The translations under genes and the position numbers were made by a program. The notes under the pieces are model-generated. The model was not told the origin of the DNA, ran no database searches, and saw only the letters and a list, made by a program, of their open reading frames with translations. A stretch of DNA of 64,000 nt from Planctomycetota bacterium (GTDB taxonomy: Bacteria; Planctomycetota; Phycisphaerae; Phycisphaerales; SM1A02), in the NCBI GenBank assembly GCA_022574595.1, contig JACZRS010000002.1:62001-126000 (forward strand), read 5' to 3'. This document shows positions 1-64,000 of this stretch, piece after piece (the first letter of the stretch is position 1; every line of letters starts with the position of its first letter).

Positions 1-101
1 AAACCAATTGATTACAAGAATGAATAACGAATTCATGGCTGCTAATGCCAATTGATAATTTTCACACACAAAGCTAACTGAAATCCACGTGGAGATTTAA
101 C

Positions 102-704
102 ATGCAAGAACATAGAACTCTCATAAATCATCGAGGAATTATTGGCCTTGCAATAATCATTGCCGTTCTAGTTGCGCCTGCATACGCGCTTTTATCGAAT
201 GCGCCAACTCGTCCCGCAGTTGTTGCCTTTATGAATCTAAAAGAAGTATTTGACAACTTAGATATAAGAAAAGAGGCTGAGGCCGAAATCAGGGATTTAG
301 AAACCAGTATGATGGAGAAGTTAAAAGCAAAAACTGAAGAAGTCAAAATGCTTCAGGAAAACGCAGAGATCTATGAAAAGGGGTCACCTAAGTACATGGA
401 GGCAATGCAGACCGGCCTTGATGCTGCATCCAAGATGCGGGCATTTAACGATTTCATCACTATTAAGATCGATGCAATGATGGCTGATCAAAGAATCCAG
501 ATCTACTACAAGATCATCAGTGCAGCAACAGAATTTGCTGAGCAACACGGCATTGATTTCATAATAACAAATGATTCTGAAATAGAACTAATTGCTGGCA
601 CTGACATGCAAATCATGCAGCAGATGACTACACGCAGAATTGTCTACGCCAACGATAGCCTGGATATTACAGACGAATTGGTCCAATGGATCAATACACG
701 TTAA
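102..704 (+). CDS. skp: OmpH/Skp-family periplasmic chaperone
   Basis: Likely a periplasmic holdase that binds unfolded outer-membrane proteins. The 200-aa protein starts with a short charged stretch and a hydrophobic segment at about residues 13-31, which could be a signal peptide or an uncleaved anchor. A long charged, probably coiled-coil region follows (about 50-130), then a C-terminal strand region containing GIDFIITNDSEIELIAGT, as expected for the Skp fold. The usual family length is about 160-200 aa. A GGAG (positions 91-94) precedes the ATG. It lies 13 bp upstream of lpxD, a classic order in Gram-negative bacteria where bamA is often just upstream; that part is outside the window. The family call rests on size, coiled coil and context more than on a catalytic motif. 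Confidence 0.8.
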   Translation: MQEHRTLINHRGIIGLAIIIAVLVAPAYALLSNAPTRPAVVAFMNLKEVFDNLDIRKEAEAEIRDLETSMMEKLKAKTEEVKMLQENAEIYEKGSPKYMEAMQTGLDAASKMRAFNDFITIKIDAMMADQRIQIYYKIISAATEFAEQHGIDFIITNDSEIELIAGTDMQIMQQMTTRRIVYANDSLDITDELVQWINTR

Positions 705-717
705 TTGCAAATAGCAA

Positions 718-1785
718 ATGGACGATGCTGCAGTTATGGGCGGCATAACCACTAATTTCACGACTGGATCTTTAGCTCAGCGTGTTAATGGTGAGCTGCG
801 CGGGCCCGACAATTTACCAATCGTCGGGGTAAACGCGCTAGTAGATGCTTCGGTCGATCAAATTACTTTTATTGGCAACTCCGAACATGCTGATCAATGG
901 GCCGATGCAAAAGCAGGAGCTGCATTAGTAACCAAAGGCATAGAACCCAAAGGTCACGACCCTACTTCACGAGCACTAATCTTTGTTCCCCAAGCAGAAC
1001 TTGCGATGATCGAACTGCTTAGTGCATTTAAGCCTCAAACCCCTGCTCCGGAACCAGGAGTACACCCAAGCGCTTCTATTCATAGTGATGCAATTATTGG
1101 TAAAGATGTATGTATAGGTCCGCATGTAAGTATTGAGCGAGGTTCGCGTATCGCAGATGCAGTCATTCTATATGCGGGAGTGAGAATATATGCTGATGTA
1201 ACCATTGGCGAGCGCTCAGTGGTGCACGCAAATGCGGTAATCCGTGAACGATGTCAAATTGGGCGCAATGTCGTCTTGCATCAGAATGTCTCAATAGGTG
1301 CTGATGGATTTGGCTATCAACCCTCAGCCGATGGCTCGACTATTCTAAAGGTTCCTCACATAGGTACTGTCATAATCGAAGATGATGTTGAGATTGGCGC
1401 TAATAGTTGTGTTGATCGAGGGAAGTTCCAATCCACGCGCATTGGCAAAGGAACGAAGATTGATAATTTATGCCAAATTGGCCACAACTGTCAGATAGGT
1501 ACTAGCTGCATTGTCGCTGGTATGACTGCTATAGGGGGCTCTGTAAGCTTAGGAGATGGAGCTATGCTCGCTGGGGGCGTCAGAGTTGTGGATCATGTGA
1601 AAATTGGAAAGGGAGCGCGAATCGGTGCCGGCGGAGGTGTTATGCGAGATGTGCCCGCTGGTGAGACTCATTTGGGTGCTCCAGCAGGAGAATCAAGTGC
1701 GGTATTGCGTCAGTGGGCGGCCATCCGTAAGCTACCTGATTGGATGAAACGTATTTCCCAGCGTCTAAGGGACGAACAGGCCTAG
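718..1785 (+). CDS. lpxD: UDP-3-O-acylglucosamine N-acyltransferase LpxD
   Basis: Third step of lipid A synthesis: transfers a hydroxyacyl chain from acyl-ACP to the 2-amino group of UDP-3-O-acylglucosamine in the cytoplasm. Length 355 aa is normal. Residues 1-100 form the uridine-binding domain. From about residue 115 hexapeptide repeats ([17 protein letters not shown] and so on) build a left-handed beta helix. The segment [18 protein letters not shown] is the LpxD signature, and [14 protein letters not shown] holds the expected catalytic His. The C-terminus ([14 protein letters not shown]) is the usual helix. It sits between ompH and lpxC-fabZ on the same strand. Confidence 0.96.
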
Positions 1786-1859
1786 AATCGAATATTGCAG
1801 CACGGGGATATGTATTGCCGCCGGACTGCACAAACTAGTACTTAATTTGCCACATCATC

Positions 1860-3218
1860 ATGCTTGACTCAGCTGAAGAAATCAGAACGATGGGCGCCAG
1901 CACTGGGCCGAGGCAACACACCCTCGGCAGTGATGTGGTTGTATCGGGCAAGGGATTGCTGCTGGGAGAAGATGCAACTGTAACAATTCGCCCAGCACCA
2001 GAGAACCATGGCATCGTATTCGAACGAGTGGATTTGTCGCCTCCCGTACAGATTCCAGCGTCGGTGCAGCATTTGGCGAAGCGCGCCAGAAGAACTACAC
2101 TGAAAATGGGCGAGACCTCGATCGAAACAATCGAGCATTGCATGTCCGCGCTTTGTGGCATGCGTATTGATAACGCTCTGGTAAGTCTTGATGGGCCGGA
2201 ACTTCCTTGCGGTGATGGATCTGCAGCTTTATTTGTTGAGCCTATGCTGGAGGTGGGCATTGTCGCCCAGGATGCTGCGAGGAAGATTCACCGCATCAGC
2301 GAACCGCTCCTGGTGCAAGAAGGGGATGCAATGCTTGCTGCATTTCCCTGCGACGCTAAAGAGTTTCGGGTGATTTTCGACCTCGACTATGGCAGCAAAT
2401 CAAACCGCATTAAGAGACAAGTACAGACGTTTGCCAGTAGCAATGGCGACTTTGCGCATGAATTATCCAGAGCCAGGACTTACAGCCTCAAAGAAGAGGC
2501 CCAGGCGCTTTGGGATCGGGGTATGTGCAGGCATCTCACGCCCAAGGACGTTTTGGTAATCGGTGATGATGGCCCAATCGATAATGCTTACAGATTTGAT
2601 AATGAGCCTGTCAGACACAAAATCCTTGATTTACTAGGAGACTTGTATTTGGCGGGGTGTGAAATCCAAGGCGGATTTGTTGCGTACAAGTCCGGGCATA
2701 AACTAAACCGCAAAATGTGCTTGAAGATTGTCCAGCAGATGGAAGCAGCCAGGAGGCAAGATGCTCTCCTGTTGGGCAAAAATGTCGATATACGGGGCAT
2801 TCAGAGGCTTTTGCCGCATCGATATCCCATGCTATTGGTAGACCGTATTGTCCATATCGAAGCTGACAAGAAGGCAATCGGAATCAAGAACGTGACGATT
2901 AATGAGCCGTTCTTTCAGGGCCACTACCCAGGCACGCCGATTATGCCAGGGGTTCTCATAGTTGAAGCTATGGCCCAGCTAGGCGGGCTGCTTATGAGCC
3001 AGAAGCTGGAGCATGCTGGAAAGGTCGCTATCTTGCTGAGTTTGGACAAAGTTAAGCTGAGAAGACCGGTGACCCCGGGAGATCAACTCGTTATGGAAGC
3101 CGTGGCGATCCGTGCTAAACCCAGGACGGGAACTGTTAAATGTAAAGCCTACGTAGGATCCGAATTGGCTGCGGAGGCTCAAATTAGATTCATGATGGTT
3201 GATGCGGAGCAAGAATAG
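1860..3218 (+). CDS. lpxC/fabZ: Bifunctional LpxC / FabZ fusion
   Basis: One 452-aa polypeptide joins the committed lipid A enzyme, UDP-3-O-acyl-GlcNAc deacetylase (LpxC, about residues 15-305), to beta-hydroxyacyl-ACP dehydratase (FabZ, about 310-452). LpxC zinc ligands are visible as His93 in EHCMSAL and His253/Asp257 in HKILDLLGDL. FabZ has LLPHRYPMLLVDR and the catalytic pair His355 and Glu369 in FFQGHYPG..PGVLIVEAMAQ. Such fusions are known in Bacteroidetes and some other didermic phyla. Both enzymes compete for beta-hydroxyacyl-ACP, so fusion may fix their ratio (inference). ATG 1860 is used here; Met11 (position 1890) is an alternative start nearer the conserved domain. It lies between lpxD (74 bp gap) and lpxA (62 bp gap). 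Confidence 0.96.
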   Translation: MLDSAEEIRTMGASTGPRQHTLGSDVVVSGKGLLLGEDATVTIRPAPENHGIVFERVDLSPPVQIPASVQHLAKRARRTTLKMGETSIETIEHCMSALCGMRIDNALVSLDGPELPCGDGSAALFVEPMLEVGIVAQDAARKIHRISEPLLVQEGDAMLAAFPCDAKEFRVIFDLDYGSKSNRIKRQVQTFASSNGDFAHELSRARTYSLKEEAQALWDRGMCRHLTPKDVLVIGDDGPIDNAYRFDNEPVRHKILDLLGDLYLAGCEIQGGFVAYKSGHKLNRKMCLKIVQQMEAARRQDALLLGKNVDIRGIQRLLPHRYPMLLVDRIVHIEADKKAIGIKNVTINEPFFQGHYPGTPIMPGVLIVEAMAQLGGLLMSQKLEHAGKVAILLSLDKVKLRRPVTPGDQLVMEAVAIRAKPRTGTVKCKAYVGSELAAEAQIRFMMVDAEQE

Positions 3219-3280
3219 TAGCCATCTGGCTTTTTGCCTGAAGGTTACTTGATTAACCCCATCAACATTGAGAAAACTCA

Positions 3281-4111
3281 ATGAGCAATATACACCCAAC
3301 TGCAATCATACACCAAACAGCAAAGATTGATCCGTCCGTTGAGATAGGTCCACACTGCGTTATAGGTGAGGAGGTCGAGATAGGCCAAGGCACCGTAATT
3401 CACAACCACGTTACGATCCAAACACTTACAACTATAGGGAATGAGAATGTTGTTTACCCATTTGCTGTGTTGGGTGCCGATCCACAAGATCGAAAGTGGA
3501 ATGGTGAACGATCATATTGTGTAATTGGTGATCGCAATATCATCAGAGAACACGTAACAATCCATCGTGGGACAGGTAATGGCGGTGAGTACACCATTAT
3601 TGGAAATGACAATCTTATTATGGTCGCTGCCCATATCGCTCATGATTGTCACTTGGCGAATCACACCACCATTGCTAATCAAGTGATGCTCGCGGGTCAT
3701 GTAAAAATTGAGGAAGGCGCCAGCGTAGGCGGTGGTGCTGGCATTCATCACTTTGCAACCGTTGGCTCGTATTCGTTTGTTGGTGGTTTAGCGCGTATTT
3801 CTCGTGATGTCCCGCCTTATACTATTGTCGAAGGCAACCCCGCAGAAGTTCGCGCGCTTAACTCGATAGCTATAGCCAGGCAGGGATATCAACCTGAGCA
3901 TATAGATGCATTAAAGGATGCGTTTAAGAGACTCTTTCGAGATAATCACTCTGCGATGACTGAACGCATTGCAATTTTACGACAAGATTATCCACAAGTA
4001 CCGTCTGTAACTTTACTATGCGACTCACTAAGCGCTACAGCTGACGGAGTTCATGGCCGAGCGCTAGAACTTAAGCGAAGCGATGATAAACGAACAGTTG
4101 AAGTCCACTAG
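3281..4111 (+). CDS. lpxA: UDP-N-acetylglucosamine acyltransferase LpxA
   Basis: First acylation of UDP-GlcNAc at the 3-OH using hydroxyacyl-ACP. The 276-aa protein has N-terminal hexapeptide repeats from residue 4 to about 190 (IHPTAIIHQTAKIDPSVEIG), then a helical C-terminal domain. His121 in AAHIAHDC matches the catalytic base of the family (His125 in E. coli). The segment GLARISRDVPPYTIVEGNPA is typical of LpxA. Last gene of the lipid A block; it is followed by a convergent small gene 42 bp away, with no clear intrinsic terminator between them. Confidence 0.95.
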   Translation: MSNIHPTAIIHQTAKIDPSVEIGPHCVIGEEVEIGQGTVIHNHVTIQTLTTIGNENVVYPFAVLGADPQDRKWNGERSYCVIGDRNIIREHVTIHRGTGNGGEYTIIGNDNLIMVAAHIAHDCHLANHTTIANQVMLAGHVKIEEGASVGGGAGIHHFATVGSYSFVGGLARISRDVPPYTIVEGNPAEVRALNSIAIARQGYQPEHIDALKDAFKRLFRDNHSAMTERIAILRQDYPQVPSVTLLCDSLSATADGVHGRALELKRSDDKRTVEVH

Positions 4112-4153
4112 TAGCTAATACTTATTCGGGGCAGTTTTACAGTACAATCTTAA

Positions 4154-4426
4154 TTAGCCGTCATCTATTTCTGTTTTGAAAGAATCTTCTTCATCTTCAT
4201 CGTCTTCGTCATCTTCTTCATCGAAAGTATCACCATCTTCATCATCGTCTAGAAAGAATTCGTCGTCCTCGTCATCTTCTTCCTCATCATCTTCTTCAAG
4301 ATCGTCTAGATCATCTATATCTTCATCTTCATCTACATCTTCATCATCAGGGGCATACGCAAGAACAATACTTGCAATGTATTTATCTTGAACGATCAAA
4401 GATTTGTACTCATCTAACTCAGGCAT
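4154..4426 (-). CDS. Small, extremely acidic protein
   Basis: A 90-aa reading frame. Residues 1-26 (MPELDEYKSLIVQDKYIASI) look like an ordinary mixed segment. From residue 27 the chain is nearly all Asp and Glu, broken by one hydrophobic island (EFFLDDD). Acidic low-complexity tails of this kind occur in the RNA polymerase delta subunit, in DNA mimics and in calcium- or cation-binding proteins, but nothing here assigns a function. The DNA is GAT/GAA-type triplet repeat, so length may vary by slippage. It lies upstream of nothing obvious, between convergent lpxA and the end of the PQQ gene. I consider it a probable real gene because the N-terminal part has ordinary composition, but this is not certain. 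Confidence 0.55.
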   Translation of the reverse strand: MPELDEYKSLIVQDKYIASIVLAYAPDDEDVDEDEDIDDLDDLEEDDEEEDDEDDEFFLDDDEDGDTFDEEDDEDDEDEEDSFKTEIDDG

Positions 4427-4520
4427 CTAACAAGCTCCATAGATACAATTCGTCCACGAAATTACTGTGCAATATTTGATCGATTTTGGCGAAGTTGTCA
4501 ACCCCACAGCGGCTTCGCAG

Positions 4521-7500
4521 TCATTTTTTTGTTGGAGCGGGTATTGCATCAGTAGAAGTGGCTGAGCTGAGCAAAATCCAGCCATCAATTATTCGCGCAT
4601 GTTCATATCGCCTCAAGACTGGAGGAGGCTGGACCGTTTCTCCTATGAGCTTGCAGTTGTCAGACAAAGTATATAAGTGATATGTATACTGCCTTTGCCC
4701 GCCCGGTCCTGGCGCGCGATTTGCACCTTGTCTCGTATTGAAACTCCTTACAAGGACAAGCCTGTCATCGGCTGGTAGCAGCCACTTGTAATTGCGCTCA
4801 TTCGGCTCTCCGAATACGCTATCTGCACCTTCAACTACACCTGAATCATCGTATCTGACAATCCGCTCAGCGAAGATCGCATAGATACGCCCTTGGCTTA
4901 TGAGAAGACCATTTAAATCGTTAGCGTCCCAGCCACCTCTACCAGGCAGAGCGAATTCCCGGGAGATAAAACCACTTTGAATGTCTACCGATCTAAGAGG
5001 GCTTAAACGCTGACTTAGTATGTCAAGGGGTGTTTCGATTATCACTTTCTCGCCAATAGGCCAACCCTTTGTAGCCGATTTTGCAGCATCTGAAGTATTC
5101 GACCAACGACTTTGTCCTGAAGAAATCTCAAGGGCTTGAATTCCAGCCTTGGATCCATATACCAGATCGCCTAGTGGCCCAATACTCATCCATTGTAGTG
5201 GCTGCGCATCTAAAGTTGTGATGTCGCAAATAACTTTGCCCGTTACAGGATTAACCAGGATAAGTCTCCCGATCGACTCATCATTTTCCAAGCTTCGCCT
5301 GGTTCCTGAAATCGCAATGGCAAAATCATGTTGCTTAATAATATCAACCCGATCTAATGGCAGCTTTACGACATTGGCCCAGCGCAATTGACCTTGGTTA
5401 GAAAGGTCAAAGCTAACCATCTCACCTGCATGTCGCACTACTGTCAGAGTTTGACCACTTATTAACGGTTGGCAATGGACTGGATCAACATAGGTTATGC
5501 CTTGGCTCTGAGCATCATCAATATCTTGGCGTCTACTTAACGGTGAATCTCCGAGAATTTGGCTCATCCATGGCGTATTCCACAGAACTTCACCATTATT
5601 AGCGGGGTTCAGCATCATGGCGCGGGCATCACCACCTGTCGCAACTAACCAAAGCAACAGTTGATCTTCACTGAACTTGAGAATGTATGGCTGGACGCGC
5701 TGTTCAAATGCTACGGACCAGATTGTCTCTAAACCCAAAGCAGCACTAAGGCGAAAATTTGACCCATCAAATAATAGAATTCGATCATTCGGTAAGATAG
5801 TGCTTGTGCCAGAGAAAGTTGTGACAACCTTCCCATCAAGCTCTTTAGCATTACCTTTCAGTTCACCTATTTGGGGCAGTTGCGTTTTAGCCGTGTTGCG
5901 TAGCGCTCCAAGCCAATTTTGAGCATCTCTGGGCCCGGTTGGACTTTCTAAAACTATATTGCCGAAGCTATCAATAACAAATTGCAGCACATTTTCAGCA
6001 GAATCATTCCACCCAGTTTTTTTGCAGCGCGCAATAACCCAGCCAAGCAATTTTGTTGCTCGCTGCTTACTTGGACTTAATCGGTATGCGTTAATTAGAG
6101 AAACCACTACATCCAATTGGTTCTCACCAGTATCTATCAGATTCGCAGCTAATAGCGACGCTTGTGCTGATGCTTGTGAAAGTGGAAACTCTCGGGCTAA
6201 AGCCAGGTACTGCTGGGCTGGCGCTTCAGCTTCGATAAGTTGATCCAGGCGCATTTGAGCAAAAACTGATTGAGGTCTATATATCGTCGCGCCACGATCA
6301 CGAACCAGATCACTGAGTCGTTGCGCTGCCCATGCATAAGCTGGTCTCTGCAAATAATCTTCAAAACGAGGGGTGTCCGCAAGCACCGGCGAGGAAAGAA
6401 TAGTTTGATATGCTTCAATTGCTCTGGCTAGAGAATGAGTTGAAAGCCAATCTCCATAAGCCAATAGATATTCAACGCGCTGATGGGGCTCAATTGCAAC
6501 AGCTCCGATCATGGCATGAAGCATTTCACCCTGCTGATTAGTAGCCGCGATTTTTTGTCTATTAATTTCCAGGAGCATACTTAGCAATTCTTGCCGGGCG
6601 CTTTGTGATTCTTCTGTTATGGGTAATACGTTTGTTGCGATTTCAACTAGCTCAGCTGCTTCAAGGGCAAGCCCTAAATCCTTAGCACGAATACCCAGTT
6701 GTAATAAGGATAATGCGGGACCCGGTTCACCCGGTGATTGTGCAATACGCTGTCGCAGCATTTCTTCTGCGCGACGCAACGGCATGTATGAATCCAATTG
6801 TTGATTGCCTGCTACGATTAATTGTGAGCCCGCAGCAAGAGGATTACCAGCAACATTTGCAGGTACTATTTGTGATATTTGGCCGCTTTGGACTTGGACA
6901 ACTAAAAACTCATCTGGTGTAGGAATTATCAAAGCGCCATCGGTTAGCTGCACTCGGCCGAATATCTCCAGTTGTTCCGGCATTGGTATGTCTTGGTTTG
7001 TTGCCTGTATAGCCGGAAGAGGTATACCCCAGATAGGTTTTTCAAGAGCGTCTACATCGAATACTCGTACTTGGCTGCCAACCGCATAAACTTTCTCTTC
7101 ATCGGCAAGAAAATATCGAGGCGCATTCCATGCATCGCGCCCTTTAGCGCTGAATCTTTGCAATTCTTCACCAGTATCCCAATCAAGCAATAATACATGC
7201 TGCTCGTTGGGGCTTAATGCGATAACTCCATTTGGTGTTACCGCTGGTTGCCCTATCTGCCAGGGCTTACGCTCGACACCCAGAGGGTTAAGCGGAGGAG
7301 CGTAACGTCTCAGCCACTTGGTTTCACCGGTATCGCCTTTGATCCTTGCAACCGCACCAATAGGTGTTGCAATAATGATATCTCCCTTGTGGTAGATTGG
7401 CGATGAATAGGGACGCGCTGCTCTACTTCTAATTCCCCCGCTGGAAGCAATATGCCTGGCCCATCGCAATTGTCCATCTGTAAGATCAAGCGAAATTAGA

Positions 7501-8846
7501 TAGCAGTCTGTAAGTAACTGCCGACTGGTTTTCCTGGCTAGTACATATACCGCACCTTCTGCGATAATTGGTGCTCCATGGGGTATGAGGCCGGCATAAT
7601 CCTCTCTGCCTTGCATGCGATCTATCTTTGTTGCCCATCGCAACTTACCGGAACGCTCATCCAGGCAGATGATTGATCGGTTGGCTTCCTGGGGGTTGCG
7701 GCTGTTGGTTAATGTGTGACCGGTTATAGTTACTAAAGAACCAGAATCGACCGCAACAATATTCATGTCCACGATTTTGGTGCTGGCCCTGGATTGTGAG
7801 AACCTGCTCAAACGCTCGACATAAGGCTTGCGCCACAATGATCTACCCGTAAACCTATCAAGAGCGCGAACCGTACGCCCTTCATTAATATACAAAGCAT
7901 TACCTTTGATAGTAGGTGCAGTGGTTAATTCAACTGATGGTTGTCGGCCTTGTCTAAATGAACTTGTAGGTAGTTCAATACTCATGCCCGCAGTTGCTAC
8001 GCCCTGCGCATAAGGTGTAGTACTGAGGTTGATCGACCAAATCGGCTGCGAAACGAGTTCACGTAAATCGACGGCTTCTCCTTTACTTAGCGGCGAAATA
8101 ACGCGCTGCTGAGGCAAGCTGCTGATAGAGTCGATCATGCGTTTTAGCGAATCACCTAAATGATTCCGCGAATCTTCGATAAACGACAATGTTTCAATTG
8201 CGTGATTTTTAAGGTCTGCTTCACCTACGCAGTGCGCTGCCATTGCCATCATAAACCAACAGTGCTGCGCTTTTTCATCATCTAGATCAGGATGATTCTT
8301 TGTCTGGTTAAGCCAATTTAGCGCTGATCGAAAACGCGCTGCTTCAGTGTCTCGCTGGGCTAGTTGCAGCAAAGCCTCCAAGCCGGGAGCCGTGACTGAA
8401 CGTGTAATTACAAGTTGCAATAATTGCCCCGCATCAAGCATTCGCTGCGCTTGAGCGCTTTCAATCAGACGATATCTATCAAGCAATTTCTGATTGCTTA
8501 GCAATTCTTTTAGCACTCTGCTGCGAACAGCAACATAGTGATCATCTGTGAGAGTGTTAATTGGTAAAAGCGCCATAGAATACTCATCAAGCAATTCCTG
8601 ATATAGGCGAACCGCTTCACCTGCATTATCCGCTACTTGATCCTGAGCTAATTGAAATAGCTCCCATGCCTGAGGTGAGTCGTCGATGTAGACCGGATTT
8701 TCTGGTAGTGGCTGAGCCAGTGGCTGAGCCAAAGCGTCCGTTGTACTTACTATTGATATTGCGCTTAAAGCGCTGCACCACACTAGTTTGTACAGAATCT
8801 GCCTAATGCAGGAAAGATGGATTATGCCAAGGATGGATTGGGCCAT
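4521..8846 (-). CDS. Secreted TPR plus PQQ-type beta-propeller protein
   Basis: A 1441-aa protein with an N-terminal hydrophobic segment (about residues 18-41) ending in ALAQ, a plausible signal peptidase site, so it is probably periplasmic or surface-exposed. Residues 50-260 look alpha-helical and TPR-like. A first propeller region (about 270-690) has repeated blades ending in motifs such as GKLRWATKI, GQLRWARHI and GETKWLRRY. A helical section (about 700-980) follows, then a second propeller region (about 1010-1390) with GQLRWANVV and GQSRWSN. These are PQQ/quinoprotein-like repeats, often structural rather than PQQ-binding. Proteins of this layout are frequent in planctomycetes. No enzyme motif is visible. 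It is transcribed divergently from the LEA lipoprotein at 8972. Confidence 0.75.
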   Translation of the reverse strand: MAQSILGIIHLSCIRQILYKLVWCSALSAISIVSTTDALAQPLAQPLPENPVYIDDSPQAWELFQLAQDQVADNAGEAVRLYQELLDEYSMALLPINTLTDDHYVAVRSRVLKELLSNQKLLDRYRLIESAQAQRMLDAGQLLQLVITRSVTAPGLEALLQLAQRDTEAARFRSALNWLNQTKNHPDLDDEKAQHCWFMMAMAAHCVGEADLKNHAIETLSFIEDSRNHLGDSLKRMIDSISSLPQQRVISPLSKGEAVDLRELVSQPIWSINLSTTPYAQGVATAGMSIELPTSSFRQGRQPSVELTTAPTIKGNALYINEGRTVRALDRFTGRSLWRKPYVERLSRFSQSRASTKIVDMNIVAVDSGSLVTITGHTLTNSRNPQEANRSIICLDERSGKLRWATKIDRMQGREDYAGLIPHGAPIIAEGAVYVLARKTSRQLLTDCYLISLDLTDGQLRWARHIASSGGIRSRAARPYSSPIYHKGDIIIATPIGAVARIKGDTGETKWLRRYAPPLNPLGVERKPWQIGQPAVTPNGVIALSPNEQHVLLLDWDTGEELQRFSAKGRDAWNAPRYFLADEEKVYAVGSQVRVFDVDALEKPIWGIPLPAIQATNQDIPMPEQLEIFGRVQLTDGALIIPTPDEFLVVQVQSGQISQIVPANVAGNPLAAGSQLIVAGNQQLDSYMPLRRAEEMLRQRIAQSPGEPGPALSLLQLGIRAKDLGLALEAAELVEIATNVLPITEESQSARQELLSMLLEINRQKIAATNQQGEMLHAMIGAVAIEPHQRVEYLLAYGDWLSTHSLARAIEAYQTILSSPVLADTPRFEDYLQRPAYAWAAQRLSDLVRDRGATIYRPQSVFAQMRLDQLIEAEAPAQQYLALAREFPLSQASAQASLLAANLIDTGENQLDVVVSLINAYRLSPSKQRATKLLGWVIARCKKTGWNDSAENVLQFVIDSFGNIVLESPTGPRDAQNWLGALRNTAKTQLPQIGELKGNAKELDGKVVTTFSGTSTILPNDRILLFDGSNFRLSAALGLETIWSVAFEQRVQPYILKFSEDQLLLWLVATGGDARAMMLNPANNGEVLWNTPWMSQILGDSPLSRRQDIDDAQSQGITYVDPVHCQPLISGQTLTVVRHAGEMVSFDLSNQGQLRWANVVKLPLDRVDIIKQHDFAIAISGTRRSLENDESIGRLILVNPVTGKVICDITTLDAQPLQWMSIGPLGDLVYGSKAGIQALEISSGQSRWSNTSDAAKSATKGWPIGEKVIIETPLDILSQRLSPLRSVDIQSGFISREFALPGRGGWDANDLNGLLISQGRIYAIFAERIVRYDDSGVVEGADSVFGEPNERNYKWLLPADDRLVLVRSFNTRQGANRAPGPGGQRQYTYHLYTLSDNCKLIGETVQPPPVLRRYEHARIIDGWILLSSATSTDAIPAPTKK

Positions 8847-8971
8847 GTTAAGTCTCCCTCGGTCTGTAAGATCTTAGCGCTTCAATCCAAATGCCTCTTT
8901 CTATTACCCAATGGGGATGCCCATCCATCTCTCGACTCGACCAATGGGTGTTATGAGGATACATTGCCTTT

Positions 8972-9472
8972 ATGCAGATATCGTCTAATCAAGCAATCGC
9001 CCGAGTCCTAGTCATTGCGTTCCTGGCAGCAATGTCAGGCTGCAGCGGTTTCCGCGAGCCTGTTATAACAATCGTAGACGCTCAAGTCACCGAAAGATCT
9101 GATATTGCGATTGGCCTGGGTTTGCGCCTTGATCTTGCAAATTCAAATAGCGAGCCTGTCGAACTATATGAATTTACATACGCCGTCACCATCAACGGAG
9201 CCGGTACCTATCGTGGAAAATGGTCAGCCTCAGCCACATTGCCCGCAAACGGATCAAGGCAGCTAGTGGTTCCCGCTGTAGTCCGATATGACCAATTGGG
9301 GTGGACAGAAAATTCAGTGCCCGCGGAAGCTAGGTTTGATGTTACCGGATCTTTGCTTTATATCGCGCCTGGAGATATCGCTGAAATCCTTTTCGATACT
9401 GGAGTTCGAAAACCTAAGGTGTCATTTAACGGACAAGGGATATTGAGAATTGCGGAGTCGCCTGACAAATAG
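8972..9472 (+). CDS. LEA type 2-like lipoprotein
   Basis: A 166-aa protein with a short hydrophobic N-terminus and a lipobox-like AAMSGCSG around residue 24, so probably lipid-anchored at Cys. The rest resembles the LEA_2/WHy fold, a single immunoglobulin-like beta sandwich: LRLDLANSNSEPVELYEFTYAVTING near the start and LPANGSRQLVVPAVV later are typical of this family. Bacterial members are periplasmic lipoproteins of unclear role, often linked to stress. It is divergent from the PQQ-propeller gene, with 125 bp between them that may hold both promoters. Family call is by pattern, not certain. Confidence 0.7.
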   Translation: MQISSNQAIARVLVIAFLAAMSGCSGFREPVITIVDAQVTERSDIAIGLGLRLDLANSNSEPVELYEFTYAVTINGAGTYRGKWSASATLPANGSRQLVVPAVVRYDQLGWTENSVPAEARFDVTGSLLYIAPGDIAEILFDTGVRKPKVSFNGQGILRIAESPDK

Positions 9473-9754
9473 GCGAGATTAGGTCTGCTATTTTATAGTC
9501 TATAATACCAACGATCTAAGTGTGATGCCGCATTTAATGTTTTAGGACACTCCTTGACAGATTCGCATCTCCATTGAATACCGACAATCCGAGATCACGC
9601 GCTATACAGACGCTTAGATTTTCCTATATCTCATAGATAGCGCATCCTCGCTTGGTGGTGCAACCCCAATACTTTGTAGCCAAGCAGGCCTTCACATGCT
9701 GATCTGTGGCTTTTGTATGTCGATATATGATAAGTAATACTTATTCTTAACGTC
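9473..9754 (+). other. Intergenic region before the pilus operon
   Basis: About 280 bp without a gene. A TATAAT occurs at 9501-9506 and a TTGACA at 9554-9559, but neither has a convincing partner at 16-18 bp. The segment 9650-9687 can fold as an imperfect hairpin (GCTTGG ... CCAAGC). AT-rich DNA lies just before pilT. A promoter for the pilus operon is expected here, but I cannot place it. Confidence 0.4.
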
Positions 9755-9778
9755 ATGATCGATAGGGGAGTTGCCATT

Positions 9779-10834
9779 ATGCAGCTTGGTGAAATTCTCA
9801 AAACGGCTAGTCAGCACGACGCATCGGATATACATATTATCAGCGGACATCCGCCGATGATGCGCGTCCATACTGTGATGACTCCTATGGACTGTCCTAT
9901 ATTAACTCCTGAAGCGGTGGAAATCGCGCTTAAGGAGATGACTAATACTGAACAGAGAGAAGTCTTTGAAAAGCAAAAGGATCTGGACCTCTCATACCAT
10001 GTTGAAGGACTCGGGCGCTATCGTGTTAACGCACACCGTCAACGAGGCACTATTGGATTGGCTTTGCGTACTATCAAGGAAAATGTTCCGCCATTGGAAG
10101 AATTGAATCTACCTGAAGTCATTTCTCGTTTGACTTATCTTCCGCGTGGCTTAGTCCTAGTAACCGGAGACACAGGTTCCGGAAAGTCAACGACTCTAGC
10201 AGCAATGATCCAAGCGATGAACGAACGATATCGCAAGCACATTATCACACTTGAAGATCCTGTGGAATATGTGTTTAAGTCCAACAAATGTTTAATTGAG
10301 CAGCGCGAACTAGGTATGGACATGCCTAGCTTTGCTTCAGGTCTTAAGCACGCACTGCGTCAAGACCCTGACATCATACTCGTTGGCGAAATGCGAGATC
10401 TAGATACTTCAGCCCTTGCGATCTCCGCAGCTGAAACTGGCCACTTGGTTCTCTCGACCTTGCATACAGTTAACGCTTCGCAAACGGTTGAGCGAATTAT
10501 TGATATGTATCCAGCTGGGCAGCAGAATCAAATTCGATCAATGTTATCTAATACATTGCAGGCAGTGGTTTCACAAACACTGTTCAGCCGCGTTGATAAG
10601 CCTGGCATGGCACCAGCAGTTGAGGTCATGCTTTGCACCCCGGCTATTCGAAACATCATCCGTGAGTCTCGAACGTTTGAGATTCCTAACGTCATTGATA
10701 CCAACAGGCAGATGGGAATGGTAAGCCTGGATAACTCGATTGCGGAATTGTATTTCAATGGTCTGATCAGCCGCGAAGATGCGGTGGCTCAGGCTGCGTA
10801 TCCCGACAAGTTGGAGCGGCAGCTAGCTGCGTAA
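9779..10834 (+). CDS. pilT: Type IV pilus retraction ATPase PilT
   Basis: Hexameric motor that depolymerises the type IV pilus at the inner membrane and drives twitching. The first in-frame ATG is 9755, but GGGGAG at 9765-9770 sits 8 bp before ATG 9779, giving a normal 351-aa product starting MQLGEIL. The N-terminal PAS-like domain includes SDIHIISGHPPMMR. Walker A is GDTGSGKST, the Asp box ITLEDPVEYVF, Walker B DPDIILVGEMRD and the His box HLVLSTLHT. AIRNIIRES near the C-terminus matches the PilT-specific AIRNLIRE signature, separating it from PilB. First gene of a pilT-pilC-pilin set; the polymerising ATPase PilB and the secretin are not in the window. Confidence 0.95.
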   Translation: MQLGEILKTASQHDASDIHIISGHPPMMRVHTVMTPMDCPILTPEAVEIALKEMTNTEQREVFEKQKDLDLSYHVEGLGRYRVNAHRQRGTIGLALRTIKENVPPLEELNLPEVISRLTYLPRGLVLVTGDTGSGKSTTLAAMIQAMNERYRKHIITLEDPVEYVFKSNKCLIEQRELGMDMPSFASGLKHALRQDPDIILVGEMRDLDTSALAISAAETGHLVLSTLHTVNASQTVERIIDMYPAGQQNQIRSMLSNTLQAVVSQTLFSRVDKPGMAPAVEVMLCTPAIRNIIRESRTFEIPNVIDTNRQMGMVSLDNSIAELYFNGLISREDAVAQAAYPDKLERQLAA

Positions 10835-10855
10835 TCGGTTAAGGATGTCCTAGTA

Positions 10856-12082
10856 ATGCCTCAATATCGCTTCCAAGCGCGACATTCATCCGGCCAGCTT
10901 CAAGCTGGGACACTTGCTGCCGAAAGTGCAGGAGCAGCAGCAGCTATCCTGCGCAATCAAGGACACCATGTCCTGCAATTGGCACCAGTGCAGAATACAT
11001 CTAAGCAAATAGGCAACAAGCTAGTTGCAATCTTAAATTACTCATCGGGTCCAACACAAAAGGACATCCTGGATTTCACGACCCAATTAGCGGTCATGAT
11101 TCGTGCAGGTATCAGTATCAGGGCAGCTCTTGATGGCATTGCTGATCAAGCGGTAAACCCGAAATTCAAGAAGATCCTGCTTCAAATTAAAATGGATGTC
11201 GAATCGGGTAAACAATTCTCAGAAGCCATAGCAAAGTTTCCCAAGCTGTTTGGTCCACTATATGTAAACATGGTCCGCGCTTCGGAAATGTCTGGTTCAT
11301 TCTCTACCATGTTGGATCGAATTGCCGGCTATGTTGCGCAGGAACTTGAAACGCGCAAGATGGTGATTGGCGCCAGTATCTACCCTGGTGTAATTGCGGG
11401 CATGGCAATGAGCGTTACGGTATTCTTGCTGGTATTTGTGCTGCCCAAGTTTGCAGACGTTTTTAAGGGCAAGGAAGATCATCTGCCTTGGCCTACGATT
11501 TTTCTTATGGATCTCTCAGCATGGACTGTCAAGTATTGGTGGACCGTGCTTCTGGGACTTGCGCTGTCTTTGGGTGGATTCTTTGCATTCATCAGGACAG
11601 AAGTCGGCAATCTATGGTGGGACAAAATGAAGCTCACCATGCCCCTATTTAAGCGAATGTTCAGAGCGCTCTACATCAGTAGATCACTGCAAACTATGGG
11701 TGAGTTGCTTAATGCAGGTGTACCCATGCTTGATACGTTGGCGATCACTGGTGACATAACAGGCAACGTGCTATACAAGAAAATGTGGCGCGGCGTGTAT
11801 GCCGCGGTCAAGCAAGGTAAGAAAATTCAAACTCAGCTTTCAAAGTCCAAACTCTTGCCGCGATCAGTGATTCAGATGATGGCAGCAGGTGAGGAGTCTG
11901 GCCGATTAGCTGAAGTTCTCGCAGAGGTTTCGGTCTTTTACACCAAGGCTCTGAAGGATGCTATCAAAACCGTTACCAGCATGATTGAACCGATCATGAT
12001 TATATTAATGGGTGCGGTAGTAGGCTTCATTGCCATGGCGATCATCCTGCCGATCTTCAAGATGAGTTCGCTGGTTGGATGA
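10856..12082 (+). CDS. pilC: Type IV pilus inner-membrane platform protein PilC
   Basis: Polytopic GspF/PilC-family protein on which the ATPases act. The 408 aa begin with YRFQARHSSGQLQAGTL, typical of the family N-terminus. Two T2SSF domains follow, at about 70-195 (FTTQLAVMIRAGISI) and 275-400 (SRSLQTMGELLNAGVPM), each ending in a hydrophobic segment (about 175-195 and 380-402). A further transmembrane segment lies at about 225-245. It starts 21 bp after pilT with AAGGATG upstream of the ATG, and its end runs into the next pilin-like gene, consistent with one operon. Confidence 0.95.
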   Translation: MPQYRFQARHSSGQLQAGTLAAESAGAAAAILRNQGHHVLQLAPVQNTSKQIGNKLVAILNYSSGPTQKDILDFTTQLAVMIRAGISIRAALDGIADQAVNPKFKKILLQIKMDVESGKQFSEAIAKFPKLFGPLYVNMVRASEMSGSFSTMLDRIAGYVAQELETRKMVIGASIYPGVIAGMAMSVTVFLLVFVLPKFADVFKGKEDHLPWPTIFLMDLSAWTVKYWWTVLLGLALSLGGFFAFIRTEVGNLWWDKMKLTMPLFKRMFRALYISRSLQTMGELLNAGVPMLDTLAITGDITGNVLYKKMWRGVYAAVKQGKKIQTQLSKSKLLPRSVIQMMAAGEESGRLAEVLAEVSVFYTKALKDAIKTVTSMIEPIMIILMGAVVGFIAMAIILPIFKMSSLVG

Positions 12083-12119
12083 TTTTACGGACTTTGGAGG
12101 CGCTAAGGGAGTGGGAAGT

Positions 12120-12701
12120 ATGATCTTCACACCACCAGTACGACGGAATAAACGTTCTAGCTGCCGCATTGGCTTTACACTGATTGAAACTGCACTGGCA
12201 ACAATCATCGTAGGCGTAGGTGTCTTATCCATTGTCAGCGCGCAACAAGCTTTCCACCAGAAAAACAGTTGGTCAACACACGCAAGCACTGCAACGTTTC
12301 TTGGTAATGAGATTCGTGAGATGACCATGCTACTTCCCAGGCATGATCCGGTAACCGGAGACGAGATGTGGGGCTCTGAACCAAACGAATCGTTTGTTGG
12401 AGACTTTGACGATCTGGATGATTTTGATGGTGACGGTAGTGGGTTGATTTTTTCAGCCGCTCTAAACAACGGCCCAATTAATGCAATGCGCCAAATTATT
12501 CCAAACATGGATGGTTGGGCGCAGACCGTTACGGTTAGCAATATCGATTACTTCGACATTAATTTCTATGAACCAGATTTTCCGGCAGGATTGGACCCAC
12601 CTACCACAATGGTCAAGGTTGAAGTTGTTGTTACATACGAAGCGCCCGGTGCAGCGCAACCCACAGAAATGACTCGCGTCACGTGGATATCCGCTCGCTA
12701 A
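12120..12701 (+). CDS. Minor pilin, PilV-like
   Basis: A 193-aa protein with a type III (prepilin) signal: basic leader, then GFTLIETALATIIVGVG, in which cleavage after Gly leaves an N-terminal Phe and Glu at position +5. The hydrophobic helix of about 20 residues is normal for a pilin or pseudopilin. An upstream TTG at 12075 keeps the frame open, but GGGAG at 12107-12111 places the start at ATG 12120. The globular part is acidic (DFDDLDDFDGDGSG), possibly metal binding. By order and size it resembles PilV/GspI-type minor pilins that prime assembly. Confidence 0.8.
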   Translation: MIFTPPVRRNKRSSCRIGFTLIETALATIIVGVGVLSIVSAQQAFHQKNSWSTHASTATFLGNEIREMTMLLPRHDPVTGDEMWGSEPNESFVGDFDDLDDFDGDGSGLIFSAALNNGPINAMRQIIPNMDGWAQTVTVSNIDYFDINFYEPDFPAGLDPPTTMVKVEVVVTYEAPGAAQPTEMTRVTWISAR

Positions 12702-12772
12702 ATGCGTGGGATTCGATTGGCGTTATTTTTTGATGAAACTCACACATGAGTTGGAGGCGTGGAGAAACTGCT

Positions 12773-15268
12773 ATGAACCAACAACCTAATGCAACATTTC
12801 TCGAGCAACGATTGACAAAGCCTCGAGGAAAACCAACATACAAACGCCGAGGTGTTTCTTCAGTCCTGGCGATGATGTTCATGGTTATCTTCGGCTCATT
12901 AGCAGCTGCTATGGCGGTTGTTGCACAAGGTAATTTGCGCACAGCTGATTCCGCGCTGCAAGTATCACGAGCCATGAGCGCAGCAGAGACTGGTCTAACC
13001 TTTGCTATAGCCAGACTTTCTTCTGAAGCCAAGCGCTTCGTCATCGAAAAGGGTGTAGTCGATGGAGATTTCGCAGCAGATCTTTGGAGCGGTACTGTAA
13101 ACCAAGCTGCAGATGGCGACCTTACTATCCTGCCTTCTGATGGATACGATGACAGCGCCAGCACCCCAACGAATGTTGTTGAGGCAATACGCAATGCACA
13201 CCTGGCAGATTCACACTCATTCGATAAGGTTATAGGTGACGCTGCCCTGCCAAATATTGACTTTGTATTTGGTATTTTGCGTGTTAAGCCCATCGCACTT
13301 TCCACAGATGCCAATGGGGATCCCGACCCACAAGCTGCCTACTTCCGTTTGAAGTATGAATTGCTTGCAGACGAGCCATTTATTCGCGTTACCTGCCAGG
13401 GTTTTAGCGGCAAGATTTCTCGTACACTGCAGATGGACTTTAGGATTGACAAAAGAATCGAATTTGCGATTCTCAGCCCCAATCGAATTATGATTGGTAA
13501 GAACGTACGCGTCGAAGGGCCTCTTGGTTCACGTTACGGTATTGACCCACTTACGGGTTTACCAAACGCTTCAGAACTTAATCCTACAAACGGCCATCCA
13601 CTAGTAATGAAAAGCGATTTTTATTACCTGGATGCAGCGCTCGACTTGATCATAGATAAGCTATATGACCAAGTTATGCTTTTCGATGAAGATAACGATG
13701 GGCGCTTGCGACCGGATCACCCAACCGAATCATTAGGTTTGGCAGACCCCGACTTGTTCGATTACAACGGCGATGAATACGTTGATGATTTCGATCTGTT
13801 CATGGCATACTACGATGGCATGTTCGGTAATGGTGATGGCCAAGTAGAAATAGGCGTTGAATTTATTGATGACAACCAACTAGCGCGATTGATCGATCAA
13901 GCGTATCCAGACAGGGACGGCGACGGTCTACTCGGGACGGCCAGCGATAGAGCCTTGGGTTACGACGACGGTTTCATAGACAATGATGATCTGTACGCCA
14001 AAGTGCATGGCAGACTAGCGTTTGCTGTGTCACAGGCTGCGTGGGAAGCTGCACATCCACCTAGCTTCCATGCTGTGGTTCAGGGGCCTGTTCGTAGTGA
14101 TATTGATGTATCCCCGGTTGAGTTTGAAGTAAGCGATGAAGATCTGCGTGAAATCACTACGGATATGTTTTCTGATACACAAACTTGGTTTGATGTCACT
14201 GCAACGGCAGCTAACTTTGCTACAGATGTAGTCGATGGCATTGCCTCTGGAGGAGAGTACGTTGCCCCTGGTGTACCTGAATACGACGATGGCTCTACTT
14301 GGGAAGAAGTGCCCTTTGGTGCTGCCACTGCGGGTGGTGCAGCGTATGATTTTTATAGACGAGAGATCTACCGCAATATGACTTTCACAAATGCGCGTAT
14401 TCCAATCGGTAGCAACGCACTTTTCGAGAACTGTACATTTGTCGGCGTAACGTATATCGACTCGAATGCTGATTGCAGCCATGAAAACTGGAACTATGCG
14501 GGCGCACTTCAACGCGTCGAAGATCCTCCAGGTTCGGGTACTTATGTTTACGAGGAAAAATTCCCAGGACTTGAAGCTGCGCTTACGGATCTCACACCCG
14601 TACCAGACTCACGCGTATTTTCAAATAACGTCCGTTTTCATGGCTGCACCTTCCTTGGCTCAATTTCGGGAATCAAGCCTGATGAGTACACACACTGGCG
14701 CAACAAAGTACAGATAACCGGTGAAACAAGATTCTACATTGATGAAGATGATCCCGATCTGCTTCAAGAGATTGCTGATGGTAATCCAGATGCACCCGGT
14801 TGGCTTGCCGCAATTCAAGGCATAGGCGCTGCGGATATAGCTGAACTTGAAAAGAGTTCGCTATTACTTGCAGGTTGGTCGGTTGATGTTGGTAACTTTA
14901 CTAACGATCAAGACGTTGATCCCGCATTAACACCTAAGGTAAAACTCAAAGGAACGATTGTGGCGGGAATCCTGGATGTTCGTGGTACTGCGGACATCTT
15001 TGGAACTTTGCTCATGACTTTCAGGCCCGTGGAAGGGGAAGGCCCACTATTTTATGGTGGCCTGCCTGATGCCTTTAACACGACTATTGGCTACTTCGGA
15101 CCGTCAGATGGTGACGGCGAAGGTGTGGATCCCGATGATGCAACCTTTAACGGATTTGGTGAAATCACACTTCGCTATGATCCAGATGCTATTTTACCTG
15201 ATGGTATACCTTGGCCAATACAGATTGACTCCCAACCTCTCACCTATTTTGAAGGAGGGTCGATGTGA
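12773..15268 (+). CDS. Large PilX-like pilus protein with calcium-type loops
   Basis: An 831-aa protein encoded between two minor pilin genes. Near the N-terminus RRGVSSVLAMMFMVIFGSLA gives a hydrophobic helix, followed by RTADSALQVSRAMSAAETG, which is like PilX/GspK proteins; it lacks the usual Glu5 prepilin motif. A central acidic region (13684-14010) carries DEDNDGRL, DYNGDEYVDDFDLF and DRDGDGLL, which resemble EF-hand or dockerin calcium loops. The C-terminal part is beta-rich, with FENCTFVGVTYID and FHGCTFLGSISG like pentapeptide or beta-helix turns. ATG 12773 is chosen over 12746 because of GGAG at 12761-12764. It could be a tip adhesin or a GspK-like cap. Confidence 0.75.
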   Translation: MNQQPNATFLEQRLTKPRGKPTYKRRGVSSVLAMMFMVIFGSLAAAMAVVAQGNLRTADSALQVSRAMSAAETGLTFAIARLSSEAKRFVIEKGVVDGDFAADLWSGTVNQAADGDLTILPSDGYDDSASTPTNVVEAIRNAHLADSHSFDKVIGDAALPNIDFVFGILRVKPIALSTDANGDPDPQAAYFRLKYELLADEPFIRVTCQGFSGKISRTLQMDFRIDKRIEFAILSPNRIMIGKNVRVEGPLGSRYGIDPLTGLPNASELNPTNGHPLVMKSDFYYLDAALDLIIDKLYDQVMLFDEDNDGRLRPDHPTESLGLADPDLFDYNGDEYVDDFDLFMAYYDGMFGNGDGQVEIGVEFIDDNQLARLIDQAYPDRDGDGLLGTASDRALGYDDGFIDNDDLYAKVHGRLAFAVSQAAWEAAHPPSFHAVVQGPVRSDIDVSPVEFEVSDEDLREITTDMFSDTQTWFDVTATAANFATDVVDGIASGGEYVAPGVPEYDDGSTWEEVPFGAATAGGAAYDFYRREIYRNMTFTNARIPIGSNALFENCTFVGVTYIDSNADCSHENWNYAGALQRVEDPPGSGTYVYEEKFPGLEAALTDLTPVPDSRVFSNNVRFHGCTFLGSISGIKPDEYTHWRNKVQITGETRFYIDEDDPDLLQEIADGNPDAPGWLAAIQGIGAADIAELEKSSLLLAGWSVDVGNFTNDQDVDPALTPKVKLKGTIVAGILDVRGTADIFGTLLMTFRPVEGEGPLFYGGLPDAFNTTIGYFGPSDGDGEGVDPDDATFNGFGEITLRYDPDAILPDGIPWPIQIDSQPLTYFEGGSM

Positions 15269-15870
15269 AACAGTTAAACACTATTACTATTAGCAACAAC
15301 CTTCGTAAAGCTAAACCAATCAGACGAGGCTTTAACCTCGTCGAAATGCTCATCGCTTTGGCTATCACTGGGGCTCTACTTAGCGCAACCATGGTGGCGC
15401 TTGATGCTTCTTTCATGGCTTACCAAACCACCACTGAAGTTGCTTCAACCCACACTATCAGCCGATTGATTATGAACCGAATGCTGACCCTTATTAGAAC
15501 CGGCCAGGAGTTCGGACCATTTCCAATTAACCCACAGGACTCAATCGTTGTTAGTAATGAGATTCAATTCTTCTTGCCTGACGAAAATGGAAATTTGGGC
15601 GATCTGCTTACACTGACATGGAATTCAGCTAGTGAAACACTCTTTGTAACAATTACAGATGCTGCCGGTGAAACTACTTACCCCCTGCTTGAGGGTGTAA
15701 CAGCTTGTCAATTTACCATGGAGTACGAGCTTGGAAGAATACTGCATCGCGCTACAATCGACATGACGATCGTGCCTGATGACAATATGAGTGTCTCATT
15801 GGATGGTGTTAACATCAAACCGATTAGATTAGTCGCATCGGCAATGCCGCGCTCTACAGTTTATCGATAA
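15265..15870 (+). CDS. Minor pilin, PilW-like
   Basis: A 201-aa prepilin. The leader ends RRGFNLVEMLIALAITGALL: cleavage after Gly would leave Phe+1 and Glu+5, as in functional type IV pilins. The start is a GTG that overlaps the TGA of the preceding gene (GTGA, 15265-15268), with a strong GGAGGG just upstream, so the two are probably translationally coupled. The globular domain (about 45-201) is mostly beta and has no cysteine pair. By place and shape it resembles PilW/GspJ-type minor pilins. It is the last gene of the pilus operon and is convergent with the PTPS-like gene 11 bp away. Confidence 0.8.
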   Translation: MKQLNTITISNNLRKAKPIRRGFNLVEMLIALAITGALLSATMVALDASFMAYQTTTEVASTHTISRLIMNRMLTLIRTGQEFGPFPINPQDSIVVSNEIQFFLPDENGNLGDLLTLTWNSASETLFVTITDAAGETTYPLLEGVTACQFTMEYELGRILHRATIDMTIVPDDNMSVSLDGVNIKPIRLVASAMPRSTVYR

Positions 15871-15881
15871 GCAGCAGGCGC

Positions 15882-16244
15882 TTACGGACGGTAAGTCGCT
15901 ACGCAATTTGGCGCTTCGGTAACGCTAACACACTTAATCTTTACACCGCTGGGCAGCAACTTGGAAATCTGCTCAGCGATGTGCTGCGCTATAAGCTCTG
16001 CGGTTGGGTTGATATTTGTAAACGGTTCAACTGCGCCAATATCTTTCCCAATAAAAGGCTCGATCACCTTTGAAAGCTGAGCTTCGATTTGGTGAAAATC
16101 TACTAGCAAGCCGTCCCCATCGAGCTTGTCGCCTTGAACAACAACCTTAACCTTCCAATCGTGTTCATGTATCTGTTCAGCCTCGCCTGCAATGGTAATC
16201 GCGTGAGTTGCTCGAAATGTCTGCTTGATGGATAGCTCGTACAT
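15882..16244 (-). CDS. 6-pyruvoyl-tetrahydropterin synthase/QueD family protein
   Basis: A 120-aa single T-fold protein. Zinc-ligand histidines are visible as His14 and the pair His26/His28 (IHEHDW), and a late Glu in VTEAPNC matches the pterin-anchoring Glu. QueD and PTPS enzymes normally carry a catalytic Cys four residues before the HxH pair; here that position is Ala22. The protein may therefore catalyse a different cleavage, or use a neighbouring Glu (21 or 23) as in PTPS-III-like enzymes. No queC, queE or folE is nearby. I place it in the family but do not name the reaction. Confidence 0.8.
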   Translation of the reverse strand: MYELSIKQTFRATHAITIAGEAEQIHEHDWKVKVVVQGDKLDGDGLLVDFHQIEAQLSKVIEPFIGKDIGAVEPFTNINPTAELIAQHIAEQISKLLPSGVKIKCVSVTEAPNCVATYRP

Positions 16245-16309
16245 GGCAGAGGCAGTATAGGGAATCCCTCACGAACCGGCGAAGCGTTTACAGGCTATCC
16301 TTAACGCCC

Positions 16310-17692
16310 ATGAGTGATAAGAGTGATCCATCAAACGCACCACTAATGCTCTCCGTATCCGGAGCGCGAGGAATCGTTGGCAAAACCATGACGCCTGGCG
16401 TGGCTATGGATTTTGCAGCTGCGTTCGGGTCATTTATAAATAAAAAGGGAGCAAGGATATGTCTAGGCCGCGATAGCCGCCCTTCAGGTGAAGCGCTAGC
16501 AGCATCAGCAGCAGCGGGGCTTGCTTCGGTTGGATGCAGCGTGATTGATCTTGGTTTGGTGCCTACGCCAACCGTTGGGGTGATGATTAACACCCATCAA
16601 GCGGATGGTGGGATGATGATTACCGCTTCGCATAACCCTGGCCAATGGAATGGGATTAAATGTCTTAATAGTGATGGGGCTGCACCAGCAGCTAATGATG
16701 TGCAGCAAATCATTAAGCGATTCAAAGATAAAGACTTTGATCTAGCATCAAACGATTCAATAACGCAAGATGGATCGGGTAACGAAACACACGTTGCATT
16801 AGTGCTAGCGAATATTGATCCCGAACCGATTCGCAGTTGCAAATTCAGGGTTGTGCTTGATTCGATTAACGGGGCTGGCTGCGTTAGTGGCCGAATGTTA
16901 CTGGAACAACTCGGCTGCGAGATCGTACAAATTAATGACAAGCCCGATGGTAACTTCGCGCACACTCCCGAACCAACCCAGGAAAACCTAACCGACCTGG
17001 CAAAGATAACCGCGCGCCAATCCGCCGCTTGCGGCTTCGCGACAGACCCCGATGCAGACCGCTTAGCAATCGTAGACGAAAACGGCTACTACATAGGCGA
17101 AGAATACACACTAGTTCTAGCAGCAAAACGCATTATGGATATCCAAGGCGGCGGCCCGTTAGCTACCAACCTATCAACCAGCAGAATGATCGATGATCTT
17201 GCAAGCAATTACCCAGACGCAAATGTAATCCGCACCGCAGTAGGCGAAGCAAACGTAGCAAGCGCAATGCGCGCATCAAAAGCAATCCTGGGCGGAGAAG
17301 GCAACGGCGGCGTAATCTACCCACCAGTCTGCTACATACGCGACAGCCTTTCATCCATGGCCTTAGTCCTAAGTTTGCTAGCGGCAGAACAAAACACCCT
17401 AAGCGAAATTGTTGCGGATCTCCCCCACTACCAAATGATCAAACAAAAATTCGATCTAACCAACCTAGGCGGCCTGGAAGCAGTCAGCGAAATGATCAAA
17501 AAGGTCGAAACCCATTTCACAAACGAAAAAATAAACAACATTGATGGCATACGCGTAGATTTCACAGAAGGTTGGGTACATCTAAGACCAAGCAACACCG
17601 AACCAATTGTGCGCCTAATCGCAGAAGCCAAAACCCAACAAGCCGCAGAAGAATTAATGCACAAAATCGGCAGTGTTGCAGGGTTAGGGTGA
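16310..17692 (+). CDS. glmM: Phosphoglucosamine/phosphomannomutase family enzyme (GlmM-like)
   Basis: Alpha-D-phosphohexomutase of 460 aa. Domain 1 holds the phosphoserine loop ITASHNPGQWNGIK, domain 2 the metal loop DPDADRLAI, domain 3 the sugar loop GEGNGGVIYP, and domain 4 the phosphate loop RPSNTEPIVR. GEGNGGVI is close to archaeal-type phosphoglucosamine mutases, so conversion of GlcN-6-P to GlcN-1-P is likely; phosphomannomutase or phosphoglucomutase activity cannot be excluded. Codon use changes sharply within the gene: in an early excerpt 28 of 37 codons end in G/T, in a late one only 3 of 40. It overlaps the convergent HEAT gene by 9 bp. Confidence 0.88.
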   Translation: MSDKSDPSNAPLMLSVSGARGIVGKTMTPGVAMDFAAAFGSFINKKGARICLGRDSRPSGEALAASAAAGLASVGCSVIDLGLVPTPTVGVMINTHQADGGMMITASHNPGQWNGIKCLNSDGAAPAANDVQQIIKRFKDKDFDLASNDSITQDGSGNETHVALVLANIDPEPIRSCKFRVVLDSINGAGCVSGRMLLEQLGCEIVQINDKPDGNFAHTPEPTQENLTDLAKITARQSAACGFATDPDADRLAIVDENGYYIGEEYTLVLAAKRIMDIQGGGPLATNLSTSRMIDDLASNYPDANVIRTAVGEANVASAMRASKAILGGEGNGGVIYPPVCYIRDSLSSMALVLSLLAAEQNTLSEIVADLPHYQMIKQKFDLTNLGGLEAVSEMIKKVETHFTNEKINNIDGIRVDFTEGWVHLRPSNTEPIVRLIAEAKTQQAAEELMHKIGSVAGLG

Positions 17693-18892
17693 ATCAGCTT
17701 CGATCGATCCTTCAGTAATAGATTTTTCAATCAGATCAATCGCTTTTTGAGCTTCATCTCGTACAAACTCATTTTCATCCTTTCTTAGGATCTCAAGCTT
17801 CGGTAGCATAGCCGCTGCTGCTTTGCCCATTGATCCAAGCAACTGCACGCTATGGCTGCGGGCGCCCATATTTGGATCATCAAGGCCTTTTTCTAATAGA
17901 GGCAGGCATAAAATATATTGCTTTGGATCCCGGGTAAGGTAAGACAATGCCATCATTCTAGACCAAATATCCTCTTCGCTTAGAAGTGATTGAAAAAAAG
18001 AAGTAGCTTGAGGATCACCAGATTCGAATTCTGACAAGGCTGTTAGTATTCCTCTACGAACTCGAATGTCATCTGTCTGAGCGGTTGCTCGCAGCGTTTT
18101 GAAAACGATCCTACTTTGGGGATCGAATTGTACAAGATAAAAGGCTGCTTCGTTGTGAAAATGGTGTGTGTATTTTTCTCCCCATATCTCAAGTATGGCA
18201 AGAACAGTTGCCTCGCGATCCGATGAAGATAATCTATCCCGGTCGTGTAGCCGCCATAACGTCTGCATAGCCTCTAACGAAAACCTTGAATTATCCTCGG
18301 CAATAACTTTAATAAGTGTTTCTGCGATCGTTTCGGTATAAGGCGGCACTTGTTCAAGTAGCCACAAAACTTGTTTTCGGCGATCTTCGCTACGATGTTT
18401 CTGAAGTGATCGTTTACAATTTTTAGCAAGAAAACGCCACTGCCAATCCTCAAGTGCATCCTCATCTACGTACATGAAAGACGACTGATAAGAGCTATTC
18501 CGCTCAGCAATACGGTCGGTAAGTGTATTGAAGACCCACTCGTTGTCGCTGTAACCGACTGCAGCGATTAGAACTACCGTAGGGAAGATTGACTTCCAGC
18601 CATCCTTGCGAACAGTTGGTGTAAGTTCTAGAGAAAAAGAGCCGAGCCATAGGAACATTGAAACAAACGCCCAGCGCCAGCGGCGGCGTGTCTTTTGGAG
18701 TTTGCGTTTGGTCTTTACCGTCTTGCCACATTCGGGGCAGCGCAGGTTTTCTGCTGCCTGCATGTTGTACCAGCACTTGGGACAACGCTTACGGCCTTTA
18801 GCGCGATCTGCAAACATCGCCCAGTAACAAAGCCAAAGTCCCGCTAAACCCAGCAGACCGCCACCAAGCCAGAATAACCAATTTATTGTCAT
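17684..18892 (-). CDS. Membrane-anchored zinc-ribbon and HEAT-repeat protein
   Basis: A 402-aa protein. Residues 4-27 form a transmembrane segment (WLFWLGGGLLGLAGLWLCYW). A short zinc-ribbon-like motif follows: CPKC at 37-40 and CPEC at 52-55. A second hydrophobic stretch lies at about 73-88 and a third near 100-113. From about residue 130 the chain is made of helical pairs, with HEAT/armadillo-like repeats (DIRVRRGILTALSEFESGD, DDPNMGARSHSVQLLGSMG). Proteins joining an N-terminal RCPKCWYxM ribbon to various domains are common in Phycisphaerae (general knowledge, not checked here). Function unknown; HEAT repeats suggest a protein-binding scaffold. Confidence 0.65.
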   Translation of the reverse strand: MTINWLFWLGGGLLGLAGLWLCYWAMFADRAKGRKRCPKCWYNMQAAENLRCPECGKTVKTKRKLQKTRRRWRWAFVSMFLWLGSFSLELTPTVRKDGWKSIFPTVVLIAAVGYSDNEWVFNTLTDRIAERNSSYQSSFMYVDEDALEDWQWRFLAKNCKRSLQKHRSEDRRKQVLWLLEQVPPYTETIAETLIKVIAEDNSRFSLEAMQTLWRLHDRDRLSSSDREATVLAILEIWGEKYTHHFHNEAAFYLVQFDPQSRIVFKTLRATAQTDDIRVRRGILTALSEFESGDPQATSFFQSLLSEEDIWSRMMALSYLTRDPKQYILCLPLLEKGLDDPNMGARSHSVQLLGSMGKAAAAMLPKLEILRKDENEFVRDEAQKAIDLIEKSITEGSIEADSP

Positions 18893-18933
18893 GGTAATAT
18901 AAGTATATACGAGATTATTTAAGTGTGTGGTGC

Positions 18934-18962
18934 CACGGGTTCACGCGCAGCGGAAACCCGTG
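18934..18962. repeat. Short inverted repeat (hairpin 1)
   Basis: CACGGGTT at 18934-18941 pairs with AACCCGTG at 18955-18962 around a 13-nt loop. First of several GC-rich dyads in the gap between the Nudix gene and the HEAT gene. Confidence 0.7.
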
Positions 18963-18985
18963 TTCTACGCTCGTTGGTAGTTGAG

Positions 18986-19013
18986 CACTGGTTACGCAAA
19001 GCCGTAACCAGTG
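18986..19013. repeat. Short inverted repeat (hairpin 2)
   Basis: CACTGGTTACG at 18986-18996 is perfectly complementary to CGTAACCAGTG at 19003-19013, with a 6-nt loop: an 11-bp stem with no U-tract, so probably not an intrinsic terminator. Confidence 0.75.
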
Positions 19014-19035
19014 GCACCGGGATTGTTAATTCTTC

Positions 19036-19126
19036 AGTGGAACGGGCGTCTCGCCCGTGCGAGTCTGCTATTACATTTTCTTTTATGAATCAAGAAATAT
19101 GCACGGGCGAGACGCCCGTGCCACTA
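19036..19126. repeat. Inverted pair of a GGGCG(T/A)..CGCCC palindrome
   Basis: A unit at 19036-19060 (containing ACGGGCG TCT CGCCCGT) recurs in inverted orientation at 19101-19126 (GCACGGGCG AGA CGCCCGTGC). Each copy is itself a palindrome, and the two are near-perfect reverse complements over about 25 bp. Such units look like dispersed intergenic repeats. If translated they give the phrases GRDARAT or GETPVP, which appear in many spurious ORF predictions. Confidence 0.75.
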
Positions 19127-19140
19127 CTGAAAAAAAACGC

Positions 19141-19157
19141 GCAGGTCGGAGACCTGC
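19141..19157. repeat. Short palindrome GCAGGTC GGA GACCTGC
   Basis: A 7-bp perfect stem (19141-19147 with 19151-19157) and a 3-nt loop, immediately beyond the stop of the Nudix gene. It follows an A-run on the plus strand, so on the minus strand the hairpin is followed by a T-run (19130-19137) and could end Nudix transcription. Confidence 0.6.
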
Positions 19158-19175
19158 CGCTAAACGGGTTTGTTT

Positions 19176-19706
19176 TTATGCTTGCGCTATTTCACTTTTT
19201 ATTGATTCATGCACATGCCAGGTTATTTCATCATCGGCGGCCCAGTCTATGTGCACTACAAAGAATCCGTTGCGATGGGATTGAACTAGCGGCCACATAA
19301 TTTCTCTGTCAGTACGGGGAATCTCAAGAGCCTCTACATCTTCAATCGCAACAAACTCTAAAGTTCCTTCATCAAACTCCGTCCACTTTAGCGAACTTGG
19401 ATCAATCGGCTTGGTAACTTCAAACAAGAATATAAGCCAATGCGTTTGTCTTTCGTATGCTGATTCTGAGACGATACCGATCATACGCAAGTCATCATGA
19501 CTAATAACTAAGCCGGTCTCTTCTTCAATTTCACGCAAAGCACAATCGTGCGGCCCTTCACCAATTGCTCTTTCTAATTTGCCCCCAATAGGCGAATACA
19601 TACCAAGGTTTGGGCTTTGCTTTCTCTTCAATAAAAGCACGCGCCCATCATCATCATACAAATAGCAAAGCACTGCGATCTTGTAAGGCAGAGTTGGTTC
19701 GTCCAC
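19176..19706 (-). CDS. Nudix hydrolase
   Basis: A Nudix-fold pyrophosphohydrolase. The Nudix box reads GGKLERAIGEGPHDC then ALREIEEETGL: the REIEEETGL core is intact, and a two-residue insertion follows the GGKLE part compared with the usual spacing. The frame opens at 19754 inside dapA. A GTG at 19706, four bases after the dapA stop, gives a more sensible 176-aa protein starting VDEPTLPYKIA. Substrate cannot be told; 8-oxo-dGTP, NDP-sugars and dinucleotides are possible. Co-directional with dapA and pdxJ. Confidence 0.85.
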   Translation of the reverse strand: MDEPTLPYKIAVLCYLYDDDGRVLLLKRKQSPNLGMYSPIGGKLERAIGEGPHDCALREIEEETGLVISHDDLRMIGIVSESAYERQTHWLIFLFEVTKPIDPSSLKWTEFDEGTLEFVAIEDVEALEIPRTDREIMWPLVQSHRNGFFVVHIDWAADDEITWHVHESIKSEIAQA

Positions 19707-19710
19707 GATC

Positions 19711-20616
19711 TTACACCGATACCTTATTAGCAGCTTGCAAACCACTAGCAGCAAGTAAACTCTTTATAGATTGGCGAACCTTCTCATCAGCACCAACTAA
19801 GGGCAAACGAACCGAACCAGTATCACGACCAATCTGAGCCATGGCTTCTTTGATGGGAACGGGATTGACCGTCAAGCTAAGTAAGCCTCGTGATAATGCG
19901 AACAGTTCGTTATGGAATTTTTGAGCTGCGGGCCAATCGCCATCTAAAAACGCAGTGCAAAGCTGAGCAACTTTATCGGGAACGATATTTGAAACGACGG
20001 AGATAACACCCACGCCTCCCACTGCTGCTATTGGTAAAGTCAAGGGATCATCACCACTAAGCAGGGTTAGATCTGTTCGCAAGTTAATTTCACTTGCGAG
20101 ATCAACTTTTCCGGTCGCTTCTTTGATTGCGACAATGTTGGGGTGGCTTGATAGTCGATGGATGGTGTCGCCGGTTAATTCAACCGCGGTTCGCCCCGGC
20201 ACGTTGTATAGCACGATGGGCAAATCGCAGGAATCAGCAATGGCCATGTAATGAGCGTATAGCCCTTCCTGATTAGGCTTGTTGTAATAGGGTGTAACAT
20301 GAAGTGCAGCATCCGCACCAGCAGCATGGGAAAAACGATGCAGATGAATGGCATAGGCGGTATCGTTTGAGCCCGCACCTGCTATAACCTGCAAGCCTTG
20401 TGGCTTGGCGATTTCGATGGTTTTCTCAACAACCGCACGATGTTCCTCATCGCTAAGTGTTGGCGATTCGCCTGTGGTACCGCATGGGACAACACCCGCA
20501 ACCCCACCACTAGCCTGATGTTGAATATTGTCGGTAAGCCTTTGCATATCGACAGCTGATCCATCAGCGGTGAACGGCGTGATCAAAGCTGTATATGCGC
20601 CTTTAAGTTCAATCAT
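19711..20616 (-). CDS. dapA: 4-hydroxy-tetrahydrodipicolinate synthase DapA
   Basis: First committed step of lysine and diaminopimelate synthesis: condenses pyruvate with aspartate semialdehyde. The 301-aa TIM-barrel protein has the substrate motif GTTGESPTL near residue 45, the catalytic-triad Tyr in YNVPGRT, and the Schiff-base Lys in IVAIKEATG. Length and motif order are typical. Upstream of Nudix and downstream of pdxJ on the minus strand, with 48 bp between pdxJ's end and its start. Confidence 0.96.
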   Translation of the reverse strand: MIELKGAYTALITPFTADGSAVDMQRLTDNIQHQASGGVAGVVPCGTTGESPTLSDEEHRAVVEKTIEIAKPQGLQVIAGAGSNDTAYAIHLHRFSHAAGADAALHVTPYYNKPNQEGLYAHYMAIADSCDLPIVLYNVPGRTAVELTGDTIHRLSSHPNIVAIKEATGKVDLASEINLRTDLTLLSGDDPLTLPIAAVGGVGVISVVSNIVPDKVAQLCTAFLDGDWPAAQKFHNELFALSRGLLSLTVNPVPIKEAMAQIGRDTGSVRLPLVGADEKVRQSIKSLLAASGLQAANKVSV

Positions 20617-20664
20617 GAATTTGCTCGCAAAGTGTTCATATTTGGTCTATCTATTATTGCATCA

Positions 20665-21420
20665 TTAACTGCCAAGGCTTGCCGCCTCGCGAATTAGCCG
20701 TTTCATATCCTCTACCGCCTGCCTCATGCCAGTAAATACCGCTCGCGCAACAATAGAATGGCCGATGTGAAGCTCCTTTAGCCCCTCTAAAGCAGCGATC
20801 GGCTGAACATTAGCATAGGTCAGAGCGTGGCCGGCATTAAATGACATACCCGCCTGGATAATCAACTGTCCAGCTTGCTTAACCTTTTGAAGCTCAGCCT
20901 GAATCTTAGGGAGGCTGGCATCGCGGCCAAGCTCCCAAAAAGCATGTGCGTACGGCCCGGTGTGGATCTCACAGGCATCAAAGCCGCATTGCTTCGCTGC
21001 CCTTATCTGCTTTGGCTCTGCATCAATAAAGGCGCTAGCCACAATCCCAGCCTCATGCAGCTCGGAAACAGTGTCTTTAAGTCGATTAATCTGGCTGGCC
21101 ACATCCAGCCCGCCTTCGGTTGTTATTTCCTGCCTACCCTCGGGGACAAGCGTAGTCATCTGAGGCTTGAGATCAGTGGCTATTTTGACCATCTCATCCG
21201 TAGCCGCCATTTCCAAATTGAGTTTTATGTGTACTTGCTCAGCTAATTGGTGAACATCTCTGTCCTGCATATGCCTTCGATCTTCCCTCAAATGGACAGT
21301 GATAATATCCGCGCCACCAAGCTGAGCCTGGGCAGCGGCGGCAATGGGATCGGGCTCGAATGTCCGCCTTGCCTGACGGATGGTGGCCACGTGATCTATA
21401 TTGACACCAAGCTGAATCAT
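20665..21420 (-). CDS. pdxJ: Pyridoxine 5'-phosphate synthase PdxJ
   Basis: Closes the pyridoxine ring from 1-deoxy-xylulose 5-phosphate and aminoacetone phosphate, the last step of the DXP-dependent vitamin B6 route. The 251-aa protein starts MIQLGVNIDHVATIRQAR, the family N-terminus, and includes DIITVHLREDRRHMQDRD, EIHTGPYA and ELHIGHSIVARA, all characteristic. GTG 21423 directly precedes ATG 21420; the ATG is preferred. Shares strand with dapA. Confidence 0.96.
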   Translation of the reverse strand: MIQLGVNIDHVATIRQARRTFEPDPIAAAAQAQLGGADIITVHLREDRRHMQDRDVHQLAEQVHIKLNLEMAATDEMVKIATDLKPQMTTLVPEGRQEITTEGGLDVASQINRLKDTVSELHEAGIVASAFIDAEPKQIRAAKQCGFDACEIHTGPYAHAFWELGRDASLPKIQAELQKVKQAGQLIIQAGMSFNAGHALTYANVQPIAALEGLKELHIGHSIVARAVFTGMRQAVEDMKRLIREAASLGS

Positions 21421-21540
21421 CACGCAAGGGTATGCCTGGGATTAATAGTTCACAACTAAGTTGTACTTACCATCAAAACATTCATGGTGAAGCCGCTTAT
21501 GGGGGGATATACTGGCGAGGAAGTAGGTCATTTGAGTGAG

Positions 21541-22236
21541 ATGTCCAACGTGACAGAGTTCGCCAAGAGACTAGCACAGTTAAAGAGTGATCTGGTCACC
21601 CAGGGCGACCGGGTAACGGATATGCTGCTTCGATCGGTCGAGTGCTTCTTTGACCAGGATCAGGATAAAGCTCAGACTGTAATTGAAGCAGATTCCGTAA
21701 TCGATCGTGTAGATGTAGAGATTGAAAGAGCTTCCATTCCTTTGCTAGCCATGGGTATTACCGACGAACACCAGATCCGATCTGTGCTGATGATTGTAAA
21801 AATCAATAACGAACTGGAGCGAATTGCCGATTGCTCTGTCAATATTGCGGAAGTGGTCGCGGGCGATGAATCCAGTAATTACAGCAATTCAATTCCACAA
21901 ACATTTCGAGTCATGGCTAACAGCGTAGTTGGCATGCTCCGTGATGCCACTCGTTCACTGGGAAATCTTGACCGAAACCTAGCAGAGCAAGTGCTGGGCT
22001 TTGATGACACCGTAGATCGATTCAAGCAAGAAATAGTTCGTGATGCCCAGAATAAAGTCGCTAGTGGAACTTTAAGTGCGAACATTGCATTTGAGCTGCT
22101 ATCAGTGGCAAAGGCTTTAGAGCGAATCGCAGATCACTGCACTAACATTTGCGAACAAGTGATTTATTCTGAAAGCGGGATGGTGGTAAGGCACTTACCT
22201 GGGGGTTGGAGCAAACCTGCTCAGCCGTCGAACTAA
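21541..22236 (+). CDS. phoU: Phosphate-system regulator PhoU
   Basis: Two repeated three-helix PhoU domains (about residues 1-110 and 115-215). Each carries the metal-binding type motif: NNELERIADCSVNIAE in the first, AKALERIADHCTNICEQVIY in the second. PhoU normally restrains the Pho regulon through PstSCAB and PhoR, but no pst genes are adjacent. The frame opens at 21484; ATG 21541 (MSNVTEF) fits the family start better and gives 231 aa. Upstream lies a GGGGGGATAT run at 21501-21510 that resembles G-runs before three polysaccharide genes. Confidence 0.92.
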   Translation: MSNVTEFAKRLAQLKSDLVTQGDRVTDMLLRSVECFFDQDQDKAQTVIEADSVIDRVDVEIERASIPLLAMGITDEHQIRSVLMIVKINNELERIADCSVNIAEVVAGDESSNYSNSIPQTFRVMANSVVGMLRDATRSLGNLDRNLAEQVLGFDDTVDRFKQEIVRDAQNKVASGTLSANIAFELLSVAKALERIADHCTNICEQVIYSESGMVVRHLPGGWSKPAQPSN

Positions 22237-22360
22237 CGGTGCTAAGGTTTAGTTATTTTATCGCCGATCCTTTTCAAGGTATGATCGAACCGAACCGCGC
22301 GATAGCTGATAGAACTATCAATAAATAATTAAGACGATTTACCCATTAAGGGTTTAATTG

Positions 22361-23788
22361 ATGGCCGAGAGTCTTACGACAATTCGCAGCAAGCTTCAAG
22401 AGCACAAGCAGGATCATCTGCTTAAGTTTTATGATGAGCTAAGCGAACTTGAGCGCGAAAATCTGCTAGAGCAATTAAGTGACATAGATTTCGTTGCGCT
22501 TCAAACCCTTATCGATCAATATGTGATGCGCAACCCCGTCAAGGATTTGCCAAAGGATCTTCAGCCAGCTCCTTATTACCCATGCGATCCAGGCTCGAAA
22601 TACGATGCAGATCATTATCGAACAATTGGCGAGGATTTAATACGCCAGGGCAAGGTTGCTGCGTTTACTGTAGCAGGCGGACAAGGTACGCGACTTGGAT
22701 GGAATGGGCCTAAAGGTACGTTTCCCGCTACCGCAATTACCGGGCGGCCCCTGTTTCGAATCTTCGCAGAACAATTGCTCGCAACTGCCAAGCGATATGG
22801 CAATTCGATTCGATGGTACATAATGACCAGCCCGCAAAACCATGCACAAACGCGAGCTTTCTTTGCGGATAACAGATTCTTTGGAATAGATCGTCAAGAC
22901 ATTTTCATGTTCCCGCAAGGAACTATGCCTTGCATTGATGCAGCAACCGGCAAACTTTTGCTATCTAACAAATCAACCATCGCAGTAAATCCCGATGGGC
23001 ATGGCGGATCTATCAAAGCACTAGCGCAAAGCGGAGCTATTGAGGTAATGCAAAGCTGCGGCATTGAGCATATTAGTTACTTCCAAGTTGATAACCCAAT
23101 GGTAAGAGCGATTGATCCTCTTTTCGTTGGGCTGCATGCAGCTGCGCCGGATTCATCCGGTGAAATATCATCGAAGATGGTGACAAAAACCAGCCCGCAA
23201 GAGAAGGTTGGCGTGTTTTGTCAAAGCGGTGGCAAAACCATGGTAATTGAATATTCAGATCTGCCTGATGATCTTACAAACCAAACCACTGATGATGGCA
23301 AGTTGCGATTTATAGCTGGATCGATCGCAATTCATATGCTTAGCGTGAAATTCGTTGAAAAACTTACATCAAATAGCGATGGCTTTGCGCTGCCATTTCA
23401 TCGTGCGGATAAAATTGTTCCATACATTGATACAACAACTGGCAAGCTAACTGAGCCAGATAAACCAAATGCTGTAAAGCTGGAAGCTTTTGTTTTTGAC
23501 GCAATTCCTCTTGCAGAATCATCGATCGTGTATGAAACCAACAGAAACGAAGAATTTGCACCAATAAAAAACGCTAAAGGCATCGATTCAGTTGTTTCTT
23601 CACAACAACTGCAAACACAAAGGGCGGCGAATTGGCTTAAAACACACGGCATAGAAATACCCTTGGACTCGAAGGACCAAGTTGATGCGGTAATTGAAAT
23701 AAGTCCACTCACCGCTCTTGAAGCTGCGGATCTTAAGAAAATCGACCTGCCAAAATCGATCAAGCCTGGCGAATCGATAGTGCTGTAG
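22361..23788 (+). CDS. UDP-sugar pyrophosphorylase (UAP1/UDPGP family)
   Basis: Nucleotidyltransferase of 475 aa that forms a UDP-sugar from UTP and a sugar 1-phosphate. The signature AGGQGTRLGWNGPKGTFP near residue 105 is the eukaryotic-type UDPGP/UAP loop; GGSIKALAQSG and SYFQVDNPMVR are uridine- and metal-binding regions of the same family. By likeness to UAP1/AGX the product is probably UDP-GlcNAc or UDP-GalNAc, which would follow the GlmM-like mutase; UDP-glucose is also possible. AAGGG at 22348-22352 sits 8 bp before ATG 22361. It ends one base before the convergent glycerate kinase gene. Confidence 0.88.
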   Translation: MAESLTTIRSKLQEHKQDHLLKFYDELSELERENLLEQLSDIDFVALQTLIDQYVMRNPVKDLPKDLQPAPYYPCDPGSKYDADHYRTIGEDLIRQGKVAAFTVAGGQGTRLGWNGPKGTFPATAITGRPLFRIFAEQLLATAKRYGNSIRWYIMTSPQNHAQTRAFFADNRFFGIDRQDIFMFPQGTMPCIDAATGKLLLSNKSTIAVNPDGHGGSIKALAQSGAIEVMQSCGIEHISYFQVDNPMVRAIDPLFVGLHAAAPDSSGEISSKMVTKTSPQEKVGVFCQSGGKTMVIEYSDLPDDLTNQTTDDGKLRFIAGSIAIHMLSVKFVEKLTSNSDGFALPFHRADKIVPYIDTTTGKLTEPDKPNAVKLEAFVFDAIPLAESSIVYETNRNEEFAPIKNAKGIDSVVSSQQLQTQRAANWLKTHGIEIPLDSKDQVDAVIEISPLTALEAADLKKIDLPKSIKPGESIVL

Positions 23789-24949
23789 CTAATTCACCCA
23801 ATTAGTAATAACCTCTACGGCAAGCTCTTCAATAAGATTAGCAGGATCATTCAGTGCGCGATCTAGGCCGTATCTATCTTCAAGGCTGTAATATGATTCA
23901 AGTACGCCATCTGGTGCATCTTGCAAACAATCATCAGCGCCAGGCCCAGTCTTACCTACTATGGCAATGCAAGGCACTCCTAGTTTATGAGCAACTCTTG
24001 CAACTCCCATCGAAGCCTTTCCATCTAGAGATTGGCTGTCGAGACAACCTTCGCCTGTTAAAACCAAATCAGCAACTGCGCATGACTCATGAAAATTAAG
24101 CGCATCAAGAATAAGATCGATACCAGATTCTAATGATGCGTTACAAAAAGCAGACAAGCCAAATGCTACACCACCTGCTGCGCCTGCGCCTGGCATATTT
24201 GGATCTGCATCAGTTAGTGAAGCTATATGTGAAAGCGCATCATCCAGCAATTTAACTTGCTCAGGGCTAGCACCCTTTTGCGGACCATACGTCGCTGCTG
24301 CACCGTTCGGACCTAATAACGGATTGTTTACATCACACGCAATACGAATCTTGGGCATGAATTCTGGAGGCTCGTAGGAATAAATATTCAGCATTTGCTT
24401 CCCGGTTATGGGGGATTTTAATTCATTGTTATTTTTATCGAAGAACTTACCACCCATCCCCTGAATCATTCCAATGCCACAATCAACAGTTGCGCTCCCA
24501 CCAATACAAAGGATTATTTTTTCACATCCTAATTCGGTAGCTGCTGCGATCAGTTGGCCGGTCCCATAAGTCGTTGTAAGTGTGGGATCGCGTCGGTCTT
24601 GTGATATTAAAGATAGCCCGGAAGCCTCAGCCAATTCCACAATCCCGGTCAGTCCATCGGGGCAAATACCAAATTTGGCTTGGATTTGCTCACCAAGTGG
24701 GCCACGAACACCGGCCTTGTGAAACACTCCATCTACTGCCTGAACCAACGTATCGAGGCTTCCTTCCCCGCCATCCGCGATAGGAATCTGCTGGCAATTG
24801 ATCTTTGAATCAGCCCTGGCGACCCCTCTAGCCATTGCAGAAGCTACTTCAGTAGCGTTTACAGTCTCCTTAAAACTGTCAGGTGCACAAAGAACAGTTA
24901 TCTTGTTTCCTCTAGCAAAATTGGCATCTTGTGGCGTTGGCAAAGGCAA
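23789..24949 (-). CDS. Glycerate kinase (GarK/GlxK family)
   Basis: Phosphorylates glycerate to 2- or 3-phosphoglycerate. The 386-aa protein has the family N-terminus ITVLCAPDSFKETVNATEVA, the loop IPIADGGEGSLDTL, LCIGGSATVDCGIGMIQGMG, and VLTGEGCLDSQSLDGKA, all diagnostic of the two-domain GlxK fold. The start is a TTG; no ATG is available before the conserved region, and a stop lies 15 bp further upstream. Monocistronic by position; convergent with the UDP-sugar pyrophosphorylase. Confidence 0.93.
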   Translation of the reverse strand: MPLPTPQDANFARGNKITVLCAPDSFKETVNATEVASAMARGVARADSKINCQQIPIADGGEGSLDTLVQAVDGVFHKAGVRGPLGEQIQAKFGICPDGLTGIVELAEASGLSLISQDRRDPTLTTTYGTGQLIAAATELGCEKIILCIGGSATVDCGIGMIQGMGGKFFDKNNNELKSPITGKQMLNIYSYEPPEFMPKIRIACDVNNPLLGPNGAAATYGPQKGASPEQVKLLDDALSHIASLTDADPNMPGAGAAGGVAFGLSAFCNASLESGIDLILDALNFHESCAVADLVLTGEGCLDSQSLDGKASMGVARVAHKLGVPCIAIVGKTGPGADDCLQDAPDGVLESYYSLEDRYGLDRALNDPANLIEELAVEVITNWVN

Positions 24950-25024
24950 ATCCGATTCTAATTAGTCATTGACTTGATGGTCAGAATACACTGCTAGTGA
25001 TAATTAGGCTTTTCTTTTAACCAA

Positions 25025-25714
25025 ATGGATAGCATCTTCTCAAACTTGCTCGGCTCATATGGCCCACTTACGGTCTTCGTGGCTCTTTTACTTACCGGTA
25101 TTGGAGTCCCACTGGGTGAAGATTTTGTAATTATCCCTGCAGGAATCCTAATCGCCCAAGGGCAAATGGATATCTATCTAACAGCCATCGCAGCTTACTT
25201 CGGTGTTCTAATAAGCGATTTTATGTGGTATTGGCTTTGCAGATTCTGGGGAACCCCCTTACTTCATAAGCGCTGGTTTAAACGCCTTGTACATCCGCGA
25301 AGATTGCTAGAAGTCAAACACGAAATTGAGCAAAGAGGCGCATGGGTTATCGTGATGTCCCGATTTATACCCGGTTCACGCACACCCGCAATTACCGCTT
25401 CAGGTGTACTTCATTTTCCATTTTGGAAATTTGCGGTTGCAGAAAGTATAACCTGCCTTGTAACAATCCCACTTCAACTTGGGCTAGGTTATTGGATTGG
25501 CAAAGGACTTGGCACTCTTGAAACTACTGACAAATTTAATGCAATTATAGGTGTAGTGGTAGTTATGCTCGCATTAATTTTCGGAATTGGTTGGTGGAGA
25601 AAATACCGAAAAAAACACCGCAAAGCACCGCGCGCAAAGGCAGCTTGGCTTCGTAGATTCCGAAGACCTCGACTGAAAAATCCAATTACAAAGAAAACTA
25701 ATAACGCTGTATAA
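25025..25714 (+). CDS. DedA family membrane protein
   Basis: A 229-aa integral membrane protein with segments at about 12-30, 42-65, 135-160 and 170-195. Family motifs are visible: GVPLGEDFVIIPAGILIAQG early, and the RFIPGSRTPAITASGVLHFP region, whose Arg residues are conserved in DedA/VTT proteins. Some members translocate undecaprenyl phosphate (the UptA group) or other lipids. The C-terminal tail is strongly basic (RKKHRKAPRAK). It is not next to lipid-carrier genes, so the substrate stays open. Confidence 0.88.
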   Translation: MDSIFSNLLGSYGPLTVFVALLLTGIGVPLGEDFVIIPAGILIAQGQMDIYLTAIAAYFGVLISDFMWYWLCRFWGTPLLHKRWFKRLVHPRRLLEVKHEIEQRGAWVIVMSRFIPGSRTPAITASGVLHFPFWKFAVAESITCLVTIPLQLGLGYWIGKGLGTLETTDKFNAIIGVVVVMLALIFGIGWWRKYRKKHRKAPRAKAAWLRRFRRPRLKNPITKKTNNAV

Positions 25715-25756
25715 CTTAAAAATTATGATGTTCTCACTTAGAAATGGAATTGCCTG

Positions 25757-26893
25757 ATGCGAGCGATTGTCACAGGACAGATCGGAATGCACAAGAAGCC
25801 TTACCTCGAAGCAGTAGCCCAGCTTGCGCAGGATGCAGGTGAACCAATCGAAGTATTTCATGTCGGCAATAGAATGTATCAAGAAGCGCCAGATATTACA
25901 TCGGGCAGAATCCTTGATTTGCCTTTAAGCAGACTTAATACACTTCGCAGGGCGGTGTTTAGAGATATTACTAATGACACATCTCCAGCTGAGGAACATC
26001 CTAACATAATCGTAAATACACACGCAACATTTCGCTGGAGGCATGGCCTATTTTGTGGCTTTGATATAGATCAAATACAAGCACTCGAACCGGACATGTT
26101 CATCTGCTTAGTTGATAATGTGGAGATGGTTCATCATCGTCTTCATGCTGATCACGATATAGATGCAACGCTAAAAGATTGCATGGTGTGGCGTGAAGAA
26201 GAGATCATGGCCACTGAACTACTGGCACAAGCTGTTGGATGCCAAAATAATTTTTACATTCTCAGTCGAGGGCGGCATCATGAAACTATCGAAAATTGTC
26301 TGCGTTTGATTACACAACCTGACTTACCAAAGGTATACCCAAGTTTTCCTATGAGTCATGTCGTTGATATGCCTGATGTGCTTAGTGAGATTGATGAATT
26401 TCGCAAAGCCCTGGCGCAGCAGTTTATCACATTTGATCCGGGCGAGGTTGATGAAAAATTGCTATTAGAACGCGCAATTGTAGCTGCAGAAAATGGAAAA
26501 GATTGGGTCGAGACACAACCACATAGTTTCGGCGGCAGTCAAGATGTTCAAGCTAATATGCGCGTTTCAGTTCGAGAAGTTTTGGATATTGCAGGCGATA
26601 TCGATGGCCAAATCTATATGCGCGACTTCAAACTAATAGATCAATCAGACATGATCTGCTCGTTCATACCGGAATTGCCCGGCGGGCTGCCCGGACTTTC
26701 AAGTGGAGTTGAGCGCGAACTTCAACACGCATTTGAGCACACCAAGGAAGTCTATGTTGTGTGGAAACCCAAGATGACACCTTCGCCATTTATTACGGAA
26801 ACAGCGACAAAGATTTTTTCTACCGTTGATGAGGCCCTTACATTTTTCCAGGAAAAAGGCATGGTCATGCAGCGAAGTTTGTTTGGAAATTGA
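25757..26893 (+). CDS. P-loop kinase-like plus deoxyribosyltransferase-like protein
   Basis: A 378-aa cytoplasmic protein. It begins MRAIVTGQIGMHKKPYL, which matches the place of an adenylate kinase-type Walker A (GxxGxxK) but lacks the GKS/T. A mainly helical region follows. The C-terminal third (about 285-370) has IYMRDFKLIDQSDMICSFIP, then GLSSGVERELQHAFEHTKEVYVVW and PSPFI, which recall the nucleoside 2-deoxyribosyltransferase fold and its metabolite-binding relatives. I infer a nucleotide-related enzyme, not a named one. A GGAATT just upstream of ATG 25757 may be a weak ribosome site. It sits between dedA and truA on the same strand. Confidence 0.55.
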   Translation: MRAIVTGQIGMHKKPYLEAVAQLAQDAGEPIEVFHVGNRMYQEAPDITSGRILDLPLSRLNTLRRAVFRDITNDTSPAEEHPNIIVNTHATFRWRHGLFCGFDIDQIQALEPDMFICLVDNVEMVHHRLHADHDIDATLKDCMVWREEEIMATELLAQAVGCQNNFYILSRGRHHETIENCLRLITQPDLPKVYPSFPMSHVVDMPDVLSEIDEFRKALAQQFITFDPGEVDEKLLLERAIVAAENGKDWVETQPHSFGGSQDVQANMRVSVREVLDIAGDIDGQIYMRDFKLIDQSDMICSFIPELPGGLPGLSSGVERELQHAFEHTKEVYVVWKPKMTPSPFITETATKIFSTVDEALTFFQEKGMVMQRSLFGN

Positions 26894-26938
26894 GCGAAGT
26901 TGAACATCCACCCTACTGTTGACCGTAATATGCCTTAA

Positions 26939-27718
26939 ATGCCGCGATATAAACTGATAATCGCATATGAAGGAACGAATTTTCACGGTTGGCAGAAACA
27001 ACTGCCACCCGATGAAGAGCCTCTGCGCACAGTGCAAGGCGTGCTTGAAGATGCGCTTGCCAAGGTGTTTCGTCAACCTATAAATGTGCAAGGCGCTTCA
27101 CGAACTGATACTGGAGTTCACGCAAGGCATCAAGTTGCTGCGTTTGATTGTGAGACTCAAATCGAAGTAACTCGCATAGCATCTGCTATCAACTACAGGC
27201 TGCCTGATGATGTACAAGTGAAAGAAGCGAAAATCATTCACGATAGCTTTGACCCTGTAAGCCATGCAATCTCAAAGGGATATCGATACCGCATCGCTTA
27301 TGGCAATAAGGGACAATACCACCAGCCACTATTTTCACGCAGGCTTACTTATTTCAGCGGATACGAACTTGATCCGCAAAGAATGAACGAGGCAGCGCAG
27401 CATTTTATTGGTGAACACGACTTTGCTGCTTTCGTTAAAGCTGATCATGGCCGAGAAACAACAGTCCGAACAATTCACGATTGCAAGGTAATCGCCAAGA
27501 GCAATCGACGCTGCAGTATTGATATTTCAGGCAACGGTTTCTTGCACAATATGGTAAGAATCATTGCAGGCACATTAATTGAAGTAGGCCGAGGCAAATA
27601 CGAACCAGAACAGATTCCAAGTATTATTGCATCCAAAGATCGTGCTAAAGCAAGTACCACATTACCGCCCGAAGGGCTTTTCCTAATGTGGATCAACTAT
27701 GGAGATTCTGGCTCGTGA
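26939..27718 (+). CDS. truA: tRNA pseudouridine synthase A TruA
   Basis: Isomerises uridines 38-40 in the tRNA anticodon arm. The 259-aa protein starts with YKLIIAYEGTNFHGWQKQ; the catalytic Asp is in GASRTDTGVHARHQ (about residue 60), and FLHNMVRIIAGTLIEVGRGK is the conserved C-terminal motif. The stop TGA overlaps the GTG start of the next gene (GTGA), suggesting coupling. Confidence 0.97.
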   Translation: MPRYKLIIAYEGTNFHGWQKQLPPDEEPLRTVQGVLEDALAKVFRQPINVQGASRTDTGVHARHQVAAFDCETQIEVTRIASAINYRLPDDVQVKEAKIIHDSFDPVSHAISKGYRYRIAYGNKGQYHQPLFSRRLTYFSGYELDPQRMNEAAQHFIGEHDFAAFVKADHGRETTVRTIHDCKVIAKSNRRCSIDISGNGFLHNMVRIIAGTLIEVGRGKYEPEQIPSIIASKDRAKASTTLPPEGLFLMWINYGDSGS

Positions 27719-28908
27719 GGATCATGCACATCTCAACGAGACTGATTCTTGGCGGATCGCAAGAGAACACGTTGCTTTCATGTGAAGGACAAGCGGATCA
27801 CGGCAATACAGTCAGCCTTGTGTTCGGTCCAATTTATGGGCCGGAAGGATCAATGCTGGAACGCGCCGATGCACATGGTGGAATTGAAATAATCCAAACA
27901 CATAACTTAGTGCGCGAACTATCACCCCTAAAAGATTACCGCTGCTATATAGATCTGAAAAAAATAATCACTGATTGGAAGCCGGACGTTGTTCATACAC
28001 ATTCTTCCAAAGCGGGGATAATCGGCCGCGCTGCTGCGTGGAAACTAAGAGTACCATGCGTAGTTCACACAATCCATGGCCTGGCGTTTCATCCTTATCA
28101 AACGAAATGGCGCAATGCGATTTACATAGCTGCAGAACGCTACGCTGCAAAACGCTGCCATAAGATCATATGCGTTGCTGATGCTATGCGCCATCAAGCG
28201 TTAGCTCAGCAAATTGGAACATCTAATCAGTACATAACCGTGCATTCGGGAATGGAAACTGATCAATTCACAAACTCCGCTCGTAGCAGAAAGCAGGTGC
28301 GCGAAGAATTAGGTTTTAGCGATGATGATTTTGTATTAGGAACCATTGCACGGTTGGCGGAACTAAAAGGCCACGATGATCTGCTTGATGCGTTATCTCC
28401 AACCATGCACCAAAGACCAAATCTTAAGCTTCTATGGATAGGTGATGGTTGGTGGCGGGATCGCTTATTGAAGCGCGTCAGCAATTTTGCAATAGAAGAC
28501 AACGTTGTACCAACCGGTTTAGTGCAACCACAGAAAATTGGTGAGTACTTGCAAGCGATGGATGCTCTAGTTCACCCAAGCTACCGCGAAGGATTGCCCC
28601 GCGCTGTGCCACAGGCACTCTTGAGCAAGGTGCCGGTGATTGCTTATGATGTTGATGGCGCTAAGGAAGTGTGCATTGATGGTGAAACAGGTCGGCTTGT
28701 AAAGGTAGGCGACCTTGCAGCATTGCGCAATGCGGTGATTTGGATGATGGATCACCCAAAAGAAAAAGCTCAAATGGGTATTAATGGTTGCAAAATGTGC
28801 TTGCAGATGTTCGCTTCGCATAAGATGGTAGATAAGTTGCAGGAGATCTATGCGGATGTGCTGTCAAAGCAAAGTGGTGAAACTCATAGCAATAGTGCTG
28901 GCGCTTAG
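27715..28908 (+). CDS. GT4-family glycosyltransferase
   Basis: A GT-B retaining glycosyltransferase of about 397 aa. The N-terminal domain has DVVHTHSSKAGIIGR and a GSQENTLL loop; the C-terminal domain has GTIARLAELKGHDDLLDA and the nucleotide-sugar EX7E-like region HPSYREGLPRAVPQALL. The longer frame begins at 27688 inside truA; GTG 27715 (overlapping the truA stop) or ATG 27724 are likely starts. The acceptor is unknown; it is 10 kb away from the main polysaccharide cluster. Confidence 0.88.
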   Translation: MRIMHISTRLILGGSQENTLLSCEGQADHGNTVSLVFGPIYGPEGSMLERADAHGGIEIIQTHNLVRELSPLKDYRCYIDLKKIITDWKPDVVHTHSSKAGIIGRAAAWKLRVPCVVHTIHGLAFHPYQTKWRNAIYIAAERYAAKRCHKIICVADAMRHQALAQQIGTSNQYITVHSGMETDQFTNSARSRKQVREELGFSDDDFVLGTIARLAELKGHDDLLDALSPTMHQRPNLKLLWIGDGWWRDRLLKRVSNFAIEDNVVPTGLVQPQKIGEYLQAMDALVHPSYREGLPRAVPQALLSKVPVIAYDVDGAKEVCIDGETGRLVKVGDLAALRNAVIWMMDHPKEKAQMGINGCKMCLQMFASHKMVDKLQEIYADVLSKQSGETHSNSAGA

Positions 28909-31033
28909 CAATCTACCTGCGCTTGGGCAGAATGATTCAGCTACTACATTTAGCTCGCCTCCAACACTTGGCCTTAATACTTTTACTGTCAGCTGCACTG
29001 CAATCATGCGAAATGAAATAATGGATCTTGCAGATAAGGAAGCTGTAGCGAAAAACATAGAGCAAACCGCATTACAAGCGCAGATCAATATTCGCCGCCT
29101 TGCAATCCAGTTGCTTATCCAAGGCGACGGTGCGGAAGGTCAAGGCATCCTGGCAGTATTTAATGGCCTTAGATTATTTAATAACCGAGCTGTTCTTGAT
29201 GATTCTCTCAATGGTTTTCATGCATTAGGTCGCGGCTTGGAGGCGATAGATGATGAATCACTATATAAGACTTTTTCAGAAGCTAACCAAGCGCTTAAAA
29301 GATTCAATATATCGCTGCAGAAAGTTCAACAGGAATTACCTATAACCAACAGCACGCAGCTGGATAGACATATAAAACAATTGATGTGGCCACTACTACC
29401 CGCAGTTGAAATTGTAACACTTCAAACAGTAGCGCATCATTGGCCAACGCATTTGGATATTAACTCAACATCACAACAAGAAAACGCGGATAATGCACCG
29501 CCTGATTTGCAAACAACCACAGATTTTTTGTTTAAACAAATTAGACTTGGCCTTGAAGAAACATCACTTGAAGATCAAACGCATGATAAAATAAACATTA
29601 TCTTGGATTGGCTTGAACGCGGTTGGCAATTTCCGGAATTTCAGCACCGGGTTGAGCGATACAGCAAATTACTACTGGGAGTTCTCGAATTTGCATCCGC
29701 ATTGGAAAACGCAGATTGGCTTAAAGAAACAGCTAAGCAAACTCTTGAAGCTCGCCTTAATACTGCAATAGTATTGTTTGAAGAGCGCACAACTCGCGCC
29801 GTCGGCCAGCAGCAACTAACTCAATTATTAAAAACAAAGAGCGTACTAGTCCGCACATCGAATCTTTCCCAAAGACGAATTAACGTAAAACCCATTTCTT
29901 ATGTTTTTGTTGCGCTGCTTGAAAGCATGGATCCTGACAAAGCTTCTGAACCTGAGATTACACGAAAATTGTGGTTAATAATTGAGCGGATGATGACTTA
30001 TCGCGAACTAGTTACTCCAAAGCTCCCGCGTGATTTTCGAATAGTGTTGCGCAAACTAAACGAGGATTATCTTTCTTCAGAAAAATACTTACTTGACAAT
30101 CTTGCGAGAATTACAAGTGAGCCGGACGCTCTTATTGATCCATCCATTAGCAGCTTTGTATCAGATCAAAAGCAATACCTGGAAGATTTGCAGCGAACAG
30201 TACAATTACCTCAATGGATCAGCATGCTTAGTCAATTAGTTCCAAAATCTGCCAACACTATTGAAAAACAATTGCAAAAAATAAGTAAATTGCTCCTTGA
30301 TACAAATAGTAGGCCGGGCGCGATTGCTACTCTCGACAAATTGGGTGAACAAATTCGCTTGTTCAATCCTTTGCCATTTGAAAGTCAATTGTATACGGGA
30401 AAGTCCGCAGTAATAAAAACCACAGGCGGCCGACAAAAAGAACTCGCCGCGGCAATCGCTGAAAGTCGCATAGCATGGGCGCAAGCCTGGGCGGACGATG
30501 TCAACACTCAAGAAACCGCTAATCACATGTTATTGCTTTATCGCTTTACTCAACTGCAAGGCGATGCTGCGGGTCTATTGTTAATTGAAGAAGAACCGGT
30601 TACCTTGAATCGCTGGGCAGCCTGGGAATTGCCCACTAAGATTGTTTCCCAAAGGGCAGCTGATCTTCCAACGCGACTTAAACTTGCAACCGCAGCTGCA
30701 ATAGATGGCGATGATCTAACTCTGCTTCATCAACTTGATCGTATTGACCGCGAAGCGCCGTTTGCCAAACTCGTTGGACGACTTCATCTAAACCTTGCGC
30801 AAGCGCTAGCAGATCTTCCGGATGGCGCTTTATCAGTTTTAGGTCAAACTACATCATTACCAGGCGATGAAGCATGGGGTATTCCCCTGCGTTTGAAGCT
30901 AGCACTGCTTTGCAGATACACCCTTGAACATCAGCACGCACAAGCTACGGGGCAAGCTGTAATTGCAAAATCACTTGAAACATACGTGAATCAGCTTGCT
31001 GATAATTTGCTTGATGAACTTAATGAAATGTAA
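28850..31033 (+). CDS. Secreted helical protein of unknown function
   Basis: A 727-aa protein whose N-terminus (KLIAIVLALSNLPALGQ) looks like a signal peptide. The rest is almost entirely predicted helix, rich in Leu, Gln, Glu and Ala, without cysteine pairs, catalytic motifs or clear repeats that I can align by eye. It overlaps the end of the glycosyltransferase gene by up to 59 bp depending on the start (ATG 28850 or 28856, GTG 28874 or 28877). This tight overlap suggests co-expression. I do not recognise the family. Confidence 0.65.
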   Translation: MRMCCQSKVVKLIAIVLALSNLPALGQNDSATTFSSPPTLGLNTFTVSCTAIMRNEIMDLADKEAVAKNIEQTALQAQINIRRLAIQLLIQGDGAEGQGILAVFNGLRLFNNRAVLDDSLNGFHALGRGLEAIDDESLYKTFSEANQALKRFNISLQKVQQELPITNSTQLDRHIKQLMWPLLPAVEIVTLQTVAHHWPTHLDINSTSQQENADNAPPDLQTTTDFLFKQIRLGLEETSLEDQTHDKINIILDWLERGWQFPEFQHRVERYSKLLLGVLEFASALENADWLKETAKQTLEARLNTAIVLFEERTTRAVGQQQLTQLLKTKSVLVRTSNLSQRRINVKPISYVFVALLESMDPDKASEPEITRKLWLIIERMMTYRELVTPKLPRDFRIVLRKLNEDYLSSEKYLLDNLARITSEPDALIDPSISSFVSDQKQYLEDLQRTVQLPQWISMLSQLVPKSANTIEKQLQKISKLLLDTNSRPGAIATLDKLGEQIRLFNPLPFESQLYTGKSAVIKTTGGRQKELAAAIAESRIAWAQAWADDVNTQETANHMLLLYRFTQLQGDAAGLLLIEEEPVTLNRWAAWELPTKIVSQRAADLPTRLKLATAAAIDGDDLTLLHQLDRIDREAPFAKLVGRLHLNLAQALADLPDGALSVLGQTTSLPGDEAWGIPLRLKLALLCRYTLEHQHAQATGQAVIAKSLETYVNQLADNLLDELNEM

Positions 31034-31073
31034 TAACCGACCTTTGTAATTTGCCTGGCTATTATCTTTGGCT

Positions 31074-31760
31074 ATGACAAATATCCTCGTAATAGGTCCA
31101 CATCCTGATGATCAAGAACTGGGTATGGGCGGAACCATCGCTAAGCTCAGTGACCAGGGGCATGATGTTCTGCTTCTGGATATGACCAACGGCGAACCCA
31201 CACCCTTTGGCGATCCGCAAACGCGCGCCAAAGAAGCGCAAGCAGCAGCAGACATTCTTGGCGTAACAAGACGATTATTAGATCTGCCAAACCGCGCGCT
31301 ACAGCCCACCATCGAAGCACGGCATAAGGTTGCGGGTGTTATTCGCGAGCATCAAGCTGAGATTATGTTTGTGCCTTACTTTCAAGATGCGCATCCTGAT
31401 CATGTTGCGACAACACGAATTGCAGAAGACGCTCGGTTTGATGCCAAGCTAACCAAGATAGATTTGCCGGGTGAACCGATTTATCCCAAGTGGCTGTTTT
31501 ATTATTACTGCACGCATCTGCGCTGGGTTGCGGACCCGAATTTTCTTTTTGATATCACAGGTTTGGAAGATCGCAAACGTGACTCGATTGTTGCCTATGA
31601 AACTCAGTTCGTTATGCCGGAGAAGAATCGAAAAATTGTTGAATGGATTAAGTCCGCAAATGAATATTTCGGTAGCCGAATTGGCGTTCAGGCAGCTGAG
31701 CCGTTTTATACTAAGGAACCGATCGGTTTAACGGATTTAAGCTCACTTACGCTGATTTAA
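31074..31760 (+). CDS. LmbE/PIG-L family N-deacetylase (BshB1-like)
   Basis: Zinc-dependent deacetylase of 228 aa. The zinc and catalytic motif PHPDDQELGMGG lies at the N-terminus, and the third ligand is in DAHPDHVATTRI. The close match in length and in LLDMTNGEPTPFG to BshB1 suggests deacetylation of GlcNAc-malate in bacillithiol synthesis or a similar glycan. No bshA or bshC is adjacent, so bacillithiol is inference; the GT4 gene at 27.7 kb could be a BshA candidate. A TTG at 31068 is in frame, but ATG 31074 is preferred. Confidence 0.85.
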   Translation: MTNILVIGPHPDDQELGMGGTIAKLSDQGHDVLLLDMTNGEPTPFGDPQTRAKEAQAAADILGVTRRLLDLPNRALQPTIEARHKVAGVIREHQAEIMFVPYFQDAHPDHVATTRIAEDARFDAKLTKIDLPGEPIYPKWLFYYYCTHLRWVADPNFLFDITGLEDRKRDSIVAYETQFVMPEKNRKIVEWIKSANEYFGSRIGVQAAEPFYTKEPIGLTDLSSLTLI

Positions 31761-31772
31761 GAGAAAATTAGC

Positions 31773-32336
31773 TTGTTTAAGATTCGCCTTGCTACATTTG
31801 ATGATATGCCAGCCATCCTTGAGATAAGCAATTGGGCGGCTGCCAACACGGCTGCTAATTTTGCCATCGAGCCGGAGAGTTTGGAGTTGTGGCAGGAAAC
31901 TTGGACGCAAACGCACGAATTTTATCCGTACTTTATAGCAGAAGATGAGAGTGTTATTGGCTTTGCAAAAGCGTCGCCTTGGAAGGGGCGGTGCGCTTAT
32001 TCACATAGCTGCGAAGTGACGGTTTATGTTCATCCGGAACATCATCGCAAAGGTGTTGGTAAAGCTTTGTATGAAAAACTTATTACTACTTTAAAAACGC
32101 AAGGGTATTATACTTTGCTCGGGGGAATTACTCAGCCCAATGTTGCTAGTGTGGGGTTACATGAATCGCTTGGTTTTAAGCGTGTTGCTTTGTTTGAGAG
32201 AATTGGGTGGAAGTTTGATCGGTGGCATGATGTGGGGTATTGGGAGTTGGTTTTGCGGGATGGGGATGGGGCGCCTCAGCCGATTGTATGTTGTCGCGAA
32301 GCCGCAAGCGGCGTAGGGGATAAGGGGGATTATTGA
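31773..32336 (+). CDS. GNAT acetyltransferase (phosphinothricin acetyltransferase-like)
   Basis: A GNAT N-acetyltransferase, 187 aa. Residues 1-160 fit the pat/MddA-type enzymes: FKIRLATFDDMPAILEI, VYVHPEHHRKGVGKALYEKL (the acetyl-CoA loop) and GLHESLGFKRVALFERIGWK. The start is TTG 31773; later ATGs would remove the conserved first strand. The last 25 residues are odd: they come from GC-rich repeat-like DNA (see the repeat at 32296-32313), and the 3' half of the gene is strongly G/T-rich. Convergent overlap with dut by 7 bp. Confidence 0.85.
   Translation: MFKIRLATFDDMPAILEISNWAAANTAANFAIEPESLELWQETWTQTHEFYPYFIAEDESVIGFAKASPWKGRCAYSHSCEVTVYVHPEHHRKGVGKALYEKLITTLKTQGYYTLLGGITQPNVASVGLHESLGFKRVALFERIGWKFDRWHDVGYWELVLRDGDGAPQPIVCCREAASGVGDKGDY
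32296..32313. repeat. GCCGC-AA-GCGGC repeat in the GNAT gene's 3' end
   Basis: GCCGC (32301-32305) and GCGGC (32308-32312) form a compact palindrome with flanking CGAA and GTAG. Units of this type look like dispersed intergenic repeats. Here one is read through in frame and forms the C-terminal tail CCREAASGVG of the GNAT protein. Confidence 0.45.
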
Positions 32337-32773
32337 CCGGTGCTGCCGAAGCCTCCTGCTCCGCGGACTGTTTCTTCTAACGTATCTACTTCTTGAATTT
32401 CGCACTTTGTGACTTGCGATACGACCATCTGGGCAATGCGCATCTTAGGCTCAATCACAAAGCTTTCCTTTGAGAGATTTATTAGTGCAACAATAACTTG
32501 CCCTCGGTAATCAGCATCAATCGTACCCGGCGCATTGGGGACTGTTATTCCATATTTGCAGGCAAGGCCGCTGCGCGGGCGAATCTGCGCTTCGTAACCA
32601 ACAGGTAATTCCATAGCAAAACCACATGGAACCGGCGATATCTCGCCCGGCTCTAGCGTGATCGCATCTTCAATAGCTGCGTGAAGGTCCATCCCCGCAG
32701 CATGTTCAGATTGATATTGGGGCACAATTGCGTGCGGCGAAAGTCGTTTTATACGTAGTGGTATTTGTTGCAT
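32330..32773 (-). CDS. dut: dUTP diphosphatase Dut
   Basis: Homotrimeric dUTPase that removes dUTP and supplies dUMP. All five motifs are visible in order: AGMDLHAA (I), RPRSGLA (II), GTIDADYRGQV (III), RIAQMVV (IV) and RGAGGFGSTGQ (V). An upstream extension to 32815 is open, but ATG 32773 (MQQIPLRIKRL) gives the standard 147 aa. Confidence 0.96.
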   Translation of the reverse strand: MQQIPLRIKRLSPHAIVPQYQSEHAAGMDLHAAIEDAITLEPGEISPVPCGFAMELPVGYEAQIRPRSGLACKYGITVPNAPGTIDADYRGQVIVALINLSKESFVIEPKMRIAQMVVSQVTKCEIQEVDTLEETVRGAGGFGSTGQ

Positions 32774-32799
32774 AGCGCTAGTGTAACAAATTAGCGCAT

Positions 32800-32828
32800 A
32801 AAAAAAGCTGGCCACCTGACCAGCTTTA
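32800..32828 (-). terminator. Rho-independent terminator between the 140-aa gene and dut
   Basis: On the minus strand AAAGCTGG (32827-32820), an 8-nt loop and CCAGCTTT (32811-32804) form a perfect 8-bp stem followed by a run of T (32806-32800). The stem overlaps the stop codon of the upstream membrane protein gene. It would end that operon before dut, which then needs its own promoter in the short gap. Confidence 0.85.
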
Positions 32829-33248
32829 TCTGAATAATTTCAACCACCAGGTTAGCAATAGAATTACTATCACACTAAAAGCCATGCTAATGAGAACCAT
32901 GGTTTTCGCACCTTGGTGACTTTTAGCAGCTTCGATTGGCCTGCCACCTTTTGTTCCATAACCTGCACATCGAAGTGGAAGTCGCGCTAGTGATTGCTGC
33001 CAGGATGAAAGGCGTCGTCCCTGGCAGGCCTTCCAGGCATTAAGGTTCACAAGTATTGCAATAAAAATGAGGTAGCCTACCAGGCCGTACTGCCAATCAT
33101 CTGGTGATGTAGCCCCCCAAAACACCATGCCGATTGCGCCAACTCCGACAATAAATGTGTAGATACCACCATCAGGTATTACAGAACGCTTTGTTGTATT
33201 ACTTGGCGCTCGCTTCTTGGGATGACTTTTTGAAGATGATTTACTCAT
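32826..33248 (-). CDS. Small membrane protein of unknown function
   Basis: A 140-aa protein with a basic Ser/Lys-rich N-terminus (MSKSSSKSHPKKRAPSN) and three hydrophobic segments at about 29-46, 54-70 and 117-137. Between the second and third is a conserved-looking cytoplasmic or periplasmic loop rich in Arg and Gly. Not a family I recognise. The start ATG overlaps the stop of the preceding gene as TGATG (33250-33246), indicating translational coupling; a GTG one codon earlier is also possible. Ends in a strong terminator. Confidence 0.65.
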   Translation of the reverse strand: MSKSSSKSHPKKRAPSNTTKRSVIPDGGIYTFIVGVGAIGMVFWGATSPDDWQYGLVGYLIFIAILVNLNAWKACQGRRLSSWQQSLARLPLRCAGYGTKGGRPIEAAKSHQGAKTMVLISMAFSVIVILLLTWWLKLFR

Positions 33249-33547
33249 CACACCGGCTGAGTTGATTGATGCATGCGATCATAGACATGAATGGTTATTT
33301 GTGGACTTGGTTCGGGCGCTTGGCTTTGTAATTTATCTACGTTGCGAATAACCGCTCGCGTTTCCGCAATGGCTTTATCAATTGCACTTCGGCCAGTGAC
33401 GACTTTAATAGGGTCAGCCTGACCCTTTTCTGCCAATCTCTGCTCGCACATAGCTCTATCTTTTATGAGCTTTGCGAGTAGCGCATCAGCTTGATCACGC
33501 ACAGCGAAAGATTCTGTATTCTCAGCTTGTAGATATTGTTTATTCAT
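33248..33547 (-). CDS. Small helical protein of unknown function
   Basis: A 99-aa, mainly helical protein. Residues 15-75 are charged and heptad-like (ADALLAKLIKDRAMCEQRLAE), suggesting a coiled coil; the C-terminal end is Pro/Gln-rich (QSQAPEPSPQITIHVYD). No signal peptide. Coupled to the small membrane protein after it by a one-base stop/start overlap, so the two may work together. No family recognised. Confidence 0.6.
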   Translation of the reverse strand: MNKQYLQAENTESFAVRDQADALLAKLIKDRAMCEQRLAEKGQADPIKVVTGRSAIDKAIAETRAVIRNVDKLQSQAPEPSPQITIHVYDRMHQSTQPV

Positions 33548-33592
33548 AATTATTCCCGAAGTAAAGGATCCTCACGCTGCATCCACCTGTAG

Positions 33593-33627
33593 CTGGGGGT
33601 CTCGGGCGAGGCCGGTATCTTCCCCAG
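33593..33627. other. Possible structured RNA leader hairpin
   Basis: CTGGGG (33593-33598) pairs with CCCCAG (33622-33627), enclosing a second hairpin CTC GGGC GAG (33601-33610). It lies in the 154-bp gap upstream of the 99-aa gene and downstream of capD, both on the minus strand. No T-run follows, so it is not a simple terminator. It could be a leader element, or chance. Confidence 0.25.
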
Positions 33628-33701
33628 GTTATGGTAAAAATCAAGTCGAGGGCTAGTTGATCATTGGGAAGCACCAATTGCTCCTTTTATGTCAATAACT
33701 G

Positions 33702-35177
33702 CTATGCAACCGCTGTTTCAGTCTTATATGGAACTAATCGGCGAATTATCCCCGCCAGGGCCACTGGATCGTTGTTTCTAACATTTGGGGATAGTTCGTG
33801 GATAATTTGCTGAATCTGGATATCGCTCGGTGTTGGGGGTGAGGTTCGGAGTATGTCTGGGTGATCGGTCGGCTCAAGTGGCTCTCCATCGCTGGCTAAT
33901 TGCTCATGCAACTTCTCACCTGGACGTATGCCACAGAAAACTATGGGCAAATATCCCGGAGTTTGACCAATTTTTTTATCACCAGCAAGTACCGGCTCAA
34001 GGTTGTGCTGTCTAATAAATCGCTTGGCCAGTTCTAGAATTGAAATGGGCTGCCCCATATCAAGCACAAAGACTTGGCCACCAGAAGCATTACCATCAAC
34101 CATTGTGGCGCTCTGCAAAACCAGTGCAGCCGCTTCGGGAATCGTCATAAAGTAACGTGTCATTTCTGGATCAGTAACGGTGAGTGGTCCGCCATCTGCT
34201 ATTTGTTTAGCCCAGGTTTCCAGAACGCTGCCCGCTGATCCTAGAACATTTCCGAAGCGCACCATGGCAAAGGCAGTTGACGAATGCGACATGGACTGAA
34301 CATATTTTTCAGCTAACCTCTTGGTCATCCCCATAATCGATTGTGGCATTACGGCTTTATCGGTACTGATCATTACAAAGCGCTTTACTCCAACTTCATG
34401 TGAAGCGTCTGCAACCGATTTAGTGCCGAAGAAATTGTTGTCAATCGCAGCTGCGGGATGATCTTCCATAAGAGGAACGTGTTTATGCGCAGCTGCATGA
34501 AATACTACATCTGGTTTGATAATACGAAAATGCTCTAATAGCGGTTTCGCATCGACAACATCATGGAGCAGTGCTCTGCGTGATAATTGGGGTTTAAGTC
34601 GAGCGATTTGGCGATCAATTTCAAATAGCGCGTTTTCTGATCGCTCAACCAGTATCAACTCCGCAGGATCATATTCAGAGCAGATCCTTGCAAGCTCACT
34701 ACCTATGGATCCTCCTGCACCGGTTATTAGTATGCGCTGCCCAGCAATGAGGGTGCGTATCTTGTCTCGGTGAATTTGCCGAGGCGGGCGATCTATTAAG
34801 GCTGACAGGTCAGTATCAAGAATGCTTCTAGGGCCAACTCCATTGAGCAGATCGACAAGCGTGGGCATGAATCGGTCAGCAATCCCCAGCCGGCGCAAAC
34901 GCGTTCTAATTGTTGTAATTAAGTCCGTCATGGCAGCAGGCAAACTTACCAAGGCAAGCGCAGGTTTTCTTTTTGCGATAATTGATTCGAGCTGCTCAAT
35001 CCAACCTAGTAATGGAGCATCAGAATCCAGCGGCGAGTAACTTAGATCGGTTGCCCCAGCGAATACCCAGCCGAGAATGACGGGACGATCGGCGAGTAAT
35101 TCCAGTTGTTGTTGAAGTTGTCGACAGGTCTCTGGCTGACCGATGATGATTGCCGTTGATGTTGCTGTTGATTTCAT
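33702..35177 (-). CDS. CapD/FlaA1-type NDP-sugar dehydratase/epimerase
   Basis: Short-chain dehydrogenase of the UDP-GlcNAc 4,6-dehydratase group, 491 aa. Residues 1-130 form a Rossmann-like domain (ALVSLPAAM..IRTRLRRLGIAD), a cytoplasmic form of the CapD N-terminus; the four transmembrane segments of WbpM-type proteins are missing. The catalytic domain has ILITGAGGSIGSELARI (NAD loop), AAAHKHVPLMEDHP and STDKAVMPQSIMGMTKR, with the Met-Lys pair used by this family in place of Tyr-Lys. It probably makes a 6-deoxy-4-keto hexosamine for the polysaccharide. It shares strand with the DUF368 gene upstream. Confidence 0.9.
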   Translation of the reverse strand: MKSTATSTAIIIGQPETCRQLQQQLELLADRPVILGWVFAGATDLSYSPLDSDAPLLGWIEQLESIIAKRKPALALVSLPAAMTDLITTIRTRLRRLGIADRFMPTLVDLLNGVGPRSILDTDLSALIDRPPRQIHRDKIRTLIAGQRILITGAGGSIGSELARICSEYDPAELILVERSENALFEIDRQIARLKPQLSRRALLHDVVDAKPLLEHFRIIKPDVVFHAAAHKHVPLMEDHPAAAIDNNFFGTKSVADASHEVGVKRFVMISTDKAVMPQSIMGMTKRLAEKYVQSMSHSSTAFAMVRFGNVLGSAGSVLETWAKQIADGGPLTVTDPEMTRYFMTIPEAAALVLQSATMVDGNASGGQVFVLDMGQPISILELAKRFIRQHNLEPVLAGDKKIGQTPGYLPIVFCGIRPGEKLHEQLASDGEPLEPTDHPDILRTSPPTPSDIQIQQIIHELSPNVRNNDPVALAGIIRRLVPYKTETAVA

Positions 35178-35258
35178 GGACGCGCAGCGCCTCCATGCTC
35201 TGCGGTGAGGTAAAGTTAGTAATCCAAATGTGATATCGGCAAAGGGGCTTGCAATAGG

Positions 35259-36275
35259 TCAACTAGAGTTTTCTTTGCCAGTGCTTGCCCCGATACGAGC
35301 TACTGCGGTAGAGGCAGCGAGACCTACAAGAATTAATCCTAAACATCCTGCGATTTGACTAGCTTTAGGACTAAATCGCTCGGTCCGCCAATCCTCTTTA
35401 TCGATTGAAGATTTGTTTTCCTCGGTGATTAACCGTCCTTTTATATAGTCTCCGACTTCAGGAGCCGCAGGTTGCTGGAACGGCCAAAGACCGACAACAG
35501 CACCAAGCAGTAGGCCGAGTAGAACGCCTAGCGTCGCTTTGGGGTAGCGATCTAATAAGAATTTGATCAAGTTACTTACGCCGACTACTCCTACTACCAC
35601 GCCAATTCCTACGGGGATAATAATGCGTGCAGCTTCTGATAGCTGTGACCAATTCTGGTCGGAGACAGCTGCCCTTGCGGTCTCGATTGCTCCTAGTATT
35701 ACTATGTATTGGCCTAGGACTAACAGTAAATAGCCGCCTGAAACGCCGGGCAAGATCATTGCTGCTCCGCCTGCTATGCCTGCTATAACAAGCATAGCTA
35801 CAGCAGCGGTATCGCTACTTGGCTCAGAGGCAACTCCGCTAGATTGTGCTAGAGCAAGAAGCACCATCGCAATGAAGCCTGCGATCGCCCCCAAGATGGC
35901 TGATGCACCAATGGGTTTAAGCATTCGCAGCAGAATGGGGACTCCACCAAGAGTAAGCCCAATGAACAGGCTATACATGATCCAGTGATGATAGATAACT
36001 AAATATTTAACCTGACGAGCTAGGAGAGCAATTGCAATTACAGCCACGCCTATGACCGATCCAAGTAGTAATAATGTTTTTGCTCGGAATCGAAACTTTG
36101 AAACCTCTGCAATTGCGCCAATGAACTGTGGATAGATCCCGACCGCAAGAAGCATTGTCCCGCCAGAAAGCCCCGGCACGAGATTGGCAAGTCCCATTAG
36201 CAGCCCACCAAAGCCTCCACGTGCAAGCGTAGTGGCTGAGAGGTCTTTAGAATCTGGAGATGTCTTTACTTTCAT
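35259..36275 (-). CDS. popT: DUF368 undecaprenyl-phosphate translocase (PopT-like)
   Basis: A 338-aa polytopic protein, with about nine hydrophobic segments. The family signature GLLMGLANLVPGLSGGTM (two such repeats; the second is AGGAAMILPGVSGGYLLLVLG) marks DUF368. Members named PopT were shown to return undecaprenyl phosphate across the inner membrane in Gram-positive and Gram-negative bacteria. The frame stays open up to 36545, overlapping galE, but ATG 36275 directly precedes the conserved part. Divergent from galE (83 bp gap). Recycling the lipid carrier fits the polysaccharide genes nearby. Confidence 0.88.
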   Translation of the reverse strand: MKVKTSPDSKDLSATTLARGGFGGLLMGLANLVPGLSGGTMLLAVGIYPQFIGAIAEVSKFRFRAKTLLLLGSVIGVAVIAIALLARQVKYLVIYHHWIMYSLFIGLTLGGVPILLRMLKPIGASAILGAIAGFIAMVLLALAQSSGVASEPSSDTAAVAMLVIAGIAGGAAMILPGVSGGYLLLVLGQYIVILGAIETARAAVSDQNWSQLSEAARIIIPVGIGVVVGVVGVSNLIKFLLDRYPKATLGVLLGLLLGAVVGLWPFQQPAAPEVGDYIKGRLITEENKSSIDKEDWRTERFSPKASQIAGCLGLILVGLAASTAVARIGASTGKENSS

Positions 36276-36358
36276 AACCAAGTACTCATTTAATCTCTCT
36301 ACGGGCCAATAGCTACTATAGCTCAGTATTTTAAGTTCGGTTGCAAGAGGCAAAGTCA

Positions 36359-37393
36359 ATGAATGTGCTGGTAACAGGCGGGGCTGGATATATTGGTTCT
36401 CATGCAGCTTTGAAGCTGCTGGAGGTTGGCTGCGATGTAACGGTTGTCGATGATCTATCATGTGGCCATATCGGGGCCATTGATGCAATAAGAAAAGTTG
36501 GAGAGTTGCATTTTGCCGAGATGAATTTTGGGGATGTTGGCGCAATTGCTGAACTATTAAATACTCGCAGTATTGATGTTGTCATGCACTTTGCAGCATT
36601 GACATATGTCGGAGAGTCAGTTGAGCAGCCAATTCGGTATTACCAAAACAATACCTCCAACGCAATATGTTTGTTTGAAGCTATGCGCCAAGCTGGTGTT
36701 AAACGAATTGTTTTTTCCAGCACTGCTGCGACCTATGGCATACCTGCGCAAGAAAACATTCCTATCACCGAAGATTGCCCGCAAGAGCCGATCAATCCTT
36801 ATGGCTGGTCCAAACTTATGGTTGAAAGGGTTCTTAAGGATCAACTAATAGCGGCGCAATCTAATGCTGAAGACTTTGCGTTTGCGGCTCTGCGTTACTT
36901 TAATGTAGCTGGTTGCGATCCGCAAAGCAGGTTAGGCGAACATCATCAACCGGAAACACATTTAATACCAATTTGTTTAGATGCTGCGTTAGGCAAACTC
37001 GAAGCTGTAACAGTTTTTGGCAATGATTACCAAACGCCCGATGGGACCTGTATACGCGATTATGTACACATTGACGATTTAGTTGATGCACACATTACAG
37101 TAATGAAATCCCTTTCAAACGGCGATGGGAAGTTTTACAATATAGGAATTGGTAAGGGATACTCTGTAAAGAACATAGTAGATGCCTGCAAAGAAGTAAC
37201 GAGCAATGATTTTAAGGTTCACGTCGGCAGTCGGCGTAGCGGTGATCCGCCTATTTTGCAGGCCAATGCAAAAAGAATCCAAGATGATCTTGGGTGGACC
37301 GCAAAGTACACGCACATCAAGGAAATAATAGAGTCTGCATGGAAATGGCGCAAAGCCAACCCCGATGGTTATGTTCAATGCAACAACAAATAA
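36359..37393 (+). CDS. galE: UDP-glucose 4-epimerase GalE
   Basis: Interconverts UDP-glucose and UDP-galactose (possibly the GlcNAc/GalNAc pair). The 344-aa extended SDR has VLVTGGAGYIGSHAALKLL for NAD, HFAALTYVGESVEQP, and the catalytic Tyr-Lys in NPYGWSKLMVERVL, with SSTAATYG supplying the Ser/Thr. RPGDPP-like RRSGDPPILQA near the C-terminus is typical. A TTG at 36341 is in frame, but ATG 36359 directly precedes NVLVTGG. The only plus-strand gene between 33 and 64 kb. Confidence 0.95.
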   Translation: MNVLVTGGAGYIGSHAALKLLEVGCDVTVVDDLSCGHIGAIDAIRKVGELHFAEMNFGDVGAIAELLNTRSIDVVMHFAALTYVGESVEQPIRYYQNNTSNAICLFEAMRQAGVKRIVFSSTAATYGIPAQENIPITEDCPQEPINPYGWSKLMVERVLKDQLIAAQSNAEDFAFAALRYFNVAGCDPQSRLGEHHQPETHLIPICLDAALGKLEAVTVFGNDYQTPDGTCIRDYVHIDDLVDAHITVMKSLSNGDGKFYNIGIGKGYSVKNIVDACKEVTSNDFKVHVGSRRSGDPPILQANAKRIQDDLGWTAKYTHIKEIIESAWKWRKANPDGYVQCNNK

Positions 37394-37722
37394 GCTTTAC
37401 TATAGCGTTTAAACAGCGAAAAATACATGAATTTGAGTTTTCGTTTGCTACTGCTCACATCGGTGATAGGCTTCAAATGCAAGAGCAAAAGAGTTTGGCT
37501 TGAGATTGATTTTGTTAATTGATGGCCAATGAATTTAGACGAGAGCGCAAATACAAGCTGCGACAGTAGTTGATTTTGATCGCAATTATTAGCGAAGTGC
37601 TTGCAGTGCGCAAAAATTCTGCCCCCCGACGCTCCATTCACTAACTTGAGGGGAGAAGGAGTGCTCGGGGGGCTTAACTACTGAGACTGAATATTTTTCG
37701 TAATGCTATCTATGAAATTTAG
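37394..37722. other. Gap between convergent galE and the polysaccharide run
   Basis: About 330 bp with no convincing gene; short frames on both strands show no family motif and mixed composition. The notable content is the GC-rich hairpin at 37621-37673. Confidence 0.5.
37621..37673. terminator. Strong hairpin at the end of the polysaccharide run
   Basis: GCCCCCCGA (37621-37629) pairs with TCGGGGGGC (37665-37673), and the stem extends inward through CGCTCC/GGAGTGC with one bulge, giving about 15-16 bp. Reading on the minus strand it is followed a few bases later by TTTTT (37612-37616), so it probably terminates the long minus-strand transcript; the other side lacks a close T-run. The purine-rich loop GAGGGGAGAAGGAG is unusual. 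Confidence 0.65.
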
Positions 37723-38850
37723 TTACAATGTAGATGCGGGTCTACCAAGTATTGCTAGCGGAGTTCTTATGATGATCCATAGATCAAACCACCAACTTTT
37801 GCGTCTTATATATTCCAGGTCATAGCGCACCCATTCCTGGAAATCGATTTGCGGCTGGCGCGTTCTACAAACTTGCCAAAGGCCTGTCACTCCAGGACGA
37901 ACACTTAAACGGGCTTCTCTCCAAGTTGGACAGTATTGATTTTCACTATCAGGGCTTGGTCGAGGTCCGACAATGCTCATATCACCCTGTAAGACGTTGA
38001 AGAATTGCGGCAACTCATCAATATTCCACCGGCGAAGAACTCGACCTACCTTTAACAAACGCGGATCTTCCGGAAGATAAAATTGCGGGCCATCGGATTG
38101 ATTTTCATCACGCAGTGATTCTTTAAGTTCCTCTGCATCTCTGCGCATCACGCGGAACTTGATACATCCGAATTCGCGGCCCCCTCGAGATTGACGCTTG
38201 TGTACAAAGAAAAAAGGGCGTCCATCTTCTAGCCATATAACCAACATCGCCAAGGGGAATAATGGAGCAGTAAGCACAAGCGCCATTAAACTAAAGACAA
38301 TATCAAATAAACGTTTTACAAGAGCCTGCAAATCAGCAAGTTTAGCGCTGCTACGGCTGAATCTAATTGCACGCACTGCTCGATCGATATGTTTTTGAAC
38401 TGCTTGCTGCGCAGCAATTTGCGATTGAGATTGCGCCCATTGCTTTGCAAGTTGCACATAAGCTGTCAGCGTTGGACGAGCATTGGCCTCTCCATGTGAA
38501 TACTCACGATGGATTCCAAGGAATTTTCCTTGGCTATCAGAACATACACGTTCACTGTAGTTACTACAAGGTGGATCGACACTCCATGTACCAGGAGCGA
38601 GCAGGTGAAGCCTATCAAACTCGTGAAGAGTACCCTCTTGTAGTGGAGAGGGATCTCCTGGCTCGAGCAATAGATACATTGCGTCCTGGCGCGGCGAAAT
38701 TGATAACTGTCCTCGCCTAACAACTATGATCGGGCTTTGGGGAAGGTCACCAACGAGTCTGCTGATCGCTGAGACATTTCCAATTGCCGAACATGAGTTG
38801 TCTGCTGAGGATGTTCCCAGATGCTGATCTTCCCCCCGATCCTCAATCAC
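37723..38850 (-). CDS. Priming glycosyl-1-phosphate transferase
   Basis: Polyprenyl glycosylphosphotransferase that puts the first sugar 1-phosphate on undecaprenyl phosphate. The 375-aa protein has an N-terminal part (1-165) without transmembrane segments, then the catalytic core: KRLFDIVFSLMALVLTAPLF (reentrant membrane helix), FFVHKRQSRGGREFGCIKFR, and DELPQFFNVLQGDMSIVGPRP. The helix-loop end SVRPGVTGLWQV is typical. Last gene of the run; its start overlaps the stop of the BY-kinase gene by 4 bp. Confidence 0.92.
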   Translation of the reverse strand: MIEDRGEDQHLGTSSADNSCSAIGNVSAISRLVGDLPQSPIIVVRRGQLSISPRQDAMYLLLEPGDPSPLQEGTLHEFDRLHLLAPGTWSVDPPCSNYSERVCSDSQGKFLGIHREYSHGEANARPTLTAYVQLAKQWAQSQSQIAAQQAVQKHIDRAVRAIRFSRSSAKLADLQALVKRLFDIVFSLMALVLTAPLFPLAMLVIWLEDGRPFFFVHKRQSRGGREFGCIKFRVMRRDAEELKESLRDENQSDGPQFYLPEDPRLLKVGRVLRRWNIDELPQFFNVLQGDMSIVGPRPSPDSENQYCPTWREARLSVRPGVTGLWQVCRTRQPQIDFQEWVRYDLEYIRRKSWWFDLWIIIRTPLAILGRPASTL

Positions 38851-41150
38851 GCAGCTCGTCTCCTTTGCTCGTCCGGCTTTATCGACCCTACGGTCGATGT
38901 TTCTACTTCATCCGGTTTAGTGAGACGTAGTGCAGGAGTATCTGCTACATTGTTGGCGTCAGTTGATTTGCTAGCAAATTCTGCTTGCTTTTTCTCATTC
39001 GATTGAGATTGACCAGCCAAGGCGTCATTCATCAGTCGCTGACTCCAGGCTTTGGTTCGTGATGCCATAGCTTCCGCGTATATGCAGTCAGACATAGCTG
39101 CTCGATTAAATACCAAGCCACAACAACGAACTTGCATTTGCGCCAAGCGCGACAATGCTGCTTTGACATCACGAGATTTTCGACCTCTCGAAGCAACTAA
39201 TATAGTCTGGTCAGCAGCGGCAGTCGCTACCATTGCTTCGAGACTTTCAAGGATCGGACCAGTATCGATTACAACGATCTCAAATTTCTTGCGTAAAGCT
39301 GAGATCAACCAGCGGAATTTCTGAGGCGAAAGGCATCGAGAGTCTAAACCCTTAAATGCACCTGTAGGCATTACCCATAGATTAGAAGTAGATGTCTGAT
39401 GAATCTGTCCAGACCCCTCAGCTAAACCTAATGCATGACAGACACCCCTCTTGCCTGTTAGCTTCAAGTGGCGAGTTAGCCCTTGAGCAACTAAATCCAT
39501 ATCCATCACAAGAGTCTTTACTCCCGTAGCTGCAAATGCAGAACCTAAAGCAAGCGATAAGCTTGTCTTGCCTTCGCCAGATCGCGGACTCGATACCGCA
39601 AATATTGAACTATGCGAATCTGGCATCATCATGCTAAGAGCGCTGCTTATTTGGTGAACGACGATACCAGCTTGGGATTTCACTTCCTTTTTGCCTCGCC
39701 CAATATCTGGCAAAATACCCAGAATTTGCGCCTCGGTATCAAAGGCTATTAGCTCTTCTGCAAAGCGGCATCGACCAACAAGCAATCCAAACAAAGAAAC
39801 TATGCCCACAGCAGTAGCTGCGCCAAGAATTGAACCGATGAAAGCCACACCAGCCCGCCTATCGGATATCGGCTCCAGAGGTAAATCACCATACGCAATT
39901 ATGTTAAAGCGAGCTTCCTTCTCCAAGCTTTGCTCTACTTGAAGTTGGTCCATCCGAGTATTTGCTTCTTCTAATCGAAAGTCAAGGCTTTCAGCTTGGG
40001 CTGTTAGCGCCATCAGCTTTGTACGACGATCATCCAGATCAGCTGCATCAGTACTGATTTTTTCGTGCTGCAATCTATAGACTGACTCTGATTTGAGAAT
40101 CATCTCGTAATCTGAACTACCTAAATAACCAGAAGATGATGCTTTTGAAGCGGCAATTTTAGAAGTACTTGCGATTGCATCCTTGCGTTGCTGAATCTGA
40201 ATTCTTACCGCTTCAAGTTGTCTCAACAACTGCACCATAGCAGGATGTTCTGGTCTAAGCCTTCGACTTTGCGTGTAGATTTCAGCCTTGAGAGCTGATT
40301 CTGAATTGATAAGTAGAACGAGTTGTTGATCTGGTTTTACTAGCAGCGTGCCATAGATGCCTCCCATGATTTCGCCACTATTATCCTGTCCATCTTGCAG
40401 CTCTAGTCTTGATTTTGCGAATTCAAGGTTTGCCAACTTTTCATTGACTTGCTCAAGTTCTTTGATTTTTGCTGCATAGAGGCGCTGTATTGCAACTAGC
40501 CCTAGATTCTCAGAAGCCTCGCGCATATTAGTTGCTAAAACTTCGCGCCGTTGCTTAAGTTCATCAATACGTGTAATCAAGGCTTTTTCTCTAGCATTAC
40601 TTGTAGATCCTGAGGCATCATCCTCTTGCTTGACATAGCTGGTTAGTACAGCATTAACGGCTGCCTTAGCTAATTTGGGATCACGATCTGTAACTCTAAC
40701 TGTGATTACTTGTTCATTGCGCATTCTTCGCACATTCAATGATTGGCTAAGCTTTGCAATACCTTCATTACCTGCTGGCCAACCCGCTTGAACTAAGCCA
40801 CTATCTAGCGCGGATTCCAGTGTTTCGCGACTAGCAATCAGCACTGCTTGAGTAGTCAAGAAGGATTCGAACATTGGTGGAGCTTGATTCTCTTCACTCT
40901 GATAAAGAACAGACGGGAGAGTTGGAGTGATACGCACAACACCCTTACTCTCATACTTCGGCGGTACCAAAATATAGCCCGACAGTCCGCCACATAGCAT
41001 TAACAGCACACCTAATAGTACTACCATGTGGTAACGCCCACGCAGTTGGCGATGAATCAGCATTAGCGGATTCATGCGCATAGCGTCGAATGGCTCGTCT
41101 ATGAAGTCAATTGAATCATTTCTCTTAAAATCTCGGGTGGACACGCTCAT
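38847..41150 (-). CDS. Wzz-type chain-length regulator with BY-kinase domain
   Basis: A 767-aa inner-membrane protein. A first transmembrane segment at about 37-58 and a second at about 425-450 enclose a long coiled-coil periplasmic part (RREVLATNMREASENLG and others). The cytoplasmic domain has Walker A SSPRSGEGKTSLSL, Walker A' TLVMDMDL and Walker B-like IVVIDTGPI. The C-terminal tail (GQSQSNEKK ... RRRAA) lacks the tyrosine cluster normally phosphorylated in Wzc. It probably sets chain length; tyrosine phosphorylation is uncertain. A strong GGGGGGAGGGAG precedes the ATG. Ends in Arg-Ala-Ala. Confidence 0.88.
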   Translation of the reverse strand: MSVSTRDFKRNDSIDFIDEPFDAMRMNPLMLIHRQLRGRYHMVVLLGVLLMLCGGLSGYILVPPKYESKGVVRITPTLPSVLYQSEENQAPPMFESFLTTQAVLIASRETLESALDSGLVQAGWPAGNEGIAKLSQSLNVRRMRNEQVITVRVTDRDPKLAKAAVNAVLTSYVKQEDDASGSTSNAREKALITRIDELKQRREVLATNMREASENLGLVAIQRLYAAKIKELEQVNEKLANLEFAKSRLELQDGQDNSGEIMGGIYGTLLVKPDQQLVLLINSESALKAEIYTQSRRLRPEHPAMVQLLRQLEAVRIQIQQRKDAIASTSKIAASKASSSGYLGSSDYEMILKSESVYRLQHEKISTDAADLDDRRTKLMALTAQAESLDFRLEEANTRMDQLQVEQSLEKEARFNIIAYGDLPLEPISDRRAGVAFIGSILGAATAVGIVSLFGLLVGRCRFAEELIAFDTEAQILGILPDIGRGKKEVKSQAGIVVHQISSALSMMMPDSHSSIFAVSSPRSGEGKTSLSLALGSAFAATGVKTLVMDMDLVAQGLTRHLKLTGKRGVCHALGLAEGSGQIHQTSTSNLWVMPTGAFKGLDSRCLSPQKFRWLISALRKKFEIVVIDTGPILESLEAMVATAAADQTILVASRGRKSRDVKAALSRLAQMQVRCCGLVFNRAAMSDCIYAEAMASRTKAWSQRLMNDALAGQSQSNEKKQAEFASKSTDANNVADTPALRLTKPDEVETSTVGSIKPDEQRRRAA

Positions 41151-41178
41151 TGCGGCTCCCTCCCCCCACTATTGTTAA

Positions 41179-43416
41179 TCAAGCTGCATTTGCAAAATAA
41201 TTTAACTTGCCAAAATGTCCTGAACTCGTCAAGGAGGATGACATACTGTCAACGTGAGAACCACTGGTACTCACAACTGCCTCCACCACATATGCTTTTG
41301 GTTCTATAACTGCCCCGGGGCAGACTACGGATCGTTCAATTACAGCACCACCGCCTACGACTGCGCCTGGCATGATTACTGCGTTGCGGATACTTACACC
41401 TGGTCCCAATGCTGCGCCTCGACCTATTACACGTAAGAGATCGCTCTTGATGTCTATTGTCATAAGTGAATCTTGCAAAGCTTGTTCGGAGCGAAGTTGC
41501 TCGTTTACATACCTTGCTGCGACAAGAAAATCAGCACGGGTACGAAGTGGGATTGCACCCGGACTGTCTAGTCTATGCACGCCTATACGCATTCCTGATT
41601 GGCTGGCTTGGGCTAGCCATTGCTCTTTAAGATCTACAAATCCAACCGGAGCCACTTGTCGCAATGCTGCACAATTTGCAAGATAAACACCACTTGGCGA
41701 TTCATCAGGATCACATGCGACTGTGATATCTGAGCCACTTGCTAAATGACGCGTTATCATTGCTTCTATATCAAAAGCAAGAACTCGACTGGCTTCGAGG
41801 ATCAGTACATGATCCTCGTCATTATACGAAGCACAAAGATCAGCAATAAGTCCGGCCGGCCCACGATATGGCTGAGGATCTTGCTCGAACCGTACATTGA
41901 CTGCACCCAATGAAGGCCAAGGTGCTGGTACATGAGCATTGTGCGCAACACGAATTGGCAAGAGCCCACCATCAACTGAATTTAGTAGTGACAAGCGCTC
42001 AGCCATAACATCCAAAACTGTCTTGTCAGTTGTCAGGTAAAGATCAAGAACAGACCGTCCTGCTGCTTCAACCAAAGGCGAAGGTCGCAGCCCGCCAGCA
42101 AGTACAATGCAAGCACGCAAACCTCGTTGATCGACATAATCGCGGCCAACAAGTCGTAGCCTGGGCATCTCGCTAATTAGCTTTTGTGTATTGACAGGCT
42201 GAACCTTTCTTACAACTGGCTTCTTAACCGCGCTCAGTCCTATTGCCTCAAGCTCTTGAATCGCAGTTTCCGCAGCGACGCTCCAACTCTGTCCAGCAAC
42301 TCTTAACCTTCGATCTGCTGCATCAGAAGAATCTTTCAGTGCATTTCTTACTTCTCTGATGAAGGTTTGCGGAGCTGAGGAGATACGAATCGCTCCACTG
42401 TAGCGTCTAACCTGATGGAAATCGGTTGATACAATTGGACGACCTATTGCTAAGTATTCCTTGAGCTTGACTGGATTACACGATTCGATCCACTGATTAG
42501 TGCGCCAAGGCATGATTAGAACATCACAGGCGGCCATATAATCTGCAACTTGCTCGTATGGTCGCTGACCCAGCATTGTCACGTTTGGTAATTCGCACCA
42601 TCCATCAGGCAGCGAGCATGCACCTACAAGAACAAACTGGACATCATCTAGCTGCTCTGCGAGACTCCTGAACAATGCTGCATCAAACGTATGTGAGTCA
42701 ATTCCGCCAACAAAACCTACTCGAGGTCTTGGTAGTGATGCCATATCTGCTGGTTGATTCTCAGTGTTTTCGCCTGCCGATGCAAAGCGTTCGTAGTCAA
42801 CACCGTGGTCAATCTGACAAGCGTTGCGGCATCGAATTGCTTCACGTTCATAAAGTAGATCGCCACAGAACACTGTTAGATCAGCAGAAGCTTTAAGTCG
42901 ATCATCACACGCTCGAACTCTGCTGGGTTTTACGCCCGGAAAACATTCGTAGCGATCAGTGCGTTGATAGACCAAACCCGCAGGATTCAATGAATCGACG
43001 AGACCAACTGCAATCGGACAAGCAACCCACACTAGAGGGTTATTGATATTCATTAACTTTGCAGCACGATTTATTCGTCTTGCCAGCCAGTGCTTTGAAA
43101 GTGATGCGCCACGTTCACCTGGAAGTGAAAAAGGACTTAGCACACCAAAGTTTTCTTCAATCTTGACAAAGCCACGCTTAATGCTTGATAATTTTCTTGC
43201 AATACGGCGTAGGAACATTGATCCTTCGGTAATTCGAGGAACACGCATACCCAGCGAATTAACATAAAGCACTGGCATATGAGCGCTAAGCTCTCGCATC
43301 ATGCGCATGTCATAATGACCGCGGTTGTGATACCACCAATCCTCACCGCCGAAACAGATGATGCCATCATAGGATCGCTGTCGCGATACCGCTGGATTGT
43401 CAAGCGGCCTTGGCAT
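41179..43416 (-). CDS. GT4-type glycosyltransferase fused to a nucleotidyltransferase-like and hexapeptide region
   Basis: A 745-aa fusion. Residues 1-390 form a GT-B glycosyltransferase: the N-terminal domain has YDGIICFGGEDWWYHNRGHY and the C-terminal domain PRVGFVGGIDSHTFD and NPVKLKEYLAIGRPIV. From about 430 the protein resembles NDP-sugar pyrophosphorylases (ACIVLAGGLRPSPLVEAAGR, PYRGPAGLIADLCASY), but the GxGTRL activation loop is broken, so catalysis is doubtful. Residues about 660-720 are hexapeptide-like (GPGVSIRNAVIMPGAVVGGG). ATG 43416 is chosen for the AGGAGG seven bases upstream; the frame opens earlier, at 43464. Ends Asn-Ala-Ala. Confidence 0.8.
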   Translation of the reverse strand: MPRPLDNPAVSRQRSYDGIICFGGEDWWYHNRGHYDMRMMRELSAHMPVLYVNSLGMRVPRITEGSMFLRRIARKLSSIKRGFVKIEENFGVLSPFSLPGERGASLSKHWLARRINRAAKLMNINNPLVWVACPIAVGLVDSLNPAGLVYQRTDRYECFPGVKPSRVRACDDRLKASADLTVFCGDLLYEREAIRCRNACQIDHGVDYERFASAGENTENQPADMASLPRPRVGFVGGIDSHTFDAALFRSLAEQLDDVQFVLVGACSLPDGWCELPNVTMLGQRPYEQVADYMAACDVLIMPWRTNQWIESCNPVKLKEYLAIGRPIVSTDFHQVRRYSGAIRISSAPQTFIREVRNALKDSSDAADRRLRVAGQSWSVAAETAIQELEAIGLSAVKKPVVRKVQPVNTQKLISEMPRLRLVGRDYVDQRGLRACIVLAGGLRPSPLVEAAGRSVLDLYLTTDKTVLDVMAERLSLLNSVDGGLLPIRVAHNAHVPAPWPSLGAVNVRFEQDPQPYRGPAGLIADLCASYNDEDHVLILEASRVLAFDIEAMITRHLASGSDITVACDPDESPSGVYLANCAALRQVAPVGFVDLKEQWLAQASQSGMRIGVHRLDSPGAIPLRTRADFLVAARYVNEQLRSEQALQDSLMTIDIKSDLLRVIGRGAALGPGVSIRNAVIMPGAVVGGGAVIERSVVCPGAVIEPKAYVVEAVVSTSGSHVDSMSSSLTSSGHFGKLNYFANAA

Positions 43417-43960
43417 GCGTTGCCTCCTTGGTAACATTTGGCATCTGAAGAGGTGCGATATCAACTACATCTGCGGGAGAAATATCCTCACAGATGAAGT
43501 TTCTTACTGCTGTCAGCAACTCACGTGACGCATGAGAAGGTATTTGAGATGGTGACTCAAGAGCATCCAAAGATGCAAGAGTATCTATCAATTCTGTTTC
43601 GTTCATGGCAACAGTAATACATCCTGATGAAGCCAACTGCTTAGCGGTATCAACTTGATGATCGTTGCGTGTTTCAGCAAATTTACCTAGCCTTGGCATA
43701 ACTATAATAGGTTTACCCAATTCCAAAGCGGTAATTATTGTTCCCATCCCAGCATGAGCAATCACAAGTCGAGAATCAAAGATCTTCTTGCGATAATCAG
43801 CTGTTGAAAGTGTTCGGCTCCACTGCATGTGGATAGGGATGTACTTTCCGCTACCAATCTGCGCAAATACTGAATCATTGGCGCATCGTGATGCCCAATC
43901 ATCTACTGCCTGAGTAAGACGATCAAAGGGCATTTGTGATCCAACCGTAACGAAAATCAC
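43400..43960 (-). CDS. PssE/Alg13-like glycosyltransferase C-terminal subunit
   Basis: A GT28 C-terminal-domain protein of about 186 aa: IFVTVGSQMPFDRL, IAHAGMGTIITALELGKPIIVMP and RLGKFAETRNDHQ are the nucleotide-sugar binding signatures of PssE, CpsG and yeast Alg13. In this pair the partner PssD/Alg14 carries the N-terminal half and membrane anchor. The start is a GTG overlapping the TGA of the partner (GTGA, 43960-43957), with AGGAG just upstream. An ATG at 44023 is also in frame but overlaps the partner gene. Ends Lys-Ala-Ala. Confidence 0.88.
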   Translation of the reverse strand: MIFVTVGSQMPFDRLTQAVDDWASRCANDSVFAQIGSGKYIPIHMQWSRTLSTADYRKKIFDSRLVIAHAGMGTIITALELGKPIIVMPRLGKFAETRNDHQVDTAKQLASSGCITVAMNETELIDTLASLDALESPSQIPSHASRELLTAVRNFICEDISPADVVDIAPLQMPNVTKEATHAKAA

Positions 43961-44451
43961 AGCACAGCTCCTGCATACTGCGGCCCATCTATGCGCGATA
44001 GATGAGACCACTGAGTCAAACACAGATCGACGTGCTGCTCCGCACGTTGCCCTGAAAGGGAAAGTTCGCTTACATTGGCTATGCTATCGATCCAAATCGT
44101 TTTTGCTCCAAACAGTTTCCCTAAGCGAACAGCAAAGTAACCAGGCGCTGCTCCAGTCGTTACCACGACATCCGGTCGAACGCGAATAAAATGCCAAAGC
44201 AATCGAATGTAAAGGAGCACAAGGCCTAACAAGTTACGTCGTGTCGCATCGTTTACGACACAAAACTCTGCGGGCCCAATATCAGCGCGGTACGATTTAT
44301 TCACCGTGACATAAGTCACTTGGTGATCGGAGAAGGCTGGTCTTAGTCGTAGTAATTGCACCCAATGGCCTCCTCCGGAAGCGACAGCTAAGAGTCGCAT
44401 CTTTCTCGTACGCACAAATGCGCGGTTTTGCATCGTGGCACTCCCGGACAT
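43957..44451 (-). CDS. PssD/Alg14-like glycosyltransferase anchor subunit
   Basis: A 164-aa partner of the PssE-like protein. The motif LLAVASGGGHWVQLLRLRPAF and the hydrophobic segment LLGLVLLYIRLLWHFI followed by RPDVVVTTGAAPGYFAV match Alg14/PssD, which recruits the catalytic half to the membrane. An AGGGGGG run lies 9 bp before the ATG. It is the first gene after a 255-bp gap, so this set (PssD to the priming enzyme) may have its own promoter. Confidence 0.88.
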   Translation of the reverse strand: MSGSATMQNRAFVRTRKMRLLAVASGGGHWVQLLRLRPAFSDHQVTYVTVNKSYRADIGPAEFCVVNDATRRNLLGLVLLYIRLLWHFIRVRPDVVVTTGAAPGYFAVRLGKLFGAKTIWIDSIANVSELSLSGQRAEQHVDLCLTQWSHLSRIDGPQYAGAVL

Positions 44452-44706
44452 AGCGTCTACCCCCCTATTGCAAATTATCTTGCAACATCGTCTGGGTATC
44501 GTCTCCGTTATAGGGCCACTTCAGTTCAAGTAGGAGAAGCAATAGAGCCTGTTCCAAGAGGGGGATTTGTGTCAACCAGTGATAGCAAGGTTGATAAAAA
44601 CTGCTCTAATTCAAGATGGTTCCAGTGAGGTTGGATGCTCACAGCAGGTCCGTTAAAAGTAAAACTAAAGATCGGTGAAGTTCAGATTAATTTGTCATAC
44701 CTAAGC
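44452..44706 (-). other. Gap inside the polysaccharide run, possible internal promoter
   Basis: About 255 bp without a gene, the largest gap in a run that otherwise has spacings under about 65 bp. Two TTGCAA copies lie close together (near 44468 and 44482). I cannot assign -10/-35 boxes with confidence, but a second promoter or a processing site is plausible. Confidence 0.35.
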
Positions 44707-45573
44707 TCAGGTTCTCGGAGCTTGTAGCTCAAAAGCGGACGTTTTTGAAGTCTCACTTGGCCTTTCTTGAATCCACATACAAATTTTTCTGAGCCAATAA
44801 ATCCACGCATAAGCTCCGGTAACTGTAAGCCTAAACTCGATCGGCCAAACATCAGGCGTCATTGTCATCCGAGATATTATCTGCTGATCTTTCGATCGCT
44901 TACCGGCATCAGGGCTGAGTGTGTAAACCCTGCGATAACCACATTCAAAGGCTTTACTTATTAGCTTCTCGCTACATACACCATACGGGAATGCAAAGTC
45001 ATATACGCTTTCACCCAAGAGGTTTTCAAGAGCAATCTTGGATTGTATTAATTCACGCTCCACAGCTTCATCTGGCAGCTCTGACAGCCTCGGATGTGTG
45101 GCGCTATGAGATGCGATGCTGCACCAGGTCTCCTTCGAAGCCCGTTTGAGCTGCTCCAGGGTCATGGTGAGCTCCCCGGCATCGGGATGATCATAATCGA
45201 TCTTCCAACGAGGGGTTGATCCCATATTCTCGGTAACTGCAAATACTATTACAGGTATATCCAGCTTGCAGATTATAGGAAGTGCGTTATCCAGTAAATT
45301 CGCAAAAGCATCATCAAACGTAATGCAAACCGCAGGCCTAGCTGCAATTGCTTTATCTTGTAAATGGATTCGATCACAAGAAATAGCTCGCTTACTAATA
45401 TGAGCCATCTGTTTTGCGAACCGATTTTTCTGCTGGGCAGTTACGCCGTGATAGCAAAGCGTTATGACGCGAGTTTTACTTAACCTTCCTCTAGCAGTTA
45501 TCAGCCACCACACAAGGGCGATAGCCAAATAGACTAAACGAACGACAAGTCCTTTGCGATCATATACGTTCAT
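44707..45573 (-). CDS. Polysaccharide deacetylase (NodB family) 1
   Basis: CE4-type metal-dependent N-deacetylase, 288 aa. An N-terminal membrane segment at about 9-23 anchors it. RVITLCYHGV, AVCITFDDAFAN (catalytic Asp and metal Asp) and IASHSATHPRLSEL (metal His pair) are followed by FAFPYGVCSEKL. It probably acts at the cytoplasmic or periplasmic membrane face on N-acetylhexosamine residues. One of three deacetylases in the cluster, 14 bp downstream of the methyltransferase gene at 45588. Confidence 0.9.
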   Translation of the reverse strand: MNVYDRKGLVVRLVYLAIALVWWLITARGRLSKTRVITLCYHGVTAQQKNRFAKQMAHISKRAISCDRIHLQDKAIAARPAVCITFDDAFANLLDNALPIICKLDIPVIVFAVTENMGSTPRWKIDYDHPDAGELTMTLEQLKRASKETWCSIASHSATHPRLSELPDEAVERELIQSKIALENLLGESVYDFAFPYGVCSEKLISKAFECGYRRVYTLSPDAGKRSKDQQIISRMTMTPDVWPIEFRLTVTGAYAWIYWLRKICMWIQERPSETSKTSAFELQAPRT

Positions 45574-45587
45574 GATCTACCCTATCT

Positions 45588-46343
45588 CTAGGCCGCTTGT
45601 GAATATTTATGTAACGGTTTAAACAAACCAACTTGATAAGGAGGCGTAGCATTATTGTGGGTGAGCCTAAACCTTGGACCGCTTGGCCTCTGTTGGTAAA
45701 TCATGCCATAGACCCACACGAAATTATCATCAAGCGCGCGGAAAGTCGCACGGTGCTTAGGATCATTTGTGATATTGACACAGAACATCCCATTAGGCTT
45801 TAGCCATCTTTGATAACGCTTTAGCTGCCCAACTGCTTCTTTAACCGTCACATACTTCAGCACTTCATTAAAAACAATCACGTCAAACAGTTCGTTATCG
45901 GGTGATGAAAACTCACGAAGATCAGCCTGATGAAATGATAGATTGCAGTGCTTCGCTACAGGCCAATTTGCATATTCGCTGTTTGATCGTTCAATTACAT
46001 AATCGCTCAGATCAACGCCTACGTAGCGTTCGATCCCATCATTACTAAGAGCTTGTACTAGATCACCAAAGCCACATCCAACATCAAGCACCGAGTTAGT
46101 GCTTGCTCCGCACATTTTTAGCAGCACGATCGAAGTTTGGTCACGCATAGCGTTACTAATTTGGCCGTTTAGATTTGGCGTTGACATTCGGCCAGATAGT
46201 TCAGCATTCCAATAGTCCGCTGTCTCGTGTTTCTGTTTGTTTCCATTTCTACGCTTTATGGTTTCAGCAATAAATCCTGCACCAATCCCATAGAACACAA
46301 GTCGCATCCAATATCGAATTTTATTTTGAATTGAGATAATCAT
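45588..46343 (-). CDS. Class I SAM-dependent methyltransferase
   Basis: A 251-aa protein with the SAM motif SVLDVGCGFGDLVQAL at about residues 95-110, the acidic residue in YVGVDLSDYV, FHQADLREF and FDVIVFNEVLKYV. The C-terminal part is not typical of a known O- or N-methyltransferase subgroup. The frame is open from 46454, but ATG 46343 follows the previous stop (46376) and starts with a hydrophobic-basic segment. Substrate likely a sugar or lipid-linked intermediate. Ends Gln-Ala-Ala. Confidence 0.85.
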   Translation of the reverse strand: MIISIQNKIRYWMRLVFYGIGAGFIAETIKRRNGNKQKHETADYWNAELSGRMSTPNLNGQISNAMRDQTSIVLLKMCGASTNSVLDVGCGFGDLVQALSNDGIERYVGVDLSDYVIERSNSEYANWPVAKHCNLSFHQADLREFSSPDNELFDVIVFNEVLKYVTVKEAVGQLKRYQRWLKPNGMFCVNITNDPKHRATFRALDDNFVWVYGMIYQQRPSGPRFRLTHNNATPPYQVGLFKPLHKYSQAA

Positions 46344-46375
46344 GATTGGATTTTCTTTAACTGCTTTACCAAACA

Positions 46376-47638
46376 CTAAACTCTTGATCTGATCCACAAT
46401 TTCCACAAGGATCGAGATCGGAACGGCATACGAGGCGCAATTCTGCAATACCACAGTCTGTAATAGAATCGATGAAGAAGATCAGCCATAGTGCAGAACG
46501 CTCGAACTTTCTTTTTTACATCTTGTCGATTAGCTACTATCAGCAGAGAGCGTACGCCTTGCTCTTTCCCACCAAGGCGCAGCTTGTATTCATACCGACC
46601 AGTGCCCGCATCAACTCTGCTTACTCCCTCATCGATCATTCGCTCAAAGAGTTTGCTAAGGCTTACTCGACCTAGTCCCAAAGATTCCCAGGATGATCCT
46701 GTATTGCGAGCAGCAAATCGACAATGGCAAGTATCACCAAACAGCAAACTATATTGACGAGCAATAACTCGGCCATCGGCTTTCAGTTGAAACAAACACA
46801 GCCGACCTATTTCGCTAAGTGCAGCAACTAGAGATCTATTAAATTGCAAGGCATTTGGCCAATCTCCAAAATGGCCTAGCTTGCCTTTGGTTCGCCACTG
46901 TTTTTCATGCATATGCACGAATTTCTCAAACTCCGCTGATGCTTCCGATGGATCTGAAATAACATTCGTTTGAATTTCATAAGTTTTATCTAGTTTCCGC
47001 CATTCTTTTCGCAAATTTGATCGTTGATTCTTTGATAACGATGCGATATAAGCATCAAGAGAATCGGGCAAAGATATGATTGTTTGGCTTGCTTCAGCGC
47101 GATCGCGCGCAATATAAACTAAATCAGATCTTTCTTTTACTGCATCTTTTAAAGCAAGCAAGGTTCCGCTTGAAGCAGATATCGGCCCCGTTGCAAATGC
47201 ATCACATGAACCCCTGCTGAACAATCGATCGATCGTTTCAGTTGCTATTTCTTTGCTCCATGAGCTATTTATTGGCAAATCACAAACTGCCTGGGTGTAG
47301 TCCGAACCAATGATCTTTGCGATTCGCAATTTAGCCCGCCCGAGACGAACTGTATCTATATATAAAGGAACAACTCCTACAAGTTCCTCGCCAACATAGA
47401 ATAGATTGATATGAGCAGCGTCTTCTTGGCCATAGTGATCCCACCAAACTTTACACCAATCAAATGTGCAGTAGATACATGATCCTACAGTCTTGGCCAA
47501 CCTATCCCATTGGCTGCGCAGATGTTGGATCGATTCAAATGACCGAACAACCTCACATGATAACTCATCAACTGAGAGTCTTAAGTGTGAGCTATCGATT
47601 GGGCAGCGATCTAAAGTTGGAACTGGCAGTGCGCTCAC
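46376..47638 (-). CDS. GNAT/CelD-type acyltransferase 1
   Basis: A 420-aa protein with two GNAT-like halves, as in the CelD/BcsL (PF13480) group: FDWCKVWWDHYGQEDAAHIN and LFYVGEELVGVVPLY in the first, and MHEKQWRTKGKLGHFGDW, LKADGRVIARQYSLLFGDT and YEYKLRLGGKEQGVRSLL in the second. These proteins acylate or aminoacylate polysaccharide amines and often accompany exosortase or cellulose-like clusters. A 4-bp overlap joins it to the GT2 gene upstream. Confidence 0.85.
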   Translation of the reverse strand: MSALPVPTLDRCPIDSSHLRLSVDELSCEVVRSFESIQHLRSQWDRLAKTVGSCIYCTFDWCKVWWDHYGQEDAAHINLFYVGEELVGVVPLYIDTVRLGRAKLRIAKIIGSDYTQAVCDLPINSSWSKEIATETIDRLFSRGSCDAFATGPISASSGTLLALKDAVKERSDLVYIARDRAEASQTIISLPDSLDAYIASLSKNQRSNLRKEWRKLDKTYEIQTNVISDPSEASAEFEKFVHMHEKQWRTKGKLGHFGDWPNALQFNRSLVAALSEIGRLCLFQLKADGRVIARQYSLLFGDTCHCRFAARNTGSSWESLGLGRVSLSKLFERMIDEGVSRVDAGTGRYEYKLRLGGKEQGVRSLLIVANRQDVKKKVRAFCTMADLLHRFYYRLWYCRIAPRMPFRSRSLWKLWIRSRV

Positions 47639-48660
47639 CAGTTTGGCTCCTTACCCGTTAAGTGATACCGAACCGCAGCTGCGGATTGCTTGGCTTTATG
47701 TGCTGAGCGTTCACCAATACCAAGCGCTGCCCAAATAAGCCACCATAACATTCGAATTAACATAGTTGTAATAAACAGGAGTTTGCAAAGCGCCCAATGC
47801 GTAAATCCTAAATGTTTACGGTGAAACAGCAGCAAGCTCTTTTGGATTTGCACATACATTCGTACGCTTGCTTGTTTAGTGCTCTTGCTGCCGCCATCAA
47901 CGTGTAGAATTCTGCCAACCGGCGCAAATACGCAGCGCCAACCAGCTGCACTGAACCTGTAGCACCAATCCGCCTCTTCAGCAAAGACAAAGTACTCTTC
48001 GTCCATAAATCCTACTTCTTCCAATGCTTCTCGCCTTACAAGCATGAACATGCCTGATACAACTTCGACATCTCGTACGTTACGTCGATCCCACGGCCCA
48101 TACGCTGCTCTGCCAGTAATTCGTGATAATGGTTTCCATGCAAGCGCACCTGACACCCACATAAGAGTGTTTAATATTGAAGGGTATCTAAAGCAGGTTC
48201 GCTGAATTGTTTCAGCGTCTTCCATAACCTGACAACCAACTACACCGACATCAGGATTATCATTTAAGTAATTTATGGAATTGGCGAAAGCGTCATCCAG
48301 AACAACTGTGTCCGGATTAAGCAGTAGTACGAAGCGGCCGGTTGCGATTTCCATGCCTTGGTTATTTGCACCGGCAAACCCACGATTTGTATCATTGGCT
48401 ATTAGTCTTACCTGTGGAAATTTAGTTGCAATTTCCTTTACTGAATTATCTGTTGATGCGTTATCAATCACGATAACTTCAGCATGTAATTCACCTAAGC
48501 GGTCATAGACAGATTCCAAGCACTCGATGATTACCTGCTGCGTATTCCAATTTACAATAACAATGGAAAGATCAAGCACGCTAGTCGCAGACTGTTGCGC
48601 TGGTTCTTTGTGCCTACTTTGTAGTGGTTTATCTAGAGACAGAGTAGTATCAAGCTGCAC
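47635..48660 (-). CDS. GT2-family glycosyltransferase (rhamnosyltransferase-like)
   Basis: Inverting GT-A glycosyltransferase of 341 aa. LSIVIVNWNTQQVIIECLES and AEVIVIDNASTDNSV are the GT2 start; the metal-binding region is FVLLLNPDTVVLDDAF (DxD-like), and the catalytic acidic stretch is DEEYFVFAEEADWCYR, common in rhamnosyltransferase-type members. A late hydrophobic segment (TTMLIRMLWWLIWAALGI) anchors it to the membrane. Overlaps the upstream deacetylase by 11 bp. Confidence 0.9.
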   Translation of the reverse strand: MQLDTTLSLDKPLQSRHKEPAQQSATSVLDLSIVIVNWNTQQVIIECLESVYDRLGELHAEVIVIDNASTDNSVKEIATKFPQVRLIANDTNRGFAGANNQGMEIATGRFVLLLNPDTVVLDDAFANSINYLNDNPDVGVVGCQVMEDAETIQRTCFRYPSILNTLMWVSGALAWKPLSRITGRAAYGPWDRRNVRDVEVVSGMFMLVRREALEEVGFMDEEYFVFAEEADWCYRFSAAGWRCVFAPVGRILHVDGGSKSTKQASVRMYVQIQKSLLLFHRKHLGFTHWALCKLLFITTMLIRMLWWLIWAALGIGERSAHKAKQSAAAVRYHLTGKEPNW

Positions 48661-49366
48661 GTTTACAATTCTCCCCAGTTAATTCACTAAGTGTGCACAC
48701 TGTCCAGCCATGCTCATCCGCTGCATCGAGCAATTTGCTAGTAGATTCAAGCATGAACTCAGCTCGCTGATCGCTACGGTCAAAGTCATGAAGCAACACG
48801 ACTCCCCCACCATCACGTTTAACTTTTATTGCTGCGGTATCAGTTTCAGGCAATACTTCTGCATCATCTCCCGATCTAATAGTCCACCAACCTAATGGCG
48901 CTTTTCGCGATTTTATCCTTGCCCAGGTTAGTAGAGTCAATTTCCCAAAGGGAGGCCGAAACCAACCATCTTGAGGAACCCAACGAGCCAGTGATTGGTA
49001 GCCTTCATCAATGTCATGCACACTTCGCCAAGGCGAGGTTCGCCAAGCGTTTAGATGTTGCTGTGTGTGACAAGCAATTTCATGTCCTTGGCCTGCTATT
49101 TCATCAACCAACTCAGGATTATCTGTAGCACGAAAACCGGTAAGAAAAAAAGTAGCCCTTGCGTTTCTTAATTTTAAGAGATCAAGCAATTGAGGCGTAA
49201 GTTTTTCGCCAGGCCCATCATCGTATGTAAGCACTAAACTTTTTGTAGCAATACATAGATTGCGCAGCTGCACTTCCTGCAATTTGCGTGCAGCCATAGG
49301 CGCTAGATACCAGCTACCTGCAGCTGCTAATGCCGAACCCCCTGCAATCAATGCTGTCCCAATCAT
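48650..49366 (-). CDS. Polysaccharide deacetylase (NodB family) 2
   Basis: A 238-aa CE4 deacetylase with an N-terminal hydrophobic anchor (MIGTALIAGGSALAAAGSW). The motifs are canonical: LVLTYDDGPGEKLTPQ, EIACHTQQHLN (metal His pair), FRPPFGKLTLLTWAR and VVLLHDFDRSDQRAEF. It probably removes acetyl groups from N-acetylated sugars of the polymer or intermediate. Ends Arg-Ala-Ala. One bp separates it from the GNAT gene upstream. Confidence 0.92.
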   Translation of the reverse strand: MIGTALIAGGSALAAAGSWYLAPMAARKLQEVQLRNLCIATKSLVLTYDDGPGEKLTPQLLDLLKLRNARATFFLTGFRATDNPELVDEIAGQGHEIACHTQQHLNAWRTSPWRSVHDIDEGYQSLARWVPQDGWFRPPFGKLTLLTWARIKSRKAPLGWWTIRSGDDAEVLPETDTAAIKVKRDGGGVVLLHDFDRSDQRAEFMLESTSKLLDAADEHGWTVCTLSELTGENCKRAA

Positions 49367-49367
49367 G

Positions 49368-50633
49368 TTATTTTGCAGCCACCTTTGAGGTCTTTGCCGC
49401 GTTAGATAAGCGCAATCGCCAATACTTTTTAATTAACTTTTTCAGTCCAACATTCTCGAATATGTAAGAACCGTAATTGTTAATCTTTGTAATTCCCTTA
49501 TAGATACTCCGCGATACAAACGCTTTAGAAGTCTTTGCATAGAGATAGACAGTCGTTTCTTCAAAGTTGTTTGAGCCATACATACGTTTGTAAGGTGCAT
49601 CACCGAACCCGTAATCAATACTATCTATATTGGCTTCACAAAGATCTTGTATTACGCGCACAAGCAAGACTTGCCCAGGCGATAGCTGTTTGTATTGAGG
49701 TAGGAAAGCAGTAGATAGCAGGTTATAAGTATTTGCGTATACCGCACCCAATTGAAACGCAATCGGTTTGCCATCACATTCAAGCCAATATGATCGCAAT
49801 CTCCCAGACGCAGCTTCTAAGTTGATAAGTTCACGATGCAGCGGCGTATCGCTAAACCCACCCAGCCCTGCTTGATATGTTTGCGAAACAATCTCAGCAG
49901 CACCTATAACCAACTCATCACATTGCACAGGTTGATCGAATATGCGAAGCTGCACATTACCAGAAAAGTGCTCAACAAGCAGCCTATCTGTACGACGCAT
50001 ATTATATCGATGCTTGCGAGAAAATCGCGCGATAGTTTGATCATACGAGCCACGTGTTAGTTCAAATTGCCAATGCAGATTAATACTGCTGCAATCAATT
50101 CGGCTCTTGATCACTTCATCACTATTAAGAGCTTGTGACAATGGCTCTTCAAGCGGAAGATGATTGATCGTGATTTGATCAAATTGCTTTTCTACAAGTA
50201 GAGATCGCAAATGCTTAGTTACTTCGCTTATCGCAATCTCGCTTGAATCACTCAGCACTCCGCCATACACAATATCAAGACTCTTTAGTACCGGTGAAGG
50301 TACGCGCAGATAACCAATGCGAAAATTCCCGGATCTAAATTGTGATCGTCCAACAATCATTGCGCGCGCTTTGCCATCAATTCTTAACAAAGCAACATAA
50401 GGTTTGGATTTTTCACCTAGAACTTTTACCGTTGTGACAAAGCGATCGATATCTGCATTGGGCGATATTACCGTTGATTGCTCGCGGAGCATATCCCAAT
50501 CGCTGCGCAGTGCTAGTATTTCATCAATTGTAGATACATACTTGATCGAGGTTGCGTAATTGCGGACCTGATGAACCTCTTTCGAAGATTCAGCTCTGTC
50601 AATAGTCAGAGGTTGTGTGACAGTTGTTGTCAT
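49368..50633 (-). CDS. GNAT/CelD-type acyltransferase 2
   Basis: A 421-aa protein with the double GNAT fold of the CelD (PF13480) group: FSRKHRYNMRRTDRLL and YWLECDGKPIAFQLGAVYANT, then SIDYGFGDAPYKRMYG, are typical. Likely N- or O-acylates sugars exposed by the deacetylases. It overlaps the Wzy-like gene upstream by 4 bp (50630-50633), so the two are probably translated together. The basic C-terminus (KKYWRLRLSNAAKTSKVAAK) may aid membrane contact. Confidence 0.85.
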   Translation of the reverse strand: MTTTVTQPLTIDRAESSKEVHQVRNYATSIKYVSTIDEILALRSDWDMLREQSTVISPNADIDRFVTTVKVLGEKSKPYVALLRIDGKARAMIVGRSQFRSGNFRIGYLRVPSPVLKSLDIVYGGVLSDSSEIAISEVTKHLRSLLVEKQFDQITINHLPLEEPLSQALNSDEVIKSRIDCSSINLHWQFELTRGSYDQTIARFSRKHRYNMRRTDRLLVEHFSGNVQLRIFDQPVQCDELVIGAAEIVSQTYQAGLGGFSDTPLHRELINLEAASGRLRSYWLECDGKPIAFQLGAVYANTYNLLSTAFLPQYKQLSPGQVLLVRVIQDLCEANIDSIDYGFGDAPYKRMYGSNNFEETTVYLYAKTSKAFVSRSIYKGITKINNYGSYIFENVGLKKLIKKYWRLRLSNAAKTSKVAAK

Positions 50634-52054
50634 ATTGAAAGCGTCGGTCCACTTTTCATTGCCAGACCTGGTTCACCAATAACATATTCATCAGATTGCG
50701 GTTCAACACTACGGCTTGATGCACGCGATATTCGCCTTTCCCGATAACGGCTCTGCAGTATCTGCAATCGTGAAGAACTTGGAGATAAGGATGCGCTAAT
50801 CGCTAAGACCAAGTACCAAATCATTATAATTTGTCCGAAATATGACACCGCTAAGAAGCAAACACAATGCACAAATATGGATGCACCAATCATCCAAGCT
50901 GTGATTTTGTGGAAACGCGTCTTGCTTGAGTATTTCTGTATAAGGCCGGCCCCACGAAACCCAAGAAAGATCATGGCCAGGAATAATATAAAAGTAATAA
51001 GCCCACCTTCGAGACCTTCAAGTACATATTGGTTTGTAATTGCATCGAAACCGTGACTCCAAATATCGATATACGATCTGGTACCCATTAGCCACCACAA
51101 ATCGAAACTTTCAACGAAACCGTCAATCATTTTGTATCTATACCAACCAGTAGACCCTTGATTGAATCGAACACGGGTCATAAGATGCCAAATTGGATTT
51201 GTCATAACGATCTGAAGAGAGATCGCGCATGCAACAATCGCCCATTGGATCCATCTCATATATCCACGCAATGGGAAGAGTGCAGCTGCAACAATTGCAG
51301 CTAAGACCGCAGAAATAGGTGAATCCGATGCTGTTGCATTGATTACTATTAGCGAAGCAACAATTCCAATGGGTGCAAGCCAACGTATTCTGCTGCTATG
51401 CCACCATAAAGCACCTATTAAGGGTATCATCGCTGCCCAGAAACACCCCGCTAAGATTGGGTGAGGGAATGGTCCGCGGCAGCGAAGCTTTCCATCACGA
51501 ATCGTAGTTACCTCAGGTACTCCGCCTAGTACCGCAAACATATTTCTACCAGTAAATTGTTCAATCAGGAATACTACTGAGACGGGAACACTGATAACCG
51601 CTGCTGCTATCATCAGCCATTCCAAGTCTTTCCAGCTGCGAATCAGCATCCTGAACAAAAAATACATACCAATCGCATCATACGTAAGTCCAAGGCGATA
51701 AATAAGCGCTTGTACTGTTCCTTCACGAAACGCTACAACTACTGTTGCAATTACCGTCCACATCACAACTACTGAATCAAGACCCTTCCATTTGAAGCCA
51801 CGCATCTCTCCATAGAGAAACAGGCGGCACCAACCAAAGATAATCAGCAACCTAATAAGGTTAAAATCCAGCGTTGCAATTACAATTCGCTGCGCAGGAG
51901 AGATAAAGCAAGCCATGATAAGCATAGGTATTAGCGCGTAACGCCTAGGCACTACCAGCATACCAATACCCAGCAGCAATACTGCAATGAGTCCAATAGG
52001 GTGTAGAGTTGTTTGATCGTACCAGGATTGCATAGAATAGTGCCAGGGTTGCAT
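50630..52054 (-). CDS. Wzy/O-antigen-ligase-like polymerase A
   Basis: An integral membrane protein of 474 aa with about ten to twelve hydrophobic segments and a large loop around residues 165-225 containing FLIEQFTGRNMFAVLGG and CRGPFPHPILAGCFWA, the conserved region of O-antigen polymerase/ligase proteins. It aligns by eye along most of its length with polymerase B (53240-54691), sharing QTTLHP, VPRRYAL, QRIVIATLDFN and HPI.AG.FWA. ATG 52054 is chosen because GGGGGGA (52068-52062) precedes it and it matches the paralog's N-terminus; the frame is open to 52090. Confidence 0.88.
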   Translation of the reverse strand: MQPWHYSMQSWYDQTTLHPIGLIAVLLLGIGMLVVPRRYALIPMLIMACFISPAQRIVIATLDFNLIRLLIIFGWCRLFLYGEMRGFKWKGLDSVVVMWTVIATVVVAFREGTVQALIYRLGLTYDAIGMYFLFRMLIRSWKDLEWLMIAAAVISVPVSVVFLIEQFTGRNMFAVLGGVPEVTTIRDGKLRCRGPFPHPILAGCFWAAMIPLIGALWWHSSRIRWLAPIGIVASLIVINATASDSPISAVLAAIVAAALFPLRGYMRWIQWAIVACAISLQIVMTNPIWHLMTRVRFNQGSTGWYRYKMIDGFVESFDLWWLMGTRSYIDIWSHGFDAITNQYVLEGLEGGLITFILFLAMIFLGFRGAGLIQKYSSKTRFHKITAWMIGASIFVHCVCFLAVSYFGQIIMIWYLVLAISASLSPSSSRLQILQSRYRERRISRASSRSVEPQSDEYVIGEPGLAMKSGPTLSI

Positions 52055-52138
52055 AGCAATATCCCCCCAATCGAAGCAACTATGATCCACTTGTTAATGT
52101 TAAAGTGATATCTAATTGCTGTGAGATTTTACAGACGG

Positions 52139-53179
52139 TTAAGCTGCTCTTTTTAGCCGTCTGTAAAAATCCTCCGCCTGCCTCATTATTGCATATCTAA
52201 TATCAGAAGGCGAAGATTCAAACGGACCGGGCGCTTGGACATCAAGGCCCCGAAGTCCTTTTTTAAAATTATAAACACCAACGTTTTTATCTGGATCGAT
52301 TCCACCCAGATCGTAATAGCATTGCCCGCGCTCATGCGCCATCTCTATTGAGTGCCATTGCAGCAAATATACAGCGTAATTGCGAAGCCCTTCTTCATCT
52401 GCTGCAAGAATTAATGGCACACACGTGTTACCTATCATGCTGCATATCAAGCCTGCAACTGCATCTCCTTCATGATTGACTGTGAAAGCAATGAACCGAT
52501 CATCGCCTGTCAGTTGCGTTTGAAGATCCGCATAAAACTCTGCATTCAATTCAGCGCTAAATTTCTTTCGTCCTAAAAGCTGTTCATACAAGCAGCATAC
52601 AGTTCTAAAATGCTCCGATGTTTCTCCCTTGGTTATTTCAAAGCCTTTTGTTTCTGCACGTCGAAGATTTCTTCGCCAATACTTTGAACAGGTAGCTCGA
52701 ATATCCCCGAGAGAACGATTTATATCTAATAAGAAAGTGCGATAAGAGCGAGTACGATCTGAGGTATTAAAGCCAGCCTCTTCAAACACATTCGTAGCTT
52801 GCTCATTCCAATCTGGACTTCCAATTGGAGCAAGTATTCTCAGCGCTAGCCCTCGTTTATCTACATACTCACTTTGCAAAGCTTTCAAACATTTTTCAAG
52901 TCGCTTGACATCATCATCATTACCGAATCTCGTAAGTGGCCCACCTGATATATAAGCGATTCCACCACCAATTACAGGTAATGAGCGAATCCTAATGTTT
53001 GCTAGGCCTATCAATTCCTCTCCAGATTGAATCGCGACATGCTCACACTTTGCGCTTCGCATTTCAGCCAGCGCGTGAGAATATTCCCACGCCTGCTGGT
53101 AATTATTATCCAGGAATCTCGTAGCCAGAGCTTGCCACTGATCCTTCTTGACTGGATTTATTGTGTCGCTAAATTGCAT
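52139..53179 (-). CDS. FemAB-type acyltransferase
   Basis: A 346-aa GNAT-superfamily protein of the FemAB/FemX group. RSYRTFLLDINRSLGDIRATC, SKYWRRNLRRAETKGFEIT and CYYDLGGIDPDKNVGVYNFKKG are typical of FemAB proteins, which pass amino acids from aminoacyl-tRNA to amino groups of peptidoglycan or polysaccharide. The family is also found with exosortase-linked polysaccharide sets. It sits between the two polymerase genes. Ends Arg-Ala-Ala. Confidence 0.88.
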   Translation of the reverse strand: MQFSDTINPVKKDQWQALATRFLDNNYQQAWEYSHALAEMRSAKCEHVAIQSGEELIGLANIRIRSLPVIGGGIAYISGGPLTRFGNDDDVKRLEKCLKALQSEYVDKRGLALRILAPIGSPDWNEQATNVFEEAGFNTSDRTRSYRTFLLDINRSLGDIRATCSKYWRRNLRRAETKGFEITKGETSEHFRTVCCLYEQLLGRKKFSAELNAEFYADLQTQLTGDDRFIAFTVNHEGDAVAGLICSMIGNTCVPLILAADEEGLRNYAVYLLQWHSIEMAHERGQCYYDLGGIDPDKNVGVYNFKKGLRGLDVQAPGPFESSPSDIRYAIMRQAEDFYRRLKRAA

Positions 53180-53239
53180 TGATTATGCCTTGCGATAAGT
53201 TTAAATTATTATGAGCTAACAACAAACTATTGTGCAGCG

Positions 53240-54691
53240 CTAAGTACCAAAGATGATCGGTTCGGATTGCGAAGAAGCCATATATCTCTTCATTAATCTC
53301 TTGTGTGATAACTTAGCTACTTGCCGTCTCTTATGAGCTAGCGGTGTTAAGCTACCTATGCAAGCGATTGTTATATACCAAACAAAAATCGTTTGGCCAA
53401 AGTTAGAAACACCCATGAAGACAGAACAATGAACCAATAACGAAACTCCTAGCGCCCACGCCATGGCTAAACGACCTGAAGAATACCGAAATTGTCTATA
53501 TTTTCTGCGATATCTTGTTGAAGCTCTTGGCATCCATAATTGCATCAGTCTTGAGCGTCTTTGGTTTTCTACGTGCAAAATCTTCCCAACACCCCAAAAT
53601 GCAGTAACTATTATTCCAAGGAAAATGCAAAGAGTGAGCAAGCCACCTTCTACGCCTTGGAATATGTATTCATTTGTTACTGCGTCAAATCCGTACTCCC
53701 ACCAACTCGAATAGGTCTCGGTACCAATCAACCACCATTCATTTATGTTTAGAAAGAACTCATCAATTAATTTATAACGGTACCAACCGGTTGAACCTGA
53801 TACTAATTGCACACGAGCAAGCAAATGCCAAATTGGATTTACCATGAACAACTGCAGAACTAAGAGCCCTAATACAGTTCCCCATCGAAGGCAGGCCATC
53901 CATCTTCGTAGAGGAAACAGTGTTGCGGCAATCACTCCTGCAATAACCCCGCCAAGCGGGGTTGCGGATGAGCAAGTTATAACGACAACCATTGCGCCTG
54001 CAACACCCAGCAATGCTAAGAATCGATTCCAGCCACGATACCACCAAAGCGCAGCCATCAGTGGCATTAGCGCAGCCCAGAATGATCCTGCAATAATTGG
54101 ATGTAGGAACGGCCCGCGACACCTCATTCTTCCATCTCGGATGGTTGTAAATTCTGCAACACCGCCTAAGCTAGCAAACATATTTCGCCCAGTGCTATGC
54201 TCAATTAGAAATGCTATGGCAACGGGCAAGCTAATTATTGCAGCCCACTGAGCGAAAGTACGCAAGTCGCAGAAACCGTGGACTAATATGCGAACCAGGA
54301 AATATAGCCCAACTGCATCATATAACAATCCCAACCTTGTGATAAACGATTCAAAATTCGAATGCAGCAAAGTGGCAACAACAGTCGAACAAATTACCCA
54401 TGCCAAGACTACGCTGTCTAATCTCTTCCAGCGCCAACCAGCATATTCGGCGCGCAATATGACCCTAGTCCATCCCACCAACACCATTAGGCGCAAGAAG
54501 TTGAAATCCAACGTGGCTATTACAATTCGCTGAACTGGCCCGACAAAACATACCAAGACAAGAGTCGGAACTAGCGCGTAGCGCCTGGGAACAAGAATCG
54601 TTGCAGCAGCGCATAGCAGAAGCAAAAACACCCCAAGCGGATGAAGCGTCGTTTGATTGTACCAGTTGTTTAATACCGTTTCTGCAATCAT
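53240..54691 (-). CDS. Wzy/O-antigen-ligase-like polymerase B
   Basis: A 483-aa integral membrane protein homologous to polymerase A. The same features occur at the same places: WYNQTTLHPLGVF, VPRRYALVP, VQRIVIATLDFNFLRL, IEHSTGRNMFASLGGVAEFTT, and RCRGPFLHPIIAGSFWA. It probably either polymerises a second polymer or attaches the polymer to a different acceptor. The spacer to the methyltransferase gene upstream is about 64 bp. Confidence 0.88.
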   Translation of the reverse strand: MIAETVLNNWYNQTTLHPLGVFLLLLCAAATILVPRRYALVPTLVLVCFVGPVQRIVIATLDFNFLRLMVLVGWTRVILRAEYAGWRWKRLDSVVLAWVICSTVVATLLHSNFESFITRLGLLYDAVGLYFLVRILVHGFCDLRTFAQWAAIISLPVAIAFLIEHSTGRNMFASLGGVAEFTTIRDGRMRCRGPFLHPIIAGSFWAALMPLMAALWWYRGWNRFLALLGVAGAMVVVITCSSATPLGGVIAGVIAATLFPLRRWMACLRWGTVLGLLVLQLFMVNPIWHLLARVQLVSGSTGWYRYKLIDEFFLNINEWWLIGTETYSSWWEYGFDAVTNEYIFQGVEGGLLTLCIFLGIIVTAFWGVGKILHVENQRRSRLMQLWMPRASTRYRRKYRQFRYSSGRLAMAWALGVSLLVHCSVFMGVSNFGQTIFVWYITIACIGSLTPLAHKRRQVAKLSHKRLMKRYMASSQSEPIIFGT

Positions 54692-54755
54692 ATTTATTAC
54701 ACTATCGAATCAATTCTTTCGATATCGTGGAAAACATTAAGGTGAAAGTTGTAAA

Positions 54756-55448
54756 TCAAGCTGCTTTGCGAATTTCCATTTGGTTGAAAAATCCACTGTG
54801 GACTATCCAGGATTTCACGACTCCACAAAATCGTTCAGCTACGAAAATGTGATCTGGAAACAATTTCACAAGCTCTCGCTTTGTCATCAAACGAACTTCT
54901 CTAACAATATCTTCTGCTTCTGCTTCATCACGACAAGGTCCGCGCCAACCACAACGAGTCTTTTTAATAATTGCTTTGCGCAACCAAATCGGCAGCCACT
55001 GCCAACCTACTATGTGAAAGTGTGGTTCGATGGGAAACCAATAATTCGGAGTTTGAAGCCAAATGGCTCCAGCAACTCGCTTCATCTCGCAAGCCATTTT
55101 CGCCTGGCTTTGTAAATCTCGAAGATGTTCAATAACAGAATTGCTAAACGCAATATCAAAGCTGTTATCTGGGAATTGACTAAGGTCTGTAACATCTCCA
55201 AACACGGGTTGAAAATTATTTGTACCAGTAACCTTCGGCTGAATGTTTACACCTGTAATATGAACGTCACTGCGTTCACCCCAACCTCGTTGTTCCCAAA
55301 ATTCAGGTGTGCCCCCTAGATCAATAATCCGAAGTGGACGAGGCATATTGGCTGCTAATCTTTCAAAAAGTTCAAAGCGTTTGGTTCGCATCCTATTAGA
55401 AAGCGACATGGGATTCTCAACCGCGGAAAGTGATTGTATGAATGACAT
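54756..55448 (-). CDS. SAM-dependent methyltransferase (type 11-like)
   Basis: A 230-aa class I methyltransferase: IIDLGGTPEFWEQRG (SAM loop), DVTDLSQFPDNSFDIAFSNSVIEHL is the strand-4 region. IWLQTPNYWFPIEPHFH and HWVG-like HIVGWQWLP suggest a small-molecule or lipid-linked substrate. ATG 55448 overlaps the stop of the upstream gene as TGATG. Ends Lys-Ala-Ala. The frame extends to 55529 but overlaps that gene. Confidence 0.88.
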   Translation of the reverse strand: MSFIQSLSAVENPMSLSNRMRTKRFELFERLAANMPRPLRIIDLGGTPEFWEQRGWGERSDVHITGVNIQPKVTGTNNFQPVFGDVTDLSQFPDNSFDIAFSNSVIEHLRDLQSQAKMACEMKRVAGAIWLQTPNYWFPIEPHFHIVGWQWLPIWLRKAIIKKTRCGWRGPCRDEAEAEDIVREVRLMTKRELVKLFPDHIFVAERFCGVVKSWIVHSGFFNQMEIRKAA

Positions 55449-56338
55449 CACTCTACCTGCCCTTGTTTGCGTTGAATCCAAAACGATCCGCCATGTGAAG
55501 CAACAGTTGATAATTCTGATGAATTCCAAAGCAGATCTAACACTGTTGATAATTCTGGATCATCAGTAATAAATCTGTTTGCTAAAATAATTTCGTATTG
55601 ATCGCCAAACAAAAGCAAAGCTGCGAGCATGTATTGCTCAGAGTAATAACGATCAATCCAACGCTGTGGATAGTCATAAGGCAGCCAGATATCGTGAAAA
55701 TGTACTATTACACCTGGCTTGATGCGAGGCAGAACGTCCATGAAAATAACCTGAACATCAGAATTCATTAGCACCCTATGAGAACTGTCAACGAACAAGA
55801 TGTCGCCCGCCTCAAGCGATTCAAACACTGTTAAATCAACAGTTTCTAAAGGACTTCGGTGAACTTCATCACACAACGCATCAATTTCCGCACGAGGCTG
55901 AGGGTCAATTGAGACAATGCGGCAAGGTACATCGCAATCGGTTACTGCACGTCGAGCAAATCGTGTCGAGAAACCCGATCCAATTTCAAGATAGATAGAT
56001 GGCTTGCCAATTGCGATCATACTATATAATACAGCAGCATCTAAGCCGGGAAACCATGGGTTATCCCAATGCGGTAATCCGCTATCAGACGAAACTTCAT
56101 CTGCATGAACCGGTATCTCGCACAAGCTACTCTTAAGTTGCAAGATATCCGCAAGGCAGCGATGGTAGTTGTCGCGCTCCTTCTCAATCATTTCATAAAG
56201 AGCTTTATGCGGCGGTTTGCCGTACCCATACCTTGGACCAGGTTGCGGCGGATCATCAATGAGAATCACAGGCTGATTCTGCATCATTTTCCATAGAGCT
56301 TTACCAGCCTGTATCGTTGGTTGAAATGCTTGATTCAT
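55448..56338 (-). CDS. Methyltransferase family 24-like protein
   Basis: A 296-aa protein with a class I SAM fold: YLEIGSGFSTRFARRAV (SAM loop), VSIDPQPRAEIDALCDEVHRS, GDILFVDSSHRVLMNSDV and VHFHDIWLPYDYPQRW. The pattern matches methyltransferase family 24 (PF13578), which often methylates sugars or phenolics. Substrate unknown. Stop/start overlaps the next gene by one base (TGATG), so the two methyltransferases are probably translationally coupled. Confidence 0.85.
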   Translation of the reverse strand: MNQAFQPTIQAGKALWKMMQNQPVILIDDPPQPGPRYGYGKPPHKALYEMIEKERDNYHRCLADILQLKSSLCEIPVHADEVSSDSGLPHWDNPWFPGLDAAVLYSMIAIGKPSIYLEIGSGFSTRFARRAVTDCDVPCRIVSIDPQPRAEIDALCDEVHRSPLETVDLTVFESLEAGDILFVDSSHRVLMNSDVQVIFMDVLPRIKPGVIVHFHDIWLPYDYPQRWIDRYYSEQYMLAALLLFGDQYEIILANRFITDDPELSTVLDLLWNSSELSTVASHGGSFWIQRKQGQVE

Positions 56339-56386
56339 TCAGTTCCTATCCCAAATATTTAGGCGCGTAGATAACACAAGCATTGC

Positions 56387-57736
56387 TCATGCTGCCTTTG
56401 CTCTAACTTCACTTTCATATTGATCTGAAACAAACTGCAGATGCGTTGGCAATTGGGCATCTTTATGTACAAAGGGTTTAATTCTTATTTGTGACATTAG
56501 CCCTCGGGTGATAATCCGCTTTACCGTTCCCAATACGGATCTAACTTTTTCTTGCAAAGTTAGTTTTGCCCACCAATAGCGGAACATTGCAAAGCCACGA
56601 TATTTTGGTGCAGGAACGCCCATCAATCGACATACAAGAATTCGCGCCCAAACAGATCCGCGCCCCCGCAATAAATTTGGTTGCGACATTGGAAGCACCG
56701 ATGGCTCAACTCGTTTTAGCGATAAATAACCTGCTTCCATAGCTTCACGTAATATTCGCTGACCCTTTAATGTGCGTACTATAATTAGTGATCGGCCGGG
56801 ATCGTTGGATTTCACTTTGAGATACCAGGGATCACCTACCGCAATATCTGCAAATTCACCCGTGTGATCTGCACAAACATGACAACGCCATTGCTTGTCA
56901 TTTGTAAGAACCTCACCCCAGGATTCTTCATAACTTAAACTGCGTGTTTCGATAATTCCATTTCTAAGATATTTTGCTGTTGCCTTTCCCGGCCAGCCAT
57001 TTCCTCGATAACGCAAATCCTTTACTGATGAAGGGTCTTCAATACTCATTCTCTTTAGCAAGTTGATAGTTGCATTAGTTGTGGGAGTCCCTGCACAGAA
57101 AAACGCAATTGTTAAGCCAAGCTTTTCTTTGAGTTTGGGGCGCAATTTAGCTGCACTATTTGCTGCTGCAACATCACAGGGTTTGCCAATAAATACACAA
57201 GCAGCAGGCGCTTCCTCAATTAAGTGTAATCCGTCACAAGGACTAGCAGGTGCATAACGCGAACCTGTTGCACTTAATATCTCATGGCGTGTGGTGCTGA
57301 GAACTGTTTCGTTAAATATTGGTGCATCCGCGCGAGCTTTTATGTGCAGCACCCCATGCATATTTGCCTTTTCAATACATGCTAATGAAATGGCGCTAGC
57401 TGCTCCTCCACTTGAACCAGAAAAACGTATAGCTTCATCCGTTGCATACCCTTCCCATACTTCAAGTACAGGCCCCCAACCCGGAGTTAATGATTGAATA
57501 AAACTTGCTTCTTTTCGTTCAAATGTATGCTCAAGCCCCACACCTGGACATACATTAAGTGCTTCTTTTTCAAGCATAGAATTACGCGATGATGATTTGC
57601 GCAAAGGCCTTCGTCCATGATCTAAATCATCAACCATCTCGATCGATTCAGGATCTATATACGCACAAGCACCACAACCACTACATAGTTGGCGCGATAC
57701 AACATCATCGATATTTTTTATTACCCGCAATCTCAT
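56387..57736 (-). CDS. FrhB-like Fe-S protein (coenzyme F420 hydrogenase beta-subunit family)
   Basis: A 449-aa protein. The start has LCSGCGACAYID plus a later Cys (NVCPGVG), an Fe-S cluster-type cysteine set; later RCHVCADHTGEFADIAVGDP is the FrhB C-terminal signature. Many polysaccharide clusters carry such proteins (for example in the WcaK/colanic acid-like context), where they may work as a reductase or carry a flavin, independent of F420. The role in this cluster is unknown. Ends Lys-Ala-Ala. Confidence 0.85.
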   Translation of the reverse strand: MRLRVIKNIDDVVSRQLCSGCGACAYIDPESIEMVDDLDHGRRPLRKSSSRNSMLEKEALNVCPGVGLEHTFERKEASFIQSLTPGWGPVLEVWEGYATDEAIRFSGSSGGAASAISLACIEKANMHGVLHIKARADAPIFNETVLSTTRHEILSATGSRYAPASPCDGLHLIEEAPAACVFIGKPCDVAAANSAAKLRPKLKEKLGLTIAFFCAGTPTTNATINLLKRMSIEDPSSVKDLRYRGNGWPGKATAKYLRNGIIETRSLSYEESWGEVLTNDKQWRCHVCADHTGEFADIAVGDPWYLKVKSNDPGRSLIIVRTLKGQRILREAMEAGYLSLKRVEPSVLPMSQPNLLRGRGSVWARILVCRLMGVPAPKYRGFAMFRYWWAKLTLQEKVRSVLGTVKRIITRGLMSQIRIKPFVHKDAQLPTHLQFVSDQYESEVRAKAA

Positions 57737-57762
57737 AATCTTGCATTAAACTTACGTGCATA

Positions 57763-58605
57763 TTAATAAAGCAATTCTTGTCGTTTTAACCTCATTATTG
57801 CTCTTCGAATCTTTTTTCGCAGTCCAAAGTACTGTCTGGGATCCGAAGGGGTTGTATGTAGTGCACGTGCAATTTTTCGTAAATGAGCCGTCCACTCGTT
57901 AATACTGCGAACGCCACGAAATTGTGCAGACAGCGGCAAGTGTTCCGCTAGATCCGCATCGCTTCGCAGCATCGTGTTCACTGATCGCGGATCATCCATG
58001 TGATCGATCGGGATCAAAGGCAGATACCAACCGTTAACCCAACCTGCTGCGGCAATTCTCATGCAATAACTTGTAAAGCCCTTATCTTTAGGCGGTAATA
58101 AACCAAGATGATCGATGCACTGGCGTTTCATCACCACGCCGCTTCCTTGCACCCAGGGATTTAGCATCACTTTATGGCCGCCTGTGAAGCTACGGATCTT
58201 AGGCTCTGCTAGCTGCATATCGAAATCCTCAACGGGAAAATGCCAACACGCAAGAACGCCGAACTTTGGCTCATCGTAATGAGCTTTACTAAGTTTCTGC
58301 CCCCAACCTTCACTTACCACACAGTCGTCAGCTATAACGCTCAGCAGATCGCTGTCAGCATTCTTAAATAGCCAATTCGTCGGCTCACGGACAAGTCCAT
58401 TCTCAGAGCTGTGATGGAATCGATGAAACCGAGGGTGATTTTCATAGCTGCGCACGACATCAAGTGTTTCAGCATGATCTCCATTGTGCCAAAGCCAGAC
58501 GCGCATTGAGTCATCACACGATTCTAGCAACCGCGACAACGAAAGCCTTGTGTACTCAGGTCGGTTATACGTGATCATCAAGATATCGAGAGTAAGATTC
58601 GACAT
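57763..58605 (-). CDS. GT2-family glycosyltransferase
   Basis: A 280-aa GT-A enzyme: LDILMITYNRPEYTRLSLSR is the nucleotide-binding start, VIADDCVVSEGW the DxD-like metal site, and NPWVQGSGVVMKRQCIDHLG the acceptor region. The C-terminal helices are basic (KKIRRAIMRLKRQ), suiting peripheral membrane binding. It lies between the deacetylase at 58665 and the FrhB-like gene. Confidence 0.9.
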   Translation of the reverse strand: MSNLTLDILMITYNRPEYTRLSLSRLLESCDDSMRVWLWHNGDHAETLDVVRSYENHPRFHRFHHSSENGLVREPTNWLFKNADSDLLSVIADDCVVSEGWGQKLSKAHYDEPKFGVLACWHFPVEDFDMQLAEPKIRSFTGGHKVMLNPWVQGSGVVMKRQCIDHLGLLPPKDKGFTSYCMRIAAAGWVNGWYLPLIPIDHMDDPRSVNTMLRSDADLAEHLPLSAQFRGVRSINEWTAHLRKIARALHTTPSDPRQYFGLRKKIRRAIMRLKRQELLY

Positions 58606-58664
58606 GCTTGCTTCCTTTTAATGACTCAACTTCATCCAGTAACTGCCAAGGTGCGAAGTACAGC

Positions 58665-60077
58665 TCATGCGACCGATTTCACAACGCTCGAATACCATCG
58701 TCTACGACTAGCGGAAAACAGAGTGGAATTATGGACCAGCAAAGAGAAATCACCCGCAAACATTGCACATCGCTCACTGAGTTGTTTGATCTTTGCAGCC
58801 GCATTCTCCGGTACAAGTTTCATGTAGTTCAATAATGCAGTATCGGATGCGATCAATGGCCGCTCACGCAACTTTTGAGGTCGGCGTGATTGAAGATCGA
58901 AGACGGGATACTCGTAGCACGTTCCACATCGGAACCCCGCTTGCTCAGCAAATCCCAATGTACTGTCATAGCTAGCTCCAATGCGCTCCCAGTTTTGCCA
59001 CGTTCTTGGATTCTGCCAGCGGAGAAAGTGTTGCCGCCCACCGCATTGATCAATCTCTACGCCCTGTTTGTTGGCTAATGTCATAAGCGAATCGAATTCG
59101 CTTTGGGTTTGCTCAAAGTTATCACAAGTTTCATAGCTTGGATGAAAACCAATCTCATGACCTCGTTCACTCACAGTCTTTAGGAGAGTGCCTATGAACG
59201 GCTCTTCCGTCGCAGCATCCGGATCGTACACAGAATGTGTTGCGCCAGCCATGAAATAAAACGCTGACTTCACGCCATGCAAATCGCTTACATTCATCAG
59301 GAAATCGTGCGTGTTGTAGGGATCGTGGGAATCGTCCCCCAAACGGCATCGGTAGAAATAGCTGCTTATTCTTCGAGTAGCTAGTCCCGGATTCCTGCGA
59401 CCGTACAGATCATCCCATGATCTCCTCATGACGCCTCGCCATGAATCTCTCCTGGAGTGCATGAGCGGCAAATCGACATCATGACTTAGAAAAAGGCGAT
59501 AGTGTCGCTCGGCGCGCTTAATGTTAGGGTAAAGGCGCGATAACGCTGACCAAAGAACCTCAAGATACTCATTCACCAACGGACGTTCAAGAAATTCTTC
59601 ACGAGAAGCGATCGATTGTTCGGCTGGAAACCGGCCGTGCGAATCACGCTGTTTTGATGCTGCCTCTTCGTAGCGCGTGAGCATGAAGAACGCGCTTCCG
59701 AAGATGTCTATCCCAATGTTGATCGCATCATCAGACTCTTTGAAGTACGAACCATCCTGCATAGGCCGGCCGAACAACACCGGGAGGTTGTTGTCAATCG
59801 TCTTGGTATCGGTCCACTGTGAAGGCACACGACACTGCTGTAAGGGAGAAGTTGGTTGGGATGATGGATTCAACCAATCGTGCTCTGGCGTTTGGAAAAA
59901 TACATCAGCGATCCTTAATTGCCGGCCGAACGGCTCATCTTCACCTACTATGTGAACCTCTTGAAGGTCGTGTGGAACGAGTTTATACTCCAGGCCTAGG
60001 AATTCACGCAGCAATACATCCAGAATATACCGGCGCTCCGGCAGGTATCGATCATTGGTTCTAACAATTAGCGTCAT
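58665..60077 (-). CDS. Polysaccharide deacetylase-like protein with extra N-terminal domain
   Basis: A 470-aa protein. Residues 1-200 form an N-terminal domain (DVLLREFLGLEYKLVPHD, AFFMLTRYEEAASK) of the kind found in deacetylase family proteins that carry a DUF7033-like domain. The CE4-like catalytic part starts at YRLFLSHDVDLPL (metal Asp) and has HEIGFHPSYETCDN, where the second metal His is not obvious. It may be an active variant or a binding protein. The third deacetylase-like gene in the run. Confidence 0.8.
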   Translation of the reverse strand: MTLIVRTNDRYLPERRYILDVLLREFLGLEYKLVPHDLQEVHIVGEDEPFGRQLRIADVFFQTPEHDWLNPSSQPTSPLQQCRVPSQWTDTKTIDNNLPVLFGRPMQDGSYFKESDDAINIGIDIFGSAFFMLTRYEEAASKQRDSHGRFPAEQSIASREEFLERPLVNEYLEVLWSALSRLYPNIKRAERHYRLFLSHDVDLPLMHSRRDSWRGVMRRSWDDLYGRRNPGLATRRISSYFYRCRLGDDSHDPYNTHDFLMNVSDLHGVKSAFYFMAGATHSVYDPDAATEEPFIGTLLKTVSERGHEIGFHPSYETCDNFEQTQSEFDSLMTLANKQGVEIDQCGGRQHFLRWQNPRTWQNWERIGASYDSTLGFAEQAGFRCGTCYEYPVFDLQSRRPQKLRERPLIASDTALLNYMKLVPENAAAKIKQLSERCAMFAGDFSLLVHNSTLFSASRRRWYSSVVKSVA

Positions 60078-60081
60078 ATTA

Positions 60082-61035
60082 TCACGCTCGTCTTGTCACT
60101 TCATCGCGGACAGTTGATGGCGCTTGAATCATTGACATAGCGGAGATCCGTATGCGTAGAGGTCTGCTCACATCTGCCGTTGTCAGACACACGGATTTCG
60201 CTGAGCGGTACGCAAATGAAGCAACTGATGCTAACAGCGATGCTCGCGGATCAAATCCCCAGTTTGGGTAATGCTTATTCATAACGTCACCGCAATAGTG
60301 TGAAAAGACGCGATGTTGCGCCGGCGACCAATGCCGCCATGGCGTCGGATTTTTCCACCACGCACCTCTATCAGTGGAACTTGATCTATTCGAATGTGAA
60401 ACCTCCGCAAGATCTTCCTCTTTTAACTCGAGGAATTGTGCGATACTGTGCCAATCACGTTGCAGATTTTCAAGTTGCACACAGCGTGTTTCAAGATTCA
60501 GCTTCTTTGACGTTTGAGCGATCAGCGTATTTGTATAAGCCCAATACCAACAACATCGCGCGAACGAATCCAACTTCTCCCATTTACTCGTAGACATTTG
60601 ACCAACTTGATCGGCACGTATTCGATTGGTAATCCATTCGCTTAGCTCTTGATGTCGCAATTGCGCCTCGTTGGGGTGATACCAATATCGATGGTGCATC
60701 GAAGTTACAGCATCACGTCCATCGCGAATAACCCAAAGATATTTAGCGCCAGGGAAAGCTTCAGCGAGCGCGGGCAGCACAAACGCCAGCCTTTGGTTTG
60801 ATTCACCACTGATGCGCTCACCACCGCGCTGGACACAACCTCTTGTCTCACGCAGCAGCGAAACCATCTCATTCTGAGGCATAGTTCCCACCACATAAGA
60901 TGTCGCCTCGCGCAGAAGCGTCGGCTTCATCTGATGAGTAATGCTACAACCACGAATACTACTGAGCATATTCGCGCATGTTGTAGTGCCGCTGCGTCCG
61001 GTACCTAGCACAAATAGATATTGCTTAAATTGCAT
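60082..61035 (-). CDS. Sulfotransferase (PAPS-dependent)
   Basis: A 317-aa P-loop sulfotransferase. The 5'-phosphosulfate loop is GTGRSGTTTCANML and the 3'-phosphate region is IRDGRDAVTSMHHRY; CWYWAYTNTLIAQ and HWSPAQHRVF follow as in the family. It would transfer sulfate from PAPS to a hydroxyl or amine of the polysaccharide or its lipid intermediate, making the polymer acidic. No cysNDC-type genes are in the window. Only 4 bp separate it from the deacetylase-like gene. Confidence 0.9.
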   Translation of the reverse strand: MQFKQYLFVLGTGRSGTTTCANMLSSIRGCSITHQMKPTLLREATSYVVGTMPQNEMVSLLRETRGCVQRGGERISGESNQRLAFVLPALAEAFPGAKYLWVIRDGRDAVTSMHHRYWYHPNEAQLRHQELSEWITNRIRADQVGQMSTSKWEKLDSFARCCWYWAYTNTLIAQTSKKLNLETRCVQLENLQRDWHSIAQFLELKEEDLAEVSHSNRSSSTDRGAWWKNPTPWRHWSPAQHRVFSHYCGDVMNKHYPNWGFDPRASLLASVASFAYRSAKSVCLTTADVSRPLRIRISAMSMIQAPSTVRDEVTRRA

Positions 61036-61065
61036 TTGAATAACTATAATCAGAGTGTAAATTGT

Positions 61066-62100
61066 CTACGGCACCCACGCGTAAAGTCGACGGCGCAGAC
61101 CAATTACCGTTTGGTAGCCCACCGATTCAAGCTCCTGTGCGGCTAGATCACTAATCGCTTCGCCATCTCGCTTATACCAACCAGCAACGACTAGATTCGG
61201 TTTATGAACTTTGAGTGTCCGGTGCATACCCCGAATCGCTTCCAATTCTGCGCCGTTAATCGTAAGACTAATGAGTGACACCTTCTCAAGACCCATGGCG
61301 TCGACGACTGAGTCGATCGTGTCTGTCTGAACCGAAAGGCTCGATCCGCCTTGGACTATCTGATCAATGACGCTATTCGCCTGACGTCCGGCTTGATTCA
61401 AGCTCATAGTCCCCACAGTTTCCCATAACGCACGACGAATCAGAGTGACGTTGGAAATTTGGTTCTCATTCATATTCAGATCGAACAGGCGTTGGTTATC
61501 AGGGTCAGCCTCGAAAGCGATAATACGACCTTCGGATCCGACTAAGCGACTGTATTTCAGTGCGCCAAAACCGATGAACGCACCACCGTCGATGACCACA
61601 TCTCCTTGGCTAATCTCAAATCGCCGGGCTAGTTCCTGACACTCCGTGTGCGTTAAGCTCTCCAGATCATTGATCGTGTCCTGATGGTTAAGATGGAACT
61701 CTGCACGCAGTGAAGGATGGACGGGTGGCGTTCGGTAGGCTTCTGCATGGGCGTAGGCGTATCGCAGGACAATATCCAAAGCTACCCTGATACAGCTGCG
61801 TGGGAACTTCTGCCGAATTACCCTAGGCAAACATCGATACCGAAACACTTCCATTGGTGTAGCGTGATTGCCGTAGAAGCTCGGGCCATCGGTAAGGGTA
61901 ATATAAGGCACATTTCCATCGGAGACACCGGCCTGGGCCACTTCCAAAAGCGCCAACTCGGCAAGCATGGCGTCGCTCCAACGTGAAGAACGCAGCAAAT
62001 GCTTTGGTGCTACATACTGAACAAGACGACGGGCGAAGTCTTTGAAACTAACCTTAGGAACTCGATCCCATGCATTGTGTACTAATTGTATTGTATTCAT
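61066..62100 (-). CDS. FkbM-family methyltransferase
   Basis: A 344-aa protein with an N-terminal helical section and a C-terminal FkbM domain: GDVVIDGGAFIGFGALKYSR is the SAM loop, RIIAFEADPDNQRLFDLNMN the strand-2 end, and VSLISLTINGAELEAIRGM the late motif. FkbM enzymes O-methylate sugars or polyketides. Here a sugar hydroxyl is likely. Gene order: acyltransferase upstream, sulfotransferase downstream. Confidence 0.9.
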   Translation of the reverse strand: MNTIQLVHNAWDRVPKVSFKDFARRLVQYVAPKHLLRSSRWSDAMLAELALLEVAQAGVSDGNVPYITLTDGPSFYGNHATPMEVFRYRCLPRVIRQKFPRSCIRVALDIVLRYAYAHAEAYRTPPVHPSLRAEFHLNHQDTINDLESLTHTECQELARRFEISQGDVVIDGGAFIGFGALKYSRLVGSEGRIIAFEADPDNQRLFDLNMNENQISNVTLIRRALWETVGTMSLNQAGRQANSVIDQIVQGGSSLSVQTDTIDSVVDAMGLEKVSLISLTINGAELEAIRGMHRTLKVHKPNLVVAGWYKRDGEAISDLAAQELESVGYQTVIGLRRRLYAWVP

Positions 62101-62137
62101 GTCTGAACGTTCCTTTGATGGATCCTACATACTGAAT

Positions 62138-62680
62138 TTACGCTGCACGTTGATAGAACATTCCCTGTTCGTACAGCTCTCTTGTTCGTTCAGAATCGCG
62201 ATATCCAACGATCCGGGGCTTCGGGCTAACAACAATTGCATTAGCGGGAATATGACCGCTTACAACAGCACCGATGCCAACCACTACACCGTCTTCTATC
62301 ACCGTTCCGGGTGCTATAGTGACATTCATTCCAATCCACACATATTGGCCAATACGTACCGGCTTGTGGGTCACTGATTTGTCATATGGCAATCTGCATG
62401 CACCCTTAAAACCATGATCGTATGAATAAATCGTCACGTTCCCACTGAGGATCGTGTGGTCACCGATACTAATTCCACCTCGACAATTGAGGCTCGAATC
62501 ATGGCCGATATGAACGTTCTTGCCTAGAGAGAGATTCTGGCCGTGAACCAAAAGAATCTTGCCATTGAGGTACAAGCCTTCTCCGCCTTGAATGCACCTT
62601 AGGATCGTTTGACGATGCGATTCAAGCGTTGCGCGATCAATGCGACTTCTAATGGCCCTGATCAATCGACCTATCATCAC
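62138..62680 (-). CDS. Hexapeptide-repeat acyltransferase
   Basis: A 180-aa left-handed beta-helix protein: NVHIGHDSSLNCRGGISIGDH, SGNVTIYSYDHGFKG (catalytic His in the YDHG motif) and PVRIGQYVWIGMNVTIAPG, then VIEDGVVVGIGAVVSG, are typical of WcaF/NodL-like O-acetyltransferases. It may acetylate a sugar hydroxyl. Ends Arg-Ala-Ala. The gap to the flippase gene upstream is 15 bp. Confidence 0.92.
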   Translation of the reverse strand: MMIGRLIRAIRSRIDRATLESHRQTILRCIQGGEGLYLNGKILLVHGQNLSLGKNVHIGHDSSLNCRGGISIGDHTILSGNVTIYSYDHGFKGACRLPYDKSVTHKPVRIGQYVWIGMNVTIAPGTVIEDGVVVGIGAVVSGHIPANAIVVSPKPRIVGYRDSERTRELYEQGMFYQRAA

Positions 62681-62695
62681 TAGCTCCTGACCTGG

Positions 62696-64000
62696 TCAAT
62701 CATCTCGAACTGCCACCATCCCATGATTTGTGCGCCACTGTCCCAAACGTAATCTCCGAAGTGCGTCGAGCAGCAATTGTCGGATTTCTTTGTCAGTAGC
62801 AACGAGAGTAATGCCGGCCGCAACCGCTGTGGGTATCGTTATCCACAACAGTGCTACGAACGACCCTTCAGAGGTGGGGATTGCGCTACTGGAAATGATC
62901 TTACCCATCAAGAACACAACACAAGCCGCAGCTACGCCTGGGCGAATCGCCGCACCAAGCTGGCGCATCGAAATCTTGCACATTCTGTTGAATACGACAA
63001 ATGTTGAAGTACCGAAAATAACCACGAATAGCCCAGTTCTTGCAATCGCAACAGCGGTAATCTGCTGCATGACGTCGGCAGTTACAAGCGACATGCTAAC
63101 AATCGCAATTAGACCTGCGGTCAGGATCGCCAACGTCCACACCAACGCAGCCACGGTCTTGGATCGACCATGAGCGAGCAACACCGGTCCGCAGAACAAA
63201 GTAACAGATTTCGCCATCCCCATGAACACGACAATCTGAATTACACTCGCTGCTGGCGCCCACTTTGCGTCTATGAGCACCATCAACTGATCACTCGAAA
63301 CAGCTAGAATTGTCATTCCTGGGATAGTGATGGCTGTACTGAGACGTATGCATGAAAGCAGCGATGCACGCAACTTTGGTGGATCGTCTTGCAAACTCGA
63401 AAAATGCGGTAGCGACACAACTTGAATCGATCGTGTTCCAAAATCCAGAATCATGTCCATGATTCGATCGGCAAGCCGATACAAGCCGACCGCGATCGGA
63501 CCAAAAAACACTCCCATCAAGATAACATCCGACTGACGAGCGGTGTACACACCTAACTGTGAAGCTAACATCCCTCCGCTGAAACCAAACAGTTCTCGCG
63601 CCCGGCGATAAGAAAATCGAAAGCGGGGCCTCCATGAGCTGACCTTCCACATGATCAGAGTCGCTAGTGCTGAACTGACAAGTTGCTGTGCCACCAACGA
63701 CCATACACCATATCCCGACAGCGCCATAGCAACACCAATCACACCACCAATGATCGAAGCCGCGCCCGACAGCAATGCTAGATTGCGAAAATCCATCTTA
63801 CGCTGAAGAAGCGCGTATTGAACAACAGTGAGCCCTTTGATGGGAATTGAAAGCGAAAGAACACTGATGACTGACGCCAGTCGTGGTAGATCGTTGACCG
63901 TCGCCCACCATGGGCTAATCGCAACGCTAATGATCGCAAGCAAAACGCTCGCAACGAGAATCAACCAGAAGATCGAATCGAGATGCTCATCCTTAAGATC
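62696..64000 (-). CDS. Wzx-type flippase, 5' end cut by the window edge
   Basis: A polytopic membrane protein of the MOP/polysaccharide translocase family, at least 434 aa visible with about twelve hydrophobic segments, for example LRLASVISVLSLSIPIKGL-like and GVWSLVAQQLVSSALATLI. The ERxFRFSYRRARELFGFSG region is typical of Wzx. The frame stays open to the last base (DLKDEHLDSIFWL before the first possible TTG start at 63964), so the true start lies outside the window. It would flip the lipid-linked repeat unit to the periplasm for the Wzy polymerases. Confidence 0.85.
   Translation of the reverse strand, partial: DLKDEHLDSIFWLILVASVLLAIISVAISPWWATVNDLPRLASVISVLSLSIPIKGLTVVQYALLQRKMDFRNLALLSGAASIIGGVIGVAMALSGYGVWSLVAQQLVSSALATLIMWKVSSWRPRFRFSYRRARELFGFSGGMLASQLGVYTARQSDVILMGVFFGPIAVGLYRLADRIMDMILDFGTRSIQVVSLPHFSSLQDDPPKLRASLLSCIRLSTAITIPGMTILAVSSDQLMVLIDAKWAPAASVIQIVVFMGMAKSVTLFCGPVLLAHGRSKTVAALVWTLAILTAGLIAIVSMSLVTADVMQQITAVAIARTGLFVVIFGTSTFVVFNRMCKISMRQLGAAIRPGVAAACVVFLMGKIISSSAIPTSEGSFVALLWITIPTAVAAGITLVATDKEIRQLLLDALRRLRLGQWRTNHGMVAVRDD

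Follow-up and report, generated by a model that had tools for sequence, protein, structure and literature searches.

Organization of the locus

Which polysaccharide would call for three deacetylases, three acyltransferases, a sulfotransferase and several methyltransferases in a single operon? The question is raised by positions 44707-61035 of the window, the 64,000-nucleotide stretch of a Planctomycetota bacterium genome analyzed here. The first-pass annotation had described a unidirectional run of modification genes and proposed a route in which acetyl groups are removed and replaced. As described, all genes of the run were found on the minus strand, with each open reading frame at its position, and the intergenic gaps were mostly below 65 bases or the starts overlapped. 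The run is part of a longer operon, which is headed by an RfaH/UpxY-type antiterminator gene and extends ~6 kb beyond the window edge (past 64000). Its backbone genes in the window are as follows.

33702..35177, minus strand, CapD/FlaA1-type nucleotide-sugar dehydratase (PF02719, 337 bits; 64% in G036)
37723..38850, minus strand, initiating polyprenyl sugar-phosphate transferase (PF02397, 202 bits)
38847..41150, minus strand, Wzc-like tyrosine kinase/co-polymerase (PF13614, 36 bits; position and length)
41179..43464, minus strand, GT4-type glycosyltransferase with a C-terminal hexapeptide/nucleotidyltransferase-like part (PF13692, 45 bits; nucleotidyltransferase matches)
43400..44023, minus strand, PssE-like glycosyltransferase subunit (NF041548, 108 bits)
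43957..44451, minus strand, PssD-like glycosyltransferase subunit (NF041549, 73 bits)
47635..48660, minus strand, GT2a glycosyltransferase (PF00535; present in most relatives)
50630..52090, minus strand, WzyB, polymerase/ligase-like membrane protein (~10 hydrophobic segments; 49% to WzyA)
53240..54691, minus strand, WzyA, polymerase/ligase-like membrane protein (~11 hydrophobic segments; 67% in G036)
56387..57736, minus strand, FrhB/FdhB-like protein (PF04432, 114 bits)
57763..58605, minus strand, GT2b glycosyltransferase (PF00535, 39 bits)
62696..64000, minus strand, Wzx flippase (PF13440, 187 bits; start beyond the window edge)

The operon contains one each of the Wzx flippase, the initiating transferase, the Wzc-type co-polymerase and the PssDE pair. 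Judged by this gene content, the cluster is probably a Wzx/Wzy-type planctomycete exopolysaccharide operon. In the closest syntenic relative, G036, the gene order is kept from UpxY to CapD at 50-75% identity, indicating that the run is not a chance assembly.

WzyA and WzyB, which are paralogs, were not mentioned in the first-pass annotation, nor was the extension of the operon beyond 64000. Both proteins matched no Pfam or NCBIfam model, and their designation as putative polymerases comes from topology and position. Their tandem arrangement would fit two merged loci, with two Wzy-like proteins and two CE4/acyltransferase pairs, serving more than one polymer, each simply decorated. Relatives whose single cassette holds one polymerase and one pair are consistent with such an origin. 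However, the single Wzx, initiating transferase, Wzc and PssDE pair argue against it, and the double polymerase is also found in G036 and G023, suggesting that this state is probably old and stable. We therefore regard a two-polymer operon as quite unlikely.

Deacetylases, acyltransferases and other modification genes

The modification genes within the run, together with two genes just beyond it, are listed below.

44707..45573, minus strand, CE4a, polysaccharide deacetylase of the PgaB/IcaB-like subgroup (PF01522, 66 bits; motifs TFDD, HSATH)
45588..46454, minus strand, SAM methyltransferase MT25 (PF13649, 63 bits; kept in G036, 56%)
46376..47638, minus strand, GNATa acyltransferase (PF13480, 89 bits; G036 ortholog, 56%)
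48650..49366, minus strand, CE4b, NodB/PdaB-like deacetylase (PF01522, 90 bits; motifs TYDD, HTQQH, RPPFG, LLHD)
49368..50633, minus strand, GNATb acyltransferase (PF13480, 88 bits; 1 base from CE4b)
52139..53179, minus strand, FemAB-type acyltransferase (PF02388, 84 bits)
54756..55529, minus strand, SAM methyltransferase MT11 (PF08241)
55448..56338, minus strand, SAM methyltransferase MT24 (PF13578)
58665..60077, minus strand, VimE-like CE4-type deacetylase, accessory (DUF7033; NCBIfam VimE NF053580, 162 bits, cut-off 440)
60082..61035, minus strand, sulfotransferase, accessory (PF13469, 38 bits, cut-off 27; 4 bases from the VimE-like gene)
61066..62100, minus strand, FkbM methyltransferase, accessory (TIGR01444, 80 bits, above cut-off; 30 bases outside 44707-61035)
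62138..62680, minus strand, hexapeptide O-acyltransferase, WbbJ-like (PF00132; NF007240, 73 bits; outside 44707-61035)

The three CE4-type deacetylases, three FemAB/GNAT acyltransferases and one sulfotransferase named in the first-pass annotation were thus all recovered. Of the three or four methyltransferases and the O-acyltransferase that it had placed in the run, three methyltransferases lie inside, but FkbM and the O-acyltransferase fall just outside.

CE4a and CE4b belong to the CE4 family by their NodB-type Pfam domain and by intact Asp and His metal motifs (TFDD/HSATH and TYDD/HTQQH, respectively). Profile matches assigned CE4a to PgaB/IcaB models and CE4b to PdaB/NodB models. The third deacetylase, which matches DUF7033 and VimE, was placed in the CE4 class by its fold and the invariant residues D200, D202, H312 and H350; its AlphaFold model (pLDDT 95) gave polysaccharide deacetylases as best PDB matches, and the protein has no membrane segment. 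PDB sequence searches with this protein and with GNATb returned nothing useful. Among the acyltransferases, membership of the FemAB family by sequence was found for the 52139 protein only, which also matched solved FemX weakly by sequence (E 0.007). GNATb has paralogs in the C18 locus of the same genome and no ortholog in the G036 cluster.

Since a periplasmic CE4 could not act before a cytosolic acyltransferase, the topology of CE4a and CE4b counts for or against any coupled reaction. No N-terminal signal was found in the window acyltransferases. CE4a has one N-terminal membrane helix with flanking net charges of +1/+4, more positive on the C-terminal side. Together with the soluble-looking CE4s near FemAB genes in C18 and G059, the helix charge favors a cytosolic deacetylase, the topology of CE4a and CE4b being guessed from charges only.

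Conservation of deacetylase-acyltransferase pairing

Across 81 genomes, 20 of the 33 strong PF13480 genes had a CE4 gene no farther than 6 kb away, compared with ~0.3 expected under a null that ignores the general clustering of polysaccharide genes; the pairing was seen in 13 of 20 genomes. Adjacent or near pairs were observed in the single-polymerase loci G066, G074, G059 and C18, as well as in G030:C4 and G003:C89. By these comparisons the deacetylase-acyltransferase pairing is conserved.

The window set as a whole, on the other hand, is not one conserved pathway, because G036 keeps two of the three deacetylases and two of the three acyltransferases and lacks the sulfotransferase, the VimE-like deacetylase and FkbM; GNATb and the AsnB-type amidotransferase gene of the operon are also missing there. 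Hence, the co-occurrence of three deacetylases with three acyltransferases, suggested earlier as a check, holds for the pairing but not for the count. The suggested refutation, relatives that keep the glycosyltransferases and lack most modifiers, was encountered at a distance, in the same-family cluster G019, which retains the glycosyltransferases and for whose contig neither CE4 nor PF13480 matches were listed, but not in the nearest relative. The proposed succession of deacetylation and acylation stays plausible, with pairs adjacent in many relatives and above chance, but not as a property of one fixed gene set.

The pairing is also not obligatory, since the G006 and G048 clusters contain a CE4 and no strong PF13480 gene on that contig. 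These partnerless enzymes would suit a simpler scheme, in which the deacetylases just leave free amines on a cationic polymer, as PgaB/IcaB or HfsH do, and the acyltransferases act elsewhere or re-acetylate. The PgaB/IcaB and PdaB/NodB model matches point the same way, as do 54 of 80 VimE loci, a majority, in which one home-made profile detected no VimA-like gene nearby. Nevertheless, the recurrence of CE4-acyltransferase pairs across genera, far above chance, makes uncoupled deacetylation rather unlikely.

Proposed pathway

We slightly favor the view that a polysaccharide cassette common among planctomycetes has been expanded into two, with two or possibly three sets of enzymes that may remove acetyl groups from amino sugars and attach other acyl groups. 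N-deacetylation would take place in the cytosol and precede N-acylation or aminoacylation, and a sulfation/VimE block would be accessory. Substrates, donors, step order, compartment and the assignment of every decoration to a single polymer are inferences. Judged by sequence, sulfate may go to nitrogen or oxygen and the donors may be aminoacyl or acetyl, a further weakness of the route first proposed. The common cassette, here partly doubled, would comprise PssDE, a polymerase and a GT2 together with a single CE4 deacetylase and a single FemAB/GNAT acyltransferase. Cytosolic CE4 enzymes would strip N-acetyl groups from amino-sugar residues of a nucleotide- or lipid-linked precursor, after which the GNAT/FemAB enzymes would load a different acyl or aminoacyl group onto the exposed amine. 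The unit would also receive methyl, pyruvyl and O-acyl groups, Wzx would flip it and the two Wzy-like proteins would polymerize it. The accessory block (VimE-like deacetylase, sulfotransferase, FkbM, GNATb and AsnB-type amidotransferase), missing from the G036 cluster, would add lineage-specific decoration.

A supply of amino sugars is plausible; CapD, at the run end, is a possible source of N-acetylamino sugars, and a WbpB/D/E-like operon (L170:1318-4205), with scores below equivalog cut-offs, lies elsewhere in the genome.

If the replacement chemistry is real, the modular make-up of such operons would allow the amide decoration of polysaccharides in Planctomycetota to be read from the genes. 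Relatives that have no, one or two deacetylase-acyltransferase pairs could then link amide pattern to single genes, and orphan GNAT/FemAB acyltransferases in surface-polysaccharide loci would gain a testable substrate.

Relation to described systems

The first-pass annotation knew of no described pathway with this set. We found no published cluster with exactly this set in the open literature, which is weak evidence of absence. The core chemistry itself, contrary to that statement, is in print, and the operon gives the impression of a common local design made larger, not of something new in kind. Replacement of acetyl by an amino acid has been proposed for holdfast and exosortase loci (PMC5362036; PMC7468200), and VimE/VimA-dependent replacement by Ser/Gly has been described for the Wbp/Vim linker sugar (PMC7468200).

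The Wbp/Vim system of Porphyromonas gingivalis and Tannerella (PMC7468200) shares with the operon a VimE-family deacetylase, an AsnB-type amidotransferase and the remove-and-replace logic. By analogy, the VimE-like protein would deacetylate UDP-2,3-diacetamido-glucuronate, a VimA-like enzyme would add an amino acid and AsnB would make the uronamide. The VimE-family match and fold and the AsnB-type gene within the same operon are consistent with this, as are the WbpB/D/E-like operon and a UDP-sugar dehydrogenase gene (L167:2900-4273, likewise below equivalog cut-offs) elsewhere in the genome, a candidate supply of UDP-GlcNAc(3NAc)A. However, the VimE score of 162 bits is far under the equivalog cut-off of 440, indicating a related family with a deacetylase fold but, by that cut-off, not an equivalog. 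For scanning with VimE sequences, three were used, an eight-sequence alignment being too diverse. Moreover, 26 VimE-adjacent acyltransferases from many phyla formed one family, which none of the three window acyltransferases joined: members scored 105-274 bits against the family's G037 representative, used in place of P. gingivalis VimA itself, versus at most 15 bits against the window enzymes. Because no window acyltransferase is VimA-type, the operon is judged not to be a Vim pathway; the Wbp-like genes lie on another contig, and a polymer operon differs from a linker sugar. A Wbp/Vim-type pathway, already weakened by the acyltransferase result, is thus highly improbable. The VimE-like gene, AsnB and GNATb, all three missing from G036, were also considered as an inserted Wbp/Vim trio, which the separate VimE-adjacent family ruled out for GNATb.

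XrtA/PEP-CTERM (EpsH exosortase) loci have the same gene mix, including a FemAB-type gene beside a polysaccharide deacetylase and asparagine synthase (PMC7468200). An exosortase gene is present in nine homologous relative clusters and in the C18 locus, where it lies between a GT4-type gene and Wzc. Unlike these, the region around the window cluster (G000:C10, 62001-160000) gave no exosortase match, the nearest on this contig being at 177539, and the XrtA-locus models scored far under cut-off (FemAB TIGR03019, 32 vs 260; deacetylase TIGR03006, 44 vs 276; amidotransferase TIGR03108, 269 vs 817 bits).

In the Caulobacter holdfast, HfsH (CE4) and HfsK (a FemAB-like GNAT) are similarly proposed to act in one polysaccharide pathway (PMC5362036). 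There, in contrast, hfsK is outside the hfs locus (PMC8449245), one deacetylase is described and the system has no sulfotransferase; CE4b scored 32 vs 400 bits on the HfsH equivalog (NF050820). The Actinoplanes missouriensis wps clusters also combine Wzx/Wzy genes with such modifiers, but fewer in each and split among separate clusters, wps-1 carrying sulfotransferases and a methyltransferase and wps-3 a deacetylase as well as acyltransferase-domain proteins (PMC13390465).

The sulfotransferase

The sulfotransferase family is abundant in the surveyed genomes, with 12 members in this one, so that its presence alone means little. We also considered that the VimE-like deacetylase and the sulfotransferase might do in bacteria what heparan sulfate N-deacetylase/N-sulfotransferase does in animals, removing the acetyl group of an amino sugar and sulfating the exposed amine to give an N-sulfated polymer. 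This appears very doubtful. The 4-base gap and joint absence from the G036 cluster lend it weak support, as does the occurrence of human NDST1 in the list of general deacetylases matched by the VimE-like model. A Sulfotransfer_3 gene was the immediate upstream neighbor in 2 of 64 VimE-family loci, again weakly in favor. Near VimE genes, only one relative of the window sulfotransferase was detectable (L101, 33 bits).

Gene content and extent of the operon

All genes named in the first-pass annotation were found at their reported positions on the minus strand, and 44707-61035 holds three CE4-type deacetylases, three GNAT/FemAB-type acyltransferases and one sulfotransferase:

44707-45573, minus strand, deacetylase CE4a
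46376-47638, minus strand, acyltransferase GNATa (PF13480)
48650-49366, minus strand, deacetylase CE4b
49368-50633, minus strand, acyltransferase GNATb (PF13480)
52139-53179, minus strand, FemAB-type acyltransferase
58665-60077, minus strand, VimE-like (CE4-type) deacetylase
60082-61035, minus strand, sulfotransferase

Three of the reported "three or four" methyltransferases lie inside this stretch, whereas the fourth, FkbM (61066), falls just outside it, as does the O-acyltransferase, which is present at 62138. In this 4.1 Mb genome (G000), where the window corresponds to C10:62001-126000, the run has its lower end at CapD (33702) and continues beyond the window edge with Wzx, an AsnB-type amidotransferase, a second asparagine-synthase-like protein, a CsaB/WcaK-type pyruvyl transferase and an UpxY/RfaH-type antiterminator. 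Two of these, in the region retrieved past the edge (L031), are as follows:

L031:2185-3918, second asparagine-synthase-like protein, 577 aa, with weak asparagine-synthase similarity only; conserved in G036, the closest syntenic relative
L031:5414-6106, UpxY/RfaH-type antiterminator, heading the operon; homologs in several relative loci

Gaps between operon genes are mostly below 65 bases; larger ones separate CE4a from PssD (255 bases) and the DUF368-like gene from the sugar transferase (1177 bases). The proteins at 50630 and 53240 are polytopic paralogs with 10-11 hydrophobic segments, located where Wzy is expected, and family searches returned no family match for either. These paralogs (50630-52090 and 53240-54691) share 49% identity and flank the FemAB gene; the double state is retained in G036, and G023 carries two adjacent copies. 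Homologs of the 577-aa protein occur in G049, G054, G058 and G062, there near an O-acyltransferase homolog.

The FrhB/FdhB-like gene (56387-57736) was seen in six mapped loci (the window, G036, G066, G059, G074 and G019). A pyruvyl transferase gene (L031:3915-5237 in the window's operon) was present in 6/6 of them and was not found in mapped loci without FrhB; a VimE-family locus of a Myxococcales MAG (L115) has both. This co-occurrence suggests that the two are functionally linked.

Comparison with relatives

Next, 80 relatives were searched with the polymerase-like protein, matching regions were retrieved, and all operon proteins were mapped by tblastn. G036 (contig C106) has this operon with its gene order preserved from UpxY to CapD and identities of 50-75%, but five genes are missing there: AsnB, GNATb, FkbM, the sulfotransferase and the VimE-like gene. 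Thus, the co-occurrence of three deacetylases with three acyltransferases is not conserved; that count is particular to the window, and the state common with G036 is two plus two. In the more distant loci of G066, G074, G023 and G059 there is roughly one CE4 plus one acyltransferase (and, in G059, an additional CE4-like piece), and the own-genome locus on contig C18 has one CE4 and three acyltransferases. G006 and G048 have CE4 without a strong PF13480 gene, and G019, G012 and others have neither. It had been proposed that close relatives keeping the glycosyltransferases while lacking most modifiers would mark the latter as incidental. Among the more distant loci, G019 is such a case: it retains GT2a, GT2b, PssDE, GT4, FrhB and the polymerase, and the modifier pair is missing from the matches listed for its contig. 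The nearest relative is not such a case.

Pairing was counted for PF13480 genes of at least 40 bits in these genomes having a CE4-type gene within 6 kb. Of 33 such PF13480 genes, 20 qualified, in 13 of 20 genomes, against ~0.3 expected from random CE4 placement, a lenient null, since polysaccharide genes sit together for other reasons as well. CE4 and acyltransferase were directly adjacent in several loci.

Proposed remove-and-replace mechanism

The most likely mechanism is cytosolic, with paired CE4 and FemAB/GNAT enzymes acting sequentially on amino-sugar precursors. None of the acyltransferases shows an N-terminal signal, and the CE4s located close to FemAB in the C18 and G059 loci appear soluble; for CE4a and CE4b, a cytosolic location is our guess from their charges. 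For the 52139 enzyme, an aminoacyl donor is favoured by the Pfam FemAB match, and the PF13480 match points to no particular donor type for GNATa and GNATb. Hydroxyls may be the targets of the sulfotransferase and of FkbM; N-sulfation is a possible, weakly supported route.

The first-pass annotation knew of no described pathway with this exact set. The core logic has, nevertheless, been described for the Wbp/Vim linker sugar, where an acetyl group is removed and an amino acid added (PMC7468200), and it has been proposed for the holdfast (PMC5362036). Wzx/Wzy clusters with sulfotransferase and deacetylase genes are also described (PMC13390465). New here are the doubled cassette and the added VimE-like/sulfotransferase block, in a planctomycete.

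Relation to exosortase-bearing loci

FemAB-type and deacetylase genes are known neighbours in PEP-CTERM-type exopolysaccharide loci (PMC7468200), as is PF01522 (PMC1569441). An exosortase gene occurs in the C18 locus and in nine homologous relative clusters, and none was found across the 98 kb searched around the window cluster, indicating that the latter is a sibling of the PEP-CTERM-type locus. Exosortase was present somewhere in 80/81 genomes. The C18 locus (G000:C18:8455-37817; L033, L034), a second, exosortase-bearing exopolysaccharide locus of the same genome, comprises two sulfotransferases and one polymerase-like paralog besides its CE4 and three PF13480/FemAB genes.

The VimE-like protein

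The VimE-like protein scored 162 bits against NCBIfam VimE (cut-off 440). Its structure model (50 homologs; pLDDT 95) best matched polysaccharide deacetylases in the PDB, with human NDST1 lower in the list. Few genomes of the phylum carry this family (9/392), and its 178 loci span many phyla, which suggests horizontal acquisition. A PF13480-type gene lay within 1.5 kb of the VimE-family gene in 26/80 loci and an AsnB-type gene within 5 kb in 11; an independent Pfam scan found PF13480 as the immediate upstream neighbour in 19/64. All 26 neighbouring acyltransferases are similar to VimE's acyltransferase neighbour in G037, whereas the three in the window are not, so the window's VimE-family deacetylase is without its usual partner. 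Its substrate might be supplied by a WbpB/D/E-like operon on contig C23.

The G037 locus with VimE and VimA-like genes (L069, contig C11) has stretches 77% DNA-identical to a Halorhodospira locus (L120), and may reflect recent transfer or a contaminant contig. On C23, L170:6281-11411 has two sulfotransferases alternating with two unannotated proteins, with 4-base overlaps in 3/4 genes. The unannotated pair had no match in Pfam or NCBIfam and carries deacetylase-like motifs (QFDVDG, QHDVDN; GYHNN, GYHQN).
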